Assembly: GCA_964016985.1 (NCBI GenBank)
Contig: OZ024833.1
Location: 61,376,963-61,440,962 of the forward strand
DNA length: 64,000 nucleotides
Reading direction: 5' to 3'
From: Anodontia alba
Lineage: Eukaryota > Mollusca > Bivalvia > Lucinida > Lucinidae
Each line of letters opens with the position of its first letter. Position 1 is the first letter of the stretch. The position numbers were made by a program, and so were the translations under genes. Shown here one piece after another: positions 1 to 64,000 of the stretch. Below the pieces are notes generated by a model, which saw only the letters and a list, made by a program, of their open reading frames with translations, was not told the DNA's origin and did no database searches.

Positions 1-1
1 A

Positions 2-280
2 TTATTGCAAGGAAGTATCCATCAAAGAGATGGGATATTTAGTCCTGATTCAAGAGGGCGTCAATGCCTACCATGTTGTTTAGTATTATTGGTGATAGCT
101 GTACAGAAAAGGATCTGTACCAACAAGTTGAATGTCAACAACATGAATGAAATTCTGTTTGCAGGAGATAAATTATACAAGTATGCAAAAAAGAATGCTA
201 AGACATATCATGACTATTTAGAGCCATGTGATTTGCCATCTTATTTTTCACTTGACAACCAGCATTATCCCTGGAAAGTG

Positions 281-311
<31 letters not shown>

Positions 312-573
312 ATTTTCAGGAAATTTAAATATCTTATCCTTAGTGGAGTATCCTTTCCTTGATTTAGAGACAGGACTCGCTATGACTTTCTCATTCAACC
401 CATATGCAGTCTTCATTTGCAACGGCTTTTCTGTTGCATTATTGGAACAAGGTGACTGTTTCTACCTTTTTGAGTCACATGCAAGAGCTTCAGATGGAAT
501 GCCAAATGTTAATGGCAAAAACATTTTGTTAAAGAAAACAAATATAACTGGCATTTTCCTTACATTTGCGTAG
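2..573 (+). pseudogene. Decayed Helitron-type ORF fragment: OTU/C76-like cysteine protease domain
   Basis: Two reading-frame pieces. The first (2-279) reads LQGSIHQRDGIF, then SRGRQCLPCCLVLL and EILFAGDKLYKYAKK. This is the 'GSFHQGD..F...GRQC' start of the cysteine-protease-like domain found at the N-terminus of many invertebrate Helitron-like ORFs; the Cys in GRQC is the presumed nucleophile. The second piece (343-573) has YLFESHARASDGMPNVNG, the usual downstream His motif (FDSHSR..G.P..NG). They lie in different frames and are separated by a run of about 31 A that has no coding sense, so the gene is broken. The window edge cuts the 5' end. The family assignment rests on recalled motif patterns; the general class is fairly sure, the exact element is not. 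Confidence 0.6.
280..310. repeat. Poly(A) tract of about 31 bp inside decayed ORF
   Basis: Uninterrupted A run lying exactly between the two frame-shifted pieces of the protease-like domain. It may be a slippage expansion or the tail of a lost retro-insertion; no duplication of flanks is seen. Confidence 0.9.
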
Positions 574-745
574 ATTGTTTAGTTTTGATAATTCCTTGAC
601 TACAACAGCGGTGAGTCAGTTTGATTTGCATTCGCTCTGTATATCTCATGTTTGCAGGGAGACCATAAAATGATACCAATGAGCTGGGTTTCAAATTTGT
701 GACATAACTACCTATCCTCCTTTACAAGAATGTATTTCATTTGAG

Positions 746-1183
746 TTGTGTCCATCACAGCCTTATGCTTCCTCCCAGCTTGCTGACAGCTTAAATGAAC
801 ACGGTTCCGCATTACTTGATTCACCCCTTATATGTGAAGAATTGCAAACCTCCCTGAATAAGAAACTTAAGTTAAGTGACACATCAAAAGATGGTTTGAG
901 CAGTAAGAAATTTAAAAACAAAGAAAGTGCTATAGTCACACAGTTTCACAAGTTGGTGTCTTGTGGTCCCCAGTACATATGTACAAGTTGTTGTCAAACA
1001 TTTTTCAGACATTCTGATGTTAAATTTGATATTCAGGGTCTAAAGCCCGAGATGAAAAGACTCTGTACATTAGGACATAAAAGTGTGGAGGATAAGGAAT
1101 GGATCTGTCAACAATGTGCTAATAGTTTGAAGAAAAATAACTTGAACAAATATCTTCCTTTTTGTCAAGCCCGCTTGCGCTGA
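746..1183 (+). pseudogene. Helitron-type ORF fragment, Cys-rich zinc-binding segment
   Basis: The ORF has no credible ATG (it opens at TTG) and ends at a TGA. Residues about 70-145 read FHKLVSCGPQYICTSCCQTF followed by FRHSD and a second pair, WICQQCANSLKKN. The pattern 'F...I..GP.YICT.C.Q..F..S ... IC..C...L..' is the cysteine-rich block that precedes the Rep/helicase region of Helitron-like ORFs. It lies 170 bp downstream of the protease-like pieces on the same strand and in the expected order. The usual next block (asparagine-glycine then Rep) is absent, so the relic is truncated here. Confidence 0.55.
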
Positions 1184-1668
1184 GCAAGACATAGTCACCA
1201 TAGCTGCATTTAAGTGTATATTAGTGAGTCCATCCGTATTTGTCCGTCCTAGCTAGAAATTTTGCATGCAGAATCATCTTTCAGTGTAGTTTGAAATTTC
1301 TCCAAGACTTGGCCTTGAGGTCAGATTTGTCAAGGACATGCTATTACCAGCAGAATTTAAGAGATTTTAAAGAAAGTCTTCTATTCAGGAAGTGCAATGC
1401 CCAGATGCTTGATATATTCCATAGAGCTCCATCTTATCGTATAGTATTGGTAGCATTGGAATGTCGTCTATCTTCTTTGCATGTATTGTGTAAAATTGCA
1501 TAGAAGATACACAGCACTCCATTAGTACTTTACAAGCTAGCAGACTCTTAGGACTATCAGTCCTTTGATTGTACATTTGCCTTACTTATGTAATGTTTAT
1601 ATCGGTGTATTGTCAAAATATATAAATAAAATATGTTTAAACCAAAATATTCTTCTCACTTTTTTTTC
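1184..1668. other. No recognisable gene; downstream flank of Helitron-type relic
   Basis: Open stretches of 60-90 codons occur here on both strands but resemble nothing I know. An AATAAA signal lies at about 1625-1630, so part of this could be an old 3' untranslated region. No terminal inverted repeat is seen. Confidence 0.4.
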
Positions 1669-2700
1669 GCATATGTACTTAGTCATTTTTCGAGCTCCAA
1701 TACTAGCCATCCTCGGTAACCCAGGTGTGATCCATTACGTTACACTTCATTCATCACCCCTGGGACAACTGACTGACGAAACGTCGTTTTCTATGAATAT
1801 TCATAACATCGGGGAATACCTCAATAGCTAATCAAAATGTCGCTAACATAGCGCTACTTTCTTCTGCGGAAGATTCATTTGTTCTTCTTACGTTACTAAA
1901 AATAACTCAGGAAAACCCGATAAACGTTTTCGCCAGCAATTAATACCATGTCTGAATTGCAACGAACGATATGATTGGATATTTGCAAAACAAACGTAGA
2001 ACGATGACGTTATTTGCTGAGTACGCCAGATAAAAATAGATCAAAATTTCTCATGGAAATACTGAGATCACCAATCAGATGCCCTCATTAATAATTCATG
2101 AGGACGAAGAAACGTAAGCGAGTTGTCCCAGGGGTGATGAATGAAGTGTAGCGTAATGGGTCACAACTGGGTTACCGAGGATGATACTAGCGAACTGTAT
2201 AGGTAGTGCATACCTTGTGTGCTCAACTCCTCCCATACATTTATACCAATCGTTTGAAAACTGTACATCTGCTTTATCAGCTGCTTTATTTTCTTCGCAT
2301 TTTTTAAACTCGGTCGATTATTTTGAGCTCCAATACTATCGAAGTACCTTGTGTGCGCACTCCTCCCTCAGGGTTACACGGTTATTCCAATCGTTTTGAA
2401 ACTTTGCATTTTCATCATGATCTGAAGAGGTGCATGCTGTTTGAATATAACTCTGAATTTATTGTTTCACTTTTCCTACATTTTTACGTAGTCATTTTTC
2501 TTTGAGATCTAAACTCTCACCTAGATACATAGAAGGTACCTTGTATGCTTTACTCCTCTTACGATTGTAGATAGATCTTTTTTTGACACTTCACAAGTAG
2601 TTTTGTCATGGTCTAAAGAAGTACATGTGTTTTGGATATACTGCTGAAAACACTGTTCATTTTTTTTTTTTTTTTTTTCGCATTTTTACTTAGTCTTTTA
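1669..2700 (+). repeat. Degenerate three-unit tandem repeat (about 180-200 bp), first unit split by a MITE
   Basis: Each unit has a T-rich lead-in (cgcat-ttttac-ttagtc), then GAGCTCCAATACT or a variant, then a form of GTACCTTGTGTGC, ACTCCTCCC and CCAATCGTTTTGAAAC. Units begin near 1669, 2296 and 2471, with a fourth lead-in at 2678. The first unit is interrupted at 1708-2183. Divergence between units is considerable, so the array is old. Confidence 0.65.
1708..2183. mobile_element. hAT-like MITE, 476 bp, 8-bp target duplication
   Basis: Terminal inverted repeats of about 70 bp start CATCCTCGGTAACCCAG and end with the complement CTGGGTTACCGAGGATG, with a few mismatches. It is flanked by exact 8-bp duplications ATACTAGC (1700-1707 and 2184-2191). 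An 8-bp duplication is typical of hAT and also of P and Merlin elements. No transposase ORF is present, so it is non-autonomous. Confidence 0.85.
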
Positions 2701-3470
2701 TTCAAATGCGGGGGACAATAATTCTCTGAATTCGCTAATTTTAAGGAAAAGTCATTTTGTGTGTCTCAAAACTTTTTTTTTATGACGCACTAGTCTTTCA
2801 GTACCTTTGGAGGGTTGTGGTCTTTAAAAAAGGACTATCCTGTGAATCTCAATTGCAGGTTAACAGTTTTAAGAAATGCAGGTGCCACACTTTTGATTAG
2901 ACAATTCAGTTGTCAACGAACGACCTTCACCTTCTTGTTGGATTTCATATGAAGCAAACTATTTTGAACAAGTTTAATTAAAATGCGTACTACTTCATCA
3001 TATATCATTCATATTAAGTGAACATGGTAAAGTATTCTCTACTGAATGGATTTCGGACAATCGGATTGCGAATAATAAACGACACTTGATGCTTAACCAC
3101 ACGGCGTTGGGCTCTTATCTTTCGTTAACTCGCTGAGATAAAAACTGACCTAATTAATGCGCGTAAATATCGACCGACTTATCTTGTTTTATAACCTGGA
3201 AATATCAATATAAAAACATTATTGTATGAAAGTAAGAAATACAACTTGATTAATACTACTTAAATCAGCAGATGGTTGTAACCTTTATTGTGGAGTATAT
3301 GAAATGATTGTGTACAATTTAACCACTATGTGTTTGACACATTTCTTGTCTTTCTTTAGCAAACATCGGTTGATCGAAAATTGTAGAAACATTCATCAAG
3401 CAAAACCCAGGTTAAAAATAGTAAATTAAATATGAACAAACCAGTACTAGAAACCATTTAGTGCATTAGC
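2701..3470. other. Unassigned sequence
   Basis: AT-rich sequence with no long ORF, no terminal repeats and no tandem structure that I can support. Confidence 0.5.
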
Positions 3471-3677
3471 GTAACCCTTTCAATCCTGAGTTTCTCGACT
3501 CTTCTATCTTTGAATCTGTGCAGAACCATTGTTCTAAAAAGGGGTCTCAGTAAAAATAATCAAAGCAGAATGGCAAAATTTGTAGATTCTGGTAAGACGA
3601 CTCATTTTGAGCCGTCTTATCAGGATCTACACTGCTTAAAAAAACATTATTTTTGTCTGCAGGGCTGAAAGGATTAA
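3471..3677. mobile_element. TTAA-type MITE with internal hairpin
   Basis: The left end GTAACCCTTTCAATCC pairs with the right end GGGCTGAAAGGATTAA. The internal hairpin GTAGATTCTGGTAAGACG pairs with a downstream arm ending GGATCTACAC. CCC-rich ends next to TTAA are typical of piggyBac-like elements; one TTAA is mutated to GTAA. A PAL element begins 6 bp downstream. Confidence 0.7.
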
Positions 3678-3683
3678 AACACC

Positions 3684-3959
3684 CATCATGAAAACACGCC
3701 TATATTATATTGACCCCGTGCCCTTAAACCCCACTTTTATATAGTAAAACTGGGGTTTACAGGGGTATACATTATTTCTGCTCTAAAACATAGATTGTGG
3801 GTACTCGTTAGAACCGCCTCGTCGAGGCGGTTCTAACGAGTACCCACAATCTATGTTTTGAGCAGAAATATGAAAAAATATCAGAGAATTTTATCTGAAA
3901 ATTTTCCGTTTTTGGAGGTGAAATTTTCTATATATTTGAATAGGCGTGTTTTCGTAATG
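3684..3959 (-). mobile_element. PAL MITE, full length (arm B first)
   Basis: Ends are CATCATGAAAACACGCC and GGCGTGTTTTCGTAATG. Arm B (CCCCAC, TATATAG, CTGGGG) is on the left and arm A on the right. The central palindrome is intact with centre CGTCG. The flanking bases C and A do not match, so no duplication is visible at this copy. Confidence 0.93.
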
Positions 3960-4277
3960 AGGTATGAAAAATGGACAGTTCTTAGCTACAGCTACAGATA
4001 AAATATACTTGGACGAAAAGGGAAACGCCGGGTAACTTTTACAGATAGTTTTAAAGTATTTAATGTAATGTTACATTCATTTTTTTTTATTTCTGTATAA
4101 CCTTTCATCTTTATTGAACAAGTTGACAAAGTTTCATTCGATTTTCAGTGACGATTATGAGAACAAAATATCCCACAGTGAACGAGATATCAATCTGACC
4201 GACGTTTATTATTCTAGGCCAAGCAATAAAATATTTGTTGCATATTCTATGTACCTGGTGTTTCCTAGTTTATAAGT

Positions 4278-4536
4278 AAAGCTACCATTGAAATACCACT
4301 ATCACGAAGCACAGCTAGATGAGGAACAAATAGTTATATATATATATAAAAAAAAAAAAACAAAAAAAAAAAAAACAAAAAAAAAAAAAAAAACGCCATA
4401 TATATAAAAAAAAAAAAAAAAAAAACAAAAAAAAAAAAAACAAAAAAAAAAAAAAAAAAACGCCAAGTATGAAACCACCGATGCGTAAACAAAAAATCTC
4501 TGCAACAGAGGAACCGCCTTGGAACGGTCAGTAGGA
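4278..4536 (+). repeat. Dispersed repeat R, expanded by A-rich and AT runs
   Basis: Contains CACGAAGCACAG, GATGAGGAACAAATA, ATGAAACCACCGATGCG and GCAACAGAGGAACCGCC, a block that recurs near 9.96 kb, 35.9 kb, 43.5 kb and 63.9 kb. Here the middle is swollen to about 120 bp of A runs with two 'CGCCA' islands, which suggests local duplication by slippage. Confidence 0.6.
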
Positions 4537-4689
4537 TATTGGGAGGCTTAAACAAGTTGTACTCGCACGAAACCTCGCCCTTAATTCTGATGCAGTTCCA
4601 GACTACAAATGTGTGTTCGTACAGATAAGCGACTTTATAACTAAAACAACGGATATTTCTTTTTATACCCGAAACAAATATTTTGTGGG

Positions 4690-4946
4690 AACTCATTTGA
4701 AGGGGAATGAGTGCACTTTCAAGGGAGAAAACTCTATGAAAATTAGTTTGTTCTCTTCTGAAAAGGATCGATTCTGAAAAGAAAGAAATTACTCCCTTAG
4801 GGAGCTAATTATTTCCTTTTTAGAGTAGAACCTTTTTTCAGAATGGAGTTAATGTTCAGGAAGGCAAACAGGAAGTCGTAAAAGTTGTCTTTCTTGTCCA
4901 AACTGGCGGAAAATCTATCAAGTATGTCCAGTTCCTCTGCGCCATG
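4690..4946 (+). repeat. Dispersed repeat S (CTTTCAAGGG...CAGGAAGTC), right end cut by PAL
   Basis: Shares CTTTCAAGGGAG, a short GGGAGCWAATT hairpin, TAGAGTAGAACCTTTT, and CAGGAAGTC with copies near 11.1, 14.9, 19.7, 46.0 and 52.1 kb. The element reads up to a GTGTATCCAGTTCCC-like end. A PAL element follows directly. Confidence 0.6.
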
Positions 4947-5223
4947 CATTACGAAAACACGCCCATTCAAATATATGGAAAATTTCACCTCCAAAAACTG
5001 AAAATTTTCAGATAAAAAACTGATATTTTTTCATATTTCTGCTCAAAACATAGATTGTGGGTACTCGTTAGAACCGCCTCGGCGAGGCGGTTCTAACGAG
5101 TACCCACAATCTATGTTTTATGCAGTAATAAGAAAAATAATGTATACCTCTGTAAACCCCAGTTTTACTGTATAAAAGTGGGGTTCAAGGGGGTCAAAAT
5201 TATATAGGCATGTTTTCGTAATG
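4947..5223 (+). mobile_element. PAL MITE, full length (arm A first)
   Basis: CATTACGAAAACACGCCC at the left and GGCATGTTTTCGTAATG at the right. Intact central palindrome with centre CGGCG. Arm B carries the CCCC/GGGG mini-hairpin, here CTGTATAAAAG. Confidence 0.93.
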
Positions 5224-5247
5224 ATAACGCCTCCATCTCGGCCAGTC

Positions 5248-5524
5248 CATTACGAAAACACGCATATTTAAATGTATAGAAAAATTAACCTAAAAAAACT
5301 GGAAGTTTTCAGAAAAAAACTCTTATATTTTTCAAATTTCTGTTCAAAACATAGATTGTGGGTACTCGTTAGAACCGCCTCGGCTAGGCGGTTCTAACGA
5401 GGACCCACAATCTATATTTTTGAGCAGATATAATAGAAATAATTTATACCCCTGTAAATCCCAGTTTTACTATATAAAGTGGGGTTTAAGTGGTTCAAAA
5501 TTATATAGGCGTGTTTTTGTGATG
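5248..5524 (+). mobile_element. PAL MITE, full length
   Basis: A second copy in the same orientation, only 24 bp after the previous one. Both flanks are C, compatible with a 1-bp duplication. The centre CGGCTAGGCGG carries one arm mismatch. Confidence 0.92.
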
Positions 5525-5877
5525 CCGAATAAACTGCAAATAATTCAAGTAATAACTTCGCAGTAAAAATAATTATACACAGAACCAGCTTTTGCACCTA
5601 TGCTCGGCCCTTATAGTCTTTCTGTAGCGTTTTTCCACATGCTCACGACTGTATATTTCTGATTTTTTTACATATTATAAATTGTTATCCTATCATTACT
5701 TTTCTATCAAATTCCAAGTCGATCGGTTTTGCCAAAGGGCACTCCCATAGACAATAAAACACTATAGGTGTGAGATCTTTTACGTCTTTGTTATTTCGCA
5801 ACCGGTCGAATTGAAACTTGACAGTGAGCTAGAGGATATTTCCAGATCTCATAATCTAAAAAAAAAAAACAAACAAA

Positions 5878-5914
<37 letters not shown>

Positions 5915-6882
5915 CGGTCACCCATCCAGCTATTAACCGCGATCTCCGTTGGTTAACTTTATGAAAAAGTAAAACTTCTTTAACGAAACACCGATGAACA
6001 ATTTCGACCAATCAGAAACTGAACCGAAAGAACCGACCAATAACTAGATGTTTCTTCAAAACTGATACAAAATCGGCTTGATTATAAAGCACTTACTAAA
6101 TTGGCCTTACGGCCCAACATTGACGGGCCGTGCAATTAATAAACTAAAGATAAGGTAAAAAAACAAAACAAAACAAAAACAAAAAAAAAAAAAAAACCAA
6201 ACAAAAACAATATAATTCTGAACATTTACCTTACAATGTACAGGCCTGTATACCACTGTTTTCTATATATTGAGGAAAACATAGGGATACACATTACATA
6301 GATTAGTTAACGTAATGCATCTTTGTCATTATAGTTGTTTGGCTTTATTTATAATGACCTATTTTACAGAATGCGTCAATTTTTCGAAATCAGTGTTTTC
6401 ATATTCACATGTAGATTTGTATGACATAAATATATATAAACTATAAAGGGGCAATAAAATAATGCATTGATTTTGTCACCTTATAACTTAGTATGTAGGA
6501 TTATAGTTTATTTAATTGCATCTGACTACTTATTTATTAATGTGTTTGAGACGCTAGAATGACGGTTATTGGGTCAGAACCCTATACATTTATTTGTATT
6601 TCAAAGTAAATAGAGCGTCTATCCAATTCGACTTTAAATCCCCTGGGCAACAGGCTTGTCAGAAGTTAAGGCACCAGCCAAATGATCTGTAATACCTCAA
6701 TCATGCCCACTGATATCACATTTATAAATGTTGTATATTGTTACGTTGACTCAAACGCTTACAATCTAAAAGCAATGAGAGTGCTAGTCCATAAATTCCC
6801 GGTGGACTATTCTACCTTTCTTTTTTGCACAGGTTCAGGGAGTCTTATTTGTATATTTATGAATTATTTTACAGGAGTTATT
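5525..6882. other. Unassigned stretch with A-rich tracts
   Basis: Poly(A)-rich low complexity sits at about 5859-5913 and 6159-6205. No gene or terminal repeats are recognised. Short ORFs here (for example 6682-6912) have no support. Confidence 0.5.
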
Positions 6883-7236
6883 ACTGTATCCGACCTAATA
6901 ACCGCACTGTGAGCTTAGGTTTTTCAAAATTACTAGGAACACTCAGTTGTGGTAAAATATATATCTACCTATTAGGGGTACATTTAAAAAAAAATCAGAA
7001 AAGTACGTATTTGATGATGGTTATTCGATTTTTTGTCTGATTTTCTTTATAAAGGCATATATTGTGGGTACTCATTTGAATTGCATCGACAAGTCGATGC
7101 AATTCAAATGAGTACCCTCAACATATGCCTTTACAAAGAAGCAGACAAAAAGTGCACTTGCTGTAATCTGAAGACTGCGGAATTGCTTGACTGTACGCTT
7201 ATAGGGGTATGTGCGGTAATTAGGTCGAAAACGGTA
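6883..7236. mobile_element. CGACCTAAT MITE with central hairpin
   Basis: The left end TGTATCCGACCTAATAACCG pairs with the right end CGGTAATTAGGTCG...ACGGTA, next to TA dinucleotides, which suggests a Tc1/mariner-type TA target. The centre (about 7057-7130) is a long hairpin, ATTGTGGGTACTCATTTGAA with its complement; it resembles the PAL and pogo-like centres although the ends are unrelated. Confidence 0.75.
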
Positions 7237-7648
7237 TATTTAATGCCAGCAATGTAAACCCTAACCATGCGCACGCCTCGTTCTGTGGTACGGGCTCACT
7301 GTTTCTTTGTTCTTCTTGATCAGTGTCAATACAGCCAAAACCACTCTGCTTATTTCAGTTTTTTTTAATTTGTTATTCATGTAATAACGAACCCTACTTT
7401 GGAATGCAGCTGTCATTAGGTACTTGTTTGGAGACCATAAAACGTCACCCTGTAATTCAATATAGTGGTGACAATAGATAAATTGTCCCTTCCTTCGGGG
7501 CTATTGCGTCATGCATTGTAAAACCATGTGAAAGTAGAATTGCGCTCCAAACTGCATAGTGAAATGAGGTATTGCTCATTATTCTTCTTCAACATACTCA
7601 GACGTAAAATAGTCACAAAATTTTATTGTAAACACTATTACTTTTTAA

Positions 7649-7742
7649 ATGTTTCGTCGATTTAACAAAAGGCTTCTTCGATATGACATAGCGGAACCCG
7701 AGTTATACGCTGGTTTACTGTACAAACGCAAAAGAGCTGCTG
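7649..7742 (+). CDS. Possible first coding exon (31 codons plus 1 nt) ending at a splice donor
   Basis: An ATG opens a frame reading MFRRFNKRLLRYDIAEPE, then LYAGLLYKRKRAA, and runs without a stop into GCTGCTG|GTAAGACTT, a strong consensus 5' splice site. It is more codon-like and less AT-rich than its surroundings and lies outside any repeat. The start is very basic, which could suit a mitochondrial or cytoplasmic N-terminus. I do not recognise the protein. No downstream exon is identified in the window, so the call rests only on the open frame plus donor. Confidence 0.35.
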
Positions 7743-8087
7743 GTAAGACTTATTTTTCATAACATTTCAAAAAAGATAGTTAATAGATTTAAAACATGTT
7801 TCTAGAAATATTTAATCTGTTCGTGACATGTGTTCTGTCTCTCGTAGTTTGGGTGTTTTTTCATTCCGGTAGGCAATAATCTTTGATTATGTCCGGGACA
7901 GCTTTAATATTTTGCGACAATGTTAGGCTCCTTGTACAGTGTAGAAAATCCACGTGACCAAATGACTAGGTACACAGAGTGTGTTACTATTTTTAGCTCC
8001 GATCAGGTAGGGTTTGTAGAATAGCTCGATTTATACCTGATGGAATTTGTTCAAATGAAGCGTAGAGTACGCGGAAAATCAAGCTCT
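7743..8087. other. Unassigned, would be intron if the preceding exon is real
   Basis: AT-rich, with no repeat family or ORF recognised. Confidence 0.4.
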
Positions 8088-8262
8088 TTCTGGTGGTGTA
8101 AGCGCTATTCTGCAATCTGTTCTGATTCTCGAGAACATCGGAGAATGTGTTTCGTCAAAATTCATGTACATTGTCCCGGTAGCCCAGACTGACAGCAAAA
8201 ACATTCTTCGAATGTTCTCGAGAATTAGACCAAATCGCAGAATAGCGGTTATACCATCAGAA
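8088..8262. mobile_element. Short foldback MITE (175 bp)
   Basis: The left end TTCTGGTGGTGTAAGCGCTA pairs over about 55 bp with the right end TAGCGGTTATACCATCAGAA, including the motif TTCTCGAGAACAT. The PAL element at 8263 abuts it exactly. Confidence 0.7.
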
Positions 8263-8542
8263 CATCACGAAAACACACCTATATAATTTTGACCCCCTTA
8301 AACCCCACTTTTATATAGGAAAACTGGGGTTTACAGGGGTATACATTATTTTTCTTATTTCTGCTCAAAAACATAGATTGTGGGTACTCGTTAGAACCGC
8401 CTCGGCGAGGCAGTTCTAACGAGTATCCGTAATATATGTTTAGAGGAGAAATATGAAAAATATCAGATTTTTTTTATCTGAAAACTTCCAGTTTTAGGTA
8501 ATGAACTTTTCAGTATATTTGAATAGGCGTGTTTTCGTAATG
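8263..8542 (-). mobile_element. PAL MITE, full length (arm B first)
   Basis: Starts CATCACGAAAACACACC and ends GGCGTGTTTTCGTAATG. The right half of the palindrome is more diverged (GTATCCGTAATATATG), an exception to the usual arm identity. Confidence 0.92.
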
Positions 8543-8624
8543 GACTCCGATTCTTAGTTTAGCGCATAAGTACTTTTTCTCAGCCTCGGACTTATGTCTG
8601 ACCTTGGCAAACTTATTAGAAGAC

Positions 8625-8903
8625 CATTACAAAAACATGCCTATTCAAATATATAGAAAATTTCACCCAAAAAAGACTGAAAATTTTCAGATAAAAAACT
8701 CTGATATTTTTCATATTTCTGCGCAAAACATAGATTGTGGGTACTCGTTAGAACCGCCTCGGTGAGGCGGTTCTAACGAGTACCCACATTCTGTGTTTTG
8801 TGCAGAAATAAGAAAATTATTGTATATCCATGTAAACACCAGTTTTACTGTATAAAAGTGGGCTTTAAGAGGGTCAAAATAATACAGGCGTGTTTTCGTG
8901 ATG
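8625..8903 (+). mobile_element. PAL MITE, full length (arm A first)
   Basis: Opposite in orientation to its neighbour 82 bp upstream. Flanks are C and C, compatible with a 1-bp duplication. The palindrome is intact with centre CGGTG. Confidence 0.92.
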
Positions 8904-9029
8904 CAAATTAAATTATAACAAATATGGATGCATATATACCATATTTTTCCCCGATACGAAGTTTCTAAACTGTTCTAAGAACTAATACAATCTACTCACA
9001 GGAGCACAGTGAAATTTATACAGTGAACT

Positions 9030-9335
9030 ATTTACTACGACATCATTTGTTAAGGTTCTGGGTTATGATCAGGAGGTCGCGGGGTCGACACCCGGCTGAT
9101 CCCGCAACATTATTTTGTAGAGATTGATCAGGAAGCATTTTTCTACGGTCATTCTCTCCCTTCCGCTGATTCAGGAAGGGCAGTTGTCATTTTCTGGCGA
9201 ATTAATAGGTACTTTACTGGTTAACCGCTTTGATATAAGCCTGTCCAGGAAAAGTGTGGTTAGGTAAACTGACCGCGTCAACATGACCTTAATAGTGTTG
9301 ACGGGGCCGGAAAACGCCAAATCAACCAAATATGT
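9030..9335 (+). mobile_element. tRNA-derived SINE (type 1), diverged head
   Basis: Shares with the clean copy at 28.7 kb: AGGAGGTCGCGG, GTCGACACCC (B-box-like), TCTACGGTCATTCTCTCCCT, GGCAGTTGTCA, TAGGTAAACTGACCGCG and the tail CCAAATCAACCAAAT. The A box is eroded. It would be pol III-transcribed when intact. Confidence 0.75.
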
Positions 9336-9355
9336 TGCTGCGGCTTCAGATTGCT

Positions 9356-9427
9356 ATTTAAACCTCTACTTTAGTTCATCGCAGTTATACGATTTAAACC
9401 TCTACTTTAGTTCATCGCAGTTATACG
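9356..9427. repeat. Tandem duplication, 2 x 36 bp
   Basis: Two identical units beginning ATTTAAACCTCTACTTTAGT and ending GCAGTTATACG, at 9356-9391 and 9392-9427. Perfect identity implies a recent event. Confidence 0.9.
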
Positions 9428-9491
9428 ATTATTTGTGTTCTATTGCGATGCTTCACTGATGAGGTAGAGGACCATAAGCGGACCGAACACA

Positions 9492-9862
9492 TACTGTCGA
9501 ACCTATATGGCTCGAACATCTTTTGGATCATGGAAAATTCGAGACATGGGTAGTTCGAGCCACTGAGGGTTAATCATGGTGCAAGGTCAGAAAGTAGGTA
9601 GCGATAATTTCGGAAAGTCGTTTCGCTCTTCTCTACAATATTGGTATATTATTTGTACTCATTAGAATCGCCTCGATAAGGCGATTCTGATGAGTACGCA
9701 CAACAAACAATTTCATGGCAAAATCAGAAAATTTCCTTAAAAAAAGTGTTTTCTAGATCCATGGAAATATTTCGTAGGGACTCAAAAAACAAGTTCGAAT
9801 GATTCATGGTAAACGAGTCATCCGAGTTCGAGTTATTGAGGTTCGATTGAGGTTCGATTATA
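9492..9862. mobile_element. pogo/Tigger-like MITE
   Basis: Ends CTGTCGAACCTATATGGCTC and GGTTCGATTATA with flanking TA. The left third carries CGAGACATGGGTAGTTCGAG. The central hairpin at 9655-9705 is GTACTCATTAGAATCGCCTC followed by its complement with one change. No transposase is present. Confidence 0.8.
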
Positions 9863-9959
9863 TTTATAATTTGGAACTGCATCAGGATACATGCGAGGTG
9901 TCGATCGAGTAAAACTTTTTAAGCTCCCACCCCCATCCCTTAATAGTTGTTCTGCTGAC

Positions 9960-10108
9960 ATTTTCAAGGCGGTTCCTCTGTTGCACTTTTTTTGTTTGAG
10001 ATTATAACAATTGTGCCGATGTGTCTTGACATTGTTTCTTCCTCATCTTTTCTTCTTTCTGCACCTCGGGAATGCTATGCTATATGATTGTGGCTTTTCC
10101 CGGCTAAC
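9960..10108 (-). repeat. Dispersed repeat R
   Basis: Minus-strand copy: AAGGCGGTTCCTCTGTTGCA at one end and ATGATTGTGGCTTTTCC at the other, matching the plus-strand blocks near 4.3 and 63.9 kb. Confidence 0.6.
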
Positions 10109-10179
10109 TTCATTCATGTTTTTAAATAAGTAGCTGTCTATATATAATTGAGTCTTCCCTTTTTTGAGATGATTTGGGT

Positions 10180-10467
10180 TTGATGTGGGGTTTTATGGTC
10201 CAAGCAAAACTGTTTAAGTCATATCTAACCGGTGAGTTAACCTAAACAAACTGTTCCTGGCCAGCCGTAGTCCTCAAATCAGTCCGTTTTGCGAATACAT
10301 TTGCCAGTAGCTGACAACTGCATTTCTAGAACCGATCAAAGTTGGAAAAGGACAGTAGAAATTATTTCATAATCAATCGCCACGAAAGTTATGAGGCCAA
10401 GCTGGAATTCGAACGCGACCCTTGGATCTGCAGCAGACGCGCAACCGACTGCTCTATAGAGACCGGC
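10180..10467 (-). mobile_element. tRNA-derived SINE, minus strand
   Basis: On the minus strand a head with GAGCAGTCGGTTGCGCG (A-box region) and GCGTTCGAATTCC (B-box) is followed by the same tail block as other copies: TTAGGTTAACTCACCGG and GGACCATAAAACCCC. Confidence 0.7.
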
Positions 10468-10510
10468 TTCTTCATTTTATACAATATTGCTACATAAACG
10501 AATAAAAGAT

Positions 10511-10727
10511 TTAATTAAAAACAGATAACAACAAAAAACAAGAAAAAACATAAAAATAAACACACACATACACACAAAACAAAACAAAAAAAAAAACAAA
10601 AAAAACAAAAAAAAAAAAAAAAACAAACACCAACAACAACAACAACAACAACAACAAAAAAAAAACAACAACAAAAAAAAAAAAAAACAAAAAACAACAA
10701 CAAACAAACACATAACAAACACAAAAA
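10511..10727. repeat. A-rich / (CAA)n low-complexity tract
   Basis: Mixture of A runs, CAAAA, and (CAA)n. All poly-Phe/Cys/Val reading frames on the minus strand are translations of this tract. Confidence 0.9.
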
Positions 10728-11039
10728 CATTGAGACATATAATATGTGTTGCGTTTGTTTAGAACATTTGCATTTTTTTTATTTAACATCACATACATGC
10801 CTTGCATATTTTAAAAATAGTATGCTCTAAATAGGACCAACTTCCATGTCATGTGCATATAAACTGTTTTATTATGCATCTGAAATAGAATGTATCCAAT
10901 AATCAGTTAATAAAATGTCTTTGTAATTGCGCATCCTCCATTACTATTTATTTAATTAATACCCATAAAACAAAATTGAAATTCCAGAATTAATACCTTC
11001 TTTAAGAAAGGGCTTGAGTGTCACTTTAATTTGAAATTA

Positions 11040-11275
11040 AAGAAGACAGGCACATTTTCAAGAGGGGTAACTTTCTAAACATGTTTTGGTTTTCCTTCTG
11101 AAAATGCATCAGTTCTAAAAGAGACAAAAATCTGTCTCCCTTGGTAGAAAATTCTAAAAGGGAGCAAATTATTTTCTTTTAGAGAAGATCCTTTCTCAGA
11201 AGAGGATTTATATTTAGGAAAGCAGGCATAAAGTAACAAAAGTTTTGGTTTCCCTTTTGAAAATGTATCAGTTCT
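11040..11275 (+). repeat. Dispersed repeat S
   Basis: Shows AAAAGGGAGCAAATTATTTT, TTTTAGAGAAGATCCTTT and AGGAAAGCAGGCATAAAGT, matching other S copies. The preceding 10,800-11,040 stretch is AT-rich with nothing recognised. Confidence 0.55.
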
Positions 11276-11744
11276 CGTACTGATTTGATTTTTCGTCGAA
11301 AAATACGCATACTCTTTTTAAATGTGTTTGCTAATTGCAAGTTTCTGTTCATATTGTTTCTTTTCGAGTTACATTGTATCCTTAATGATGTCAGACGTGA
11401 TACAGTTATGTCGAAGATGTTTGCAAGAATCTATTATAAAGCGATGCATCGATAGTTCTGTCATCTAAAGCTATTAATTAAAATGAGATTATCCATTACA
11501 GTGCCCTTTGTGAATACTCTGCAGTCATCGCTAACGTCGGAAGGCGGACAGGTACTCGGCTATTTTGGTAGAAACTTTACAACACGGACAATAAAATGCA
11601 CTTTTCTCTGAAACGATTATTAAAGCTCCTTTAGAAGACAGTAAATGTTTCGCAAAACTTTGCATTCTTTCATGAATGCCGTTCAGGATATCTATTCCGT
11701 AAAGCGTATAACATTTTTATTATGTCTCTCCCCCCCCCATCCCC
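11276..11744. other. Unassigned sequence; C9 run at about 11727
   Basis: No ORF, terminal repeats or known repeat recognised. Confidence 0.4.
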
Positions 11745-12262
11745 CACACCTTTAGGGTAGGGAGATATATTGTTTTTTCCCCGTGCGTCTGTCTGTCACA
11801 AAATTGTGTCTGCTCTATTACTTGAAAACCGTTCAAGCTATCTTCATGAAACTTCATATTAATATTAATCAACATAAGACGACGTGCAGAGCGCAAGAAC
11901 CATAACTCTTGCATTTATACTTTTTGAGTTATTTTCCTTGAAACTTTCTCGTCACAAAATCGTCTCCGCTCTGTAACGTGAAACCTATTCAAGATATCTT
12001 CAAGAAACTTCATGTAAATATCAATCAACATTAAACGACGTGCAGAGCGCAAGAACCATACCTCTTGCATTTATACTTTTTGAATAATTTCCTCGGAACT
12101 TTGTCCGTCACAAGAAAACGTGTCCGCTCTATAACTTGGAAACCGTTCAAGGTCTTCACGAAACTTTATATGAATATCAATCAATATTAGACGACATGCA
12201 AATCGCGAGAACCATAACTCTTGCATTTACACTTTTTGAGTTATTCCCCTTGGAATTTCATT
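11745..12262 (+). repeat. Three-unit tandem repeat, period 156 bp
   Basis: The landmark AGAACCATAMCTCTTGCATT occurs at 11896, 12052 and 12208, exactly 156 bp apart. Each unit also has GTCACAAAA, CGCTCTATAACTTGAAA, CGTTCAAG, ATCAACATTAGACGACRTGC and ACTTTTTGAGTTATT. Units differ by about 10-15 percent. Confidence 0.9.
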
Positions 12263-12835
12263 TGTTAATATAAATCTTCGCTGAATGTACAATACAATAT
12301 GATTCCAAAAAGGGAGGAGACATCTGTATTTTTGTAGAAAAACAAATTCTAGTAAATGCAGACGTTAAACGTTCATTTCTTACTGGACGGGTTGCCGATC
12401 ATTCATATAAATACATTACAGTTTTGTGACTACGAGAAAGATAGTATTGACGTCTAAATACACAAATACCCTATTTTGCTTAAGTTGTTTATTCCTTGTT
12501 TCCACCATTAACCCATTGTAGTCTGAAGACCCCTTAAAGGGTAATAAGCAATAAATGAAGGCGCTAGAGCGATAACAGAAGGTGAAAAAACGTACGAACG
12601 AACCTGTGTTCTGACTGTTAATCAGAGTTTAATCCACCACATGATCTGGTAGTTTATAACACTGCTTTGAAAAAGTGGGATTATACTGGATTACATTCTT
12701 CCAGTTATCTGTCGTCCGTCCGTAACCCTGTTCTGCATTTATATCATCTGCAATAAGTCACAAACTTGTCTTCCTTAATTACTGAGTGTTTTCATCCCAT
12801 GAACATTTACCATCCTCTGTGCACATTAAGCAGGC
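12263..12835. other. Unassigned sequence
   Basis: No gene or repeat end is seen; scattered short inverted repeats only. Confidence 0.4.
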
Positions 12836-12970
12836 GATAATAGATGTTTATTTTTTGTATCTTTTTTTCACATAGAAAATAGGCTTAGGAGACAGTTTGC
12901 ATGAGCTGTCATAGCCTATTTTCTGGGAAAATGATAAAGAAAAAATATTTCAAAATGTCGTCTACTGAAA
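12836..12970. mobile_element. Hairpin MITE fragment with AAAATGTCGTCTRCTG end
   Basis: AGAAAATAGGCTTAGGAGAC pairs with TAGCCTATTTTCTGG around a short loop. The right edge AAATGTCGTCTACTG recurs at the ends of elements near 30.2, 40.6 and 59.0 kb, placing it in the TTAA-type group with GTCGTCTGC subterminal motifs. Confidence 0.5.
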
Positions 12971-13175
12971 TTATTACCAAGCATGCTAAACGGGGTTTGA
13001 TCTGGGTCGGCACTGTTTTCTAAAATTACAGGTAGCTAAGGGTTGAGTGGAACACTCTTAAGTCCCCGTTAAGGACCATGTTCACAGCCTACTCTGAGAG
13101 ACAATCGATCCAGCAGTGATATCAGTGCATTGATTGATCTAAAAGACATATAATTGCTTCGAATGTTTAAGCTAC

Positions 13176-13296
13176 ACTAGGAATGGTGGGTCATATTATG
13201 TTGCCTATAGGAATGGTGAGACCTATTATGTTGCCTATAGGAGACATGAATCATGTTATGTTGCCTATAGGAATGTTGCGTCATGTTATGTTGCAT
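13176..13296 (+). repeat. Tandem repeat, about 37-bp period, 3-4 units
   Basis: Units of the form GGAATGGTGGGTCATATTAT plus GTTGCCTATA repeat with small changes. Confidence 0.8.
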
Positions 13297-13386
13297 GTAT
13301 GTACACTAGACTGTACACATTGAGACAAAAGAAAGAGTCTGAAGACAGACTAGAGACATACAAGCTGCAGATCAATCAACAAAATC

Positions 13387-13667
13387 GTTAACAAAACACG
13401 CCTATTGAAATATATTGAAAATTTTACCACCCAAAAAAAAGAAGAAAGTTTTCAGATAAAAACTCTGATATTTTTCATATTTTTGCTCAAAACATAGATT
13501 GTGGGTACTCGTTAGAACCGCCTCGGCGAGGCGGTTCTAACGGGTACCCACAATCTATGCTTTGTGCAAAAATAAGAAAAATAATGTTTACCCCTAAAAA
13601 CCCAAGTTTTACTATATAAAAGTGGGGTTTAAGGGGGTCAAAATTATATGGGCGTGTTTTCGTGATG
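13387..13667 (+). mobile_element. PAL MITE, near full length, left tip eroded
   Basis: The left tip reads TTAACAAAACACGCC instead of CATTACG; the right tip is canonical. The central palindrome is intact (right arm GGGTACCCAC, one change). Confidence 0.9.
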
Positions 13668-13694
13668 TTATAACAAGTATATAGTGGAATCAAA

Positions 13695-13885
13695 TTAAGT
13701 AAATAAGTGAACTCAGGAACTGATACAATCTGATCCACGTCAAGTTCTCAACATCATCAAAGGGAAAGATAGACAAATACAATTAAGCAGTCACAAAAAA
13801 ACAACAACAACAACAACAGAAAAAAAAAGTTGGCAAGCAGAGTTGGCAGCGCTTTCCCAAAAAGGTGGTATTTACGCTACCTAAA
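13695..13885 (+). repeat. Dispersed repeat Q with (CAA)n
   Basis: Shares AATAAGTGAACTCAGGAACT, GATCCACRTCAAG, AATTAAGCAGYCACAAA, GCAAGCAGAKTTGGCAGC and AAAAAGGTGG with 39986-40160, where the same block interrupts a SINE. Confidence 0.65.
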
Positions 13886-14565
13886 CTTAACTGATATCTT
13901 TAACTTGATAGTTTCCCTACTGAGACTTTATTCTCCTTTATTGTCACGTTATTTTTATATATTTCATTTGTACTCAGTCATTGCTTCAATTTACCTTTGT
14001 TTATACATTTACCATCTAAAGACACGCATTTTTACATTATCTGCAGTAATTTTTCAGGTTTCAAAATATCTCACAATTTCAAGCTTTGTTGGCGATAGGC
14101 ATGGATGTCTGATATTCCCTTGATGGTCAATAACATATTTTACAGTGATACGGAATAAATTTCACCATCTTAATGGTTCTATTTGATGAATTATTTGCCT
14201 AGTTTGAATGGATTCGAATCATTTCTACTTCCACTTCCTGAATTTGTCTCGCAAATGTTCGGAAAACTCCGTAGGGAATGTATAAGCATTTTGTTTAGTA
14301 TGAATTCGCCAAGAATCCTACAATTTACTGACTTTTCTGTCTGAGATGCAGTTACCCGCACTCGACATGTTTCTTGGCGACATATATACCAATCTGTGAC
14401 TCTGTAAGCCGACAGCGATGGACCTAGCCAGACTGAGTGAAACTGGTTTGGCCGTCGCTGTCTGCATACCCTTAATATTTGTGAAAAATAAGAAATCTAT
14501 GCTCATTTTTCATGTGTCAATTTCGCCTGCATACTTCTACAGTTAAATGCGTATTTAGAAGGAAT
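13886..14565. other. Unassigned sequence
   Basis: A 97-codon frame at 13830-14123 is hydrophobic and low in complexity and has no family resemblance. Nothing else is supported. Confidence 0.4.
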
Positions 14566-14796
14566 CATTACCCTATTCAAATATAATGGAAATTTCACCA
14601 CCAAAAGCTGAATGTTTTAAACATATATTCTGGGTACTCGTTAGAACCGCCTCACCGAGGCGGTTCTAACGAGTACCCACAATCTATGTTTTTAGCAGAA
14701 ATATGAAAAATAACGTTTACCCCTGTAAACCGCAGTTTCACTATATAAATGTGGGGTTTAAGGGGATCAAAATTATAAAGGCGTGTTTTCGTAATG
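14566..14796 (+). mobile_element. PAL MITE, internally deleted arm A
   Basis: The left tip keeps CATTA but lacks CGAAAACACG. Arm A is shortened just before the palindrome (AAACATATATTCTGGGTACT). Arm B and the right tip are complete. Confidence 0.88.
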
Positions 14797-14865
14797 AATA
14801 TGAATGTTGCTTGTGTCTCTCTGGTTTGCCATTTTTTGCAAGTATGGCTTGTTTTTAAGAGACAT

Positions 14866-15110
14866 AGATACACTTTCAGGGGAGGTAAACTTGTCCAAAT
14901 TGTTTTATTCCCTTCTCAATAGGGAACTTTTCTAAAATAAGATAATATGCTCACGAGGGAGGAAATTGAAATTCTCTCCTTTCAGAGTAGAACCTTTTCA
15001 GAAGGGTCTTCATGCGCAGGAAATCAAATAGGAAGTCACAAAAGTGGTCTCCCTTGTTGGAAAGGATTGAAATTTTACCACGTGTATCCAGTTCCCTTAA
15101 TTAATCCTTC
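14866..15110 (+). repeat. Dispersed repeat S
   Basis: ACACTTTCAGGGGAGG, GAGGGAGGAAATTGAAATTC, CAGAGTAGAACCTTTTCAGA, AGGAAGTCACAAAAG and GTGTATCCAGTTCCC in order. This is the clearest S copy. Confidence 0.65.
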
Positions 15111-15556
15111 AAATTATGTCAAAGAGGTGCTTATTATTAAGATATTATCAGAAATCCCGCGAGGTCTCGGTTCTAGTAATTTCATCTATCAGAGAATTCT
15201 TGTTAATTTAACATACTAAACTAGAGCATAAAAAGATGATTGATTATTCCGGCCGTTTAATGACAGCCTGGAAGTGTGTCCTGCGGATAGAAAGAAATAC
15301 AATTGACGATCAAGTCAGTTTGCCACTAAACGTATTTTTTTATATCAAATGTCATGGCTTTTAGCCAGTATTTGTACGGTCATCCTGAAAGGAAATAAAA
15401 TGAGAAATTCGATTACAAATTCAGCAAAAATATTCTCATGTTCATCAGACATGTAAATAAGAGGAAAATAAAGTCCCAGACTCTAGGCTTCAGGCAAATA
15501 TTTTTTTTTTCAGATTTTGTCCTCTGTCTGTTGTCAAGAACAAAATACAGTATAAT
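15111..15556. other. Unassigned sequence
   Basis: AT-rich with no gene or element end recognised. Confidence 0.4.
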
Positions 15557-15940
15557 TCTGTTTGAAAGCTAGGTCAAGGGAATTAAGGCTTTCTGTTATG
15601 TTAACGATCCTATGGAAACATGGCCTCGAGGTTATAAAGTTGAGCATGAAATTTTTCCTGCTAATAAATCTCAAATAACTAAAATCTGCAAATTTTGTTC
15701 TTGCTAAACATAGCTGAACATGGAAATTTCTCTGCTTATGAATATGAAAATGCCAACTGTTGTTGGCATTTTCATATTGATTTGCAGAGAAACGTTCATG
15801 CTCAGCTGAGTTGAGCATGAAAAACGTTTTATAACCTCGGGCCAGTCCTGTTTGAAAGCTAGGTCAATGGAATTAAGGCTTTCTTTTATTTAACACACCC
15901 ATGAAAACATGTTTATTTCCTAGCTATAAATTTAGCATGA
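15557..15940. repeat. Tandem duplication, about 292-bp unit, second copy truncated by PAL
   Basis: CTGTTTGAAAGCTAGGTCAA and GGAATTAAGGCTTTCT occur at about 15559 and again at about 15849. The similarity continues through GGAAACATG/GAAAACATG into TATAAA..GAGCATGA, where the second copy meets the PAL element at 15936. Confidence 0.65.
15622..15843. mobile_element. TIR element (GGCCTCGAGGTTATAAA), 222 bp
   Basis: The left GGCCTCGAGGTTATAAAGTT pairs with the right ACGTTTTATAACCTCGGGCC. Inner hairpins: TTGAGCATGAAA with its complement and ATATGAAAATGCCAAC...GTTGGCATTTTCATAT. A second copy sits at 17.0-17.3 kb. Confidence 0.75.
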
Positions 15941-16215
15941 CGAAAACATACCTATACAATTTTGACCCCCTCAAACCCCACTTTTATATAGTAAAACTGG
16001 GGTTTACAGGGGTATACATTATTTTTCTTATTTCTGCTCAAAAACATAGATATTGGGTACTTGTTAGAACCGCCTCGCCGAGGCGGTTCGAACAAGTACC
16101 CATAATCTATGTTTTGAGCAGAAGTATGAAAAATATCAGAATTTTTATCCGAAAATTTTCATTTTTTGGTGCTAAAATTTTCAGTGTATATTTGAATAGG
16201 CATGTTTTCGTAATG
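15936..16215 (-). mobile_element. PAL MITE, full length (arm B first)
   Basis: Starts CATGACGAAAACATACC and ends CATGTTTTCGTAATG, with G flanks on both sides. The palindrome carries linked variants on both arms (ACTTGTTAG and ACAAGTACC), an example of matched change across the hairpin. Confidence 0.92.
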
Positions 16216-16267
16216 GATAAGCCAATTTTGTAAACACAGCTTGTCGATTTTATTGTAACCTACAATT

Positions 16268-16485
16268 AGACCTGTGTGACCACCAAAGACTCAGATCAGC
16301 CTGTACATCGAAGTATGACAAGGGTTCTCGTTAATCCTCTTTGGATAGCCCGGAGGCTGTAGAAGGCACATACGATTAGCGAAAACTCTGTTTAGACTGC
16401 GCGGATGCGCAAGATGATTTGAGTCTTCGCTGGTCGCAAAAGTCAAATTGTAGGATTTGTCATGCGCTGGCACGAATGTTGACAT
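16268..16485 (-). mobile_element. ACGAAGACTC hairpin-family element
   Basis: Contains CAAAGACTCAGATCAGCCTG, TTTGGATAGCC, a CTGCGCGGATGCGC core, GAGTCTTCGCTGGTCGC and CATGCGCTGG, the signature of related copies at 22.6, 23.7, 41.5, 48.1 and 62.8 kb. Confidence 0.6.
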
Positions 16486-17030
16486 ATTTTTTTTATTTCA
16501 CTACAAAGGCGCATGTTGTAGGTATTCATTAGAAGCGTCTTAGCAAAAAGCTATGAGATCCGTGGCATGTTTACCATATAATATGAAAAAAAAAAAAGAG
16601 ACATCTTTTGTTCATCAAGCATATTGAGAATGATATATTATGCATTAACAGAATGTTGCAATAAAAAGTGACAAGTTGGCTTAAAAAACTGTATTATTAT
16701 GAAAATTGTCCGAATAATGCAGACTCTACACACCCTTGTTTTCGCTATACATTACCGAGTAACATGGGTACATGTTATAAAGTCTTGTTAACGTAAAAAA
16801 TACTGGTTATCGAATATTGCAATGCATATTGCCGTCATTACTTCCTTCTCTCTCTTCCCAACGGTTTTAACAGATTCTAGCATTGCATATTGACTCACGT
16901 CATAAAAACACCTTTTTGTTTTACAATAATGCATCAATAGAACCTTTGGAAATCTTTTGTTTTACCCTTAGCGTCCCATAAGACTGGCAAACCATGCAGT
17001 CACAGATAAATTGCCAGAGAACTCACCATC
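16486..17030. other. Mostly unassigned; fragment of hairpin core at 16512-16550
   Basis: CATGTTGTAGGTATTCATTA followed by GAAGCGTC is half of a hairpin of the GTACTCATTAGAA type, with the second half missing. The rest is AT-rich. Confidence 0.4.
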
Positions 17031-17286
17031 TGACCAGGTCCCGGGGTTATAAATTTTTTCATGCTCAACTCAACTGAACATGAAATTTTCTCTGCTAATA
17101 AATACGAAAATGCCAGTAATAGTTGGCTTTTTTTTTCATATATATTGGCAGAGATATTTTTATGCTCAGTTATGTTACGAAGACAGAAGTTGCAATTGAT
17201 AATACTTTGAGATTTATTAGCAGGACAAACTTCATGCTCAGCTGAGTTGAGCATGAAAAATGTTTTATAACCTCGGGGCCTGGTCC
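17031..17286. mobile_element. TIR element (GACCAGGTCCCGGGGTTATAAA), second copy
   Basis: The left GGTCCCGGGGTTATAAATTT pairs with the right ATGTTTTATAACCTCGGGGC, then CTGGTCC. Inner GAGCATGAAAAA hairpins are shared with the copy at 15.6 kb. Confidence 0.72.
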
Positions 17287-17356
17287 ATCAATTTTTGCAT
17301 TAAATACCATTCTATCACATTTAATAACAAATCCTAATCAACTATGTGACGTGTTA

Positions 17357-18333
<977 letters not shown>

Positions 18334-18341
18334 TTAGACTA

Positions 18342-18604
18342 CATTTCGAAAACACGCCTATTCAAATATATACCAAAATTGAAAACTTTCAGATGAAAAA
18401 TTGTGGTAGTTTTCATATTTCTGCTCAAAACATACATTGCGGGTACTCGTTAGAACCGCCTTTGCGAGGCGGTTCTAACGAGTACCTACAATCTATTTTT
18501 AAAGCAGAAATAAGAAAATTAATGTATACCCTTTAAACCCCAGTTTTACTGTATAAAAGTGGGGTTTAAGGGGGTCAAAACTATATAGGCATGTTTTTGT
18601 GATG
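18342..18604 (+). mobile_element. PAL MITE, arm A shortened
   Basis: Left tip CATTTCGAAAACACGCC, right tip GGCATGTTTTTGTGATG, flanks A and A. Arm A lacks the ACCACCAAAAACTG segment. The palindrome has centre CTTTGCG. Confidence 0.9.
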
Positions 18605-18851
18605 AGAAAATGAACCTGTCCCAGCAGTTGGGTGGAAAAATCAACCGGGCATTACTGTGTCAATCACCGTGTCATTCGTAAGAGAGTCAATTAAAGTCAA
18701 ATTCAATGACTATATTTGCCTCCCTTTTCAAAGAATGTTTTAGCATTATTCAGCTTACCGCCAACGAGAATTTTCTTGTTTGTATGCAGCCCTTGTATAC
18801 TTGTTTAAGGTGAAATGATAGAGCATCAATGACTAGTTCTCTAAATAGAAA

Positions 18852-18882
18852 ACGCACACACGCATATACACGCGCGCGCGCG

Positions 18883-18917
<35 letters not shown>

Positions 18918-18960
18918 CGAAACACACAAAAACAACAACAACAACATCAACAAAGGCAAA
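18852..18960. repeat. (AC)n/(CG)n microsatellite with (CAA)n tail
   Basis: ACACACGC, a CGCGCGCGCG core and CACACA repeats, then AACAACAACA. Confidence 0.95.
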
Positions 18961-19162
18961 ACAAATAAAAACAAGGTAAAAAAGGAAACAAACAAAACAA
19001 ACAAAAACAACAAGATCGCCTCCTTATGTCAAGGGTTTACCTTAAAAGAAATTACATAACAATGCATTGATATCAATGCTATAAGAATGGAATCACAAAT
19101 AATAGAAACCTTAAACATACATTTTCAGGCAGTCATTCAAAAGAAAGTTTCTGGGGAAAGAA

Positions 19163-19284
19163 TGCTCACATGCTTCGAGGACTTAGTCTCCCCAGGAAAG
19201 TGTATTGGTACATTTGTATACTGACCGGCTCGACGTGGCCTTAATAGCGTTGAATGAGCCGTTGAACTCCAAACCAACCAAAAC
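19163..19284 (+). mobile_element. SINE 3' fragment
   Basis: GAGGACTTAGTCTCCCCAGG, CTGACCGGCTCGACGTGGCC, GTTGAATGAGCCGTTGAA and CCAAACCAACCAAAA match the tail of the type-1 SINE. The tRNA-like head is missing. Confidence 0.7.
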
Positions 19285-19383
19285 AAGAAAAAGAGAGTTT
19301 ATTAAAACCTAGATTAGGCCAACGTTTAAACGGGTGAAAGGACTACTCAAAATCATTCATGATAAGCTAGCACTCAACAGCTG

Positions 19384-19666
19384 CATTACGAAAACACGCC
19401 TATTTTAATATATAGAAAACGTTATCTCCAAAAACAGAAAAAATTCAGATAAAAAAAAAAACTCTGATATTTTTCATATTTCTGTTCAAAACATAGATTG
19501 TGGGTATTCGTTAGATCCGCCTCGGCGAGGTGGTTCTAACGAGTACCCGCAATATATGTTTTAAGTAAAAATAAGAAAAATAATATATATCCCTGTAGAT
19601 CCCAGTTTTACTATATAAAAGTTGGGTTTAAGGGGGTCAAAATTATATAGGCGTGTTTTCGTGATG
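19384..19666 (+). mobile_element. PAL MITE, full length
   Basis: Canonical tips. The palindrome has several arm mismatches (GATCCGCC and TGGTTC), so this is an older copy. Confidence 0.92.
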
Positions 19667-19673
19667 TGGATCA

Positions 19674-19880
19674 AGCAGATACACTTTCAGACCCCTTTTT
19701 CAGATTAATTTCCTCCCTTCTGGAAAGGGTATGCTCTGAAAGGGACGAATCGTGAATGCGTTCCTCTCGTGGGAGCAAAGTATTTCCTTTTAGAGTGAAA
19801 TCCCTTTTCAGAAGCAACGCAGGAAGTCACAAAAAACGCTCTTGTTAAAATGGCAGAATTGAACCGTTTACCTCAAATCG
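19674..19880 (+). repeat. Dispersed repeat S
   Basis: GATACACTTTCAGACC, GTGGGAGCAAAGTATTTCC, TTTTAGAGTGAAATCCC and GCAGGAAGTCACAAAA in the usual order. Confidence 0.6.
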
Positions 19881-20005
19881 TGTTCTCATTACCTTATAAT
19901 CGAATATTTTGCAAAACTTATAAGCCGAATCGGCTCTTGCACGTAAGGAAGAATTATCTAAGAAAATCATAATTTATATTGTAAAGATTTCCAACTGGGT
20001 CAGAC

Positions 20006-20153
20006 AAAAAAAAAAAAAAAAAAAAAAGAACAACAAAGAAAAAAAAAGAAAAAAAAAAAAACAACAAAAAAAAAAAACAAACAACAACAACAAAAAAAAC
20101 GAAAAAAAAAAAAAAAAAAAAAACAAAAAAAAAAACAAAAAAAAAAAAAAAAC
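20006..20153. repeat. A-rich low-complexity tract
   Basis: About 150 bp of A runs broken by C or G. Poly-Phe frames on the minus strand are artefacts of this tract. Confidence 0.95.
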
Positions 20154-20463
20154 ACGGCATTAATACACAGTTCGTATTCTCTTTGTTGATAATTTGCTCG
20201 AATGCGAAAATGGACAAAGATCAAAGATTTCACTTCCGTTTAATTTTTTCATATTTACAGGGCTTCCGCGTTTGCTCTGGTGAAACATTTAGATCCATTT
20301 GAATCTCTTGTTGTTTATAAATCCTGTTTGATAAATCTTAATTTGTTCTCCATATAAACGCTTGGACAGCCTTTGAAGCTTCTGTCAATACAGATTTTCA
20401 ATATGCACTTGTTCCAGTTATATTCGAAGAAATACGATGACACATGGTACAGAAAAAATACTT

Positions 20464-20742
20464 CATTACGAAAACATGCCTATTCAAATATACTGAATTT
20501 TTTTTCCACCAAAATATGAAAATTTTCAGATAAAAAGTTTGATATTTTTAAAATTTCTGCTAAAAACATAGATTATTGGTACTCGTTAGATCCGCCTCGG
20601 CGAGGCGGTTCTAACGAGTACCCACAATCTATGTTTTTGAGCAGAAATAAGAAAAACAATGTATACCCCTATCAACCCCAGTTTTACTATATAAAAGTGG
20701 GGTTTAAGGGGGTCAAAATTATATAGGTATGTTTTCGTGATG
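20464..20742 (+). mobile_element. PAL MITE, full length
   Basis: CATTACGAAAACATGCC to GGTATGTTTTCGTGATG with T on both flanks. It directly abuts the start of the tandem array. Confidence 0.92.
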
Positions 20743-20744
20743 TA

Positions 20745-21955
20745 ATATTGAGATTGCTCCATATGCTTGTGTTTAAAGCAACTTTACATGTACATTTAGA
20801 GCAACTGAATATTTAGTATTTAAATGGACTCACTATTATTAAATTGTATGAGAGGTTGGTTGGTTTGGAATTTTACAGTCCGCAAACCCTTGTTCTATAT
20901 GCTTGTGTTTAAAGCAACTTTACATGTACGTTTAGAGCAACTGAATATTTAGTATTTAAATAGACTAAGTGTTATTAAATTGTATGAGAGGTTGGTTGGT
21001 TTGGAATTTTACAGTCCGCTAACCCTTGTTCTGTATGCTTATGTTTAAAGCAACTTTACATGTACGTTTAGAGCAACTGAATATTTAGTATTTAAATAGA
21101 CTAAGTGTTATCAAATTGTATGAGAGGTTGGTTGGTTTGGAATTTTACAGTCCGCTAACCCTTGTTCTGTATGCTTATGTTTAAAGCAACTTTACATGTA
21201 CGTTTAGAGCAACTGAATATTTAGTATTTAAATAGACTAAGTGTTATTAAATTGTATGAGAGGTTGGTTGGTTTGGAATTTTACAGTCCGCTAACCCTTG
21301 TTCTGTATGCTTATGTTTAAAGCAACTTTACATGTACGTTTAGAGTAACTGAATATTTAGTATTTAAATAGACTAACTATTATTAAATTGTATGAGAGGT
21401 TGGTTAGTTTGGAATTTAACGGTCCGCTAACCCTTGTTCTGTATGCTTATGTTTAAAGCAACTTTACATGTACGTTTAGAGCAACTGAATATTTAGTATT
21501 TATTTGGACTGTTATTAAATTGTATGAGAGGTTGGTTTGGAATTTAACGGTCCGCAAACCCTTGTTTCATATGCTTGTGTTTAAAGCAACTTTACATGTA
21601 CGTTTTAGAGCAACTGAATATTTAGTATTTATTTGGACTGTTATTAAATTGTATGAGAGGTTGGTTTGGAATTTAACGGTCCGCAAACCCTTGTTTCATA
21701 TGCTTGTGTTTAAAGCAACTTTACATGTACGTTTAGAGCAACTGAATAGTTAGTATTTAATTGGACTGTTATTAAATTGTATGAGAGGTTGGTTGGTTTG
21801 GAATTTAATGGTTCGCTAACCCTTGTTCTATATGCTTGTGTTTAAAGCAACTTTACGAGTACATGCACGTTTAGAGCAACTAAATATTCAGTATTTAAAT
21901 GGACTGTTATTAAATTGAATGAGAGGTTGGTTGGTTTAGAGTTTTACGGCCCACT
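20745..21955 (-). repeat. Tandem array, 9 units (136 bp, later 128-132 bp), containing a SINE 3' end
   Basis: The landmark GCTTRTGTTTAAAGCAACTT starts at 20765, 20901, 21037, 21173, 21309, 21445, 21573, 21702 and 21834. Each unit includes GAGAGGTTGGTTGGTTTGGA, ATTTTACAGTCCGCTAACCC and TTTAGAGCAACTGAATATTT. The GGTTTGGAATTTTACAGTCC block is the reverse complement of the SINE tail (GGGCCGTAAAACC...CAAACCAACC). Units with 136-bp spacing are the most alike. Confidence 0.95.
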
Positions 21956-22050
21956 AACCTTATTTAAGTCATGTCGAGCCGGTCAGTTTATCTAACCCAA
22001 TTTTTCCTGGCAGACTTAGTCCTTAACCGGTTGACCGGTACAATGTACTC
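21915..22050 (-). mobile_element. SINE 3' fragment adjoining the array
   Basis: On the minus strand: GGACTAAGTCTGCCAGGAAA, TAAACTGACCGGCTCGACAT and GTGGGCCGTAAAACTC then CAACCAACC. This continues the partial SINE tail found in every array unit, so it is the probable seed. Confidence 0.75.
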
Positions 22051-22060
22051 ATGCATATTC

Positions 22061-22347
22061 CATCACGAAAATATACCTACATGTATATAATTTTTTGCCC
22101 CCTTAAACCCCACTTTTGTATAGTAAAATTGGGGTTTGCTGGAGTATAAATCATTTTTCTTTATTTCTGCTCAAACATAGATTGTGGGTACTCGTTAGAA
22201 CCGCCTCGGTGAGGCGGTTCTAACGAGTACCCACAATCTATGTTATGAGCAGAAATATGAAAATGTCAGCATTTTTATCTGAAAACTTTCAGTTTATTTT
22301 TCTTGGTGAAATTTTCAACATATTTGAATAGGCGTGTTTTCGTAATG
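22061..22347 (-). mobile_element. PAL MITE, full length (arm B first)
   Basis: Canonical tips, intact palindrome with centre CGGTG. Arm B contains a short ACATGTAT insertion after the tip. Confidence 0.92.
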
Positions 22348-22445
22348 TCTCGACAGAAAATGACAATTGCCCTTATTTTAAGAGAATAAAGAAACGATTA
22401 CTTCGCAAGAAAATGATTGAGCCACAACGCGGGTAAATGTACCTT

Positions 22446-22605
22446 CATTACGAAAACATTACCAAGGCGGTTCTAACGAGTACCGACAATCTATGTTTTT
22501 GAGCAGAAATAAGAAAAATAATGAATAACCTATAAACCCCAGTTTTACTATATATAAAAGTGGGGTTTAAGGGGGTCAAAATTATATAGGTATGTGTTCG
22601 TGATG
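22446..22605 (+). mobile_element. PAL MITE with arm A and half the palindrome deleted
   Basis: CATTACGAAAACAT is followed directly by ACCAAGGCGGTTCTAAC, so about 120 bp is missing up to near the hairpin centre. Arm B and the right tip are complete; T flanks on both sides. Confidence 0.88.
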
Positions 22606-22609
22606 TGCA

Positions 22610-22800
22610 CATGTACGTCCACTGAAGACTCAAACCAGTTTGTTAATCAATGCTGTCTGATCAGTCTTCATTGTATACATAAAGAAACTTTCTATCCTTG
22701 GCTAGCCAAAGATTCTAATCAGACTTCTCGAATGCGCAGACTGATCTGAATCTTGGCAGACTGTCAGGCGCTAATGTCCAAAAGTACGTTTTCTGATTTT
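22610..22800 (+). mobile_element. ACGAAGACTC hairpin-family element
   Basis: CCACTGAAGACTCAAACCAG, CTGTCTGATCAGTCTTCATT, CTATCCTTGGCTAGCC, GCGCAGACTGATCTGAATCT and AGTACGTTTTCTGA in order. Confidence 0.6.
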
Positions 22801-23293
22801 ACGGCGCAATTTATAACGTAAATAAGTATCCTAAAATTCCCTCATAATATACATGTATAGCGAAACAAGTGTGTGTAGGGGTCTATTTTTTAAGTTTTTT
22901 TTATTCAGGATTTTACTGTTTTTAAACCCGATGTTGTGCATTTTGTTTATGTCGTATTCATTTAACTACAAAATAAATTGTTTTAATGCGTTTACATTTG
23001 TAGTAACTAAAATTGCCTTCATTTCCTTTATTTGGTGAAAATGCTTTAGACAAGAGAGCGGATATCAGAGGTAAAACGATATTATTTCTCCACGAAAACA
23101 TGATGTGTGTACTCCAAATGAAAACTCACAACCTGAATTGTCTTTTACGGTGAAATGAGAACAGTGTCGTTATAGAAAAGGCTTACCAAGGCCTATGACC
23201 AAGAAATATGTAATTTACAATCAAAACACTGGCAGCACTGGCGGGTCGATTGTCTATGAAAGTAGGCTGGGAATATGGTCTTGAACGTTTCAT

Positions 23294-23505
23294 TTAACCC
23301 TTAATTTCCTGTAATTTAAGCAACCATAGCAGACCCTCATCAGATGCCGCGTTCTGCGGCGTCTGATCTGGGTCTGCACTGTTTGCCAATGTCGCAGCAC
23401 TAAGCCCAGTCCAGGGTTTAGAATAGTTCGATTCTGAGACAATAGGTTGTTGGTTTCATATCGTGAACATTTGATTAGTCCTTTTAACGCGTTTGATTTC
23501 ATTTG
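23294..23505 (+). mobile_element. TTAA-type MITE with ATCAGACGCCGC hairpin, right end unclear
   Basis: TTAACCCTTAATTTCCTG opens it. The hairpin CAGATGCCGCGTTCTGCGGC sits at 23340-23360, followed by GATCTGGGTCTGCACTGTTT. A matching right end is not evident. Confidence 0.5.
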
Positions 23506-23654
23506 TAAGTGTAAACCACGTGGACAACAACCTTAAGGAAAGTTTGGTGTATGTATACTCTGAATAAATTGTAAACAGTCGATCCATTTATACTTACCAT
23601 TTATGCAAATCACACTGAAGATGCCGGTGATAAAACCCACATGCTTTTATGAGC

Positions 23655-23790
23655 CGAAACGTCAGGAAGCGTACGTTTAGACATGTGCGCCTAGCAAAGA
23701 TTCAGACCAGCTTTTCAGAGTCTTGACTCGACGCAGTTTGGATAGCCAAGGATACAAAGCTACTTCATGCGGAAAACAAAGACTGACATT
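23655..23790 (+). mobile_element. ACGAAGACTC hairpin-family fragment
   Basis: GAAACGTCAGGAAGCGTACG, TGTGCGCCTAGCAAAGATTC, then TTTGGATAGCCAAGGATACA. This uninterrupted TTTGGATAGCC serves as the empty-site reference for the PAL insertion at 48.2 kb. Confidence 0.6.
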
Positions 23791-23799
23791 ATCATCATA

Positions 23800-24030
23800 A
23801 AAGGGCGGACGTCTGCAATCGAACTGACTGCATTACAAAAACCCACTTTCAAAAATGAATGGTATGCAAGAAAAAAGATCCATCAGGGGTGTCAGGGGTA
23901 GATAGAAAAATCCGTCCCTCGGAATCGCTCGGCAAGCCTCGTGATGCCATACAGTAACCCTCAGGACGGATGTTTCTCTCTACCCCTCACACCCATGATA
24001 GATTCTTATAAACCGTAATGACAGCATCGC
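23800..24030. mobile_element. Small relative of the 42-kb foldback element
   Basis: Shares CTGCAATCGAACTGACTGCA, GGGTAGATAGAAAAATCCGT, CCCTCGGAAT, GGCAAGCCTCGTGATGCCA and CTACCCCTCACACCCATGAT with 42,055-42,255. The inner hairpin (GGACGGAT with ATCCGTCC) is kept. Confidence 0.6.
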
Positions 24031-24115
24031 TTGCAGTCACACTAAGTACCTTTTTTGCGTGATACTGCTGATATGTAGTTTTGAAGCAGACTAAAATAAT
24101 TCCAACTCAACAAAC

Positions 24116-24334
24116 GGGCCCCCGTAGCCTAGTGGATAAGAGAGTTGACTCTTAATCCATTAGGTTTCTCACCGCTGTGGTTCGAGTCTCGCTCGGGTCA
24201 TATGTGGGAAAGCCAAGTTCTGCTTACGGATGGTCAGGTGGTTTTTCTCCGGGTTCTCCGGTTTTCGCCCACCTTCGATGAACGATCGGCTCGATATAAG
24301 TGAAATATTCTTGAAAGGGCCGTAAAACCCAAAT

Positions 24335-24363
<29 letters not shown>
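24116..24363 (+). mobile_element. tRNA-derived SINE (type 2) with poly(A) tail and 18-bp target duplication
   Basis: The head reads GCCCCCGTAGCCTAGTGGAT (A-box region) and GTGGTTCGAGTCTCGCTC (B-box). The body has TTTTTCTCCGGGTTCTCCGG and the end CGTAAAACCCAAATC plus a run of about 28 A. Exact 18-bp duplications AATTCCAACTCAACAAAC flank it (24098-24115 and 24364-24381), so this is a recent LINE-mediated insertion. Confidence 0.93.
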
Positions 24364-24367
<4 letters not shown>

Positions 24368-24381
24368 CCAACTCAACAAAC

Positions 24382-25397
24382 TGACACGTACTTGTCGCAA
24401 TTTTATTGGTCGAGAGCAGTTTGAAAACCCGATTTATACCTCGATAAATCTACAGAGCGGTAATCTCGGAACTGTTAGCACTTTCTAAAATGAACACCTT
24501 ACATATATTTTCAACATTTTGACTTTGTTCGATGGATTGTAAGAAAGTAATTTCATTTGTGGTGATTGTGTCAATGTGTAAGTGCTGGCGAATTATTCAT
24601 AAACTTCTATAAAACCATTCGGGCTTTGTTCAGTTTGTTTGCGTTTTGCCGGCGTTTGCACATAGATAATATCCATTAAAATAAAATTCATATCAATAAT
24701 AATTGATTGTTTTACTAATATATTAAAGTAAGTAGAGTGGGTTCAAAATTACCACAGTTTATTCGCTGTCACACCTTGTATCGTTTAATTTAATATTACA
24801 ATGTTAATGAACATTTCACCCAAATGCACCTACTGTGGAAAGAAGTATTGATTGTCGCTTTAATCTGTTGATACTGACAAAACACTAAGCTTAACAAAAG
24901 GAACAAGAAGAAAAGAGTCCTTTCAATTCTAAACTGACTTTATGACAAAGTCATGTTTTTTTGTTTTTTTTTTTTTTTTTTTTTTCAGTAAGGGGAAAAC
25001 TAGTAAATAATCATACGCATTCGTTTTATCGTGACAAGGTTCTACGCACTTCGCAATATTTTAAATGCCAATATACCCGGTTTTATAGCGGACCATGTTG
25101 ATAATGAACAAACAGCGCGGATGTATTTGTTGAACCACATCTACTGCAGTCAGTTATGTCATCACGATGATTTCTATTTGGAAAGGAACACAATTTTAAG
25201 TAGCTGATCAAGATAGTATTGACACAGACAGGAAACATTGATCAGGATGAGAAGGGTAATATGGCATTGCCATAAGGAAAGGGGTCTACGGGACAGATAT
25301 AAACAGTATAGATCCAGGTAAACCTGCGCAGCCGTATAATCTGATCGGGGAGTAAGCTATACGTCGTTGTATTCTACGATACCGACGGATTTTGTAA
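24382..25397. other. Unassigned, repeat-poor stretch
   Basis: T-rich run at 24957-24985. No ORF above 60 codons and no element ends. It is one of the few 1-kb gaps without PAL or other MITEs. Confidence 0.45.
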
Positions 25398-25468
25398 GTT
25401 GACAGCGAAGGCCCTGATCAGACTGCGCGCATGCGCAGTCTGATCAGGGCCTTTGCTGTCAGAATATG
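25398..25468. repeat. Isolated hairpin ATCAGACTGCGC
   Basis: Near-perfect palindrome: GACAGCGAAGGCCCTGATCA then GACTGCGCGCATGCGCAGTC and the complement TGATCAGGGCCTTTGCTGTC. It is related to the ACGAAGACTC family hairpin. Confidence 0.75.
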
Positions 25469-25725
25469 CCCCAAACATCTTTTACCATGATGTGACTCAA
25501 CAACAAATTGTACTTTACTAGTATATAAAGAGCATACGAGGCAGCTTTTAAACAGATGAAAGTACACTAGTACTTGCGCTTCATACAAAATTTTCTCACG
25601 TTACCTCAAACTATAAGGGACCAGATGTTTGGTCTGAGACAACGGTATTTTGAGATATAAGGAGCAGAAATGTAAAGAACGTACGGCAAGCTTAACAAAT
25701 AAACAAATAATGTCACTTTTTTTTT

Positions 25726-25939
25726 ACAACCAAGAAAGGAAAATTTTATCATAAAAAAATCTGATATTTTTCATATTCCTGTTCAAAACATAGATTGTGG
25801 GTACTCTTTAGAACCGCCTCGCACAATCTATGTTTTTTAGCAAATAAGAAAAATAATGTATACCCCTGTAAACCCCAGTTTTACTATATAAAAGTGGGGT
25901 TAAAGGGGGTCAAAATTATATAGGCGTGTTTTCGTGATG
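25726..25939 (+). mobile_element. PAL MITE, left tip and half palindrome missing
   Basis: Begins at ACAACCAAGAAAGG inside arm A. The palindrome is cut to GGGTACTCTTTAGAACCGCC followed directly by TCGCACAATCTATG. It shares private variants with the inverted copy at 26183-26437. Confidence 0.88.
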
Positions 25940-26182
25940 GTAACGTCATACTACTAATCGTACTAAGGGGTGGTTGTTGTATTTTTCGTTCTTTGGTGGG
26001 CTTTGTGGGTGTTCACTACAGGACTTATTTCGTGTGTTGTCCTGTTTAATATCTTGTTGTTATGTTTGTTGGGTCCTGCCTGGAATTGTAATCACCTACT
26101 TGAAGAAGAGAGAGCTAGTTGTTTTGCATTTTATAGTTTTATTTCTTATGCAGTAGTACCTATAATACTAGTAGTCCTCAGA

Positions 26183-26437
26183 CATCACGAAAAATGCCTA
26201 TATTATATTGACCCTCTTAAACCCCACTTTTGTATAGTAAAACTGGGGTTTACAGGGGTATGCATTATTTTTCTTATTTTGCTAAAAAAACATAGATTGT
26301 GCGAGGCGGTTCTAAAGAGTACCCACAATCTATGTTTTGAACAGGAATATGAAAAATATCAGATTTTTTTATGATAAAATTTTCCTTTCTTGGTTGTAAA
26401 ATTTGCAATATATTTGAATAGGCATGTCTTCGTAATG
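26183..26437 (-). mobile_element. PAL MITE, inverted twin of 25726-25939
   Basis: Both tips are present. It shows the same deletion (ATTGTGCGAGGCGG), the same CTTTAGAACC change, the same GAACAGGAATATG and the same AAGAAAGGAAAATTTTATCA variant, in reverse complement. The two copies clearly derive from one already damaged element. Confidence 0.9.
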
Positions 26438-26446
26438 GTTTGTTGA

Positions 26447-26560
26447 CCCTTCCTCTTGGTGTCATTTGTAAACTATGGTTTGTGATTGTGGCATTTTCCG
26501 GATATTTTGTTTACTATTTTGTTTGGTGTTGCTTTTCATGTTGGCGTTCTGGAATCCAGT
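26447..26560 (-). repeat. Dispersed repeat R fragment
   Basis: GTTTGTGATTGTGGCATTTT and TTTGTTTGGTGTTGCTTTTC match the minus-strand R block only partly. Confidence 0.4.
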
Positions 26561-26792
26561 TCTAGGAAAACCAAGTACATGCATTTTTCTTTCTGATATT
26601 GCATTTCTTTTATAGAAGCGCAAATGATGACTTGGTGTATTCGCCTTAATTTTCATTAAATACAGCATTTGTTTTTGTACATAACACCGCAGAACAAGTT
26701 TGGTAAACTTGTTGTTCATTAAACCGACGACGCCTAACAGTGAACAAGGGTTTCCCACTTTGAAAGCTTAAACTTTCACCAACTGACAATAA

Positions 26793-26796
26793 AAAG

Positions 26797-26835
<39 letters not shown>
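26793..26835. repeat. Poly(A) tract of about 40 bp
   Basis: Near-continuous A run just upstream of the CGACCTAAT-type MITE. Confidence 0.95.
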
Positions 26836-26837
<2 letters not shown>

Positions 26838-27675
26838 AGTCTAGAGGACTTAATGGGGGTGTATTAATGACTTTGCTATGCGATTTTGCTTATGAATTTC
26901 CATCACGAAAACATGCCTATATAATTTTCACCCCCTTAAACCCTACTCTTATATAGTAAAACTGGGGTTTACAGGGGTATACATTATTTTTTTTTTCTGC
27001 TAAAAATATAGATTGTGGGTTCTCGTTAGAACCGCCTCACCACAATCTATGTTTTGAGCAGAAATATGAAAAATATCAGAGTTTTTTTATCTGAAAATTT
27101 TCAGTTTTTGGAGGTGGTATTGTCTATATATTTGAATAGGCATGTTTTCGTAATGTTTATAAACGCATATGTTGTTGGTACTCATTTGGATCGAGGTAAT
27201 TCAAATACGTACCAACAACTTATCGAGCCAATTTAAACTAGAGAGCGTGTTTCTGAAACACTATGCCCACAACTGTAAGTCTGAAAAAAAAAAGCATACA
27301 TATAATTCGATCAAATATTCATAAAAGTTCACTAAAATGTAATCAGGTCATCTACACATTAGTTCCAAACAGCTTAAAAAACTTCATGAGCTTAACTCAA
27401 ACAAAACGGATCAGCTAATTTTTCATAAGCAATGCATATATGAAGTTTCAAAATCCTCCTAACATACATGATTCCAAAGATATGTAAGTTCTCAAAAGCG
27501 TGATGTATGGACGGACGAGGGAAGGACGGACGGACGAATTAGTACATGTACCAGCAACATAATGCTATTATACGTATCGAATAAGATAAACGTACACAGG
27601 CTGTATTCTGAAGACGAAAAAATTGTTTGACAGTGCGCTTAGAGGGGTATGAGTGGAAATTAGGTCGAATACCGT
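26838..27675. mobile_element. CGACCTAAT MITE, interrupted by PAL and by unrelated sequence
   Basis: CGATTTTGCTTATGAATTTC then (after PAL) TTTATAAACGCATATGTTG, the hairpin TTGGTACTCATTTGGATCGA with its partner, and, past about 350 bp of foreign sequence, CTGTATTCTGAAGACG and GGAAATTAGGTCGAATACCG. All match the complete copy at 6883-7236 in order. The left tip is not visible. Confidence 0.65.
26901..27155 (-). mobile_element. PAL MITE with half-palindrome deletion, nested in a CGACCTAAT MITE
   Basis: Tips CATCACGAAAACATGCC and GGCATGTTTTCGTAATG. The palindrome is reduced to TTCTCGTTAGAACCGCCTCA then CCACAATC. The left flank ends GAATTTC and the right begins TTTATAAA; the 7.05-kb copy reads ATTTTCTTTATAAA, so there is no duplication here. 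Confidence 0.9.
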
Positions 27676-28551
27676 AATTTTGGCAAATTATCAAATTAAT
27701 TATTTAAGATTAACATTGCAATAAATACATCACATAGAACTTAAAATAAAACACGGATGCCTCCCTATTGCCCAAGCGCACAGGCAATACATTCAAGGAA
27801 TTTATAAGTATTAAAAATAGTTATCGAATTTATGGAAATATAACCGCTCAAAAAATATCTATCTCAATGTTTATCTTGGTCATTACAAACATAACCGCTC
27901 TTGACATCTACCCAACAGGTTAAGTCGACACAAGCCATCCTTTACCGGACATTCGCCGACAGATTTACACTTTTATATTCTTTAAATTATCTGTGTGTAT
28001 TACGTTAATACTTAGATTAAATGTTATAAGTATGGTCACAATGGTTTGGAAATTAGTAATAAGCTGATAGTAAGATTAGTCTTATAACACGTTTAAATCC
28101 TCGCCTCATCTACATTTTTATTTAAAAATTTCATGAAGACAATTAAATATTATTAACGCTTGAAACGCTAATCACACGTTATTTTGTTTTAATATAGGAT
28201 AGCCAAATTCAACAACAAACAAAATATCCTTGCGAACTATTGCAAACGTTTCGTTAAATTGTGGTAGTTTTGGTGCACGATTGCCAGTATGCTTTGAGCT
28301 GTCTTTAGCACAGTCAAACTGGTGGTTTCAGCGAATGAAATTTGTGCAATGCTTTTTTTGTAACAAAACCATGGAATTGGTTATTGGGCTGATATTATTT
28401 ATTTGATCTTACGTAAAATTTAAATTTTGTGATAAAATGTATTCGATCTAACATCAAGTTTCGTCAACGTGAATGATGGCTACCTCCTAATTTGCGGTCA
28501 CAGTAGACGGGTTGACATGACTGTTCAGAAGATGCGAAAAGTTTGTACAAT
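27676..28551. other. Unassigned, repeat-poor stretch
   Basis: About 875 bp, AT-rich, with no element tips, hairpins or long frames. Confidence 0.5.
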
Positions 28552-29066
28552 CATCACAAAAACATGCCTATATAATTTTAACCCTCTTAAACCCCTCTTT
28601 TATGAACCGCCGAGGCGGTTCTAACGAGTATCCACAATACTTTTGTGCAGAAATAGTTTTGTGCAGAAATATGAAAAATATCATTTTTTTTTATCTGAGT
28701 GGCTCAGTTGGATGCACCGTTCGACTGGAGACCAGGAGGTCGCGGGTTCAACCCCCGCCGAGGTCGGCAACATTCTTTCGTGGAGATTGATCATGAAATA
28801 TTTTCTACGGTCATTCTCTCCCTTCTGCTGATTCAAGAATGGCAGTTGTCAGTTTCTGGCGAAAGAATGTGCACAATACTGGTTAACCGCTTAGAGGACT
28901 CAGCCTGCCCAGTAAACGTGTGATTAGGTAAACTGACCGCGCTCGACATGACCCCATTGGGTTGACTGGGCCGTAAAACCTCAACACAAACAAACAATTA
29001 TCTGGAAATTTTCCTTTTTGGGTTGTAAAATTTTCAAATTATTTGAATAGGCGTGTTTTCGTAATG
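28552..29066 (-). mobile_element. PAL MITE split by a SINE
   Basis: Left part 28552-28697 (arm B shortened, palindrome left half lost), right part 28998-29066 (arm A end and canonical tip GGCGTGTTTTCGTAATG). The SINE lies between with a TTATCTG duplication of PAL sequence. Confidence 0.9.
28698..28997 (+). mobile_element. tRNA-derived SINE (type 1), complete, inside PAL
   Basis: Head AGTGGCTCAGTTGGATGC (A box), GGAGGTCGCGGGTTCAACCC (B box). Body TCTACGGTCATTCTCTCCCT, TGGCAGTTGTCAGTTTCTGG, TTAGGTAAACTGACCGCG and CTGGGCCGTAAAACC; tail CACAAACAAACAA. A 7-bp duplication TTATCTG lies on both sides (28691-28697, 28998-29004). It is a clean reference copy for the fragments elsewhere. Confidence 0.93.
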
Positions 29067-29152
29067 AAATTTTCAGGTGTATCCACTTGCCTTAATCTAA
29101 CTCACCAAAAAGAGCCAGTTTCTCATGGCGTAGCTAGCATGAGATACGAGAT

Positions 29153-29373
29153 ACTTTTATATAGTAAAACTGGCGTTTACAGGTGTATACATTATTTTTC
29201 TTGTTTTGCTAAAACCATAGATTGTGGGTACTCGGTGAAGCGGTTCTAACGAGTACCCACAATCTATGTTTTGTGTAGAATATGAAAAATGTCAAAGAGT
29301 TTTTTATCAGAAAATTTTCAGTTTTTTGGAGGTGAGCTTTTTTATATCTTTTAATAGGCGTGTTTTCGTAATG
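29153..29373 (-). mobile_element. PAL MITE, 5'-truncated, palindrome damaged
   Basis: Starts inside arm B (ACTTTTATATAGTAAAACTG). The palindrome left half is mostly lost (GGGTACTCGGTGAAGCGG). Arm A and the right tip are present. Confidence 0.85.
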
Positions 29374-29551
29374 CTTTCACGAACACCTTTGATATCTGAA
29401 CGCACCCTAGTGTATTTAATTTCATTAGCTCTTTCATCTCTGCGGACCAATACAGAAAAAAAAATCGTTTATAGTGCTGATGTAGACGAGCCGTCTTATC
29501 AGGATCTACAATGTTGCCATTCTGTTTTGATATCAGATTAAAATCACTATT

Positions 29552-29831
29552 CATTACGAAAACACGCCTATACTACTATATAGAAAATTTCACCTCCAAA
29601 AACTGAAAATTTTCAGATAAAAAAAACTCTGATATTTTCATATTTCTGCTCAAAACATAGATTGTGGGTACTCGTTAGAACCGCCTCGGCGAGGCGGTTC
29701 TAACGAGTACCCACAATCTATGTTTTTGAGCAGAAATAAGAAAAATAATGTATACCCCTGTAAACCCCAGTTTTACTATATAAAAGTGGGGTTTAAGGGG
29801 GTCAAATCTTTTTAGGCATGTTTTCGTGATG
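29552..29831 (+). mobile_element. PAL MITE, full length, near-consensus reference copy
   Basis: Both tips canonical, T flanks on both sides. The central palindrome 29644-29737 is perfect apart from a T-run length difference (arms about 46 nt). Arm B holds the CCCC/GGGG mini-hairpin around CTATATAAAAG. Confidence 0.95.
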
Positions 29832-30217
29832 TGACGTGTATCATTGGACATGTCGAAATTCTTGTATGGAAAGGTCCACTTTAGAAAATCGGAGGAGAAA
29901 GGATTAACAACGCATATAATGTATCTTTGTAACGTCACCACATACCGTTTCGGACGCACAGGTTTTTTGTTTTATCTATCTATAAGCAGATTATCTAGGA
30001 GATAATCCACACTCCTAAAGTGTTAACGTGTGTTCGGCGATAACAGATCAAGGGCCAAATTCCAGACACGGTCAGTTGGGACTAATACATGAATGCGCAA
30101 ATTGGCCACAACTTCGACGGATTTCGTGCGAACCGTAAATGTCGATAGGTACTTATGTACTGATCGTAAAATGTGACGCTCGAATACCTTCAACTGACGC
30201 TTAGCACTCTCGGTAAA
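29832..30217. other. Unassigned sequence
   Basis: No element ends or convincing frame. Confidence 0.4.
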
Positions 30218-30383
30218 ATTTTCAGCAGACGACATTATGAAATATTTTGCTTATTTTCCCAGAAAACAGGATTTCACAGTTCATGCAAATTGTCTGAAAT
30301 GGAGACAATTAGCATAAAATGCCGAATCCTGTTTCCTGGGAAAAATAAAAAATAATAAGAAAACAAAACAACCCCCCCCCCTC

Positions 30384-30419
<36 letters not shown>

Positions 30420-30490
30420 AAAGAAAAAATAACAAAAAATAAAAAACAAAAACAAAACAAAACATATCACTAATTTGTCGTCTGCTGAAT
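30218..30490. mobile_element. Hairpin MITE with GTCGTCTGC edges and C9/A-rich insert
   Basis: CAGCAGACGACATTATGAAA at the left and ACTAATTTGTCGTCTGCTGA at the right are inverted. The inner hairpin AGAAAACAGGATTTC pairs imperfectly with GAATCCTGTTTCCTGG. A C9-A run occupies about 30371-30417. Confidence 0.6.
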
Positions 30491-30601
30491 TTGCCCATAG
30501 AGTGGTACAGATTTATTAGTACATATTCTGGTTAATTGTTTGGCTAGAAATTGTTTACTTGGACTAATGGACTGCAATTACTGTTACAGTAGTCAAATCT
30601 T

Positions 30602-30838
30602 TAACCCACTTATACCGAACGGACCCTTCTACCTTAACTCTTTGAAGAACGGACTCTTCTACCTTAACTCTTTGAACCGGTCCATTTCCAATATAATGGG
30701 TATCTGCTTAGTTGTTATTATTACCATGTTTGATAAAAATTCCCGTATTCAATGCAAACAGTGTAGACCCTGATCAGACGCCGCATTTTGCGGTGTCTGA
30801 TCTGTGTCTACATCGTTTGTCATTGGCTCTTAAATGGG
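30602..30838 (+). mobile_element. TTAA-type MITE (TTAACCCAYTTATACC) with hairpin
   Basis: TTAACCCACTTATACC opens it. A GAACGGACYCTTCTACCTTA block is duplicated. The hairpin CAGTGTAGACCCTGATCAGA with the complement TCTGATCTGTGTCTACATCG is at 30758-30815. The right end is diverged. Confidence 0.65.
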
Positions 30839-31060
30839 ACACTGGTCATACATAGCTTTAAGTTAAAGATGTTCGCTATTATGCTAAACTTAAATATAAG
30901 CAAATTATATTGTAAATATTTATTATTTTCCAAGACCATTGGACATGATATGCATGTGAAATTTCTCCCTTAAAGCCGAGAATCAATACGAAAGAATAAA
31001 ATTATGATATTATAAGTTAAAAATGGCGTATTTTTTAATTGATTCGACTAATTCTTGGTC

Positions 31061-31180
31061 CATCACGAAAACATGCCTATATAATTTTGACCTCATTAAA
31101 GCCCACTTTTATGTAGTAAAACTGGGGATAACAGGGGTATACATTATTTTTCTTATTTCTGCTCAAAGACATAGACTGTG
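31061..31180 (-). mobile_element. PAL half-element (arm B only)
   Basis: CATCACGAAAACATGCC through arm B to ACATAGACTGTG, where it stops at the palindrome's outer stem and joins the next PAL copy. Confidence 0.88.
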
Positions 31181-31420
31181 AAAACAACCCTATTCAAATA
31201 TATTGAAAATTTCAGCACCAAAAAACTGAAAGATTTCGGATAAAACTTCTGATAGTTTTGTGTTTATGTTTCTGCTAAAAAACATAGATTGTGGATACTT
31301 GTTAACGAGTACCTACAATTTATGTTTTGAGCAGAAATATGAAAGATAATGTATACCCTAGCAAACCTCAGTTTTACTATATACAAGTGGTCAAAATTAT
31401 ACTGATATGTTTTTGTAATG
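31181..31420 (+). mobile_element. PAL MITE, palindrome reduced
   Basis: Starts AAAACAACCCTATTCAAA without the CATTACG tip. The palindrome is cut to ATACTTGTTAACGAGTACC. The right tip is TGTTTTTGTAATG. It is part of a duplicated segment with 33163-33441. Confidence 0.88.
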
Positions 31421-31554
31421 GATAATGATAATCAAGCAACTAACAGTACAATGAAAGTGATACAAAAATAAAATAAAAATCTAAAAGGCTGCCTTTAGAA
31501 ACAGAGAAAACGCAAAAGAACGAAAATCGGAGGCTAGGTTTTATCAAAGTAACT

Positions 31555-31834
31555 CATCACGAAAACATGCCTATATAATTTTGACCCCATTAAAGCCCAC
31601 TTTTATATAGTAAAACTGGGGATTACAGGGGTATACATTATTTTTCTTATTTCTCAAAAACACTGATTGTGATGCTTGTTAGAACTGCCTCGTCGAGGCG
31701 GTTCTAACGAGTACCCACAATCTATGTTTTTGAGCAGAAATATAAAAAATATCAGAGTTTTTTTTATCTGAAAATTTTCATTTTTGGAGGTAAACTTTTT
31801 TCATATATTTGAATAGGCATATTTTTGTGTGATG
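31555..31834 (-). mobile_element. PAL MITE, near full length
   Basis: CATCACGAAAACATGCC to GGCATATTTTTGTGTGATG with T flanks. The left palindrome stem is shortened (ATTGTGATGCTTGTTAGAA). Confidence 0.9.
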
Positions 31835-31961
31835 TTAATTCTTGAACGTTCCAACCTGATTATTATACAAAAAGTGCGATTGCACGAGACGTATTTTGAT
31901 AAGCAAGAGCAAATGAACTCTTAATCTTTCCACTGTATATGGCAAAATGCCTTAGCTTACA

Positions 31962-32238
31962 AATATGAAAACACGCCTATTGAAATATATTGAAAATTTC
32001 ACCACAAAAAACTGAAAGTTTTCAGATAAAAATTCTGATACTTTTTCATAATTCTGCTCAAAGCATAGCTTATGGGTACTTGTTAGATCCGCCTCGGCGA
32101 GGCGGATCTAACGAGTACCCACAATCTATGTTTTTGAGCAGAAATAAGAAAAATAATGTATATCCCTGTAAACCCCAGTTTTACTATATAAAAGTGGAGT
32201 TTAAGGGGGTCAAATTATATATGTATGTTTTCTTAATG
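31962..32238 (+). mobile_element. PAL MITE, full length, tips diverged
   Basis: The left tip reads AATATGAAAACACGCC and the right tip GTATGTTTTCTTAATG. The hairpin centre carries GATCCGCC and GGCGGATC on both arms, a matched pair of changes relative to AACCGCC. Confidence 0.9.
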
Positions 32239-32289
32239 CATAGCTCTATAAAACAGGAGTATCAAAATAAGTATTGTTCGGTTATTTCG

Positions 32290-32372
32290 CAAAGAAAGTA
32301 TGTTATAAGTACTCATTAAAAGCTAATAAGTGCATACAAGAGAATCGCTTCTAATGAGTATCCCTAACATAC
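32290..32372. repeat. Imperfect hairpin of the ACTCATTA type
   Basis: AAAGTATGTTATAAGTACTC with ATTAAAAGC is matched by GCTTCTAATGAGTATCCC and TAACATACT. It is another variant of the shared hairpin core with a larger loop. Confidence 0.6.
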
Positions 32373-32471
32373 TGCATGTATTTTGTAGGAATATGAGAAA
32401 AATAGTCATATTTTTCGTTGAATAAATTGTCTTATTTAGGGCTTTGGCTAAGCATATACATTTCACATAGG

Positions 32472-32475
<4 letters not shown>

Positions 32476-32504
<29 letters not shown>
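32476..32504. repeat. (TG)n microsatellite
   Basis: About 13 TG units. Confidence 0.95.
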
Positions 32505-32665
32505 ACGCGGCTCACAATGGCGCTTTAAGTCGTTATGTTCAAGTAAGGAATCTCCCGTGAAAGTACACACATCTAGCTGTATAATCATTTTATTTATTTA
32601 TCAAACATTGAAACTTGTAAGGCAATCTTTTTGACGTTTATTGTTAACTGACTCCAAAAAGAAAT

Positions 32666-32907
32666 CATCACGAAATCACGCCTATATAATTTTGAACCTC
32701 TTAGACCCCATTTTTATATAGTAAAACTGGTGTTTTCGGAGGTATACATTATTTTTCTTATTTTGCTCAAAAACGTAGATCATGGGTACTCGATAGAACC
32801 GCCTCGTTTTGAGCAGAAGTATAAAAAATATCAGATTATTTTTCTAAAAGTTTCCTTTTTTTGTTGTAAAATTTTCAATATATTTGAATAGGCCTGTTTT
32901 CTAAATG
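32666..32907 (-). mobile_element. PAL MITE with palindrome right half deleted
   Basis: GATAGAACCGCCTCG runs directly into TTTTGAGCAGAAGTAT. Tips CATCACGAAATCACGCC and GGCCTGTTTTCTAAATG are present. Confidence 0.88.
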
Positions 32908-33162
32908 GGAAACATTTCTGAACTGCAAAGAAAAAAAGATATATATACATCCTTATTTCTATTGCAATAAAAGTTTCCATATGTGTCCATCTACAATTTC
33001 TTGCATATATACTTACATTGAGGAATGAACGATTTAAAACACTTACATTGCTTTAATTTACTAAAATTGAGGAATGAGGATTCAATTGTTGATTTACATG
33101 CACATTTTGCACACTATATAAGTTTGAGCATAAACAATATTTTGTACATATAAACATACAAT

Positions 33163-33441
33163 CATTACGAAAACAGCCCTATTCAAATATATTGAAAATT
33201 TCAGCACCAGAAACTGAAAGATTTCAGATAAAAATTCTGATAGTTTTGTTTATGTTTCTGCTCAAAACATAGATTGTGGATACTTGTTAGAACCGCCTCG
33301 CCGAGGCGGTTCTAACGAGTACCCACAATTAATGTTTTGAGCAGAAATATGAAAGATAATGTATACCCTTGCAAACCCAGTTTTACTATATAAAAGTAGG
33401 GTTTAAGGGGGTCAAAATTATACTGATATGTTTTCGTAATG
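33163..33441 (+). mobile_element. PAL MITE, full length, in duplicated segment
   Basis: CATTACGAAAACAGCCC to GATATGTTTTCGTAATG. It shares the GCCCTATT, TTTCAGCACCA and TACTGATATG variants with the copy at 31181. Confidence 0.92.
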
Positions 33442-33575
33442 GATAATGATAATCAAGCAAATAACCGTACAAGAAAAGAGATACAGAAGTAGAATAAAAA
33501 TCTAAAAGGTTGGCTTTAGAAAGAAAGAAAACGCAAAAGAATGAAAATCGGAGACTAGGTTTTATCAAAGTAACT
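33442..33575 (-). repeat. Spacer of duplicated segment; part of dispersed repeat R2
   Basis: GATAATGATAATCAAGCAA, AATAAAAATCTAAAAGG and AAAATCGGAGACTAGGTTTT match 31421-31554. The GAAAATCGGAGACT end matches the R2 blocks at 45.5 and 60.0 kb (reverse complement). Confidence 0.75.
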
Positions 33576-33753
33576 CATCATGAAAACATACCTATATAAT
33601 TTTGACCCCCTTAATCCCGAGGCGGTTCTAACGAGTACCCACAATCAATATTTTGAGCAAATATATGAAAATTATCAGAATTTTCTATCTGAAAATTTTC
33701 CTTTTTTGGTGGTAAAATTTTCAATGTATTTGAATAGGCGTGTTTTCGTAATG
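33576..33753 (-). mobile_element. PAL MITE with arm B and half palindrome deleted
   Basis: GACCCCCTTAATCCC joins GAGGCGGTTCTAACGAGT directly. Tips CATCATGAAAACATACC and GGCGTGTTTTCGTAATG, T flanks. Confidence 0.9.
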
Positions 33754-33850
33754 TCACATGCAGCAATGTAGTTTGCGAAGCTGCATATGACCCTAGTACC
33801 GGCTTAAGTGGTTTTCGATTTTCAAAGTAACCAGAATGAGTTCAATGGTC
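33754..33850 (-). repeat. Dispersed repeat R2, continuation
   Basis: GCAGCAATGTAGTTTGCGAA, CTAGTACCGGCTTAAGTGG and AAAGTAACCAGAATG match the reverse complement of 45420-45515. Confidence 0.65.
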
Positions 33851-33903
<53 letters not shown>

Positions 33904-33904
33904 A
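33850..33904. repeat. C17-(CA)n-A22 compound run
   Basis: A poly(C), CACACA, poly(A) sequence. Confidence 0.95.
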
Positions 33905-34112
33905 GGACAATGTGCACTATGTTGAAGTACGGGAAGTCAAAGGACTTGTTTTGAATCTGTTTCCAAGCATTAGTTTTACTAGCGTAAGTTACTAGACTTC
34001 TTTTCTTCTACAATATACTAGTGTTGCGTTACTTTCTTTGGTCAGTATATAATCGGTCAACCCGCTTTATACCGACATTCGATATACCGACAAAATTTGA
34101 TATAGTGATGTT

Positions 34113-34327
34113 TTAACTCTTTCGGTGGCAAATTTCAGACGACATTTGTCGTCTGCTTTTCTTTTTTTTAACAAACTATCGCTTGAAAAGAAGTTTATAC
34201 GTAAAGTTGAAAGACTGAATGTCAAACAACGTACATCCAGATGAGATGGCTCGTATGAGCCGTCTCATCTGGGTCTGTGCTGTTTCCAAAAGCCTATTAT
34301 TATCGCCTGTGGGAGTGAAAGAGTTAA
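34113..34327. mobile_element. TTAA-type MITE nested in GTTACACC-type MITE
   Basis: TTAACTCTTTCGGTGG and GGGAGTGAAAGAGTTAA, with exact TTAA at both sides. Hairpin ATCCAGATGAGATGGCTCGT with AGCCGTCTCATCTGGGT. An inverted relative is at 46171. Confidence 0.85.
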
Positions 34328-34592
34328 CAGGCACGAGACCTTCGCTCAAGAGGTGGCCACAAAAAAAAAATCAATAAAATGGTATTTCGTAGTTCAAGAA
34401 ACATACGTTTTGGATATTTGTTAGAATCGCCTCACTGAGGCGATTCTAACAAATGTCCAAAACAGATGTTCTCTGAGGATAGGAAAATATGCAAGAGCGT
34501 TTTACATACATTGTATCTCTCTGCTCAATAAGGATTCTTACCACAACAGCAAATTCATTTTAAAAGCAACATTTTTGGGAACAAACGCTGTC

Positions 34593-34871
34593 CATTACGA
34601 AAACATGCCTATTCAAATAGATACAAAATTTCACCTCCAAAAACTGAAAATTTTCAGATAAAAAACTCTGACATTTTTCATATCTCTGCTCAAAACATAG
34701 ATTGTGTGTACTCGTTAGAAACACCTCGCCAAGGCGGTTCTAACGAGTACCCACAATCTATGTTTTCGAGCAAAAATAAGAAAAATAATGTATACCCCTG
34801 TATACCCCAGTTTTACTACATAAAAGTGGGATTTAAGGGGGTCAAAATTGTGTAGGCATGTTTTCGTGATG
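34593..34871 (+). mobile_element. PAL MITE, full length, with 1-bp duplication at a known empty site
   Basis: The host reads AACGCTGTC | PAL | CGTTGT, whereas the uninterrupted copies read AATGCTGTCGTTG. One C is duplicated. The palindrome has mismatches in the left arm (GAAACACCTCGCC). Confidence 0.95.
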
Positions 34872-35100
34872 CGTTGTATAGCCGGTTTACAGTGTCATGC
34901 TCTGTCTGTATGAATACAATACAAGTGATCAATATAAACTGACAATATGTTTTTGCAATCAGCGTAGATACAGAGGAGACATCCGTCTACGCTGATTCAC
35001 ATAGAGTCTTTTGAAATTTAGATATAAAGTGATTCCCAGTAGATAGTGTGTGCAAAAACTGCAGACAATAATTGTTGTCTGAATTTTGGTGCCGAATGAG

Positions 35101-35315
35101 TTAACCCTTAAATCCGATAATCAAAAGTGCAGCAGACAATATATATATATATATATTTTTTTTTACATTTTTCAGAGCAAATACGATTTTGCATTTCATG
35201 TGAATCATGTGGTAGCAGACAATTCACATGAAATACGAGTCTTATTTTCTCTTAAAAAGTATATAAAGGAATTTAATATGTGTTGCCTGCTATAAATCTG
35301 GCGCCGTAAGAGTAA
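35101..35315. mobile_element. TTAA-type MITE (TTAACCCTTAAATCCG...GGCGCCGTAAGAGTAA)
   Basis: Subterminal GCAGACAAT and TTGCCTGC motifs. The inner hairpin TTTGCATTTCATGTGAATCA pairs with ATTCACATGAAAT. The TTAA at 35101 is also the right edge of a similar element ending TTTTGGTGCCGAATGAG, so two elements share one TTAA. Confidence 0.65.
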
Positions 35316-35684
35316 ATGCTAAAAAAATTCTTCAACAGTCCATTCCATATTTATGTCTGTAGGGTCCATTATCTAGTAAATGATAGCAAGTGCTTTCCTT
35401 TTAGAGTGGGCTTCTTTCAGAAGGAGGCAACCAAATGACAGACGGGTAAATATTCCCCTTAATGTATTATATGTACATGTACAAACCCAGAATTACGTTT
35501 CTTACCCTCATGGGTTGACGCGTCGCTAAACCCGCCCGAACTTATCATTACATGTACGTTTCTTTATGCAGCCGCGACATAGAACGAACTATGCTTTGTC
35601 TGATAAGGATATTCACTTTTTGCATTAAAAACTCCAGGAATTTGCGGATAAAACATATGTTTATAATTTGGCGCTGCATGAGAA

Positions 35685-35911
35685 TTAACCATTCAAGCCT
35701 AGCGTCCCATAAAAGAGACATTGGCAAACCGTGTAGACCCAGATCAGACGCCGCAGAAAGCGGCGTCTGATCAGGGTCTACACTGTTTGCTTTAAGTAAG
35801 GAATTTTTATAAAACATGGTAATAATAAAACTACTCAGGCGCCCCTTCTACTGGAAATGGACCCGTCCAAATAGTTATGGTAGAAGGGTCCACTTGATAT
35901 AAATGGGTTAA
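35685..35911. mobile_element. TTAA-type MITE with ATCAGACGCCGC hairpin
   Basis: TTAACCATTCAAGCC and ATATAAATGGGTTAA with TTAA on each side. Hairpin GTGTAGACCCAGATCAGACG with CGTCTGATCAGGGTCTACAC. Again the left TTAA abuts another element's end (AATTTGGCGCTGCATGAGAA). Confidence 0.75.
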
Positions 35912-35934
35912 GGGAATAAAACTGGTAAAACTCC

Positions 35935-36110
35935 CGGTGGTTTTCTTCTGACCATTCCAAGACGGTTCATCTGTTGCAGTTTTTATTTGTGCGTCAGTGG
36001 TTTCATATGTGCATTTGTTTTGTCATTATTTGTTCCTCATATCTCCTTTTTGTGTCTCGGTAATACTTTGCTTCGTGATTATGGCATTTTCAGGGTACTA
36101 TTACTTGTAT
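35935..36110 (-). repeat. Dispersed repeat R
   Basis: CTTCTGACCATTCCAAGACG, GGTTCATCTGTTGCAG, TTTGTTCCTCATATCTCC and GTGATTATGGCATTTTCAGG. It serves as an uninterrupted reference for the PAL insertion at 43.5 kb. Confidence 0.7.
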
Positions 36111-36156
36111 ATGTATGTTTGTTGTGAAAATAAATAGCAAGAAGCATCTTCAAAAA

Positions 36157-36435
36157 CATCACGAAAACACACCTATATAATTTTGACCCCCTTAAACCCC
36201 ACTTTTATATAGTAAAACTGAGGTTTACAGGGGTATACATTATTTTCTTATTTCTGCTCAAAAACATAGATTGTGGGTACTCGTTAGAACCGCCTCGGCG
36301 AGGCGGTTCTAACGAGTACCCACAATCTATGTTTCTGAACAGAAATAAGAAAAATATCGGAATTTTTTATCTGAAAATTTTTCGGTTTTGGTTGTAAAAT
36401 TTTCAATATATTTGAATAGGCGTGTTTTCGTAATG
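36157..36435 (-). mobile_element. PAL MITE, full length (arm B first)
   Basis: Canonical tips, A flanks on both sides, perfect central palindrome with centre CGGCG. Confidence 0.94.
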
Positions 36436-37474
36436 AGAAGGTTCGAAAAGCGACTTTAAAAATATGAAAAATAACGTTTATCGCAAACTGTGAATATCTC
36501 ACGACATATACTGCTTTCCATACAGCTATTTACATTCATGGGTCAGAGAATGATTTTAACCGACTTCGTCGAATAAAATTAATACACTAGACATACCTTA
36601 AATTTGAGATTGACCTGTCCGAAGCACTGGGTAGAAGAATCCACTCGGCGTAAATGCGTTATAAAAGTAATTGTATAATAGATCTACAGGGGACCAACAA
36701 AACCTACAGACCATTTTTATATGCACTGTTAAGGCCTTAATCAATATGTAAATGCTTACATACTGGTCAGGGCTTCCGGGGTTCGTTCTTTTTTAAATTA
36801 ACACAGACTGAGCATTTTGCATGCAAACGTTATAGTTCTTGATTAGATAATAGATTGTGCTGATACACATTATCATCATTATTACACTATCATCACATAT
36901 TACACTATTGTAATTATATTGTTGTAAGTACATTGTTGTATTACACTGTTGTAATACGACAACCTATACCTTGTCAGTGGTTAGTATGGTAGACGTACTA
37001 TACTGTACAACCCCTATGGACGTCGGAAAGGGGCCGCAGGGACGCCCGCCGTCCCAATATTCTTATCAGTTATAAGTTTCAGCAAAATAAAAAAATGACG
37101 ATTAGAAATAAACGAGATAAGTTTGTTTTCAGATTTTAAAAAATACGTCCTTCCAGGCGGGCGGGCAGGCGTAGTCTGAGGTTTACCTTTCGGTTAACCT
37201 ATTGAAAAACCCGTCCATACATGTAACAGTTGTCATCTACGCTTGCCGTGCTAAATGCTTGCAGGGGCCCCCACAAAACTCATTTCGCTCGAGAATCTGA
37301 TGAAGTTGTGATAGTTATTTTTGAAATAAGCTTCTAGTAGCATTAACAATAACAGAAGATTCTTAGTCTTTAGTTCGCTGAATACAAAATTTGCGGACAA
37401 CAAATGATCAATAGTTTTGTAATATTTCCGTTTTTTTCCCAAGAAAATAGGACTTGGTATTTCATGCGAATCGT
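36436..37474. other. Mostly unassigned; TTAA-family tail fragment at 36607-36660
   Basis: GACCTGTCCGAAGCACTGGG and AGAATCCACTCGGCGTAAAT resemble the right end of the element at 59369-59580. GTAATACA/TTGTAA short repeats lie near 36,890-36,960. No gene seen. Confidence 0.4.
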
Positions 37475-37599
37475 CTCCTGAGGATTTGTCATTTAAATAT
37501 GTGAATTTCTATCAAAATCCGGATCAAGTAATCTGATTGGCTGGAAATTAGAAGTGGGCGTGGCATCTTAATTTATTCAGCATGACAAGGGTTAACATC
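37475..37599 (-). mobile_element. Partial TTAA MITE (TCAGCAKGACAAGGGTTAA end)
   Basis: GGATCAAGTAATCTGATTGG, GAAGTGGGCGTGGCATC and TTCAGCATGACAAGGGTTAA match half of the elements at 44171, 52184 and 52514. The left half is missing. Confidence 0.7.
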
Positions 37600-38493
37600 A
37601 AAGGTTTGACCATCGCAATTTGATATAATACATGTACCACTTCTGTAAAGTTATGATCTCTTATCAATTTGAAGAAAAATAAAAGAACTTTAAAAAAAAA
37701 AACAACAAAATCATGCCAAAATTGGTACCAGAATATGATGTTGGTGTCTGTACTAAGACGTTAACGGACGACATGAGCAATTTGATCTCACAGCGGTGCA
37801 CTACTATTGGAAATCCTTCGAGACATCACAGCTTAAAGATTACTTCCATAAGTTAGGAAATGTTCTTCGAGGGAACAAGGTATCGGCTGGCAGCTATTGG
37901 CATATTTAACAGATATTTTATGTTGGGGTTTCTATATATTAGAAACTATTGGTAATTGTGAACTAAAGGTGTGTTATAATAAACACTGATGTATAGTTTT
38001 GGGTAAGTTATAATATATTGATTAGTTCCGTTGTTATTTTCCTACTCTCTCTCTCTCTCTCTCTCTCTCTGTTTCTCTCTCTCTCTCTAGGTACCTCCCA
38101 CAACTGACAATTTTATTATGATTCGTAATTAACAAATAATAATGATAATAATAATAATAATGATAATAATAAACTATTACAACGTTTTAATACCTTATTT
38201 CATTTTTGTTCACCCGATTTAATTTACATGCATATTTTACAATATTCTCAAAAGTTGATTTGCTGACTGCTGAGAAAATATAAATTTGATATCATTTAAT
38301 AGTTATAATCTAGTCTATTAGCAGCTGGTGTTTACATAACGTCGTACGGATCAAAATTAATAAGTTCGAAAGTATTAGAAACTACATTGTATCAAATGAT
38401 AGACACGATACCAAAATTGTAGACACATTCCAAATGAAGCTGCTACTCTTGTTTTGCTTTAATTCTTCATACTGTAATGATTCTTTCTTTCTT

Positions 38494-38524
<31 letters not shown>

Positions 38525-38526
38525 TC

Positions 38527-38593
<67 letters not shown>

Positions 38594-38776
38594 ATGCGTT
38601 GGCTAGTGAAGGTTCATATTTATCTTATGTCGTGTGAGACGTAAACATTCACTTGCGAATTCGAACAACATGCGAAGACATGACATGTGGATATGAATTA
38701 TACTCAGATTAGAGAATTATTGAGTAACAGCTAATGTACGTTTGCGTTAGCTGGGACGGGTAATGGATGCGAGGTA
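37600..38776. other. Repeat-poor stretch with microsatellites
   Basis: (CT)n at about 38045-38092, (AAT)n at about 38130-38172, (TTTC)n at about 38484-38525 and (TATC)n at about 38527-38592. No MITE tips. The Ser/Leu/Ile-Tyr repeat frame at 38434-38637 is a translation of the microsatellites. Confidence 0.7.
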
Positions 38777-39104
38777 CAATCGACTCTCGTTATCTCGAAT
38801 TCCAAGGGACTCTCTGAAATACTTCGAGATATCCGTATTTTGACATATCAGATTTGCAGAAATGAGGAAAAACTAATTCGATTAACTACATTTAACAAAT
38901 ATATGTGTAATTGGACTCTTGAAGTTAGACTTATATTGAAAATATGGAAAAGAGGAGAAATTGCTCCTTATGAGCAATTTCTCCCCTTTTCCATAATGTT
39001 TTTTACTTGTTGTTAGATTTTCATGTTTGGGCAGAGAACAGATTTTCACTTCGAGATAAGTGGTTATTCGAGATAAGTGAGTTCGAGATAGCGAGGATCA
39101 GCTG
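38777..39104. mobile_element. pogo-like MITE of a second subfamily
   Basis: TA-flanked ends CAATCGACTCTCGTTATCTC and GTTCGAGATAGCGAGGATCA then GCTG. The central hairpin is different in sequence: GGAAAAGAGGAGAAATTGCT with AGCAATTTCTCCCCTTTTCC. Confidence 0.8.
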
Positions 39105-39668
39105 TATTTTACACTAGTCTCAGCACATGTTTAGATTATAATAAACTATGTCGCATAAAAAAAGACAAACAAACTCTCCAAGTCGCTAGGAGATCCCTTA
39201 ACGCACACGTCTGATTATAGAAGCTACCTGAACCATTACGGAAAACATCGTATGCGGATGACCTGTTGAAAGTGCTCGGCTGTACAGACAAGCTGGCTTT
39301 GCTGTCTTTATACCGTTATTGACATAATATTGGAACACGTGAACTCCTTACCATACTTGTCCTAGAATTTGAACCAGTACATTTGACGTCCTGTTGGTTG
39401 ACGTGTTTAAAAACTGCACGTTTAGTGACACACGGTAATTACGCAAATTAGAATCCGCATTCTGCGGCGTCCGATCTGAGTCTACAAGGTATGCTCAGGC
39501 CTTTCTGTCCGAATATTTAGGCTAAATATGTTATGTGCCTAAAGTCCATTTTCAATAGCTTTCTAAATGTCATACCCTCAGAGGCATCATTAAAACAAAC
39601 CGCAACGTGATCGCATATGAATAAAGGGTCTCCCTTTGTTGTTCATTTTTACGTTTAAAGATTATTAA
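39105..39668. other. Unassigned; diffuse similarity to 47.7 and 60.9 kb
   Basis: ACTCCTTACCATACTTGTCC, AATTTGAACCAGTACA, CGCATTCTGCGGCGTCCGAT and TATTTAGGCTAAAT are shared with the two other sites, so an old hairpin-bearing repeat is present without clear ends. Confidence 0.4.
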
Positions 39669-39879
39669 TTAACACTTTCATCCCTGTGTTTGTGAATTGG
39701 ACTCTTCCATCTTTGAATTTAGATATTTCTATTTTTGCTAAAGGGGGTGACATTAAAAAATTGAGAACTAAATGGCAACAGTGTTGAGCCAGATGAGACA
39801 GCTCATAATGAGCTGTCTCATCTGGTTCTACACTGTTTGAAGAGGTATTTGGTTTGGTCTGCTGGGCTGAAAGGGTTAA
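39669..39879. mobile_element. TTAA-type MITE with ATGAGACAGCTC hairpin
   Basis: TTAACACTTTCATCCCTG and CTGGGCTGAAAGGGTTAA. Hairpin AGCCAGATGAGACAGCTCAT with ATGAGCTGTCTCATCTGGTT. It also has GACTCTTCCATCTTTGAAT in common with the element at 3471. Confidence 0.85.
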
Positions 39880-39924
39880 TCGCAATGAAAGGATAGGACA
39901 TAATGTAAATGCCATACGACAGAT

Positions 39925-40352
39925 TGCTTTCTGGCGAAATGTGCACAAGTACACAAGTACTGGTTGACTGCTAAGAGGACTAAGTCAATAAGTGAACTCA
40001 GGAACTGATACATTCAGATCCACATCAAGACCCCAAAACCAAAGGGAAATACAGACACATATAATTAAGCAGCCACAAACAGAGAAAACAGCAAGCAGAT
40101 TTGGCAGCTCTTACCAAAAAAGGTGGCAGCTCTGTTACCAAAACTTAACGGAATATATCTTAAAATTGCATAGTTGTTAAAAGAAAGAAAAAGAACATTT
40201 AAAAGTGAAAAACTACATAACAATTAACAAAGAGTACCACGATGAAAGTACGCCTACCGTCTGCCCAGGAAAACGTGTGGTTAGGTAAACTTACCGCGCT
40301 CAGTATGACGCTAATGTGATGACTGGGCCGTAAAACCTCAACACAAACAAAT
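39925..40352 (+). mobile_element. Type-1 SINE 3' part, interrupted by repeat Q
   Basis: TTTCTGGCGAAATGTGCACA, GTACTGGTTGACTGCTAAGA and GGACTAAGTC, then foreign sequence, then CGTCTGCCCAGGAAAACGTG, GGTTAGGTAAACTTACCGCG and GGGCCGTAAAACCTCAACAC. The order matches the 28.7-kb copy. Confidence 0.8.
39986..40255 (+). repeat. Repeat Q inserted in SINE
   Basis: AATAAGTGAACTCAGGAACT at the left edge, then the same blocks as 13695-13885. The longer copy here defines at least 270 bp of this unit. I see no clear inverted ends. Confidence 0.6.
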
Positions 40353-40379
40353 ACGACATATTGCATGCTTAGTGGTTAA

Positions 40380-40806
40380 CCCAGTCAAGGTTAACCCTTT
40401 TATTGCCCCTTGTAATCGAAAGACAGCGGGTAGGGCCGCAGACTTAATGACGGCATAATCCATGGTTTTCCCTGACTTCCATTTTGGCAGTTTTAACCCC
40501 CCAAAATCTTGTTTGGGACCCTTGAAATTAGGGGCAAGAATTATGAATATCTAGGCAATAAATGCTCATAAAGCACATAGCAAATTGTAGCAGACGACAT
40601 TCTAAAATTGATTCTATTTTTCAGACAAAAATAAGAAATGACATTTCATTACAAGCAAACTGTAGCAGAGGACATTCTAAAATTGATTTTAAACAAAAAT
40701 GAGACTTAATAATTCACATGAAATATCAAACCTTATTTTATCTGATAATAAAAAGCATAAAAAGAAACATCAGGAGAAACTTATAGGATAAGCTAGGTGG
40801 CGCTAC
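40380..40806. mobile_element. Degenerate TTAA/GTCGTCTGC-type element(s)
   Basis: TTAACCCTTTTATTGCCCC at 40391 and two copies of a GTAGCAGACGACATTCTAAA block at about 40589 and 40663. They match the reverse complement at 58,985. Ends are not resolvable. Confidence 0.45.
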
Positions 40807-40906
40807 GCTCAAAAATTGTGTTTGGTTGTCATTTTTGACCAAGAAAATAGAAAAAAATAAAAAAGGAAAAAATGATCAGACTACAACCCAGACTACCGCA
40901 CCCCCT

Positions 40907-40948
40907 TCCCCGCCTCCCCCCCCCCCCCCCACACACACCCACCCCACC
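40907..40948. repeat. Poly(C)/CCCA run
   Basis: C-rich low complexity ending in ACACACCCACCCC. Confidence 0.9.
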
Positions 40949-41063
40949 ACGAAAGTTACCTTCGGTTGTTCCAGCAATCTTTAAATGTAAAAGTTTTCTT
41001 CATTTCAATTTTCGACACTCTTCACGACTGGTTTTGTAAAGATAATGCGCTATCTTTTTCTGC

Positions 41064-41267
41064 ATGTTTTATCAACTGAAGTTTTTTTTATTGAATGGAA
41101 CAATGAGACCCGACTTTTATGTCGAAAACGTATTTACAACAGAGAACCATAATTTAATTGTCTCCACGGAACATAGCTTAGGAGTGCAATATGACGTTTT
41201 ACTATGGAATCAACTTGCTTGCAAAAGATCTATTTGCACAGAGGTGATAAATCGCGCTCGAGTTTAA
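41064..41267 (+). CDS. Unrecognised small ORF in repeat-free sequence
   Basis: A 67-codon frame with RPDFYVENVFTTENHNLIVS and CKRSICTEVINRARV, moderately protein-like, with no low complexity and no MITE overlap. The assigned start is arbitrary and I know no family. It is more likely chance than a gene. Confidence 0.15.
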   Translation: MFYQLKFFLLNGTMRPDFYVENVFTTENHNLIVSTEHSLGVQYDVLLWNQLACKRSICTEVINRARV

Positions 41268-41429
41268 TGCATTTAATAGTTTAGGTATAGTTGTATCCAA
41301 ATATTTGTTCAAATAGTTCTAGATGTTTTACCGATTAGAATGAGAGGGAAATATATGAAACAAAACGTGAGAAAACGTACCTTCTTGCATGAGCGCCCTA
41401 CGAAGACTTAAATCCTCCTGCGCACCCAG

Positions 41430-41590
41430 GCGGTCTTTTTAGAGCTTTCGTTGTCCGCATGTAGAAACTTTGCATTCTTAGCTATCGAACTGTGCCCAGT
41501 AAAGATTCTGATCAGGTTGCGAGAATGCGCAGGCTTATCTGAATATTTGCTGGGCGTACATGTCCGACTGTACGTGTTCTGACAATGCGA
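41430..41590 (+). mobile_element. ACGAAGACTC hairpin-family fragment
   Basis: CTTTCGTTGTCCGCATG, AACTTTGCATTCTTAGCTAT, GATCAGGTTGCGAGAATGCG and TGCTGGGCGTACATGTCCGA then CTGTACGTGTTCTGAC, matching the right half of 62779-62992. Confidence 0.65.
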
Positions 41591-41636
41591 CTCTTATCAT
41601 ATTCGTCTCAGACGTGTAAATATGGTTCTTGCACAC

Positions 41637-41846
41637 CAGGGCCCAGTTGTTCAAAACTAACGATGTCGTCAATTAACGTATCGTGAACTTTAATCTTTTA
41701 ATATGGCCTATACATGTATGCTAATATGTTTTGCTGAAAATATGTGAGTAGCTTTTGCATTTGCAAATGCTACTCACATTTTTCAGCAAAATGTTTTGAC
41801 CACTTACGAGCTCATTAAGCTAATGACGCCTTGAACAATTGGGCCC
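41637..41846. mobile_element. GGGCCCAGTTGTTC MITE at the end of the long foldback
   Basis: Left GGGCCCAGTTGTTCAAAAC and right CTTGAACAATTGGGCCC. The inner hairpin TTTTGCTGAAAATATGTGAG, then TAGC, pairs with GCTACTCACATTTTTCAGCA. It separates CACACCA from AGATATGGAAATCC, which are joined (CACACCAGATAAGGAAATCC, reverse strand) at the opposite arm end near 42,670. Confidence 0.8.
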
Positions 41847-42676
41847 AGATATGGAAATCCTGGATTTAACCCTAGGATAGAAATTTTTAACCTATCCAGG
41901 TTATCCTGCCCAGGGTAAGATAAAAATCGAGAATTCTCACGCGTTTGATATACACTAGTTGTAATGGACGTCACGTACGCCATCGTTAAGGTTTACGTCA
42001 CTGAGCGTAATGGCGTCATTAAACGCCACAGCAATGTCATCACAAGATAGCGTACGTCAGCAATCGAAGTGACTGCATTACTAAAAAGAAATCTATGTTC
42101 AGAAACGAAAGGTGTGCAAGAAACATAATCAATCATGGGTGTGAGGGCTAGATAGAAAAATCCGTCCCTCGCATTCAAAGTCTGGCATCACTCGGTAAGC
42201 CTCGTGATGCCAGACAGTGATCCTTGGGACGGATTTTTCTATCTATCCCTCACACTAATGATAGATCCATATAATCTATCATTGGTGTGATGGGTAGATA
42301 GAAAATTCCTTCCCGACGATCACTGTCTGGCATCAAGAGGCTTGCCGAGTGATGCCAGAATTTGATGGCGAGGGACGGATTCTTCTATCTATCCCTCACA
42401 CCCATGATAGATTCTTTAATTTGCACAACTTTCATTTCTGAACATAGATTTTAATACTGCAGTCCGCCATATTGTGATGGCATCACTGTGGCGTTTAATG
42501 ACGCCATTACGTTCAGTGACGTAAATCTTAACGATGGCGTACGTGACGTCCATTACAACCAGTGCTTATCAAACACATGAGAATTCTCGATTTTTATCTT
42601 AGTCTGTGTAGGATAACCTTTGTAGGATAAAGAACTCTATCCCAGGGTTAAATCCAGGATTTCCTTATCTGGTGTG
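41847..42676. mobile_element. Long foldback element, two arms of about 400 bp
   Basis: The left arm (from ATATGGAAATCCTGGATTTA) is the inverted counterpart of the right arm (ending TAAATCCAGGATTTCCTTAT). Matched landmarks: GAGAATTCTC, TAATGGACGTCACGTACGCC, ATGGCGTCATTAAACGCCAC, TCTATGTTCAGAAA, ATCATGGGTGTGAGG and GGGACGGAT. The centre is near 42,258. Each arm itself ends in a smaller hairpin with GATGCCAGACAGTG. No ORF. Identity of the arms is high but not perfect. Confidence 0.92.
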
Positions 42677-42679
42677 CAA

Positions 42680-43088
42680 GACGCATGTTGCTATCATTTC
42701 GCTGTTTCTGATAATGTTCACAGCCATTTTTATATGTTTACACAAGCATGAGAATGTTACATTTATTGGTTCTTTTTTGACATTTTGAGTTTGTGAAACG
42801 TCACCAGCACACAGGCGCGACTGACAATAACAGATCAGATGTTTGCATATGGCTTTGAATTTTATGCCCAGGGTCCTTTGTTTAATGTCTTTGATCGTAC
42901 GTGCAACAATCTTAGTTTTCCTTGAACCATTTTGTTTTGTGTTTCTCTAAAACACTATACATGTATTTTTTCCGAGAACACAGAAACTGCTGCATGCCGG
43001 TAAATGCCAGTGTTCAATGTCTGTTTATTTATATCCAAGAAATTTAATGAGACTGAAAGGTTATATGTCCTTGTACCTCTGTATTACT
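42680..43088. other. Unassigned sequence
   Basis: No element ends or convincing frames. Confidence 0.4.
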
Positions 43089-43090
43089 TA

Positions 43091-43441
43091 CAGTCGAACT
43101 TCAATAGCTCGAACACCGATAGCTCGTTTACCATGGCTAATAAAAACTCGTTTTTAGACCCTACAATTTTTTTTTCGATTGATTAAAAAAAAAAAAAAAA
43201 AGGAATAGGGGAATTCTCTGATTTTATCGTGAAATTGTATGTTGTGTGTACTCATTAGAATCGCCTCGATGAGGCAATTCTAATGAGTACACTCGACATA
43301 CCATTATCGTAAAGAAGATCGAAAACACCGTTTGCTTCCTGACTTTGCGCCATGGTAAACCCTCACTCGCTCGAACTACCCATGTTTCGAACAAATTTCT
43401 GTGGTTGCAAAGTTGTGGTTCGAGCCATTGAGGTTAGACTG
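43091..43441. mobile_element. pogo/Tigger-like MITE, complete
   Basis: TA-flanked CAGTCGAACTTCAATAGCTC and GAGCCATTGAGGTTAGACTG. Central hairpin (43250-43295) GTACTCATTAGAATCGCCTC with its complement around ATG. Confidence 0.9.
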
Positions 43442-43451
43442 TATACTGTAT

Positions 43452-43850
43452 AAAGGAAGATACCCATGAATTCCCACAGTCACGAAGCAGAGCCTTCCCT
43501 AGATACCAAAAGAAGGAAAGATGCGGACATCACGAAAACATGCCTATATAATGTTGATCCCTTAAACCCCACTTTTATATAGTACAACTGGGGTTAACAG
43601 GGGTATACATTAGTTTTCTTATTTCTGCTAAAAAACATATATTGTGATACTCGTTAGAACCGCCTCGCTTTTTTGAGCAGAAATACGAAAATTATCAGAA
43701 TTTTTATCTGAAAATTTTCATTTTTTGGTGGTAAAATTTTCATTATATTTGAATAGGCGTGTTTTCGTAATGAACAAATAATAACAAAACAAACGCCACA
43801 TACACATGTATGAAAGCACAGACGTATAAACAAAGAAAAATTGCAAAAGA
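43452..43850 (+). repeat. Dispersed repeat R split by PAL
   Basis: GATACCCATGAATTCCCACA, TCACGAAGCAGAG and AGGAAAGATG, then PAL, then AACAAATAATAACAAAACAA and CGCCACATACACATG. It matches the uninterrupted copies at 35.9 kb and 63.9 kb. Confidence 0.75.
43528..43772 (-). mobile_element. PAL MITE, half palindrome deleted, nested in repeat R
   Basis: Tips CATCACGAAAACATGCC and GGCGTGTTTTCGTAATG. The palindrome is reduced to CTCGTTAGAACCGCCTCGC and then TTTTTTGAGCAG. Flanks GATGCGGA | PAL | AACAAATA against an uninterrupted ATGAGGAACAAATA: one extra A. Confidence 0.92.
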
Positions 43851-44170
43851 AGAAACGCATTTTATAATGAAATTAATCTTGTTAATTAAGTACAGAACTA
43901 GTTTGCAGACCAAAAGAAATTTGTTCCGCATTTACTCAAAGTCATGTAACAAACAAATCAGTTAAAATGAATTATATAACTAAGATAATTAGTCTCGCCG
44001 AAACGGTCAAAATTGCGATCAACGTAGTAAGAAAGAGGAGCCTGGATATTAAACAGATATGCAAAATTGGAAAATACAAACAGTAAAACTTCAATAAGTC
44101 GAACACCGACAGCTCGTTTACCGTCTGATTCGAATTCGCTTTTGAGTCCCTAAGGAATTATTTCTATAGC

Positions 44171-44374
44171 TTAACCCTTGTCCTGCTGAAAAAATTAAGA
44201 TGCCACACCCACTTCTAACTTTCAGCCAATCGGATCACTTGATCAGGATTGCTGCTATAAATTCACGTACTTAATGTCATACAGTGCAGATCCAGATCTT
44301 CAGAAGCCTACTGATCTTGATCTTCACTGTTTGCAAAGACAGTGTATATCCGGGTTCAGCAGGACAAGGGTTAA
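44171..44374. mobile_element. TTAA-type MITE with near-perfect ends
   Basis: TTAACCCTTGTCCTGCTGAA and TTCAGCAGGACAAGGGTTAA are perfect inverted ends. The internal hairpin remnant is CAGTGCAGATCCAGATCTTC. Flanked by TTAA, as in piggyBac-like elements. Confidence 0.92.
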
Positions 44375-44619
44375 ATTAAGAAAATAAATATTTAGGAATA
44401 TTTGTGAGGAAATTACTTATTTTATCATGTTTTATCATGGAAATGTATAATGTGTGTATTCATAAGAATCGCCTCACCGAGTCGATTCTAATAACTGCCT
44501 TCAACATACCATCATTTTATAGAAGATCGAAAGGACATCGCGAAATTATCCTATTTGCCTCCTGACCTAGCGCTTTGATTAACCCCCAGGGGCTGGAACT
44601 ATCCATGTCTAGAATAAAT

Positions 44620-44896
44620 CATTACACAAACACGCCTATTCTAATATACTGAAAATTTCACCACCAAAAACTGAAAGTTTTCAGATAAAAATTCTGAAAT
44701 TTTTATACTTCTGCTCAAAACATAGATTGTGGGTACTCGTTAGAACCGCCACGCCGAGGCGGTTCTAACGAGTACCCACAATATATGTCTTCGAGCCGAA
44801 ATAAGAAAAATAATGTATACCCCTGTAAACCCAAGTTTTACTGTATAAAAGTGGGGTTTAAGGGGGTCATAATTATATAGGTATGTATTCGTGATG
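44620..44896 (+). mobile_element. PAL MITE, full length, nested in pogo-like MITE
   Basis: The host reads AGAATAAAT | PAL | TTTTCATGG; uninterrupted relatives read CGAACGAATTTCCATGG, so about one extra T. The palindrome is intact with centre CGCCG. Confidence 0.93.
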
Positions 44897-45047
44897 TTTT
44901 CATGGTTCAAAAGATGTTCGAGTCATTAAAGTTCGACTATATTTCCAACTATCTTTTCCAACTGCTTGGCGTCCCCAGTTTAAAGGGACTGAATACACTA
45001 TGTGGATGTACTGTCATTTTGACGAAGGAATCCATTTGCGTGATATA

Positions 45048-45405
45048 CAGTCGAACCTCGATGGCTCGAACACCGATGGCTTGTTTACCATGGCTAATTC
45101 AAACTCGTTTTTGAGTCCCTACGAAATTCTTCGGATAGCTCAAGAAAACAAATATTTAAGGAATTTTTTTTATTTTATCGTGAAATTGTATGTTGTGTGC
45201 ACTCATTAGAATCGCCTCATTGAGGAGATTCTAATGTGTACACTCAACATACAATCACTGTGTAGAAAATCGAAAAGGTTTCCCTAAATAATCGCTATTT
45301 GCTTCCTTAACTGGTGTCATGATTAACCCTCAGTGGCTCGAACTACCCATGTCTCGAACGAATTTCCATGGTCCCAAAGATGTTGGAGCCACTGAGGTTC
45401 GACTG
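45048..45405. mobile_element. pogo/Tigger-like MITE, complete
   Basis: TA-flanked CAGTCGAACCTCGATGGCTC and CCACTGAGGTTCGACTG. Hairpin GCACTCATTAGAATCGCCTC at 45199-45240. Probably the best-preserved copy of the family here. Confidence 0.92.
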
Positions 45406-45419
45406 TATTTTAATGTCAT

Positions 45420-45567
45420 TTTAGGATCGTTGATACCATTCTGGTTACTTTGACAATCAAATACCGCTTTAGTCGGTGCTAGGGGTGCGTATACAGCCTC
45501 GCAAACTTCATTGCTGTACATGAAGAGACTTAATAAAACCGAGTCTCCGATTTTTGTTCCTCTGCGT

Positions 45568-45568
<1 letters not shown>
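45420..45568 (+). repeat. Dispersed repeat R2
   Basis: TTCTGGTTACTTTGACAATC, AGTCGGTGCTAGGG, GCAAACTTCATTGCTGTACA and AATAAAACCGAGTCTCCGAT, then a T run to 45601. Confidence 0.7.
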
Positions 45569-45602
<34 letters not shown>

Positions 45603-45619
45603 TTTACAAAAGCAACCTT

Positions 45620-45911
45620 CATCACGAAAACATACCTACATGTATATAATTTTGACCCCCTTAAACTCCACTTTTACATAGTAAAACTGGGGTTTACAGG
45701 GGTATACATTATTTTTCTTATTTCTGCTCAAAAACATAGATTGTGGGTACTCGTTAGAACCGCCTCGCCGAGGCGGTTCTAATGAGTACCACAATCTATG
45801 TTTTGAGCAGAAATATGAAAAAATATCAGATTTTTTTTTCTGAAAACTTTCAGATTTTTTTTTTTTGTGGTGAAAATTTGAATATATTTAAATAGGCGCG
45901 TTTTCGTAATG
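45620..45911 (-). mobile_element. PAL MITE, full length (arm B first)
   Basis: Canonical tips with T flanks on both sides. There is an ACATGTAT insertion after the left tip, as in the copy at 22061, so the two share a lineage. Confidence 0.92.
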
Positions 45912-45924
45912 TTAGATTTTTTAT

Positions 45925-46105
45925 CTTTTTTTTTTCATGTCTGCTTTTCGGCCCACAAAGTGTACCCTGAAAAGAGGTTCGCTCTGAAAGGAAAGAATTT
46001 GCTCCCACTGGGAGCAAATTCTTTACTTTTTGAGTCGACCTCTTTTTTAGAATGGAGATCAAACTGTTTGTAGTGTTCACTGCCTCTAGAGTGTACCAGT
46101 TCCTT
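45925..46105 (+). repeat. Dispersed repeat S
   Basis: GCTCTGAAAGGAAAGAATTT, the hairpin GCTCCCACTGGGAGC, CTTTTTGAGTCGACCTC and GTACCAGTTCCTTTTAA match S landmarks. Confidence 0.55.
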
Positions 46106-46170
46106 TTAATAGCACTAAATAGACACGAGTGCAATATGACTCCGTTTATTGGTGGTAGTTATACCATCAG

Positions 46171-46378
46171 TTAACTCTTTCACTGCTGCGATAATAATAG
46201 GCTTTTGCAAACAGCATAGCTCCAGATGAGACGGCTCAATGAGCCGTCTCATCTGGATCTGCGCTGTTTGACACTCAGTCTATCAACTTTACATATCAAC
46301 GTCTTTCCAAGCGATAGTTTGTTAAAATAAAAAAAGCAGACGACAAATGTCATCTGAAATTTGGCGCCGAAAGAGTAC
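46171..46378. mobile_element. TTAA-type MITE, inverted relative of 34113-34327
   Basis: TTAACTCTTTCACTGCTGCG and GGCGCCGAAAGAGTA. Hairpin CTCCAGATGAGACGGCTCAA with GAGCCGTCTCATCTGGATCT. It shares TATCAACTTTACATATCAAC with the reverse complement of the 34-kb copy. Confidence 0.82.
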
Positions 46379-46505
46379 AGGGCTCTTGGTACACATGGTA
46401 GGTTTTGCACCTTTTTCTACAATGTTTGCAACCTCTTGTTTGTGTTCCTGTACACCTAAGTTCTTCTAAAAGTGAGCAAAGGGAACAAGTTCTTACCTTT
46501 TAGAG

Positions 46506-46720
46506 GAAGCGCCCGGATGGCGTAGTTGTAAGGGATCCCGACCTTTAAGTACGAGGTCCCGGATTTTAATTTCGCGAGGGTGGAATTCAGCTCATTACTG
46601 TATGACGCTTTATAGCATAGGACCTTAAGTTATTGTTATTCCATCGTTTTATTATTCCATCGTTTCTATATGACTTAAATAATGTTGAACGGGACGTCAA
46701 ATACTAAATCATTATAATCA
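46506..46720 (+). mobile_element. tRNA-derived SINE (type 3)
   Basis: GCGCCCGGATGGCGTAGTTG (A-box region), GAGGTCCCGGATTTTAATTT (B-box position) and the end GAACGGGACGTCAAATACTA with an ATT-rich tail (AATCATTATAATCATTATCA). The structure is that of a SINE head, not a folded tRNA gene. Confidence 0.7.
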
Positions 46721-46816
46721 TTATCATCATAATCTTTCCTTTCAAAGTAGACTTAAAAAAAAAAAAAAAAAGGAAAACGAAATGTGTGTATCGGGTATAT
46801 GAGTTTGCATTTCATA

Positions 46817-47159
46817 CAGTCAACCCTCGTTACACCGACACTCGTTAGAACGACAAAATTCGTTATAATGACAATTTGAATGTCACGAAACCTTCGCTTA
46901 AGAGGTGACAGTAGATGAGAAATTAGGCAAGAATATCGCATTAAAACTTCAAGCGACATATGTTTTGGATATTTATTAGAATCGCCTCACTGAGGCGATT
47001 CTAAAAATATCCAAAACGTATGTTCTGTGAAGACACAATAATAAAATAATGTCTTTCTTACATATTATTCTGTCCATTAAGGACTCTTTACAACAGCTGA
47101 TTCATTTTAATGGCAACGTCTTTGGGAACAAATGCTGTCGTTGTAACGAGGGTTCACTA
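46817..47159. mobile_element. GTTACACC-type MITE, complete
   Basis: TA-flanked CAGTCAACCCTCGTTACACC and GTTGTAACGAGGGTTCACTA. The centre at about 46965-47015 is TTATTAGAATCGCCTCACTG with GAGGCGATTCTAA. It is an empty-site reference for PAL at 34.6 kb. Confidence 0.9.
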
Positions 47160-47346
47160 TATTTGCTTTTAAACTGACTGTGAAGTGCATGTAACAGCGT
47201 GTAGGTGGGCGGTATTATCTTCTTTAACATGTTTAAAGCACTTGTTATATGTTTTTAGAGTCATAGTCTGATTTTGTGCAGTAAGCCTATGTCTGCTTAA
47301 GAAAACTGATATGTTCGTCTTTACCCTAAAAAATTCGGGCAGGTTA

Positions 47347-47703
47347 TAGTCGAACTTCGATAGCTCGAACCCTTTTGGGACCTTGAAAATTTGTTCGAGA
47401 CGGCGGTAGTTCGAGCCACAGAGGGTTACTATTAGTGCCATACCAGGAGGCATATAGGAAATAATTGTGAGATATCTTTACGGTGTTCTATATTATAAAT
47501 GTATGTTGTGTGCACTCATTAGAATCGCCTCATCGAGGCGATTCTAATGAGTGCTCACAGCATACATTTGCAAGATAAAAGTAGAAAATCTCCCTAATTA
47601 TCCGTATATCGTATTTGGAGGAAATCCCTGCGGACTCAAAGAACGTGTTCGACTCATCCATGGTAAACGAGCCATCGGGGTTCGAGCCATTGAAGCTCTA
47701 CTG
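47347..47703. mobile_element. pogo/Tigger-like MITE, complete
   Basis: TAGTCGAACTTCGATAGCTC and GCCATTGAAGCTCTACTG. Perfect central hairpin GCACTCATTAGAATCGCCTC at about 47510-47555. Orientation is opposite to 43091 and 45048. Confidence 0.9.
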
Positions 47704-47719
47704 TACATTTGTATTTGCT

Positions 47720-47895
47720 TTCCATACTTTTCCTAAATTTTGACCAATTCAATTAAACTATCTATTGATGCGTCTAAGCTTGCTGGATGAGTGGCTTATG
47801 AAGACCCTGATCAGACGACGCGTTTTGCTCTGGATCTAAACTGTTTGCTGCGCTTTGTCTGCCTGGATACTTAGGCTAAATGAGATAATCAGATT
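47720..47895. repeat. Old hairpin-bearing repeat, diffuse ends
   Basis: TTTCCATACTTTTCCTAAAT, GACCCTGATCAGACGACGCG and TACTTAGGCTAAATGAGAT match 39,345-39,530 and 60,880-61,010. Confidence 0.4.
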
Positions 47896-48124
47896 TTTTT
47901 TGTAGCCAGTCGGAAAAATTCCTATATTTGTGATATTTGGTAGTGTTCTCCCAGAAATGAGTTATAGATAGAGCCACCAGGCTACTGATGCAATAGTAAA
48001 TAAATTGAAGGCTTGACGAGAAATGAGCGAACGTGAGCAGTTATTGAAAATTACTGGAAGATTGAGCTTTTGTTACATGCAAGCAGTTGTGGGCGTAAGA
48101 CTTTGCGAGCTGCAACATCAGAAA

Positions 48125-48565
48125 ATGTACATTCTGACAAGTGCGCTCAACGAAGATTCAGATCAGTCTGCGCATTGCATGCGTGGTCAGAATCTTAACC
48201 AAGCGCATTTTGCATTACGAAAACATGCCTATTCAAATATACTGAAAATTTTACCAGCAAAAAATGAAAAATTTCGGATAAAACATTCTTATACGAGGCG
48301 GTTCTAACGAGTACCCACAATCTATTTTTTGAACAGGAATAAGAAAAATAATGTATACCCCTGTAAACCCCAGTTTTACCATATAAAAGTGGGGTTTAGG
48401 GGGTCAAAATTATATAGACATGTTTTCGTGATGGGATAGCCAAGGATGCAAAACTTCTTCATGAGGGCAACGAAGACTCTAATCAAACTGTGGGTATGCG
48501 TAAGCTAATTTGAGTCTTCACTGGGCAAACATGTCATACGGTATGTTTTCTTATGTTGCGGCGCT
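48125..48565 (+). mobile_element. ACGAAGACTC hairpin-family element split by PAL
   Basis: TCTGACAAGTGCGCTCAACG and AAGATTCAGATCAGTCTGCG before, GGATAGCCAAGGATGCAAAA and CGAAGACTCTAATC and TGAGTCTTCACTGGGC after. The unbroken relative at 23.7 kb reads TTTGGATAGCCAAGG. Confidence 0.75.
48213..48433 (+). mobile_element. PAL MITE, left palindrome half deleted, nested
   Basis: Arm A then TTCTTATACGAGGCGGTTCT. Tips intact. Flanks TTTG | PAL | GGATAGCC against TTTGGATAGCC give one extra G. Confidence 0.92.
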
Positions 48566-48569
48566 TTGT

Positions 48570-49077
48570 GTTCTTGGCAGTCTTCTGGTTTCTTACGATG
48601 TCCACAAATATATTTTATCTATTTGCAGAATGGTGTAACTGCGTAACGGCGACAAAACGCTATTAGCCAGGGCTTTGAGGAAGATCAGAATAACTTAACA
48701 TTGGTTCGTGCTTCAATTAAAACGAAATATCAACTAGTCTATTGGGATTATTTTAATACGGTGGATATATGAATCGAAGGCCAATTTCTGAATGTCGTTT
48801 GACTATGTGATGCGACCAATATTGAAGTTTTTAATAAGCAGGATTGCATCAAATGTCTGGTACGGAAAGCAAGCTCAGGAGAGATAAAAAGAGGAAAAGG
48901 AACATTATAACTGAAAGCAGGAACATTCTTCGTTTTATTCTTCTTTGACCGCTTATATCGTGAGGTTACTTTTTTTCAAACAGGTGTATATTGGATTAAT
49001 AAAGGATTTATATTCTCGCTTGAATAATAAACACTATAAAGCAGATTATGGACAAAATGTGTTACAAAAGTGTGTGA
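48570..49077. other. Unassigned, repeat-poor
   Basis: Start of a 2-kb stretch without MITEs. No ORF stands out. Confidence 0.4.
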
Positions 49078-49322
49078 ATGATCCAGATTATTAGCTCCTA
49101 GTTCATAGACAGTAAAATTTCAACGTGAAAGATATGCGACTGGTGTAGGTTATTTACGCCAAGTTCAGAGACAGTTAAAGTACGAACTTGAAAGCAATAT
49201 GAATGGTGTAGATTACTAGTACCAAGTACAGAGACAGTTCAATTGCAAACATGCAAAATATGTGGAATGTGCAAAGTACCAGCGTCAAGTTCAGAGATTA
49301 CTTTAAATTTCAAACGTGAAAT
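49078..49322 (+). repeat. Tandem repeat, about 63-bp period, 4 diverged units
   Basis: Each unit has TGTAGRTTAYT, a variant of CAAGTTCAGAGACAGTTAAA and a CGTGAAA-ATATG end. Units begin near 49078, 49141, 49204 and 49267. It is unrelated to any MITE seen here. Confidence 0.75.
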
Positions 49323-50475
49323 AAACACATATAAATAGTTTTTCTCTCGGAAAGAAATTTACCATACATTAGATGTTAATTACATGTAATTAAAAAAATT
49401 GTGAGCAGGTAGCATACAAACAGCTTAGAAGGAGCCTGTAATTGTCGCACAACCGTATAGAATACAGTATAACAAGAGGGGAAATTGTCTTTAAGCCCAA
49501 CTAATACATCACCATCGCGTATTTAAGCCAAAATATTATATTAGTTAAGTATAAGCATATATGATGTACAATACTAAAACGTTCTTGAATGACAATTCCA
49601 ACTTGATGCTTTAACCTTTATTAATAACACCGCTGCAAATGTTAATAATTCAATAATGAGTTGTTCTGGAAGCAGTGTACCAAAATGTATTTTTTGGACA
49701 TACAATAAAACAATAATTGTTCATTTTTGAGAAAATAAGATCACACTACAATTCTACCAACGAAAGCTGTTTGTATGGTCACAAGAACAAAAATTGTTTC
49801 TGAATAACATAACATAATAAAAATATTTGGCTGTGAACATACGGACAAAGAAGCTCGTGTTTAAATGAAATCGTTCTTACTGAATTAAATGTGACACAAA
49901 CTGGCGTTGGGCGAGATTGACACAGATGGTAACCTTTGGCCAACGCACTGCTGTTGTTGTGTAAGATGTTTCCAGATAATCATATGAAGACATTTATGAT
50001 GTCATGTACTAAATGAAAAACGACCCGAAAAAAGGACTAAAATTTCACGGATCACATATCTTTATACTAAACGTAAAGCAACCGTCTGTAGCATGATATT
50101 GTTCGGATAAAAGCAAAATATTGAAGTTACATATGCTGCGAGATAGCATCAACCATAACTATATCAATTGAAAAAATAAGTAGCTGATTTCCTGGGTCAA
50201 GCTTAGTATGAGGTACATGTACCCTATGTTGTATTTGGTAAATAGAACCCAGTGACACAGGGGATGACAAATTAAATTAAAAGGACAATTATCAGGAGAG
50301 TAGAAACATATGTGACAACACAAAGAACAAATTGTAATAGTGTTCTGACAAAGTAGGATGTACATTATTAGAAATTAAGTATATTTGCCATTGAAAAGAT
50401 AAAATACAATTACCGTTTCCTATAAAAAAAGATTTGCAAATTTAAATTGACTGGACGTTTTTAAATCGTTTAAAC
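49323..50475. other. Repeat-poor stretch upstream of a candidate exon
   Basis: More than 1 kb free of MITE tips, SINEs and tandem arrays, unlike most of the window. This would suit a promoter or 5' region, but no specific motif is claimed. Confidence 0.35.
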
Positions 50476-50587
50476 ATGGTTATTGACAGTTTTGCCGATG
50501 TGAGCACGGATTCAGGGGCCACCGCTGGACCGGATCTTCTAGGTCTCGCGGAAGGATGTGGACCAGAAATAATGAATAATACTCCAG
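50476..50587 (+). CDS. Possible first coding exon (37 codons plus 1 nt) with splice donor
   Basis: The ATG (context AAACATGG) opens MVIDSFADVSTDSGATAGPD, then LLGLAEGCGPEIMNNTP, and the frame stays open to ACTCCAG|GTATGTTT, a good 5' splice site. The stretch is GC-richer than its surroundings, and the acidic Ser/Asp/Gly start looks like a disordered N-terminus. It lies at the end of a 2-kb MITE-free region. A pogo-like MITE begins 43 bp into the putative intron. I recognise no family and see no second exon. Confidence 0.42.
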
Positions 50588-50630
50588 GTATGTTTATTTT
50601 TATTTACATTGTTTTCTGTTGAACTTAATA

Positions 50631-50984
50631 CAATAAAACTCTAATGACTCGAACACCGATGGTTCGTTTACCGAGACTGTTTCAAACTCGTTTTTGAGTT
50701 CCTGGGCATTCTTCTGATAGCTCAAGAACCAAATATTCAGGGATTGTTTAGGGAAATGTTCTTATTTTATCATTATAAAGTGTGCTGTATGCACCGTAAT
50801 GAGTCGATTCTAATGTGAACACTCAACATACCATTATTTCATAAAATATCGAAACATACATCCCTAAATTATCCCCATGTGTCTCCTGGCGCTAGGATTA
50901 ACCCACAGGGGCTCAAATTGCTATATCTAGACCATATTTCCATGGTTCCAAAGATATTCTAGCCATTAAAGTTCGACTATAATA
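50631..50984. mobile_element. pogo/Tigger-like MITE, hairpin half lost, right end hit by SINE
   Basis: CAATAAAACTCTAATGACTC and GCCATTAAAGTTCGACTATA. The central hairpin is reduced to GCACCGTAATGAGTCGATTC. The SINE immediately follows and duplicates TCGACTATA. Confidence 0.8.
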
Positions 50985-50987
50985 TAC

Positions 50988-51326
50988 CGGCACAGTGGCT
51001 CAGTGGTAGAGCGTCCGCTTTGTGACCGGGAGGTTGCGGGTTCGATCCCCGGCCGGGTCATACCAAAGACCTTAAAAATGGTACTAGCTGCTCTTTCGCT
51101 TGGCGCTCAGCATTAAGAAAGTAGAGCTAGGAATCGGAACTGGTCAGCTCAGTGTCAGTATAATGTGACTGGGTGGAATATCATGTCAAAGTGTCTGGGG
51201 CATGATATTTCAGTGAGGCAGCACTCTAAAAGTGAGCATTGAGCTCCCTGTCACATCCAGACACCGTCGCGATATGACTGAAAGATTGTTGAAAGCGACG
51301 TTAAGCCCAAATCAAACAAACAAAAT
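50988..51326 (+). mobile_element. tRNA-derived SINE (type 4), complete
   Basis: Head GGCACAGTGGCTCAGTGGTA and GAGCGTCCGCTTTG (A box), GGTTGCGGGTTCGATCCCCG (B box). Body CTTAAAAATGGTACTAGCTG, GGAACTGGTCAGCTCAGTGT and GACACCGTCGCGATATGACT; end GCGACGTTAAGCCC with CAAACAAACAAA. Flanking TCGACTATA at 50973-50981 and 51327-51335. This is a SINE: the head is tRNA-like but the long body excludes a tRNA gene. Confidence 0.92.
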
Positions 51327-51608
51327 CGACTATATTATGTTAAAAAGTCTTTGTAATTTAAATACCATTTCCTAGAGAGAAGATAGGGATATGCTTGAAA
51401 ACTGATAGGCAATTATTCGCGTTTTTGATGTTTATAAGCTACTTTATGCTATATGGGTTTATAATACCCCCGCTGAGAAGGGTGCATACTGGTTTAATCC
51501 CTTATGTCTGCCCTTTGTATATTCGTCTGCACTCTGCGCCCGCCGACAGACATTTTCGTCACAGTTGCTTTTCAAAAGAATTGCTAGCTACAGCCACAAT
51601 GTTCTATA

Positions 51609-51972
51609 AAGTCAAGCTTAAATGGCTCGAACCTCTTTGGGACCATAGAAGTTTGTTCTAGACATGGGTAGTTCGAGCCATTGAGGGTTAGACACAGCCC
51701 CAGATCAGGAGACAAATGGGGATGATTTAGGGATGTTCTTTTGAGCTTCTATAAAATAATGGTATGTTGAGTACATTAGTATAGCCTCGATGATGCGATT
51801 CTAATGAGACACACAGCATACAATTTCATGATAAATTAAGAACATTTCCTCACAATATCCATAAATATTTGTTTTCTTGAGCTATCGGAAACATTTCTTT
51901 GGCACTCAGGAATGAGTTCGAATCAGCCACGGTCAACGAGCCACTGGTGTTCGAGTCTTTGAAGTTTTACTG
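51609..51972. mobile_element. pogo/Tigger-like MITE
   Basis: AGTCAAGCTTAAATGGCTCG and TTTGAAGTTTTACTG with TA at the right. The hairpin (about 51768-51812) is diverged: TACATTAGTATAGCCTCGAT with ATGCGATTCTAATGAGAC. Confidence 0.8.
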
Positions 51973-52065
51973 TATATATTTGATTTGTACGACACCGTTC
52001 TCATAGCAGTTTCTTACGCATCTAGTCAACATTCACAGACGGAAGCATCAAGGGCTATTGATACA

Positions 52066-52470
52066 CTTTCAAGGGAAGCAACCCGGTCAAATTGTTTGTC
52101 TCGATCTGCTCTAAGAGGGTGCAAACGCTTTTCTTTCAGAATAGATCCCTTTTTAAAATGGGATTGGATTGTCATACTGTAAATAAACCCTTGCCATGCT
52201 GAATAAATTAAGATGCCAGACCCACTTCTAATTTTTAGCCAATCAGATTACTTGATCTAGGTCGTTGATGCAAATTCACATTCTTAATGACGTACGGGTG
52301 CAGATCCAGATCAGTTGGTTGCTAAAAAGCCAACTGATTTGGCTGTACACTGTTTAGCAAACGTGGGCCAGGTTCAGCGGGACCTGGATTAAACAGGAAG
52401 TCTCAGAAGTTGTCACCCTTTTGCAGAAATGTTGATCAACGTACCAAGTGTATCCAGTACCCTGAAAGTG
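52066..52470 (+). repeat. Dispersed repeat S split by a TTAA MITE
   Basis: ACACTTTCAAGGGAAGCAAC, TTTCAGAATAGATCCC before and CAGGAAGTCTCAGAAGTTGT, GTGTATCCAGTACCC after the insertion at 52184-52392. Confidence 0.65.
52184..52392. mobile_element. TTAA-type MITE nested in repeat S
   Basis: TAAACCCTTGCCATGCTGAA and TTCAGCGGGACCTGGATTAA. Hairpin GCAGATCCAGATCAGTTGGT with AGCCAACTGATTTGGCTGTA. Same family as 44171. Confidence 0.82.
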
Positions 52471-52513
52471 AACTGACGTCATCAAAATCTTCGCGTGCTT
52501 TCATTTTCAGTCC

Positions 52514-52724
52514 TTAACCCCAGTCCTGCTAAACCAGGATATGTCATGCCTTTGCAAACAGTGTAAATCCAGATCAGTTGGCTTCTGAAGAAGCCAACTG
52601 TTCTGGATCTGCACTGCCATTAATTATGTGAATTTAATATCAACAAACTGGATCAAGTAATCTGGTTGGCTGAAAATTAGAAATGGGCGTGGCCTCTCAA
52701 TTTATTCAGCAGGACAAGGTTTAA
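52514..52724. mobile_element. TTAA-type MITE, inverted relative 120 bp away
   Basis: TTAACCCCAGTCCTGCTAAA and TTCAGCAGGACAAGGTTTAA. Hairpin CCAGATCAGTTGGCTTCTGA with AGAAGCCAACTGTTCTGGAT. Confidence 0.85.
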
Positions 52725-53126
52725 GATTGTCTTCGTACGTGCAGGTGGCATTATCACTAGTTGAAGCAGTACATGTACAGAATTTAATCAACTGTGGTTT
52801 GAGGCTCTTCTTAAAACCTTCAGAATTAATTCCTAAACCTGAATGATATTGTATCAATTTAAGCTGGATTATGCCACAATTCTACTTGAAATTGGCTGAC
52901 TTGTTAACGTCATAGAAAGTAGCCGATTCATTGTGAGAGTTAGGTTATAATTAAGTTAGTGAACTCAGAGGAGACAAAACAGAAATAGCTTAAAGTTGTT
53001 ATTTGACGTGTGGTCTACGTTGTTTGTAATGTGGTTCCCTGTTTAAAAGCAAAAATCCCCCAAGCTACGCCCAGCACATTATGATGCGCAACTGGTTAAT
53101 GTGCTTCGCTTCAGAAACAGATGGTT
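52725..53126. other. Unassigned sequence
   Basis: No repeat ends or gene recognised. Confidence 0.4.
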
Positions 53127-53240
53127 CCCAGCGGGCAAGCAATGTTAAGACAACGTCGCATCAACGTCGATGTACATGTACCATCATAACGTTGCCTCGA
53201 CATCGATGCGACTTTGTGTAAACATTATGCGCGCGCTGGG
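53127..53240. mobile_element. CCCAGCGGGC short element
   Basis: CCCAGCGGGCAAGCAATG at the left and GCGCGCGCTGGG at the right; inner CAACGTCG/CGACGTTG-type repeats (GCATCAACGTCGATGTACAT, CTCGACATCGATGCGAC). Similar CCCAGCGGGC...CAACGT elements are common in animal genomes (recalled, not checked). Confidence 0.55.
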
Positions 53241-53298
53241 TTTGTATGTTATCCCTGAAAACCGCCCTTTCTTCACTAAATAGTTTCGAAGTAAGATA

Positions 53299-53420
53299 TG
53301 CCATAGCCTAGTGGTTTGATTGTTTGACTGAGGTATTGAAGTTTGCAGGTTCGAGCCTTGCTCAGAACAGCAACTAAAATACTCTCATTCTCGCTCTATG
53401 TCTTTATTTGGCAGAGAACA
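53299..53420 (+). mobile_element. tRNA-derived SINE head fragment
   Basis: GCCATAGCCTAGTGGTTTGA (A box) and TTTGCAGGTTCGAGCCTTGC (B box) with 45 bp between; no recognisable body. Confidence 0.55.
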
Positions 53421-53456
53421 TTGTTCTATTCGAGGGGAGGCTGAAGGTATCAAAAG

Positions 53457-53737
53457 CATTATGAAAACACGCCTATTCAGATAAATAGAAAATATCACCT
53501 CCAAAGACTGAAATTTTCAAATAAAAATTCTGATATTTTTTTTTTCATATTTCTTCTCAAAACATAGATTGTGGTTTCTCGTGAGAACCGCCTCGGCGAG
53601 GCGGTTCTAACGAGTACCATAATCTATGTTTTTGAGCAGAAATAACAAAAATAATGTATACCCCTGTAAAACCCAGTTTTACTATATAAAAGTGGGGGTT
53701 AAGGGGGTCGAAATTATATAGGCGTGCTTTCGTGATG
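53457..53737 (+). mobile_element. PAL MITE, full length
   Basis: CATTATGAAAACACGCC to GGCGTGCTTTCGTGATG with G flanks. The palindrome is near intact (left arm GGTTTCTCGTGAGAACC). Confidence 0.92.
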
Positions 53738-54757
53738 GGAAATTATTGGGACCCGCCTTTCATTCTCGTACAGCGTTCACCTTTCCAGTCAGTAGGAGGG
53801 GGCTTTTGTAAATACGGAACAAACAAATCAAAGACAATAGCAGGCTCGCTTTGAGTAAATCTTTTCATGAGGAATAATGAAGAAACAAATGCAACTTCCA
53901 TCATATCCCTGCCCTCTTAATACTATTTAGCAGCACTCTGGTTACGCATATAATGCTTGAATACAGTTGTCTGAAATGACGATGAGGTTTAATAATATCA
54001 GTGCTAAATCTGCATTCGGGACGACGTATTACGACCTCCTCACAAGCACTTCCCTAACACGACAAACAAATAGAGGATATTTCCTCTTTTGAAGTGAATA
54101 CTAGAAATATATTTTATGGAGTGTAACGAAAACAGCAGTATTTTCACAACTGCGAAGCAGGAGTGAAAATTTGAAACTTTTTTTTTTTGACACCAGATGA
54201 AAATATCTGTGGTATTTTCTTCAAAAGAGTAAATGTTTCTTTCATTATATTGATTCCACGATAAATTGTTACTGACGTCATAATTGACGTTGCCAAACAA
54301 AACGTAAACCTAATGACGTCAACGTTAAATACCTACTTCATGAAGCAATAGACAGACAAAACCACATTTTCGTCAAATCAAAATAATTTTGGCACGAAAC
54401 TTCGTCATTTTCTTAAAAAAATGAAAACTACACTTGATAGTTTTGTTCAGAAACGAAGTGGTCATTTGCATCTGTTCGGGTAACAATGACTACCGACATA
54501 TTTTGAAACATGTAATGAAAATAACACAGTCGTGATATTTTCACATGTGAAGAAATATTGATATATTTTCACTTGTGAAAATATAATTTTTATTCATTCA
54601 TTTCGGATATACATTGATTCATCGCTCAGCCGAAATGGGTTAACAATCCCTCTGATTATGGCCATGTAACTTTCTGCAAATCCATATATCCTAATGATAA
54701 TATGAACCAGTGCCTTGTTCTAGTAGTTTTGCGGAGTTGCTCTAAATAGCTATGATG
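53738..54757. other. Unassigned, about 1 kb repeat-poor
   Basis: A short TTTTCACAWGTGAA palindromic cluster lies near 54,535-54,590. No element ends; an 86-codon minus-strand frame (54040-54300) has no resemblance to anything known to me. Confidence 0.4.
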
Positions 54758-55036
54758 CATTACGAAAACACGCCTATATAATTTTGACCCCCTTCAACCC
54801 CACTTTTATATAGTAAAACTGGGGTTTACAGGGGTATGCATTATTTTTCTTATTTCTGCTCAAAAACATAGATTGTGGTACTCGTTAGAACCGCCTCGGC
54901 GAGGCGGTTCTAACGAGTACCCACAATCTATGTTTTGAGCAGAAATATGAAAAATATCAGATTTTTTTATCTGAAAATTTTCAGTTTTTTGGAGATGAAA
55001 TTTTCTGTATATTTGAATAGGCGTGTTTTCGTTATG
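54758..55036 (-). mobile_element. PAL MITE, full length (arm B first)
   Basis: CATTACGAAAACACGCC to GGCGTGTTTTCGTTATG. Intact palindrome with one missing G in the left stem. Confidence 0.93.
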
Positions 55037-55420
55037 TTTCGCCTTGTAAATTCCATTTGTTATGACGCCAACTGATGAGAAAAAAAATCTTAAAATTTAT
55101 GATACAATTTTACTGCATAATAGCAGTTTAGATGTCTCACACGTGCTCATTAGTTGCAAGAAATATTACTTTGTCATTTATAAAGTCTCTAACATAACAC
55201 CGTATAGCAGACGTACTACTTAATCAGGTAAAATATGCATCAATATTGCAAAGTTTTAGCTTTAGTCGTAATATGATAACAAGACGAAGATTGCACCGAT
55301 CTTATTAGCCAGCGGTCAGAGCTGATAGAATGAGAGTATGTGTCTTTGATGATTTGATGACAGGGTTACATTTGCGGATAAGACATTATAAAGATTTATA
55401 GAAAACGGATGCTTACTGTA
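55037..55420. other. Unassigned sequence
   Basis: Nothing supported. Confidence 0.4.
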
Positions 55421-55560
55421 CTAACCCTTATACCGCGATGGAAGGTTTTGTTTTTCAGAGAAAATAAGACTTGACATTCCATGTGATATACGAAGTCTTG
55501 TTTGCTCTGAAAAATGAAAACAAATAAAAAAAAAAGTAACAAAATACTAAAACAGAGCTG
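55421..55560. mobile_element. Partial TTAA-type hairpin element
   Basis: AACCCTTATACCGCGATGG, then the hairpin CAGAGAAAATAAGACTTGAC with GAAGTCTTGTTTGCTCTGAA, as in the element at 35101. Confidence 0.5.
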
Positions 55561-55656
55561 TTCTGCAGCTTATATGACCGGCATCTTCATGGTTAACTAA
55601 AAGCAACGAGAAAACACTATCCGGCATTCTTTTTTCTTTCGTTTATTCTGTTTTTG

Positions 55657-55876
55657 ACATTTAAATATACTGAACATTTTACCACCAAAATGAAACTTTT
55701 CAGATAAAAATTCGGATATTTTTCACATTTCTGCTCAAAACATTCTAACAAGTACCCACAATCTATGTTTTTGAGTAGAAATAAGAACAAAACTGTACAC
55801 CCCTGTAAAACCCAGTTTTACTATATAAAAGTAGGGGTTTAAGGGGTCAACATTATATAGATATGTTTTTGTGATG
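55657..55876 (+). mobile_element. PAL MITE, left tip lost, left palindrome deleted
   Basis: Arm A from CATTTAAATATACTGAAC. CTGCTCAAAACATTCTAACA joins both sides of a palindrome deletion. Right tip GATATGTTTTTGTGATG. Confidence 0.88.
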
Positions 55877-55922
55877 CGTATTTTCCTTTAGCTTACTTCC
55901 GCTAACGCAGCAGAAAATAAGC

Positions 55923-56151
55923 TTAACCCTTAAAGCGCCAACTATTGTCGTCTGCTTTGTCATCTGCTTGTGATTTTAAAAGTCATTTTTGCAAACAGTG
56001 TGGACCCAGATCAGACTGCTCCTTTAGGAGCAGTCTGATCAGGGTCCACACTGTTTGCCTGTATGGTTTGAAAAGTTTGCAAGAATATTCAGCAGACGAC
56101 ATAAACAGACGACATTTTCATATGCAGTTTTTCTTGGCGCTTTAAGGGTAA
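55923..56151. mobile_element. TTAA-type MITE with ATCAGACTGCTCC hairpin
   Basis: TTAACCCTTAAAGCGCCAAC and TTGGCGCTTTAAGGGTAA with subterminal GTCGTCTGC on both sides. The long hairpin is GCAAACAGTGTGGACCCAGA, then TCAGACTGCTCC, with an exact complement. It is a near-perfect structure, so probably young. Confidence 0.9.
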
Positions 56152-56184
56152 TAAAACAAATTTTGTAACAGCACTATTCTTTTA

Positions 56185-56463
56185 CATTTCGAAAACTTGC
56201 CTATTCAAATATACTGAACATTTTACCACCAAAAAATGAAAATTTTCAGATAAAAAATTCTGATGTTTTTCATATTTCTGCAGAAAAAATAGATTGTGGG
56301 TACTCGTTAGAACCGCCTCGGCGAGGCGGTTCTAACGGGTACCCATAATCTATGTTTTTGAGAAGAAATAAGAAGAATAATGTATATCCCTGTAAACCCC
56401 AGTTTTACTGTATAAAAGTGGGGTTTCAGGGGTTCAAAATTATATAGGTATGTTTTCGTGATG
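56185..56463 (+). mobile_element. PAL MITE, full length
   Basis: CATTTCGAAAACTTGCC to GGTATGTTTTCGTGATG. The palindrome is intact with slight arm changes. Confidence 0.92.
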
Positions 56464-56734
56464 GCATTTCCTTCCTACAAGTATAGTTTTTCATATTCCG
56501 TTATTAAATACCAGGCGATTGTCTAATTTGTATTTTGATGTAGCATATTATATGCAGATATAACGTGTGATAAGAAAAGTAGATCAGAACATACTTACAT
56601 TTTTGAGCTATGAATCATAAGAAAGGTCTATAAAACGGCATATTCTAATAGCAGATACATATAATTGCCTGCCTGTCTACACAGTCCAATTTGCATTGTC
56701 ACTGTTTGAACTAAGAAAGAGGTAAATGCATGGG

Positions 56735-56806
56735 CCGTAAAGCGTCCTGTGGACCAAACGGTAAGAATTCCCGACTTCGGATCAAAAGTCCTAGGTTCGT
56801 ATTATG
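56735..56806 (+). mobile_element. Possible SINE head, cut by a pogo-like MITE
   Basis: GTCCTGTGGACCAAACGGTA and AGTCCTAGGTTCGTATTATG show A- and B-box-like spacing. The body is absent because the MITE at 56810 follows. Confidence 0.4.
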
Positions 56807-56809
56807 TTA

Positions 56810-57165
56810 CAGTTAAACCTCAATAGCTCGAACACCGATGGATCGTTTACAAATGTATCATGGCCAATTCGAACTCGTTTTTTGTCTCTACGAAACTCTT
56901 CCGATAGCTCAATAAAACACATTTTCGGAAATTTTCTTTCTTCATGAAATTGTATGTTGTATGTACTCATTTGAATCGCCTTATCGAGGCGATTCTAATG
57001 AATACACTCAATAGACCGTTATTGTGTAGATCGAAAATATTTCACTGAATTATCGCCATTTTCTTCCTGACTTAGCGCCATGACTAACCCTCAGTGGCTC
57101 GAACTACCTATATCTCGTACAAATTTTAATGGCCCCAAAGATGTTCAAGCCATTAAGGTTTGACA
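56810..57165. mobile_element. pogo/Tigger-like MITE
   Basis: CAGTTAAACCTCAATAGCTC and GCCATTAAGGTTTGACAG. Hairpin GTACTCATTTGAATCGCCTT with its complement at about 56963-57005. Confidence 0.87.
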
Positions 57166-57828
57166 GAATAAGTAAAAATTCGACAAGGTTATTTGATACC
57201 TATTGGTCTCTCTGAAACTCCTGCATGAGTGGTAATCTTCATTAAGTCCGATCAGCCGCCGCGTTAACTATTTACTGTCTATCCGAATACAATTTCACTT
57301 ATTGTTCTTTCGACATCTTTCAGAAAGTCGTTTGTTTTTTGCTTGGCACTTCACACAGAAGTAAATTTGCAAATCTTTGTCATCATTTAATGCAAAACCT
57401 TTTGTCGTAACTTCCTGTGCACAAAAAGATTTATTCTAGTCATTGATTTTTAAAAAATCAACAATTCGTACAAGGTCAAAAATTGTTTTATTACACTAAA
57501 GTCTTACAATGGCAACTGCACTGACAGCAATGGCGTCATTAGATGCTTATATTACCTGCAAGGGTATTATTTCAAGACCATAACATGAAATGAGGTTACC
57601 GAAATGACGTGAGACGGTAATATTACTTGCGAGGGTAATAAATACTACAGGGTAGCTTGACATAATATTACCCTGCACGTGATATGCTCTCGACCATTGA
57701 GACCAATGAGATTTCTAGTTTAATGAATATTAATGAGGTATAATAATAGTCTTTGCACCGGACAAGCATCCGTCTCCAGCATTAAGCTTCCAATGGTCTT
57801 GCCTGTTACTTTATGTACTCGTTTGTAG
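57166..57828. other. Mostly unassigned; short inverted motifs around GGTAATATTA
   Basis: GGTAATATTACTTGCGAGGG and ATAATATTACCCTGCACG form a loose inverted pair near 57,620-57,690. The tail (57,790-57,828) is pyrimidine-rich and ends GTTTGTAG, a possible 3' splice site. Confidence 0.35.
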
Positions 57829-57999
57829 TGCATTAACGTGGTTGATGCTTTGTACCACGCCGACCGGATATTCAAAGATCACAGCGTATACCTCAAGAAA
57901 ATACAACTTGACACTGCAACTGAATCGACTTTCGCTGATAGCATCAATGCCCTTTTCCTAGCAGTGAAGATGAATGAATGTATTACGAATTTTGTATGA
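57829..57999 (+). CDS. Exon-like open frame (56 codons and stop) after a 3' splice-site-like sequence
   Basis: After TACTCGTTTGTAG| the frame reads CINVVDALYHADRIFKDHSV, then YLKKIQLDTATESTFADSIN, then ALFLAVKMNECITNFV and TGA. Composition is protein-like and amphipathic and no repeat overlaps. It could be a terminal exon or a fragment of an unrecognised transposon ORF. Its phase does not fit the two candidate first exons (both end after codon base 1). Confidence 0.3.
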   Translation, partial: CINVVDALYHADRIFKDHSVYLKKIQLDTATESTFADSINALFLAVKMNECITNFV

Positions 58000-58576
58000 G
58001 TGCATCAAAGCAACCAGACTACTTCACCAGCTGTGCGTTTAATAATTGAAAACAATTTCAAGAAAAATATATTTTCTAAAGTGTCAAATGCGAGTGAATG
58101 AGCGATTTGATAAAGACGTTTTACCCTTTCAGGGTCGTTAATGTCTCAGTCAGTCTGTCATGGATCTGTGGCCTAATTACACCAGAGTTTTTGGTGATAA
58201 TTCATGGATACTTTATCTTATTTCTCCATAAAAGAATTATTTGGGGGTACTCATTAGAAGGCCTTTCCAAGGCGCATCTACTGAGTACAACCATCATATG
58301 TTTGTGGAGAACTAGAGAAAATTATCCCAGAATTATCATCAAATATCATCTCCTTAACAACTCTTCTGGAACCATGGAATTCAGAGGTAAAATGAAGATT
58401 AGTATACGCTTTGATACAATAAACATGACACTTGCATTGGTCAACAAGAACAATATATGTATGATATACAAAAAATAAGTATTGAAATACACAAGAGAGG
58501 TAATAACACATTAAATGTCTGTACTTGAGACGTTTCTCATTTTACAAGTTTGCGTTAACCTTCAAAGCGTTAACCA
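58000..58576. other. Unassigned, with a hairpin-core variant at 58244-58292
   Basis: GGGGGTACTCATTAGAAGGC with CTTTCC and GCGCATCTACTGAGTACAAC is a degenerate copy of the shared GTACTCATTAGAA hairpin. No terminal repeats are found around it. Confidence 0.5.
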
Positions 58577-58838
58577 CATTACGAAAACATGCTGAAAACT
58601 TCAACCGTGACCAAAAAACGAAAAATTTTCAGACTAAAAAATTCTGATAATTTTCATATTTCTGCTCAAAATATAGATTGTGGGTACTTATTAGAACCAC
58701 CTCGTCAAGGCGGTTCTAACGCATACCCACAGTCTATGTTTTTGAGCAGAAATAAAAAAATAATGTATACCCCTGCAAACCCCAGTTTTACTATACAGAA
58801 GTGGGGTTTCAGGGGTTTAATATTAGATAGGCATGATG
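58577..58838 (+). mobile_element. PAL MITE, both tips shortened
   Basis: CATTACGAAAACATGC then directly TGAAAACTTC. The right end stops at GATAGGCATGATG, lacking TTTTCG. The palindrome is mostly intact. Confidence 0.88.
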
Positions 58839-58846
58839 ACAACTGC

Positions 58847-59024
58847 AGCAGACGCCACTTTAAATTGTGACATTTTTATGCGATAATAAGGTTTAACGTT
58901 TCATATCTGTTTATCAGATTATTCAGACTATTCATATGTAATGTCAAGTCTTACTGCCTGAAAAATAACAAAATCAATTTTAGAATGTCGTCTGCTACGA
59001 ACCTGCTTAGCGCTTTAAAGATTA
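58847..59024. mobile_element. GTCGTCTGC-type TTAA element
   Basis: CAGCAGACGCCACTTTAAAT and TAGAATGTCGTCTGCTACGA are inverted ends. Inner hairpin-like ATAAGGTTTAACGTTTCATA with TATGTAATGTCAAGTCTTAC. The right end runs to GCGCTTTAAAGATTAA. Confidence 0.6.
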
Positions 59025-59167
59025 AAATAGGTAGTCAAACAATGAATAAAGGTGTGAACATACCTAAAGCAAAGAATATGCTTAGGTACTGGTAAGCCAC
59101 TTATTTCTGATGGGGCCATGATCTGTCCGTTTTAGTATCGTTGCAAACACATTAAATTAAGAACACT

Positions 59168-59200
59168 AACAACAACAACAACAACAACAACAACAAACAA
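59168..59200. repeat. (CAA)n microsatellite
   Basis: About nine CAA units. Confidence 0.95.
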
Positions 59201-59368
59201 CCTAGAACATGACGTTTGACAAATTGTCTGAATAATATTACATATAACTCGCTTCAAAGACAGTGTATGGGATGACGTACATGTATGGAAGAAATCATTG
59301 AAAAAAAACAAACATAATTATTAATATTAAGCTTTGGACTTTATGCTAAAATAAGTATCCATCGTAAG

Positions 59369-59580
59369 TTAACCCATTTATCCCTTGCGACCAATAAAAG
59401 GGATGCTGCCAAAAATATTGACCCAGATCAGACGCCGCAGAACGCGTTTAACAGTGCATTTTACACAGAAATTTGTATAAAGCATTTTAATATTAACAAA
59501 AACTAAACAGACTCTTCTATTAGAAATGGACCAGTCCAAACAATTTAGGTAGAAGAGTCCACTCGGCACAAATGGGTTAA
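59369..59580. mobile_element. TTAA-type MITE (TTAACCCATTTATCCC)
   Basis: TTAACCCATTTATCCC and CACAAATGGGTTAA with exact TTAA at both sides. GACCCAGATCAGACGCCGCA is only half a hairpin (partner lost). GGACCAGTCCAAACAATTTA and GAAGAGTCCACTCGGC are shared with the 35.7-kb copy. Confidence 0.8.
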
Positions 59581-59889
59581 GTCTAGATTTACACACATAA
59601 CAGTGTCCTGTATAGTTACGAATATAAGGTTCGATGGGAACATTACAATGGTTGAAGAAATGTAACAGTAAAATCCAAGGTATTTATTATCCTTGCCTAT
59701 TGTTACCATACGAAAAATAACAACTGGCACAAAAAAGCCTTACTTAACCTATATATCCAATGGATTTTACTATGCATACAGTTGACCTAATGAATTTAAT
59801 ATCTAAAGGGGCATCTTACAATATTGAGGTTTTTGTGTCTTAGGGATAATTGAATCTATCATTGGAACTATGGTAATCGTTGCTGGTGG

Positions 59890-60000
59890 GGGTCGGGGTG
59901 GGGTTGGATCGGGAAGCGTATATGGTCGTGCGAATTGCATCGCTGTACATGTATACGAGGAGACTTAATAAAACCGAGTCGCCGATTTTCATTCTTTCGT
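59890..60000 (+). repeat. Dispersed repeat R2
   Basis: GAATTGCATCGCTGTACATG and GAGACTTAATAAAACCGAGT then CGCCGATTTTCATT match 45.5 kb and the reverse of 33.5 kb. The preceding GGTGGGGGTCGGGGTGGGG is low complexity. Confidence 0.65.
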
Positions 60001-60464
60001 TATCTTTGATCTCTGATCTGGATCGACACTGTTTGCTAAGACAGTCGACCTTAATTAGTTGCATTGTAACACTATTTAATAACAGTTAAATAGCGGTCCT
60101 GTTGCTGTGAACGGCCTATTCATTCATGATTTCGCCAATTTACGCTACATTCTGACCACGTTAATCCTGTCAACCGTTTAGTTTTATTGATTTTGGCAAC
60201 CGCAATTTATTTCCAAATGTAGAATAAATCTTACAAAATTTAATTAAGTCAAGGGTACTTCTTTATTTCTATAGAGGTAGAAAAAATAATTGAACACAAT
60301 GAACGGAAAATACATTTTCTTGAGGAAGCAGCTGGAGAGAGTTAAGACGATGTGAGAAAACTGCAATTTGTTCCTCTAAAATGGATTCTACCTTTTGAGC
60401 AGCAATTTCTGAAAACAAACATTTGGGCATGTGCACCCAACGAAGACTCAAATCAGCCTGCGTT

Positions 60465-61195
60465 TCCGTTAAGGCTGTCACAATTAATCGGATAATCGAT
60501 TAATTGATCGATAAATTAAAAAAAAATGATTATCATTACAAATTTGCTTATAACCGATCATTTGATTTCTGTGCTTGCATTACGAAAACTCGCCTATTCA
60601 AATATACTGAAAATTTTACCACCAAAAAAAGAAAATTTTCAGAAAAAAAATTCTGATATTTTTCATATTTCTGCTAAAAACATAGATCGTGGGTACTCGT
60701 TAGAACCGCCTCGACGAGGCGGTTCTAACGAATACTCACAATCTATGTTTTGAGCAGAAATAAGGAAAATAATGTATACCCCTGTAAACCCCAGTTTTAC
60801 TCTATAAAAGTGGGGTTTAAGGGGGTCAAAATTATATAGGCATGTTTTCGTGATGGTTTCTTTACCGTATTTTTCCTTAGTATTCAGACACCTAAACTCC
60901 TTACAATACTTTATCTAAAATTTGAACAAGTACAATTTACTACCCAATGTTGTGTCTTAAAAAATAGCTGGATTGGTGGCAAACAGCATAGACCCTGATG
61001 AGACGCCGTATTTGCTCACGCTTGTCTTACCAAATGCATTCAATAAAGTATAACATCAGGTAAGAGTCATGCTCAGTCAGATAGGTAAAATTATTACTAA
61101 ATCTTCAGTGCTTACTATATTCGATTAACGATCAAAAAGGGAGCTGATATTCGATTACCATTTCAGGTCCGATTAGCCAGCCTTAGTTTCCGTGC
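60465..61195. mobile_element. AAGGCTGNC...TTAATCGG TIR element with a nested PAL
   Basis: Left CGTTAAGGCTGTCACAATTA and ATCGGATAATCGATTAA; right CGATTAACGATCAAAAAGG, TCCGATTAGCCAGCCTTAGT and TTCCG, inverted and imperfect. PAL lies at 60578-60855 and an old hairpin repeat (CATAGACCCTGATGAGACGC) near 60985. Confidence 0.5.
60578..60855 (+). mobile_element. PAL MITE, full length
   Basis: CATTACGAAAACTCGCC to GGCATGTTTTCGTGATG with G flanks. Intact palindrome with centre CGACG. Confidence 0.93.
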
Positions 61196-61197
61196 AG

Positions 61198-61352
61198 CTC
61201 TAACGAGTACCCACAATCTATTTTTTTTAGCAAAAATAAGACAAAAAAGAAAAATAATGTATACATGTACCCCTGTAAACCTCAGTTTTACTATATACAA
61301 GTAAAAGTGGGATTTAAGGGGGTCAAAATTATATAGGCCAGTTTTCATGATG
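61198..61352 (+). mobile_element. PAL fragment (right palindrome half and arm B)
   Basis: CTCTAACGAGTACCCACAAT, then arm B with extra ACATGTA and ACAAGTAAAAG insertions, ending GGCCAGTTTTCATGATG. The left half is absent. Confidence 0.85.
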
Positions 61353-61474
61353 AATATCAGCCCCTCATCAGTAAAAGTACATTGACACGTTTTTGCGCTA
61401 CCAAGATCCCGAGTTTATGAAATGGTCTTTTCCATAGTTGGATCTGGACATGTCCATTATTGCAAATGGGGATG

Positions 61475-61577
61475 TCAGTCATAACTCAAAACAGAATAAC
61501 AAACAGTGTTGATCCTGATGAGACAGCTCCGTCTCATCAAGATCTACACTATTTTCACAGGTATCTGAAAGGGTTAA
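61475..61577. mobile_element. Right part of a TTAA-type MITE
   Basis: AGTGTTGATCCTGATGAGAC, a shortened hairpin AGCTCCGTCTCATCAAGATC, and CTGAAAGGGTTAA. Same family as 39669. Confidence 0.65.
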
Positions 61578-61651
61578 TGTATTAATTTTATGCAACCTTC
61601 TGTTAACAACAACGTTTGAAGCAACTTTATCGGATGAACCTGTACTTTTCA

Positions 61652-61900
61652 TTAACTGTCTGGACACCTTCTACAACTGCTAAAACTCTTTTGGGTAAGT
61701 CGATTGTCAATATTTGTTTTTTCGTTTGTCAATAATTTTGAATATGCTGAATTTCCAATCATCAAAAAAGCGTTACGTTCAATATGTATTTCTTTGTACC
61801 AGCGTTTACAAAATTCTGTCAAAGAGCCATCAATTTCTCTCCGACATTTAGCGAAGCCAGTGTATGATGGGAATCTGTACTTAGGCTCCTTAGAAACCAT
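61652..61900 (-). CDS. Unrecognised protein-like frame
   Basis: Minus-strand frame reading EPKYRFPSYTGFAKCRREID, then GSLTEFCKRWYKEIHIERNA and FLMIGNSAYSKL. It has a balanced composition with Cys, Trp and charged residues, unlike the MITE shadows, and lies in non-repeat sequence. It could be an exon or a fragment of a transposon ORF. No family is recognised and no splice site stands out on that strand. Confidence 0.25.
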   Translation of the reverse strand: MVSKEPKYRFPSYTGFAKCRREIDGSLTEFCKRWYKEIHIERNAFLMIGNSAYSKLLTNEKTNIDNRLTQKSFSSCRRCPDS

Positions 61901-62197
61901 TCTAACACAATTCCCTTATGAGATTAAGAAATATTAACAACAAAGTGCAGCTGTTTTTCTTAATTGAACACGTTTTCTTCATGCGAGCGTGTAATTTCAG
62001 GTTGTTAATCTGACGCAAATGACTGCAATCTTTTATTGCGTCCAGTATGTGGTGATATTACTTTAACCGAATTTGAGATCTTTAGAATTCGTTTTGATAC
62101 ATCTTTGATACATTCGTGATGAATTCATTTTTTTATTGCGTCCAATATGTGGCGATATTTTTTTAACCGGCATTTGAGATCTTTAGAATCTAAACTT

Positions 62198-62456
62198 CAC
62201 ACAACACCTATATAATTTTGACCCCCTTAAACCCCATTTTCATATTGTAAAACTGGTTTACAGGGGTATACATTATTTTTCTTATTTCTGCCAAAAAACA
62301 TAGATTGCGGTTACTGGTTAGAACCGCCTCACTGAAGCCGAGGCGGTTCTAAGGAGTACTCACAATCTATGTTTTGAGCAGAAATATGAATAATCTATTT
62401 TTTTTCAGTGCTTGGAGGTGAAATTTTCTATATATTTGAATAGGCGTGTTTTCGTA
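62198..62456 (-). mobile_element. PAL MITE, tips eroded, palindrome altered
   Basis: Starts CACACAACACCTATATAA and ends GGCGTGTTTTCGTAGAGG. The centre reads GCCTCACTGAAGCCGAGGCG, a small insertion at the hairpin tip. Confidence 0.88.
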
Positions 62457-62778
62457 GAGGTACAACTTTAATCCGTTCGTGAAGAGTACACGAAACTTAC
62501 CATTATGATTTCGGCAGGATTCCAATTACGTTAAGAGCCCGAGATCTTTATGTTACGGTTAAGCACCATTAAATCAGACGAGAGGGTTTTCACGCCCGAT
62601 GTTTCTGATTCGTTTAGTCCGATTTCATTAAAAGTCTATGTGATAAGTGGATTAAGGACATCTAGGTCGAAACATACTGCTTAAAGAGGACCTTAATTCC
62701 ATATCGTCTGGAAACAGACGTTGAGCGACTGGTGTATAATTTGATTAAGCGCTCGACACTGTGACGAAAGGAACCGCA
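62457..62778. other. Unassigned sequence
   Basis: Nothing supported. Confidence 0.4.
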
Positions 62779-62992
62779 ACGTCAGAAACTTCTGACATGT
62801 GCGCCCAACGAAGACTCGGATCAGACTGCGCATTCGCGCAGTCTGATCAGAGTCTTCGTTGTTCGCATGAAGAAATTTGACATCCTTGGCTATCCAGATG
62901 CGCCCAGTGAATATTCTTATGAGACTGCGCGATTGCGCGGGCTGATCTGCATCTTCGCTGGGAGTACATGTCCGACGGTACGTTCCGACTCA
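62779..62992 (+). mobile_element. ACGAAGACTC hairpin-family element, best copy
   Basis: AACGTCAGAAACTTCTGACA, TGTGCGCCCAACGAAGACTC, the hairpin GGATCAGACTGCGCATTCGC with GCGCAGTCTGATCAGAGTC, CATCCTTGGCTATCC, GGCTGATCTGCATCTTCGCT and GACGGTACGTTCCGAC. The two half-hairpins give two nested stems. Confidence 0.75.
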
Positions 62993-63011
62993 CAGATACA
63001 AGTTGAAAGTA

Positions 63012-63351
63012 CAGTCAACCCTCGTTACACCGACACTCGTTAGAACGACAAAAATCGTTATAATGACAATTTGAATGTCACGAAACCTTCGCTTAAGAGG
63101 TGACAGTTAATGAGAATTTAGGCAAGAATATTGCATTATAACTTCAATCAACATATGTTTTGGATATTTGTTAGAACTGACTCACTGAGGCGATTCTAAC
63201 AAATATCCAAAACATATGTTCTGTGAGGAAACAAAAATAAAACAAGGTCTTTCTTACATATCATTCAGTCCATGATTCTTTACAACAGCAAATTTATTTT
63301 AATGGCAACATCTTTGGGAACAAATGCTGTCGTTGAAACGAGGGTTCACTG
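63012..63351. mobile_element. GTTACACC-type MITE, complete
   Basis: TA-flanked CAGTCAACCCTCGTTACACC and ACGAGGGTTCACTG. Centre TTTGTTAGAACTGACTCACT with GAGGCGATTCTAACAAAT. Very close to the 46.8-kb copy. Confidence 0.92.
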
Positions 63352-63875
63352 TAGTTGTTCGCGACAACGTATGATAGCGCTTTACAGATCTACACCTTTG
63401 CATCTCAAACTCAAATAGTCTGTCGGACAGCGTTTGATGACAGTAATTAACATTTACACACACATCTGGATAAGCCAAAAGAACTGTCACAGCATGGAGA
63501 AAAACTTACCTTCTTAACCTCAGTAACAAGGGCGGCGCTTTGTACTTTTAAAATGTTGTTAAAGTACAAATGAATATATGAGTATTGTAAATATATAAAT
63601 TATATGTAAATATAACTTGTACATAAAGTATATATAAATATTTTTATATGTGAAATTACACAGGAAGGACACAACATATAAATGTTGATGTAAGAAATAC
63701 AATATAAAGCGATTATTTTATAATTTAGATGATCACGTAAAATGAAACAGGTAGTATAGGTAATAATCCTCGAAAAAATGCCTCATACATTTAAAACATT
63801 TACTTAAGTTTTCTTATGAGAAAATAACTGTTAAACTGAGTAGTGCATGGCAACATACAAATACAAATATTTATA
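63352..63875. other. Unassigned AT-rich sequence
   Basis: ATATAAAT-like repeats at 63,570-63,660. No gene seen. Confidence 0.4.
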
Positions 63876-64000
63876 AGTGAAGATACCCAGAAAATGCCAC
63901 AACCACGAAGCACAGCCCTCCCGAGGCACAAAAAGGAGAGATGAGAAACAAGTAAAGACAAAACAACGCCACATATGAAGCCAAAGACGCAGAAACACAC
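63876..64000 (+). repeat. Dispersed repeat R, cut by window end
   Basis: GAAGATACCCAGAAAATGCC, ACCACGAAGCACAGCCCTCC, GGAGAGATGAGAAACAAGTA and CGCCACATATGAAGCC match the R copies at 35.9 and 43.5 kb. Confidence 0.65.

Follow-up and report, generated by a model that had tools for sequence, protein, structure and literature searches.

An interior shared by mobile elements with different termini is known among SINEs, whose central domains CORE, V, Deu and Meta are common to families of differing heads and tails. MITEs of the pogo superfamily (Tc1/mariner) use a TA target and have ends beginning with CAGT, and in the hairpin model of MITE amplification, which concerns the Angel elements of fish, a hairpin is thought to be important but no particular sequence is required. 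The P-MITEs of Anopheles gambiae are chimeric, combining P-element ends with an interior unlike any P element; their authors proposed that an internal deletion was repaired from ectopic sequence, and that stable secondary structure may favour transposition (PMC1562414). The passages on P-MITEs drawn on here contain no mention of one interior across different kinds of ends (PMC1562414), and no report of one hairpin common to MITEs with different ends was found in the open-licence literature (titles and starts of abstracts).

In a 64,000-nucleotide stretch of the Anodontia alba genome (the window), a hairpin of about 120 bases is confirmed at the centre of several short MITE families with differing ends. 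The arrangement resembles that of SINEs in having one central domain between differing termini, but SINEs are retroposons that exchange domains at the RNA level, whereas the hairpin MITEs belong to the DNA elements, with inverted repeats and a palindrome at the centre. Two of the families, pogo-like and GTTACACC, resemble pogo-superfamily MITEs in their ends and TA flanks, and the genome carries DDE_1 transposases, but here the interior hairpin is also common to families with other ends. As in the Angel model, the hairpin would matter for amplification; that model, however, is sequence-independent. P-MITEs are likewise chimeric MITEs with a foreign interior, but have, in the passages drawn on, a single end superfamily and 8-bp target sites (PMC1562414).

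The elements (Table 1) are short and, in the families whose ends were delimited (PAL, pogo-like, GTTACACC, CGACCTAAT and Y), carry terminal inverted repeats, as MITEs do. The PAL consensus is 278 bp long, pogo-like copies are 351-358 bp (three copies with clean ends), GTTACACC copies 334-343 bp, and copies of the CGACCTAAT family (CGAC) 325-367 bp, measured between CGACC motifs. Two more hairpin MITEs with a related core, Y and X, account for 18,080 28-mers genome-wide and have the consensus core CATTAGAAG; Y is ca. 190-195 bp long (18 of 20 candidate rows, a set that includes one false row, measure 183-212 bp). End types that were distinguished include PAL, CGAC and CAGTCGAACC.

Motifs named in a first-pass annotation of the window were present where it had placed them. 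Its description of the ends as unrelated is in part mistaken: pogo-like ends (CAGTCGAACCTC) and GTTACACC ends (CAGTCAACCCTCG) both start with CAGT and adjoin TA, the pogo-type combination, and so are not clearly unrelated. Ends of the CGACCTAAT family continue to TACCGTATTCGACC, adjoining TA. Pogo-type transposases (DDE_1) that have long open reading frames occur in the genome, with 151 matches found when 150 of 581 candidates were scored.

Table 1. Hairpin MITEs, hairpins and single arms in the window (positions in the window).
Feature	Position	Strand	Details
PAL MITE, well preserved, 279 bp	36157..36435	-	TIR CATTACGAAAACACGCC / CATCACGAAAACATGCC; family has 1-bp target duplication
Hairpin core of this PAL copy	36243..36353
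CGACCTAAT MITE	6882..7236		Ends TACTGTATCCGACC.. / ..GGTCGAAAACGGTA; hairpin 7041-7150
Hairpin of second, decayed CGACCTAAT-like copy	27157..27223		PAL inserted beside it
Pogo-like MITE	43091..43441		CAGT ends, TA flanks; hairpin 43211-43328
Pogo-like MITE	45048..45405		Hairpin 45159-45278
Pogo-like MITE, opposite orientation	47347..47703		Hairpin 47475-47593
Pogo-like MITE	56810..57166		Hairpin 56932-57043
Hairpin of pogo-like copy near 9494-9860	9616..9737
GTTACACC MITE	46817..47159		CAGTCAACCCTCG ends, TA/TA; hairpin 46938-47047
GTTACACC MITE	63012..63351		Hairpin 63125-63240
Hairpin of older GTTACACC copy	34390..34490		Left end near 34052
Orphan 32290	32239..32446		Each end 4 mismatches from Y end
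Orphan 58244, X-type MITE hairpin	58206..58324		Arms extend outward as TTTGATGATAATTC
Orphan 16512	16485..16540	+	One clear arm, partner decayed
Extra decayed arm, absent from first-pass annotation	4652..4702	+

To compare target sites, flanking bases were examined. The GTTACACC copies were flanked by TA on both sides in three cases out of three; pogo-like copies had TA on the left in 7/10 rows and on the right in 4/10, counts that include several off-end or duplicate matches. PAL copies showed a 1-bp match in 27 of 44 cases (0.61 versus a null of 0.26) and no TA target duplication (2-bp match 0.33 versus 0.29 in the null). Both target-site lengths annotated earlier, TA and 1 bp, were thus seen, and Y adds another class: a direct repeat of 5-10 bp, at most 1 nt from the ends, in 8 of 19 copies (10, 8, 7, 6, 6, 6, 5 and 5 bp; shorter in the remaining 11), where 0.5 was expected with the flanks of other copies and 5 was the most reached in 2,000 shuffles. 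Since target sites differ (TA; 1 bp in PAL; 5-10 bp in Y), we infer that several transposases moved one core.

The relatedness of the centres was assessed with an arm profile built from PAL arms alone and used to search the window after its PAL hairpins had been masked; 50 dinucleotide-shuffled windows, whose best match scored 9.3 bits, served as a control. Of 30 matches at E<=1, 28 exceeded this value and were assigned by their positions: nine pogo-like arms, six GTTACACC arms, two CGACCTAAT arms, four orphan arms (58211, 58323, 32402 and 16485), one match at 23081, and six that look like PAL fragments that escaped masking. The claim that PAL, the pogo-like, GTTACACC and CGACCTAAT families and three orphan hairpins have related centres therefore survives a shuffled-sequence control. 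The profile was incomplete, one pogo-like arm scoring 7.1 and some other arms being absent from the matches; a profile built without PAL revealed extra arms at 4652, 50800, 51791, 27157 and 32272. Genome-wide (1.86 Gb, both strands), exact core words numbered 163,539 for PAL, 16,710 for pogo-like, 6,397 for CGACCTAAT and 5,789 for GTTACACC. A search of viral contigs with the core pattern gave no matches, and one of bacterial contigs gave a single match, without an inverted partner in the 140 bases examined. Protein searches yielded 2,865 matches with the PAL translation, 28 with the pogo-like translation (matches that carry no genomic context) and none with the translation of orphan 58244; the four pattern matches to PAL protein in viral contigs were not confirmed as loci. 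Palindromes are frequent in the window, and a second, unrelated hairpin family is also found there. This abundance might favour chance similarity or convergence among short AT-rich palindromes, but neither the shuffled windows nor reversed-pattern genome controls produced a comparable match, and this explanation is refuted.

Two of the three hairpins annotated as orphans could be assigned, one of them tentatively. Both arms of 58244 class as X. Orphan 32290 probably represents the decayed remains of a Y-type hairpin MITE: one of its outer arms clusters with a Y arm, and its mismatches to the Y end are at the limit of the search used (4).

Similarity between families extends ca. 58-60 nt per arm from the apex, approximately the length of the palindrome, so that the common part is longer than first annotated. 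Identity 31-60 nt from the apex was above that of every one of 20 block-shuffled controls, narrowly so at 31-40 nt; beyond 60 nt it was not above the highest of these controls, and an outer-arm profile comparison with few X and Y copies showed nothing clear between families. Flank homology was first judged by eye and then in four versions of a test, the third of which admitted a few core bases, and p depended on the control. The best four of 24 comparisons were CGAC-L/X (p = 0.03, 0.003, 0.003 and 0.0025 in the successive versions), pogo-R/X (0.065, 0.03, 0.064 and 0.097), PAL-R/Y-L (0.21, 0.017, 0.0185 and 0.06) and PAL-L/Y-R (outside the best listed, then 0.17, 0.004 and 0.09). Only the first is strong by itself (0.0025, or ca. 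0.06 when corrected for 24 tests), the other three lying at 0.06-0.10; opposite sides of PAL and CGAC gave p of 0.2-0.9. These values make homology past 60 nt no more than suggestive.

Cores and ends were tightly linked. Genome-wide, a PAL end was found with a PAL core 100,304 times and with a Y core 22 times, and a Y end with a Y core 13,574 times and with a PAL core 151 times. Among 78 of these 151 whose letters were examined, two look like Y arms; the other 76 read as PAL arms, nearly all of them left arms with one changed base. Two of the 22 PAL-end/Y-core matches (C12:11885869 and C13:5682644) read as Y elements that begin within a PAL left arm, a nested arrangement from which it follows that Y was still mobile after PAL arose. 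Nineteen of the 22 open with PAL arm sequence and may represent either mutated copies or what is left of an intermediate; among 65 PAL arms sampled, two carry the first of the core changes and none the second. No copy in transition was found among the loci and rows examined. The hairpin, which the first-pass annotation suggested to be a module that moves between transposons or is captured by them, does lie within MITEs of differing ends and target-site lengths, but the tight linkage does not support a freely moving module and points to a few founder events in which a hairpin acquired new ends.

Median arm divergence from the family consensus was 0.04-0.06 for PAL, 0.06-0.07 for CGAC, 0.08-0.09 for GTTACACC, 0.09-0.13 for pogo-like, 0.11-0.12 for Y and 0.13 for X, with 3-10 arms per side sampled in every family except PAL. 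Since pogo-like divergence overlaps that of X and Y and arms are few, any order of events based on these values is weak. The nearest cores were Y for PAL-R (0.13-0.15), X for CGAC (0.19-0.20) and Y-R for pogo-L (0.19); PAL-L was nearest X (0.28) and not Y (0.30-0.33), in an ungapped alignment that puts PAL-L one base out of step. The GTTACACC core is about equally distant from X and Y.

Arms changed in concert between families and independently within PAL copies. Across 18 chosen hairpins of different families, both sides had changed in 34 of 53 pairs, and concerted change occupied 106 cells, compared with 43 under shuffling and no more than 31 on sliding, with the structure taken from one of the 18 sequences and relatedness inflating the contrast with shuffles; for one of five concerted-change measures (further pair types), 44 of 500 shuffles attained the observed value. 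Inserted PAL copies showed no arm-to-arm compensation (three identical double changes versus 3.1 expected), a result that speaks against selection acting copy by copy. Arm-to-arm conversion within inserted copies was not seen in PAL and was rejected. The PAL core varied only somewhat less than the arms and about as much as the left TIR; the idea of a strongly conserved core within PAL was dropped, the difference being modest.

Because the same hairpin occurs with different ends and target-site lengths, more than drift is needed, and ends appear to have been replaced. We give an even chance to the reading in which the X/Y hairpin supplied MITE interiors, each family being one or a few founders with new ends. 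Y and X would be an abundant class of hairpin MITE and the source, a relative of which sits between PAL ends (1-bp), CGACCTAAT ends (TA) and pogo-like/GTTACACC ends (TA, CAGT). An X/Y element would probably have come to lie in another transposon either by being copied in as filler when the repair of an excision gap aborted or by insertion; the outer transposase would then amplify the internally replaced product, each family tracing to one or a few such founders, and a stable central hairpin may help a short element to amplify. This reading is weakened by the uncertain order of events, Y having still moved after PAL existed, by the weak flank homology of PAL and pogo-like elements to Y/X, by PAL-L lying nearest X, and by the lack of a transitional copy in the material examined. 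A somewhat unlikely alternative is that one MITE lineage changed its ends serially and stepwise, from Y/X to the others or in reverse, with no donation between transposons. Descent from a single element gains partial credit from the side-specific flank similarities among the top four of 24 comparisons, a pattern equally expected if an entire X/Y element was captured; against it, graded or intermediate ends were not seen in the rows and loci examined, and the differing target-site classes require new terminal sequence as a unit.

Selection on the hairpin itself was also considered. That the hairpin acts in cis as a portable module for amplification, letting any pair of transposon ends become a high-copy MITE, repeatedly and with unrelated transposases, we hold improbable; the palindrome would then be re-made perfect whenever a family is founded. 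That it contains a specific sequence to which a transposase or a protein of the host binds, promoting the amplification of any element with it, and is kept by selection in active copies, seems to us a shade more doubtful still. Concerted arms between families together with drift without compensation in PAL copies fit upkeep of the palindrome on the active lineage, but are also expected if a founder hairpin was re-made from one arm, and core variation within PAL is, as noted, only slightly reduced. A 12-mer of the PAL core, ACTCGTTAGAAC, recurs in the GTTACACC terminus but is absent from the X/Y consensus core; a CENP-B-box reading of the core, which rested on recall and this one 12-mer, was discarded. 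It is very unlikely that the hairpins are retained because they yield dsRNA or small RNA. All six hairpins tested fold far better than 200 shuffles (z from -8 to -20), as would any palindrome, but at the Rfam gathering score the window yields a tRNA only, with no miRNA family in the window or in one PAL hairpin; the 38 sub-threshold Rfam matches to that hairpin, many to miRNA models, look generic, and compensation is lacking in PAL copies.

An interior represented by more than 10^5 exact core words can be traced through families of three target-site classes in one genome, which makes it possible to test whether interiors are captured and what a central hairpin is worth. A common interior sequence does not prove a common transposase for MITE families, and caution is due on this point. 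The findings bear on why a few MITEs become so numerous and on the origin of their interiors.

The window, C14:61376963-61440962 in a 317-contig genome of 1,862,613,979 bases, comprises 64,000 bases at 36% GC with short open frames, and the motifs named in the first-pass annotation were found in it. To compare its hairpins, a 60-nt profile made from arms of the PAL MITEs only (26 two-armed hairpins) was searched against the window after its PAL hairpins had been masked. There were 30 matches at E<=1, and 28 of them exceeded 9.3 bits, the top score among 50 dinucleotide-shuffled windows; 6 of these 28 resemble PAL fragments missed by the mask. The matches take in arms of every other family, i.e., the pogo-like, GTTACACC and CGACCTAAT (hereafter CGAC) MITEs, as well as arms at 16485, 32402, 58211, and 58323 of orphans, hairpins without assigned transposon ends. 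A profile lacking PAL added arms at 4652, 50800, 51791, 27157, and 32272. Since the PAL-arm matches exceed the best shuffled-window score, the proposed relatedness of the hairpin across families and orphans is borne out.

Between-family identity was 0.74-0.75 over the first 20 nt from the apex, 0.56-0.61 at 21-60 nt, and 0.42-0.49 farther out (versus 0.43-0.47 in shuffles). At 31-60 nt it was above the highest of 20 controls preserving local composition (narrowly so at 31-40); beyond 60 nt it never rose above that value. Left-right symmetry inside elements (PAL; pogo-like, GTTACACC, and CGAC pooled) drops off at a similar distance. We therefore conclude that the unit common to the families is about the entire palindrome, roughly 120 bp.

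Hairpins and other features of the window, with genome-wide exact matches (both strands) to core patterns
Feature	Position in window	Core pattern	Genome-wide matches
PAL		20-mer	163,539
Y/X		28-mer	18,080
Pogo-like hairpins	about 9675, 43268, 44476, 45219, 47532, 56983	20-mer	16,710
CGACCTAAT hairpin	7091	20-mer	6,397
GTTACACC hairpins	34434, 46989, 63185	23-mer	5,789
Second hairpin family	25428, 30785, 35754, 39806, 46238, 52586, 56023, 61524, 62831
Large palindrome (178-nt arms, 88% complementary; 7-nt spacer)	42089-42451
Satellite-like array (nine copies of a 136-bp unit)	20754-21959
tRNA-Thr (TGT), immediately adjoining a pogo-like terminus at 50968	50989-51060
Fragments resembling reverse transcriptase (identity by eye) surrounding long stretches of (AT)n and (TAT)n	17357-18206

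The second family, of short hairpins (CAAACAGTGTAGACCC.GATCAGAC.. and related forms), is unrelated to the shared hairpin, and longer ends are not evident in it; by eye, it also breaks up a pogo-like copy near 44300.

The ends had been described as unrelated, which holds for two of the four families; the other two have one kind of end in common. PAL, with the terminal inverted repeat CATTACGAAAACACGCC, is flanked by a 1-bp target duplication in 15 of 26 copies (permutation p 0.00055) and, in a larger sample, in 27/44 versus 0.26 by chance; a clear signal for duplications of 2 bp or more was absent from the latter analysis. A 1-bp duplication is seemingly unusual for a DNA transposon. The GTTACACC ends are CAGTCAACCCTCG adjoining TA (3/3). 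Pogo-like ends are CAGTCGAACCTC, with TA at the left in 7 and at the right in 4 of 10 rows, several of which are off-end or duplicate matches. CGAC ends continue as TACCGTATTCGACC or a near form adjoining TA in five full-length rows, 4/9 rows having been left out as spurious or duplicate. The GTTACACC left end (46815-46870, 63010-63065) contains a motif in three spaced copies, one of which, ACTCGTTAGAAC, is identical to a 12-base stretch within the PAL core.

Eighteen 10-kb loci, one per large contig and all at one coordinate, yielded 51 hairpins or arms; if this sample is representative, the genome total is on the order of 5 x 10^5. Many of these hairpins carry other ends, and two kinds, Y and X, recur. 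Y has the terminal repeat CATAGCNNCAGATAAG and arms ..GAGGGGGTATCCACATAATATTTTTCTTATTTCTCCACGAAAACATATGTTGTGGGTACTCATTAGAAG; its 20 candidate copies are mostly 187-196 bp. One candidate (45134-45321, within a pogo-like MITE) is false; 8 of the remaining 19 have direct repeats of 5-10 bp at their ends, versus an average of 0.5 when flanks were swapped among copies. The Y target repeats vary in length (elements of L032-L039 and others), which is odd for a cut-and-paste element. X arms have ..TTAAGGAGGAGTATTTGATGATAATTCTGGGATAATTTTC.. preceding the same core as in Y. Orphan 58244 classes as X, and orphan 32290 is probably a decayed Y. At L022:7559-7800, the arm motif (..CATGTTGTGGGTACTCATTAGAAGCACCTAACAA..) was seen by eye in about five tandem direct copies, not inverted.

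The first-pass annotation had suggested a hairpin module that moves between transposons. Genome-wide, reversed core patterns gave 0 matches each. The PAL end was found with the PAL core 100,304 times and with the Y core 22 times; judged from their first 80 letters, 19 of the 22 start as PAL arms, 1 is a Y next to an unrelated PAL-like word, and 2 are Y elements beginning within a PAL left arm. The Y end accompanied the Y core 13,574 times and the PAL core 151 times; among the 78 of the latter listed, 2 resemble Y arms and the remainder read as PAL arms, nearly all of them the left arm with CAGATAAA -> CAGATAAG. A freely moving module is thus not borne out: core and ends are passed on as one, the hairpin module seldom moves, and founder events are few. 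Since Y elements are nested in PAL, Y was still mobile after PAL arose.

Across 26 PAL copies, 152 changes affect one arm only, 5 affect both arms differently, and 3 both identically. The last number matches the 3.1 expected from shuffled arms, and inserted PAL copies look neutral. Between families the pattern is the opposite. To assess this, 18 chosen hairpins (PAL 4, pogo-like 5, GTTACACC 3, CGAC 1, X 2, Y 3) were compared on a structure derived from one member sequence. Both sides had changed in 34/53 pairs, and 106 cells were counted versus 43 in shuffles, which leave relatedness in, and no more than 31 in slid versions; further pair types were unremarkable in number (equalled in 44/500 shuffles). 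Over the inner 32 nt of consensus arms, left and right differ by 0-0.06 within a family and by 0.21 on average between families, which means that each family founder carried a nearly perfect palindrome peculiar to it. Selection for the hairpin in active copies would suffice for this between-family pattern; so would reconstruction of the hairpin from a single arm when a family was founded.

Median arm divergence from the family consensus (50-53 arms per side for PAL, only 3-10 for each other family) was 0.04-0.06 for PAL, 0.06-0.07 for CGAC, 0.08-0.09 for GTTACACC, 0.09-0.13 for pogo-like, 0.11-0.12 for Y, and 0.13 for X; PAL is the youngest, and the ranking of the rest by age is insecure. The PAL-R (right arm) core is closest to Y (0.13-0.15), CGAC to X (0.19-0.20), and pogo-L to Y-R (0.19), and GTTACACC is distant from all; of X and Y, PAL-L is closer to X (0.28), though it lies one base out of register in this ungapped alignment. 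Outside the palindrome, the best 4 of 24 comparisons were CGAC-L/X (p 0.0025), PAL-R/Y-L (0.06), PAL-L/Y-R (0.09), and pogo-R/X (0.10), p values that change with the test version. These sequence comparisons hint that whole X/Y elements, rather than a bare hairpin, were taken up.

X/Y, or their common ancestor, may have served as filler for transposons that had lost their interior, either through gap repair or, alternatively, through nesting. Gap repair of this kind is what was proposed for P-MITEs (PMC1562414). The new chimeric element would then have been multiplied by the outer transposase; pogo-type transposases are found in the genome. A stable hairpin might conceivably also aid amplification. 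In another pogo-like MITE, at 38775-39106 (ends TACAATCGACTCTCG / TACAGCTGATCCTCG), the central hairpin, at 38966, differs in sequence, consistent with a benefit that comes from structure and not from sequence. The shared hairpin noted at first pass is, as a whole, real: hairpin MITEs are present in large numbers, with the same hairpin between differing ends and target sites. They are best classed among the chimeric MITEs, as a new variant in which a single palindromic interior is combined with several kinds of ends.
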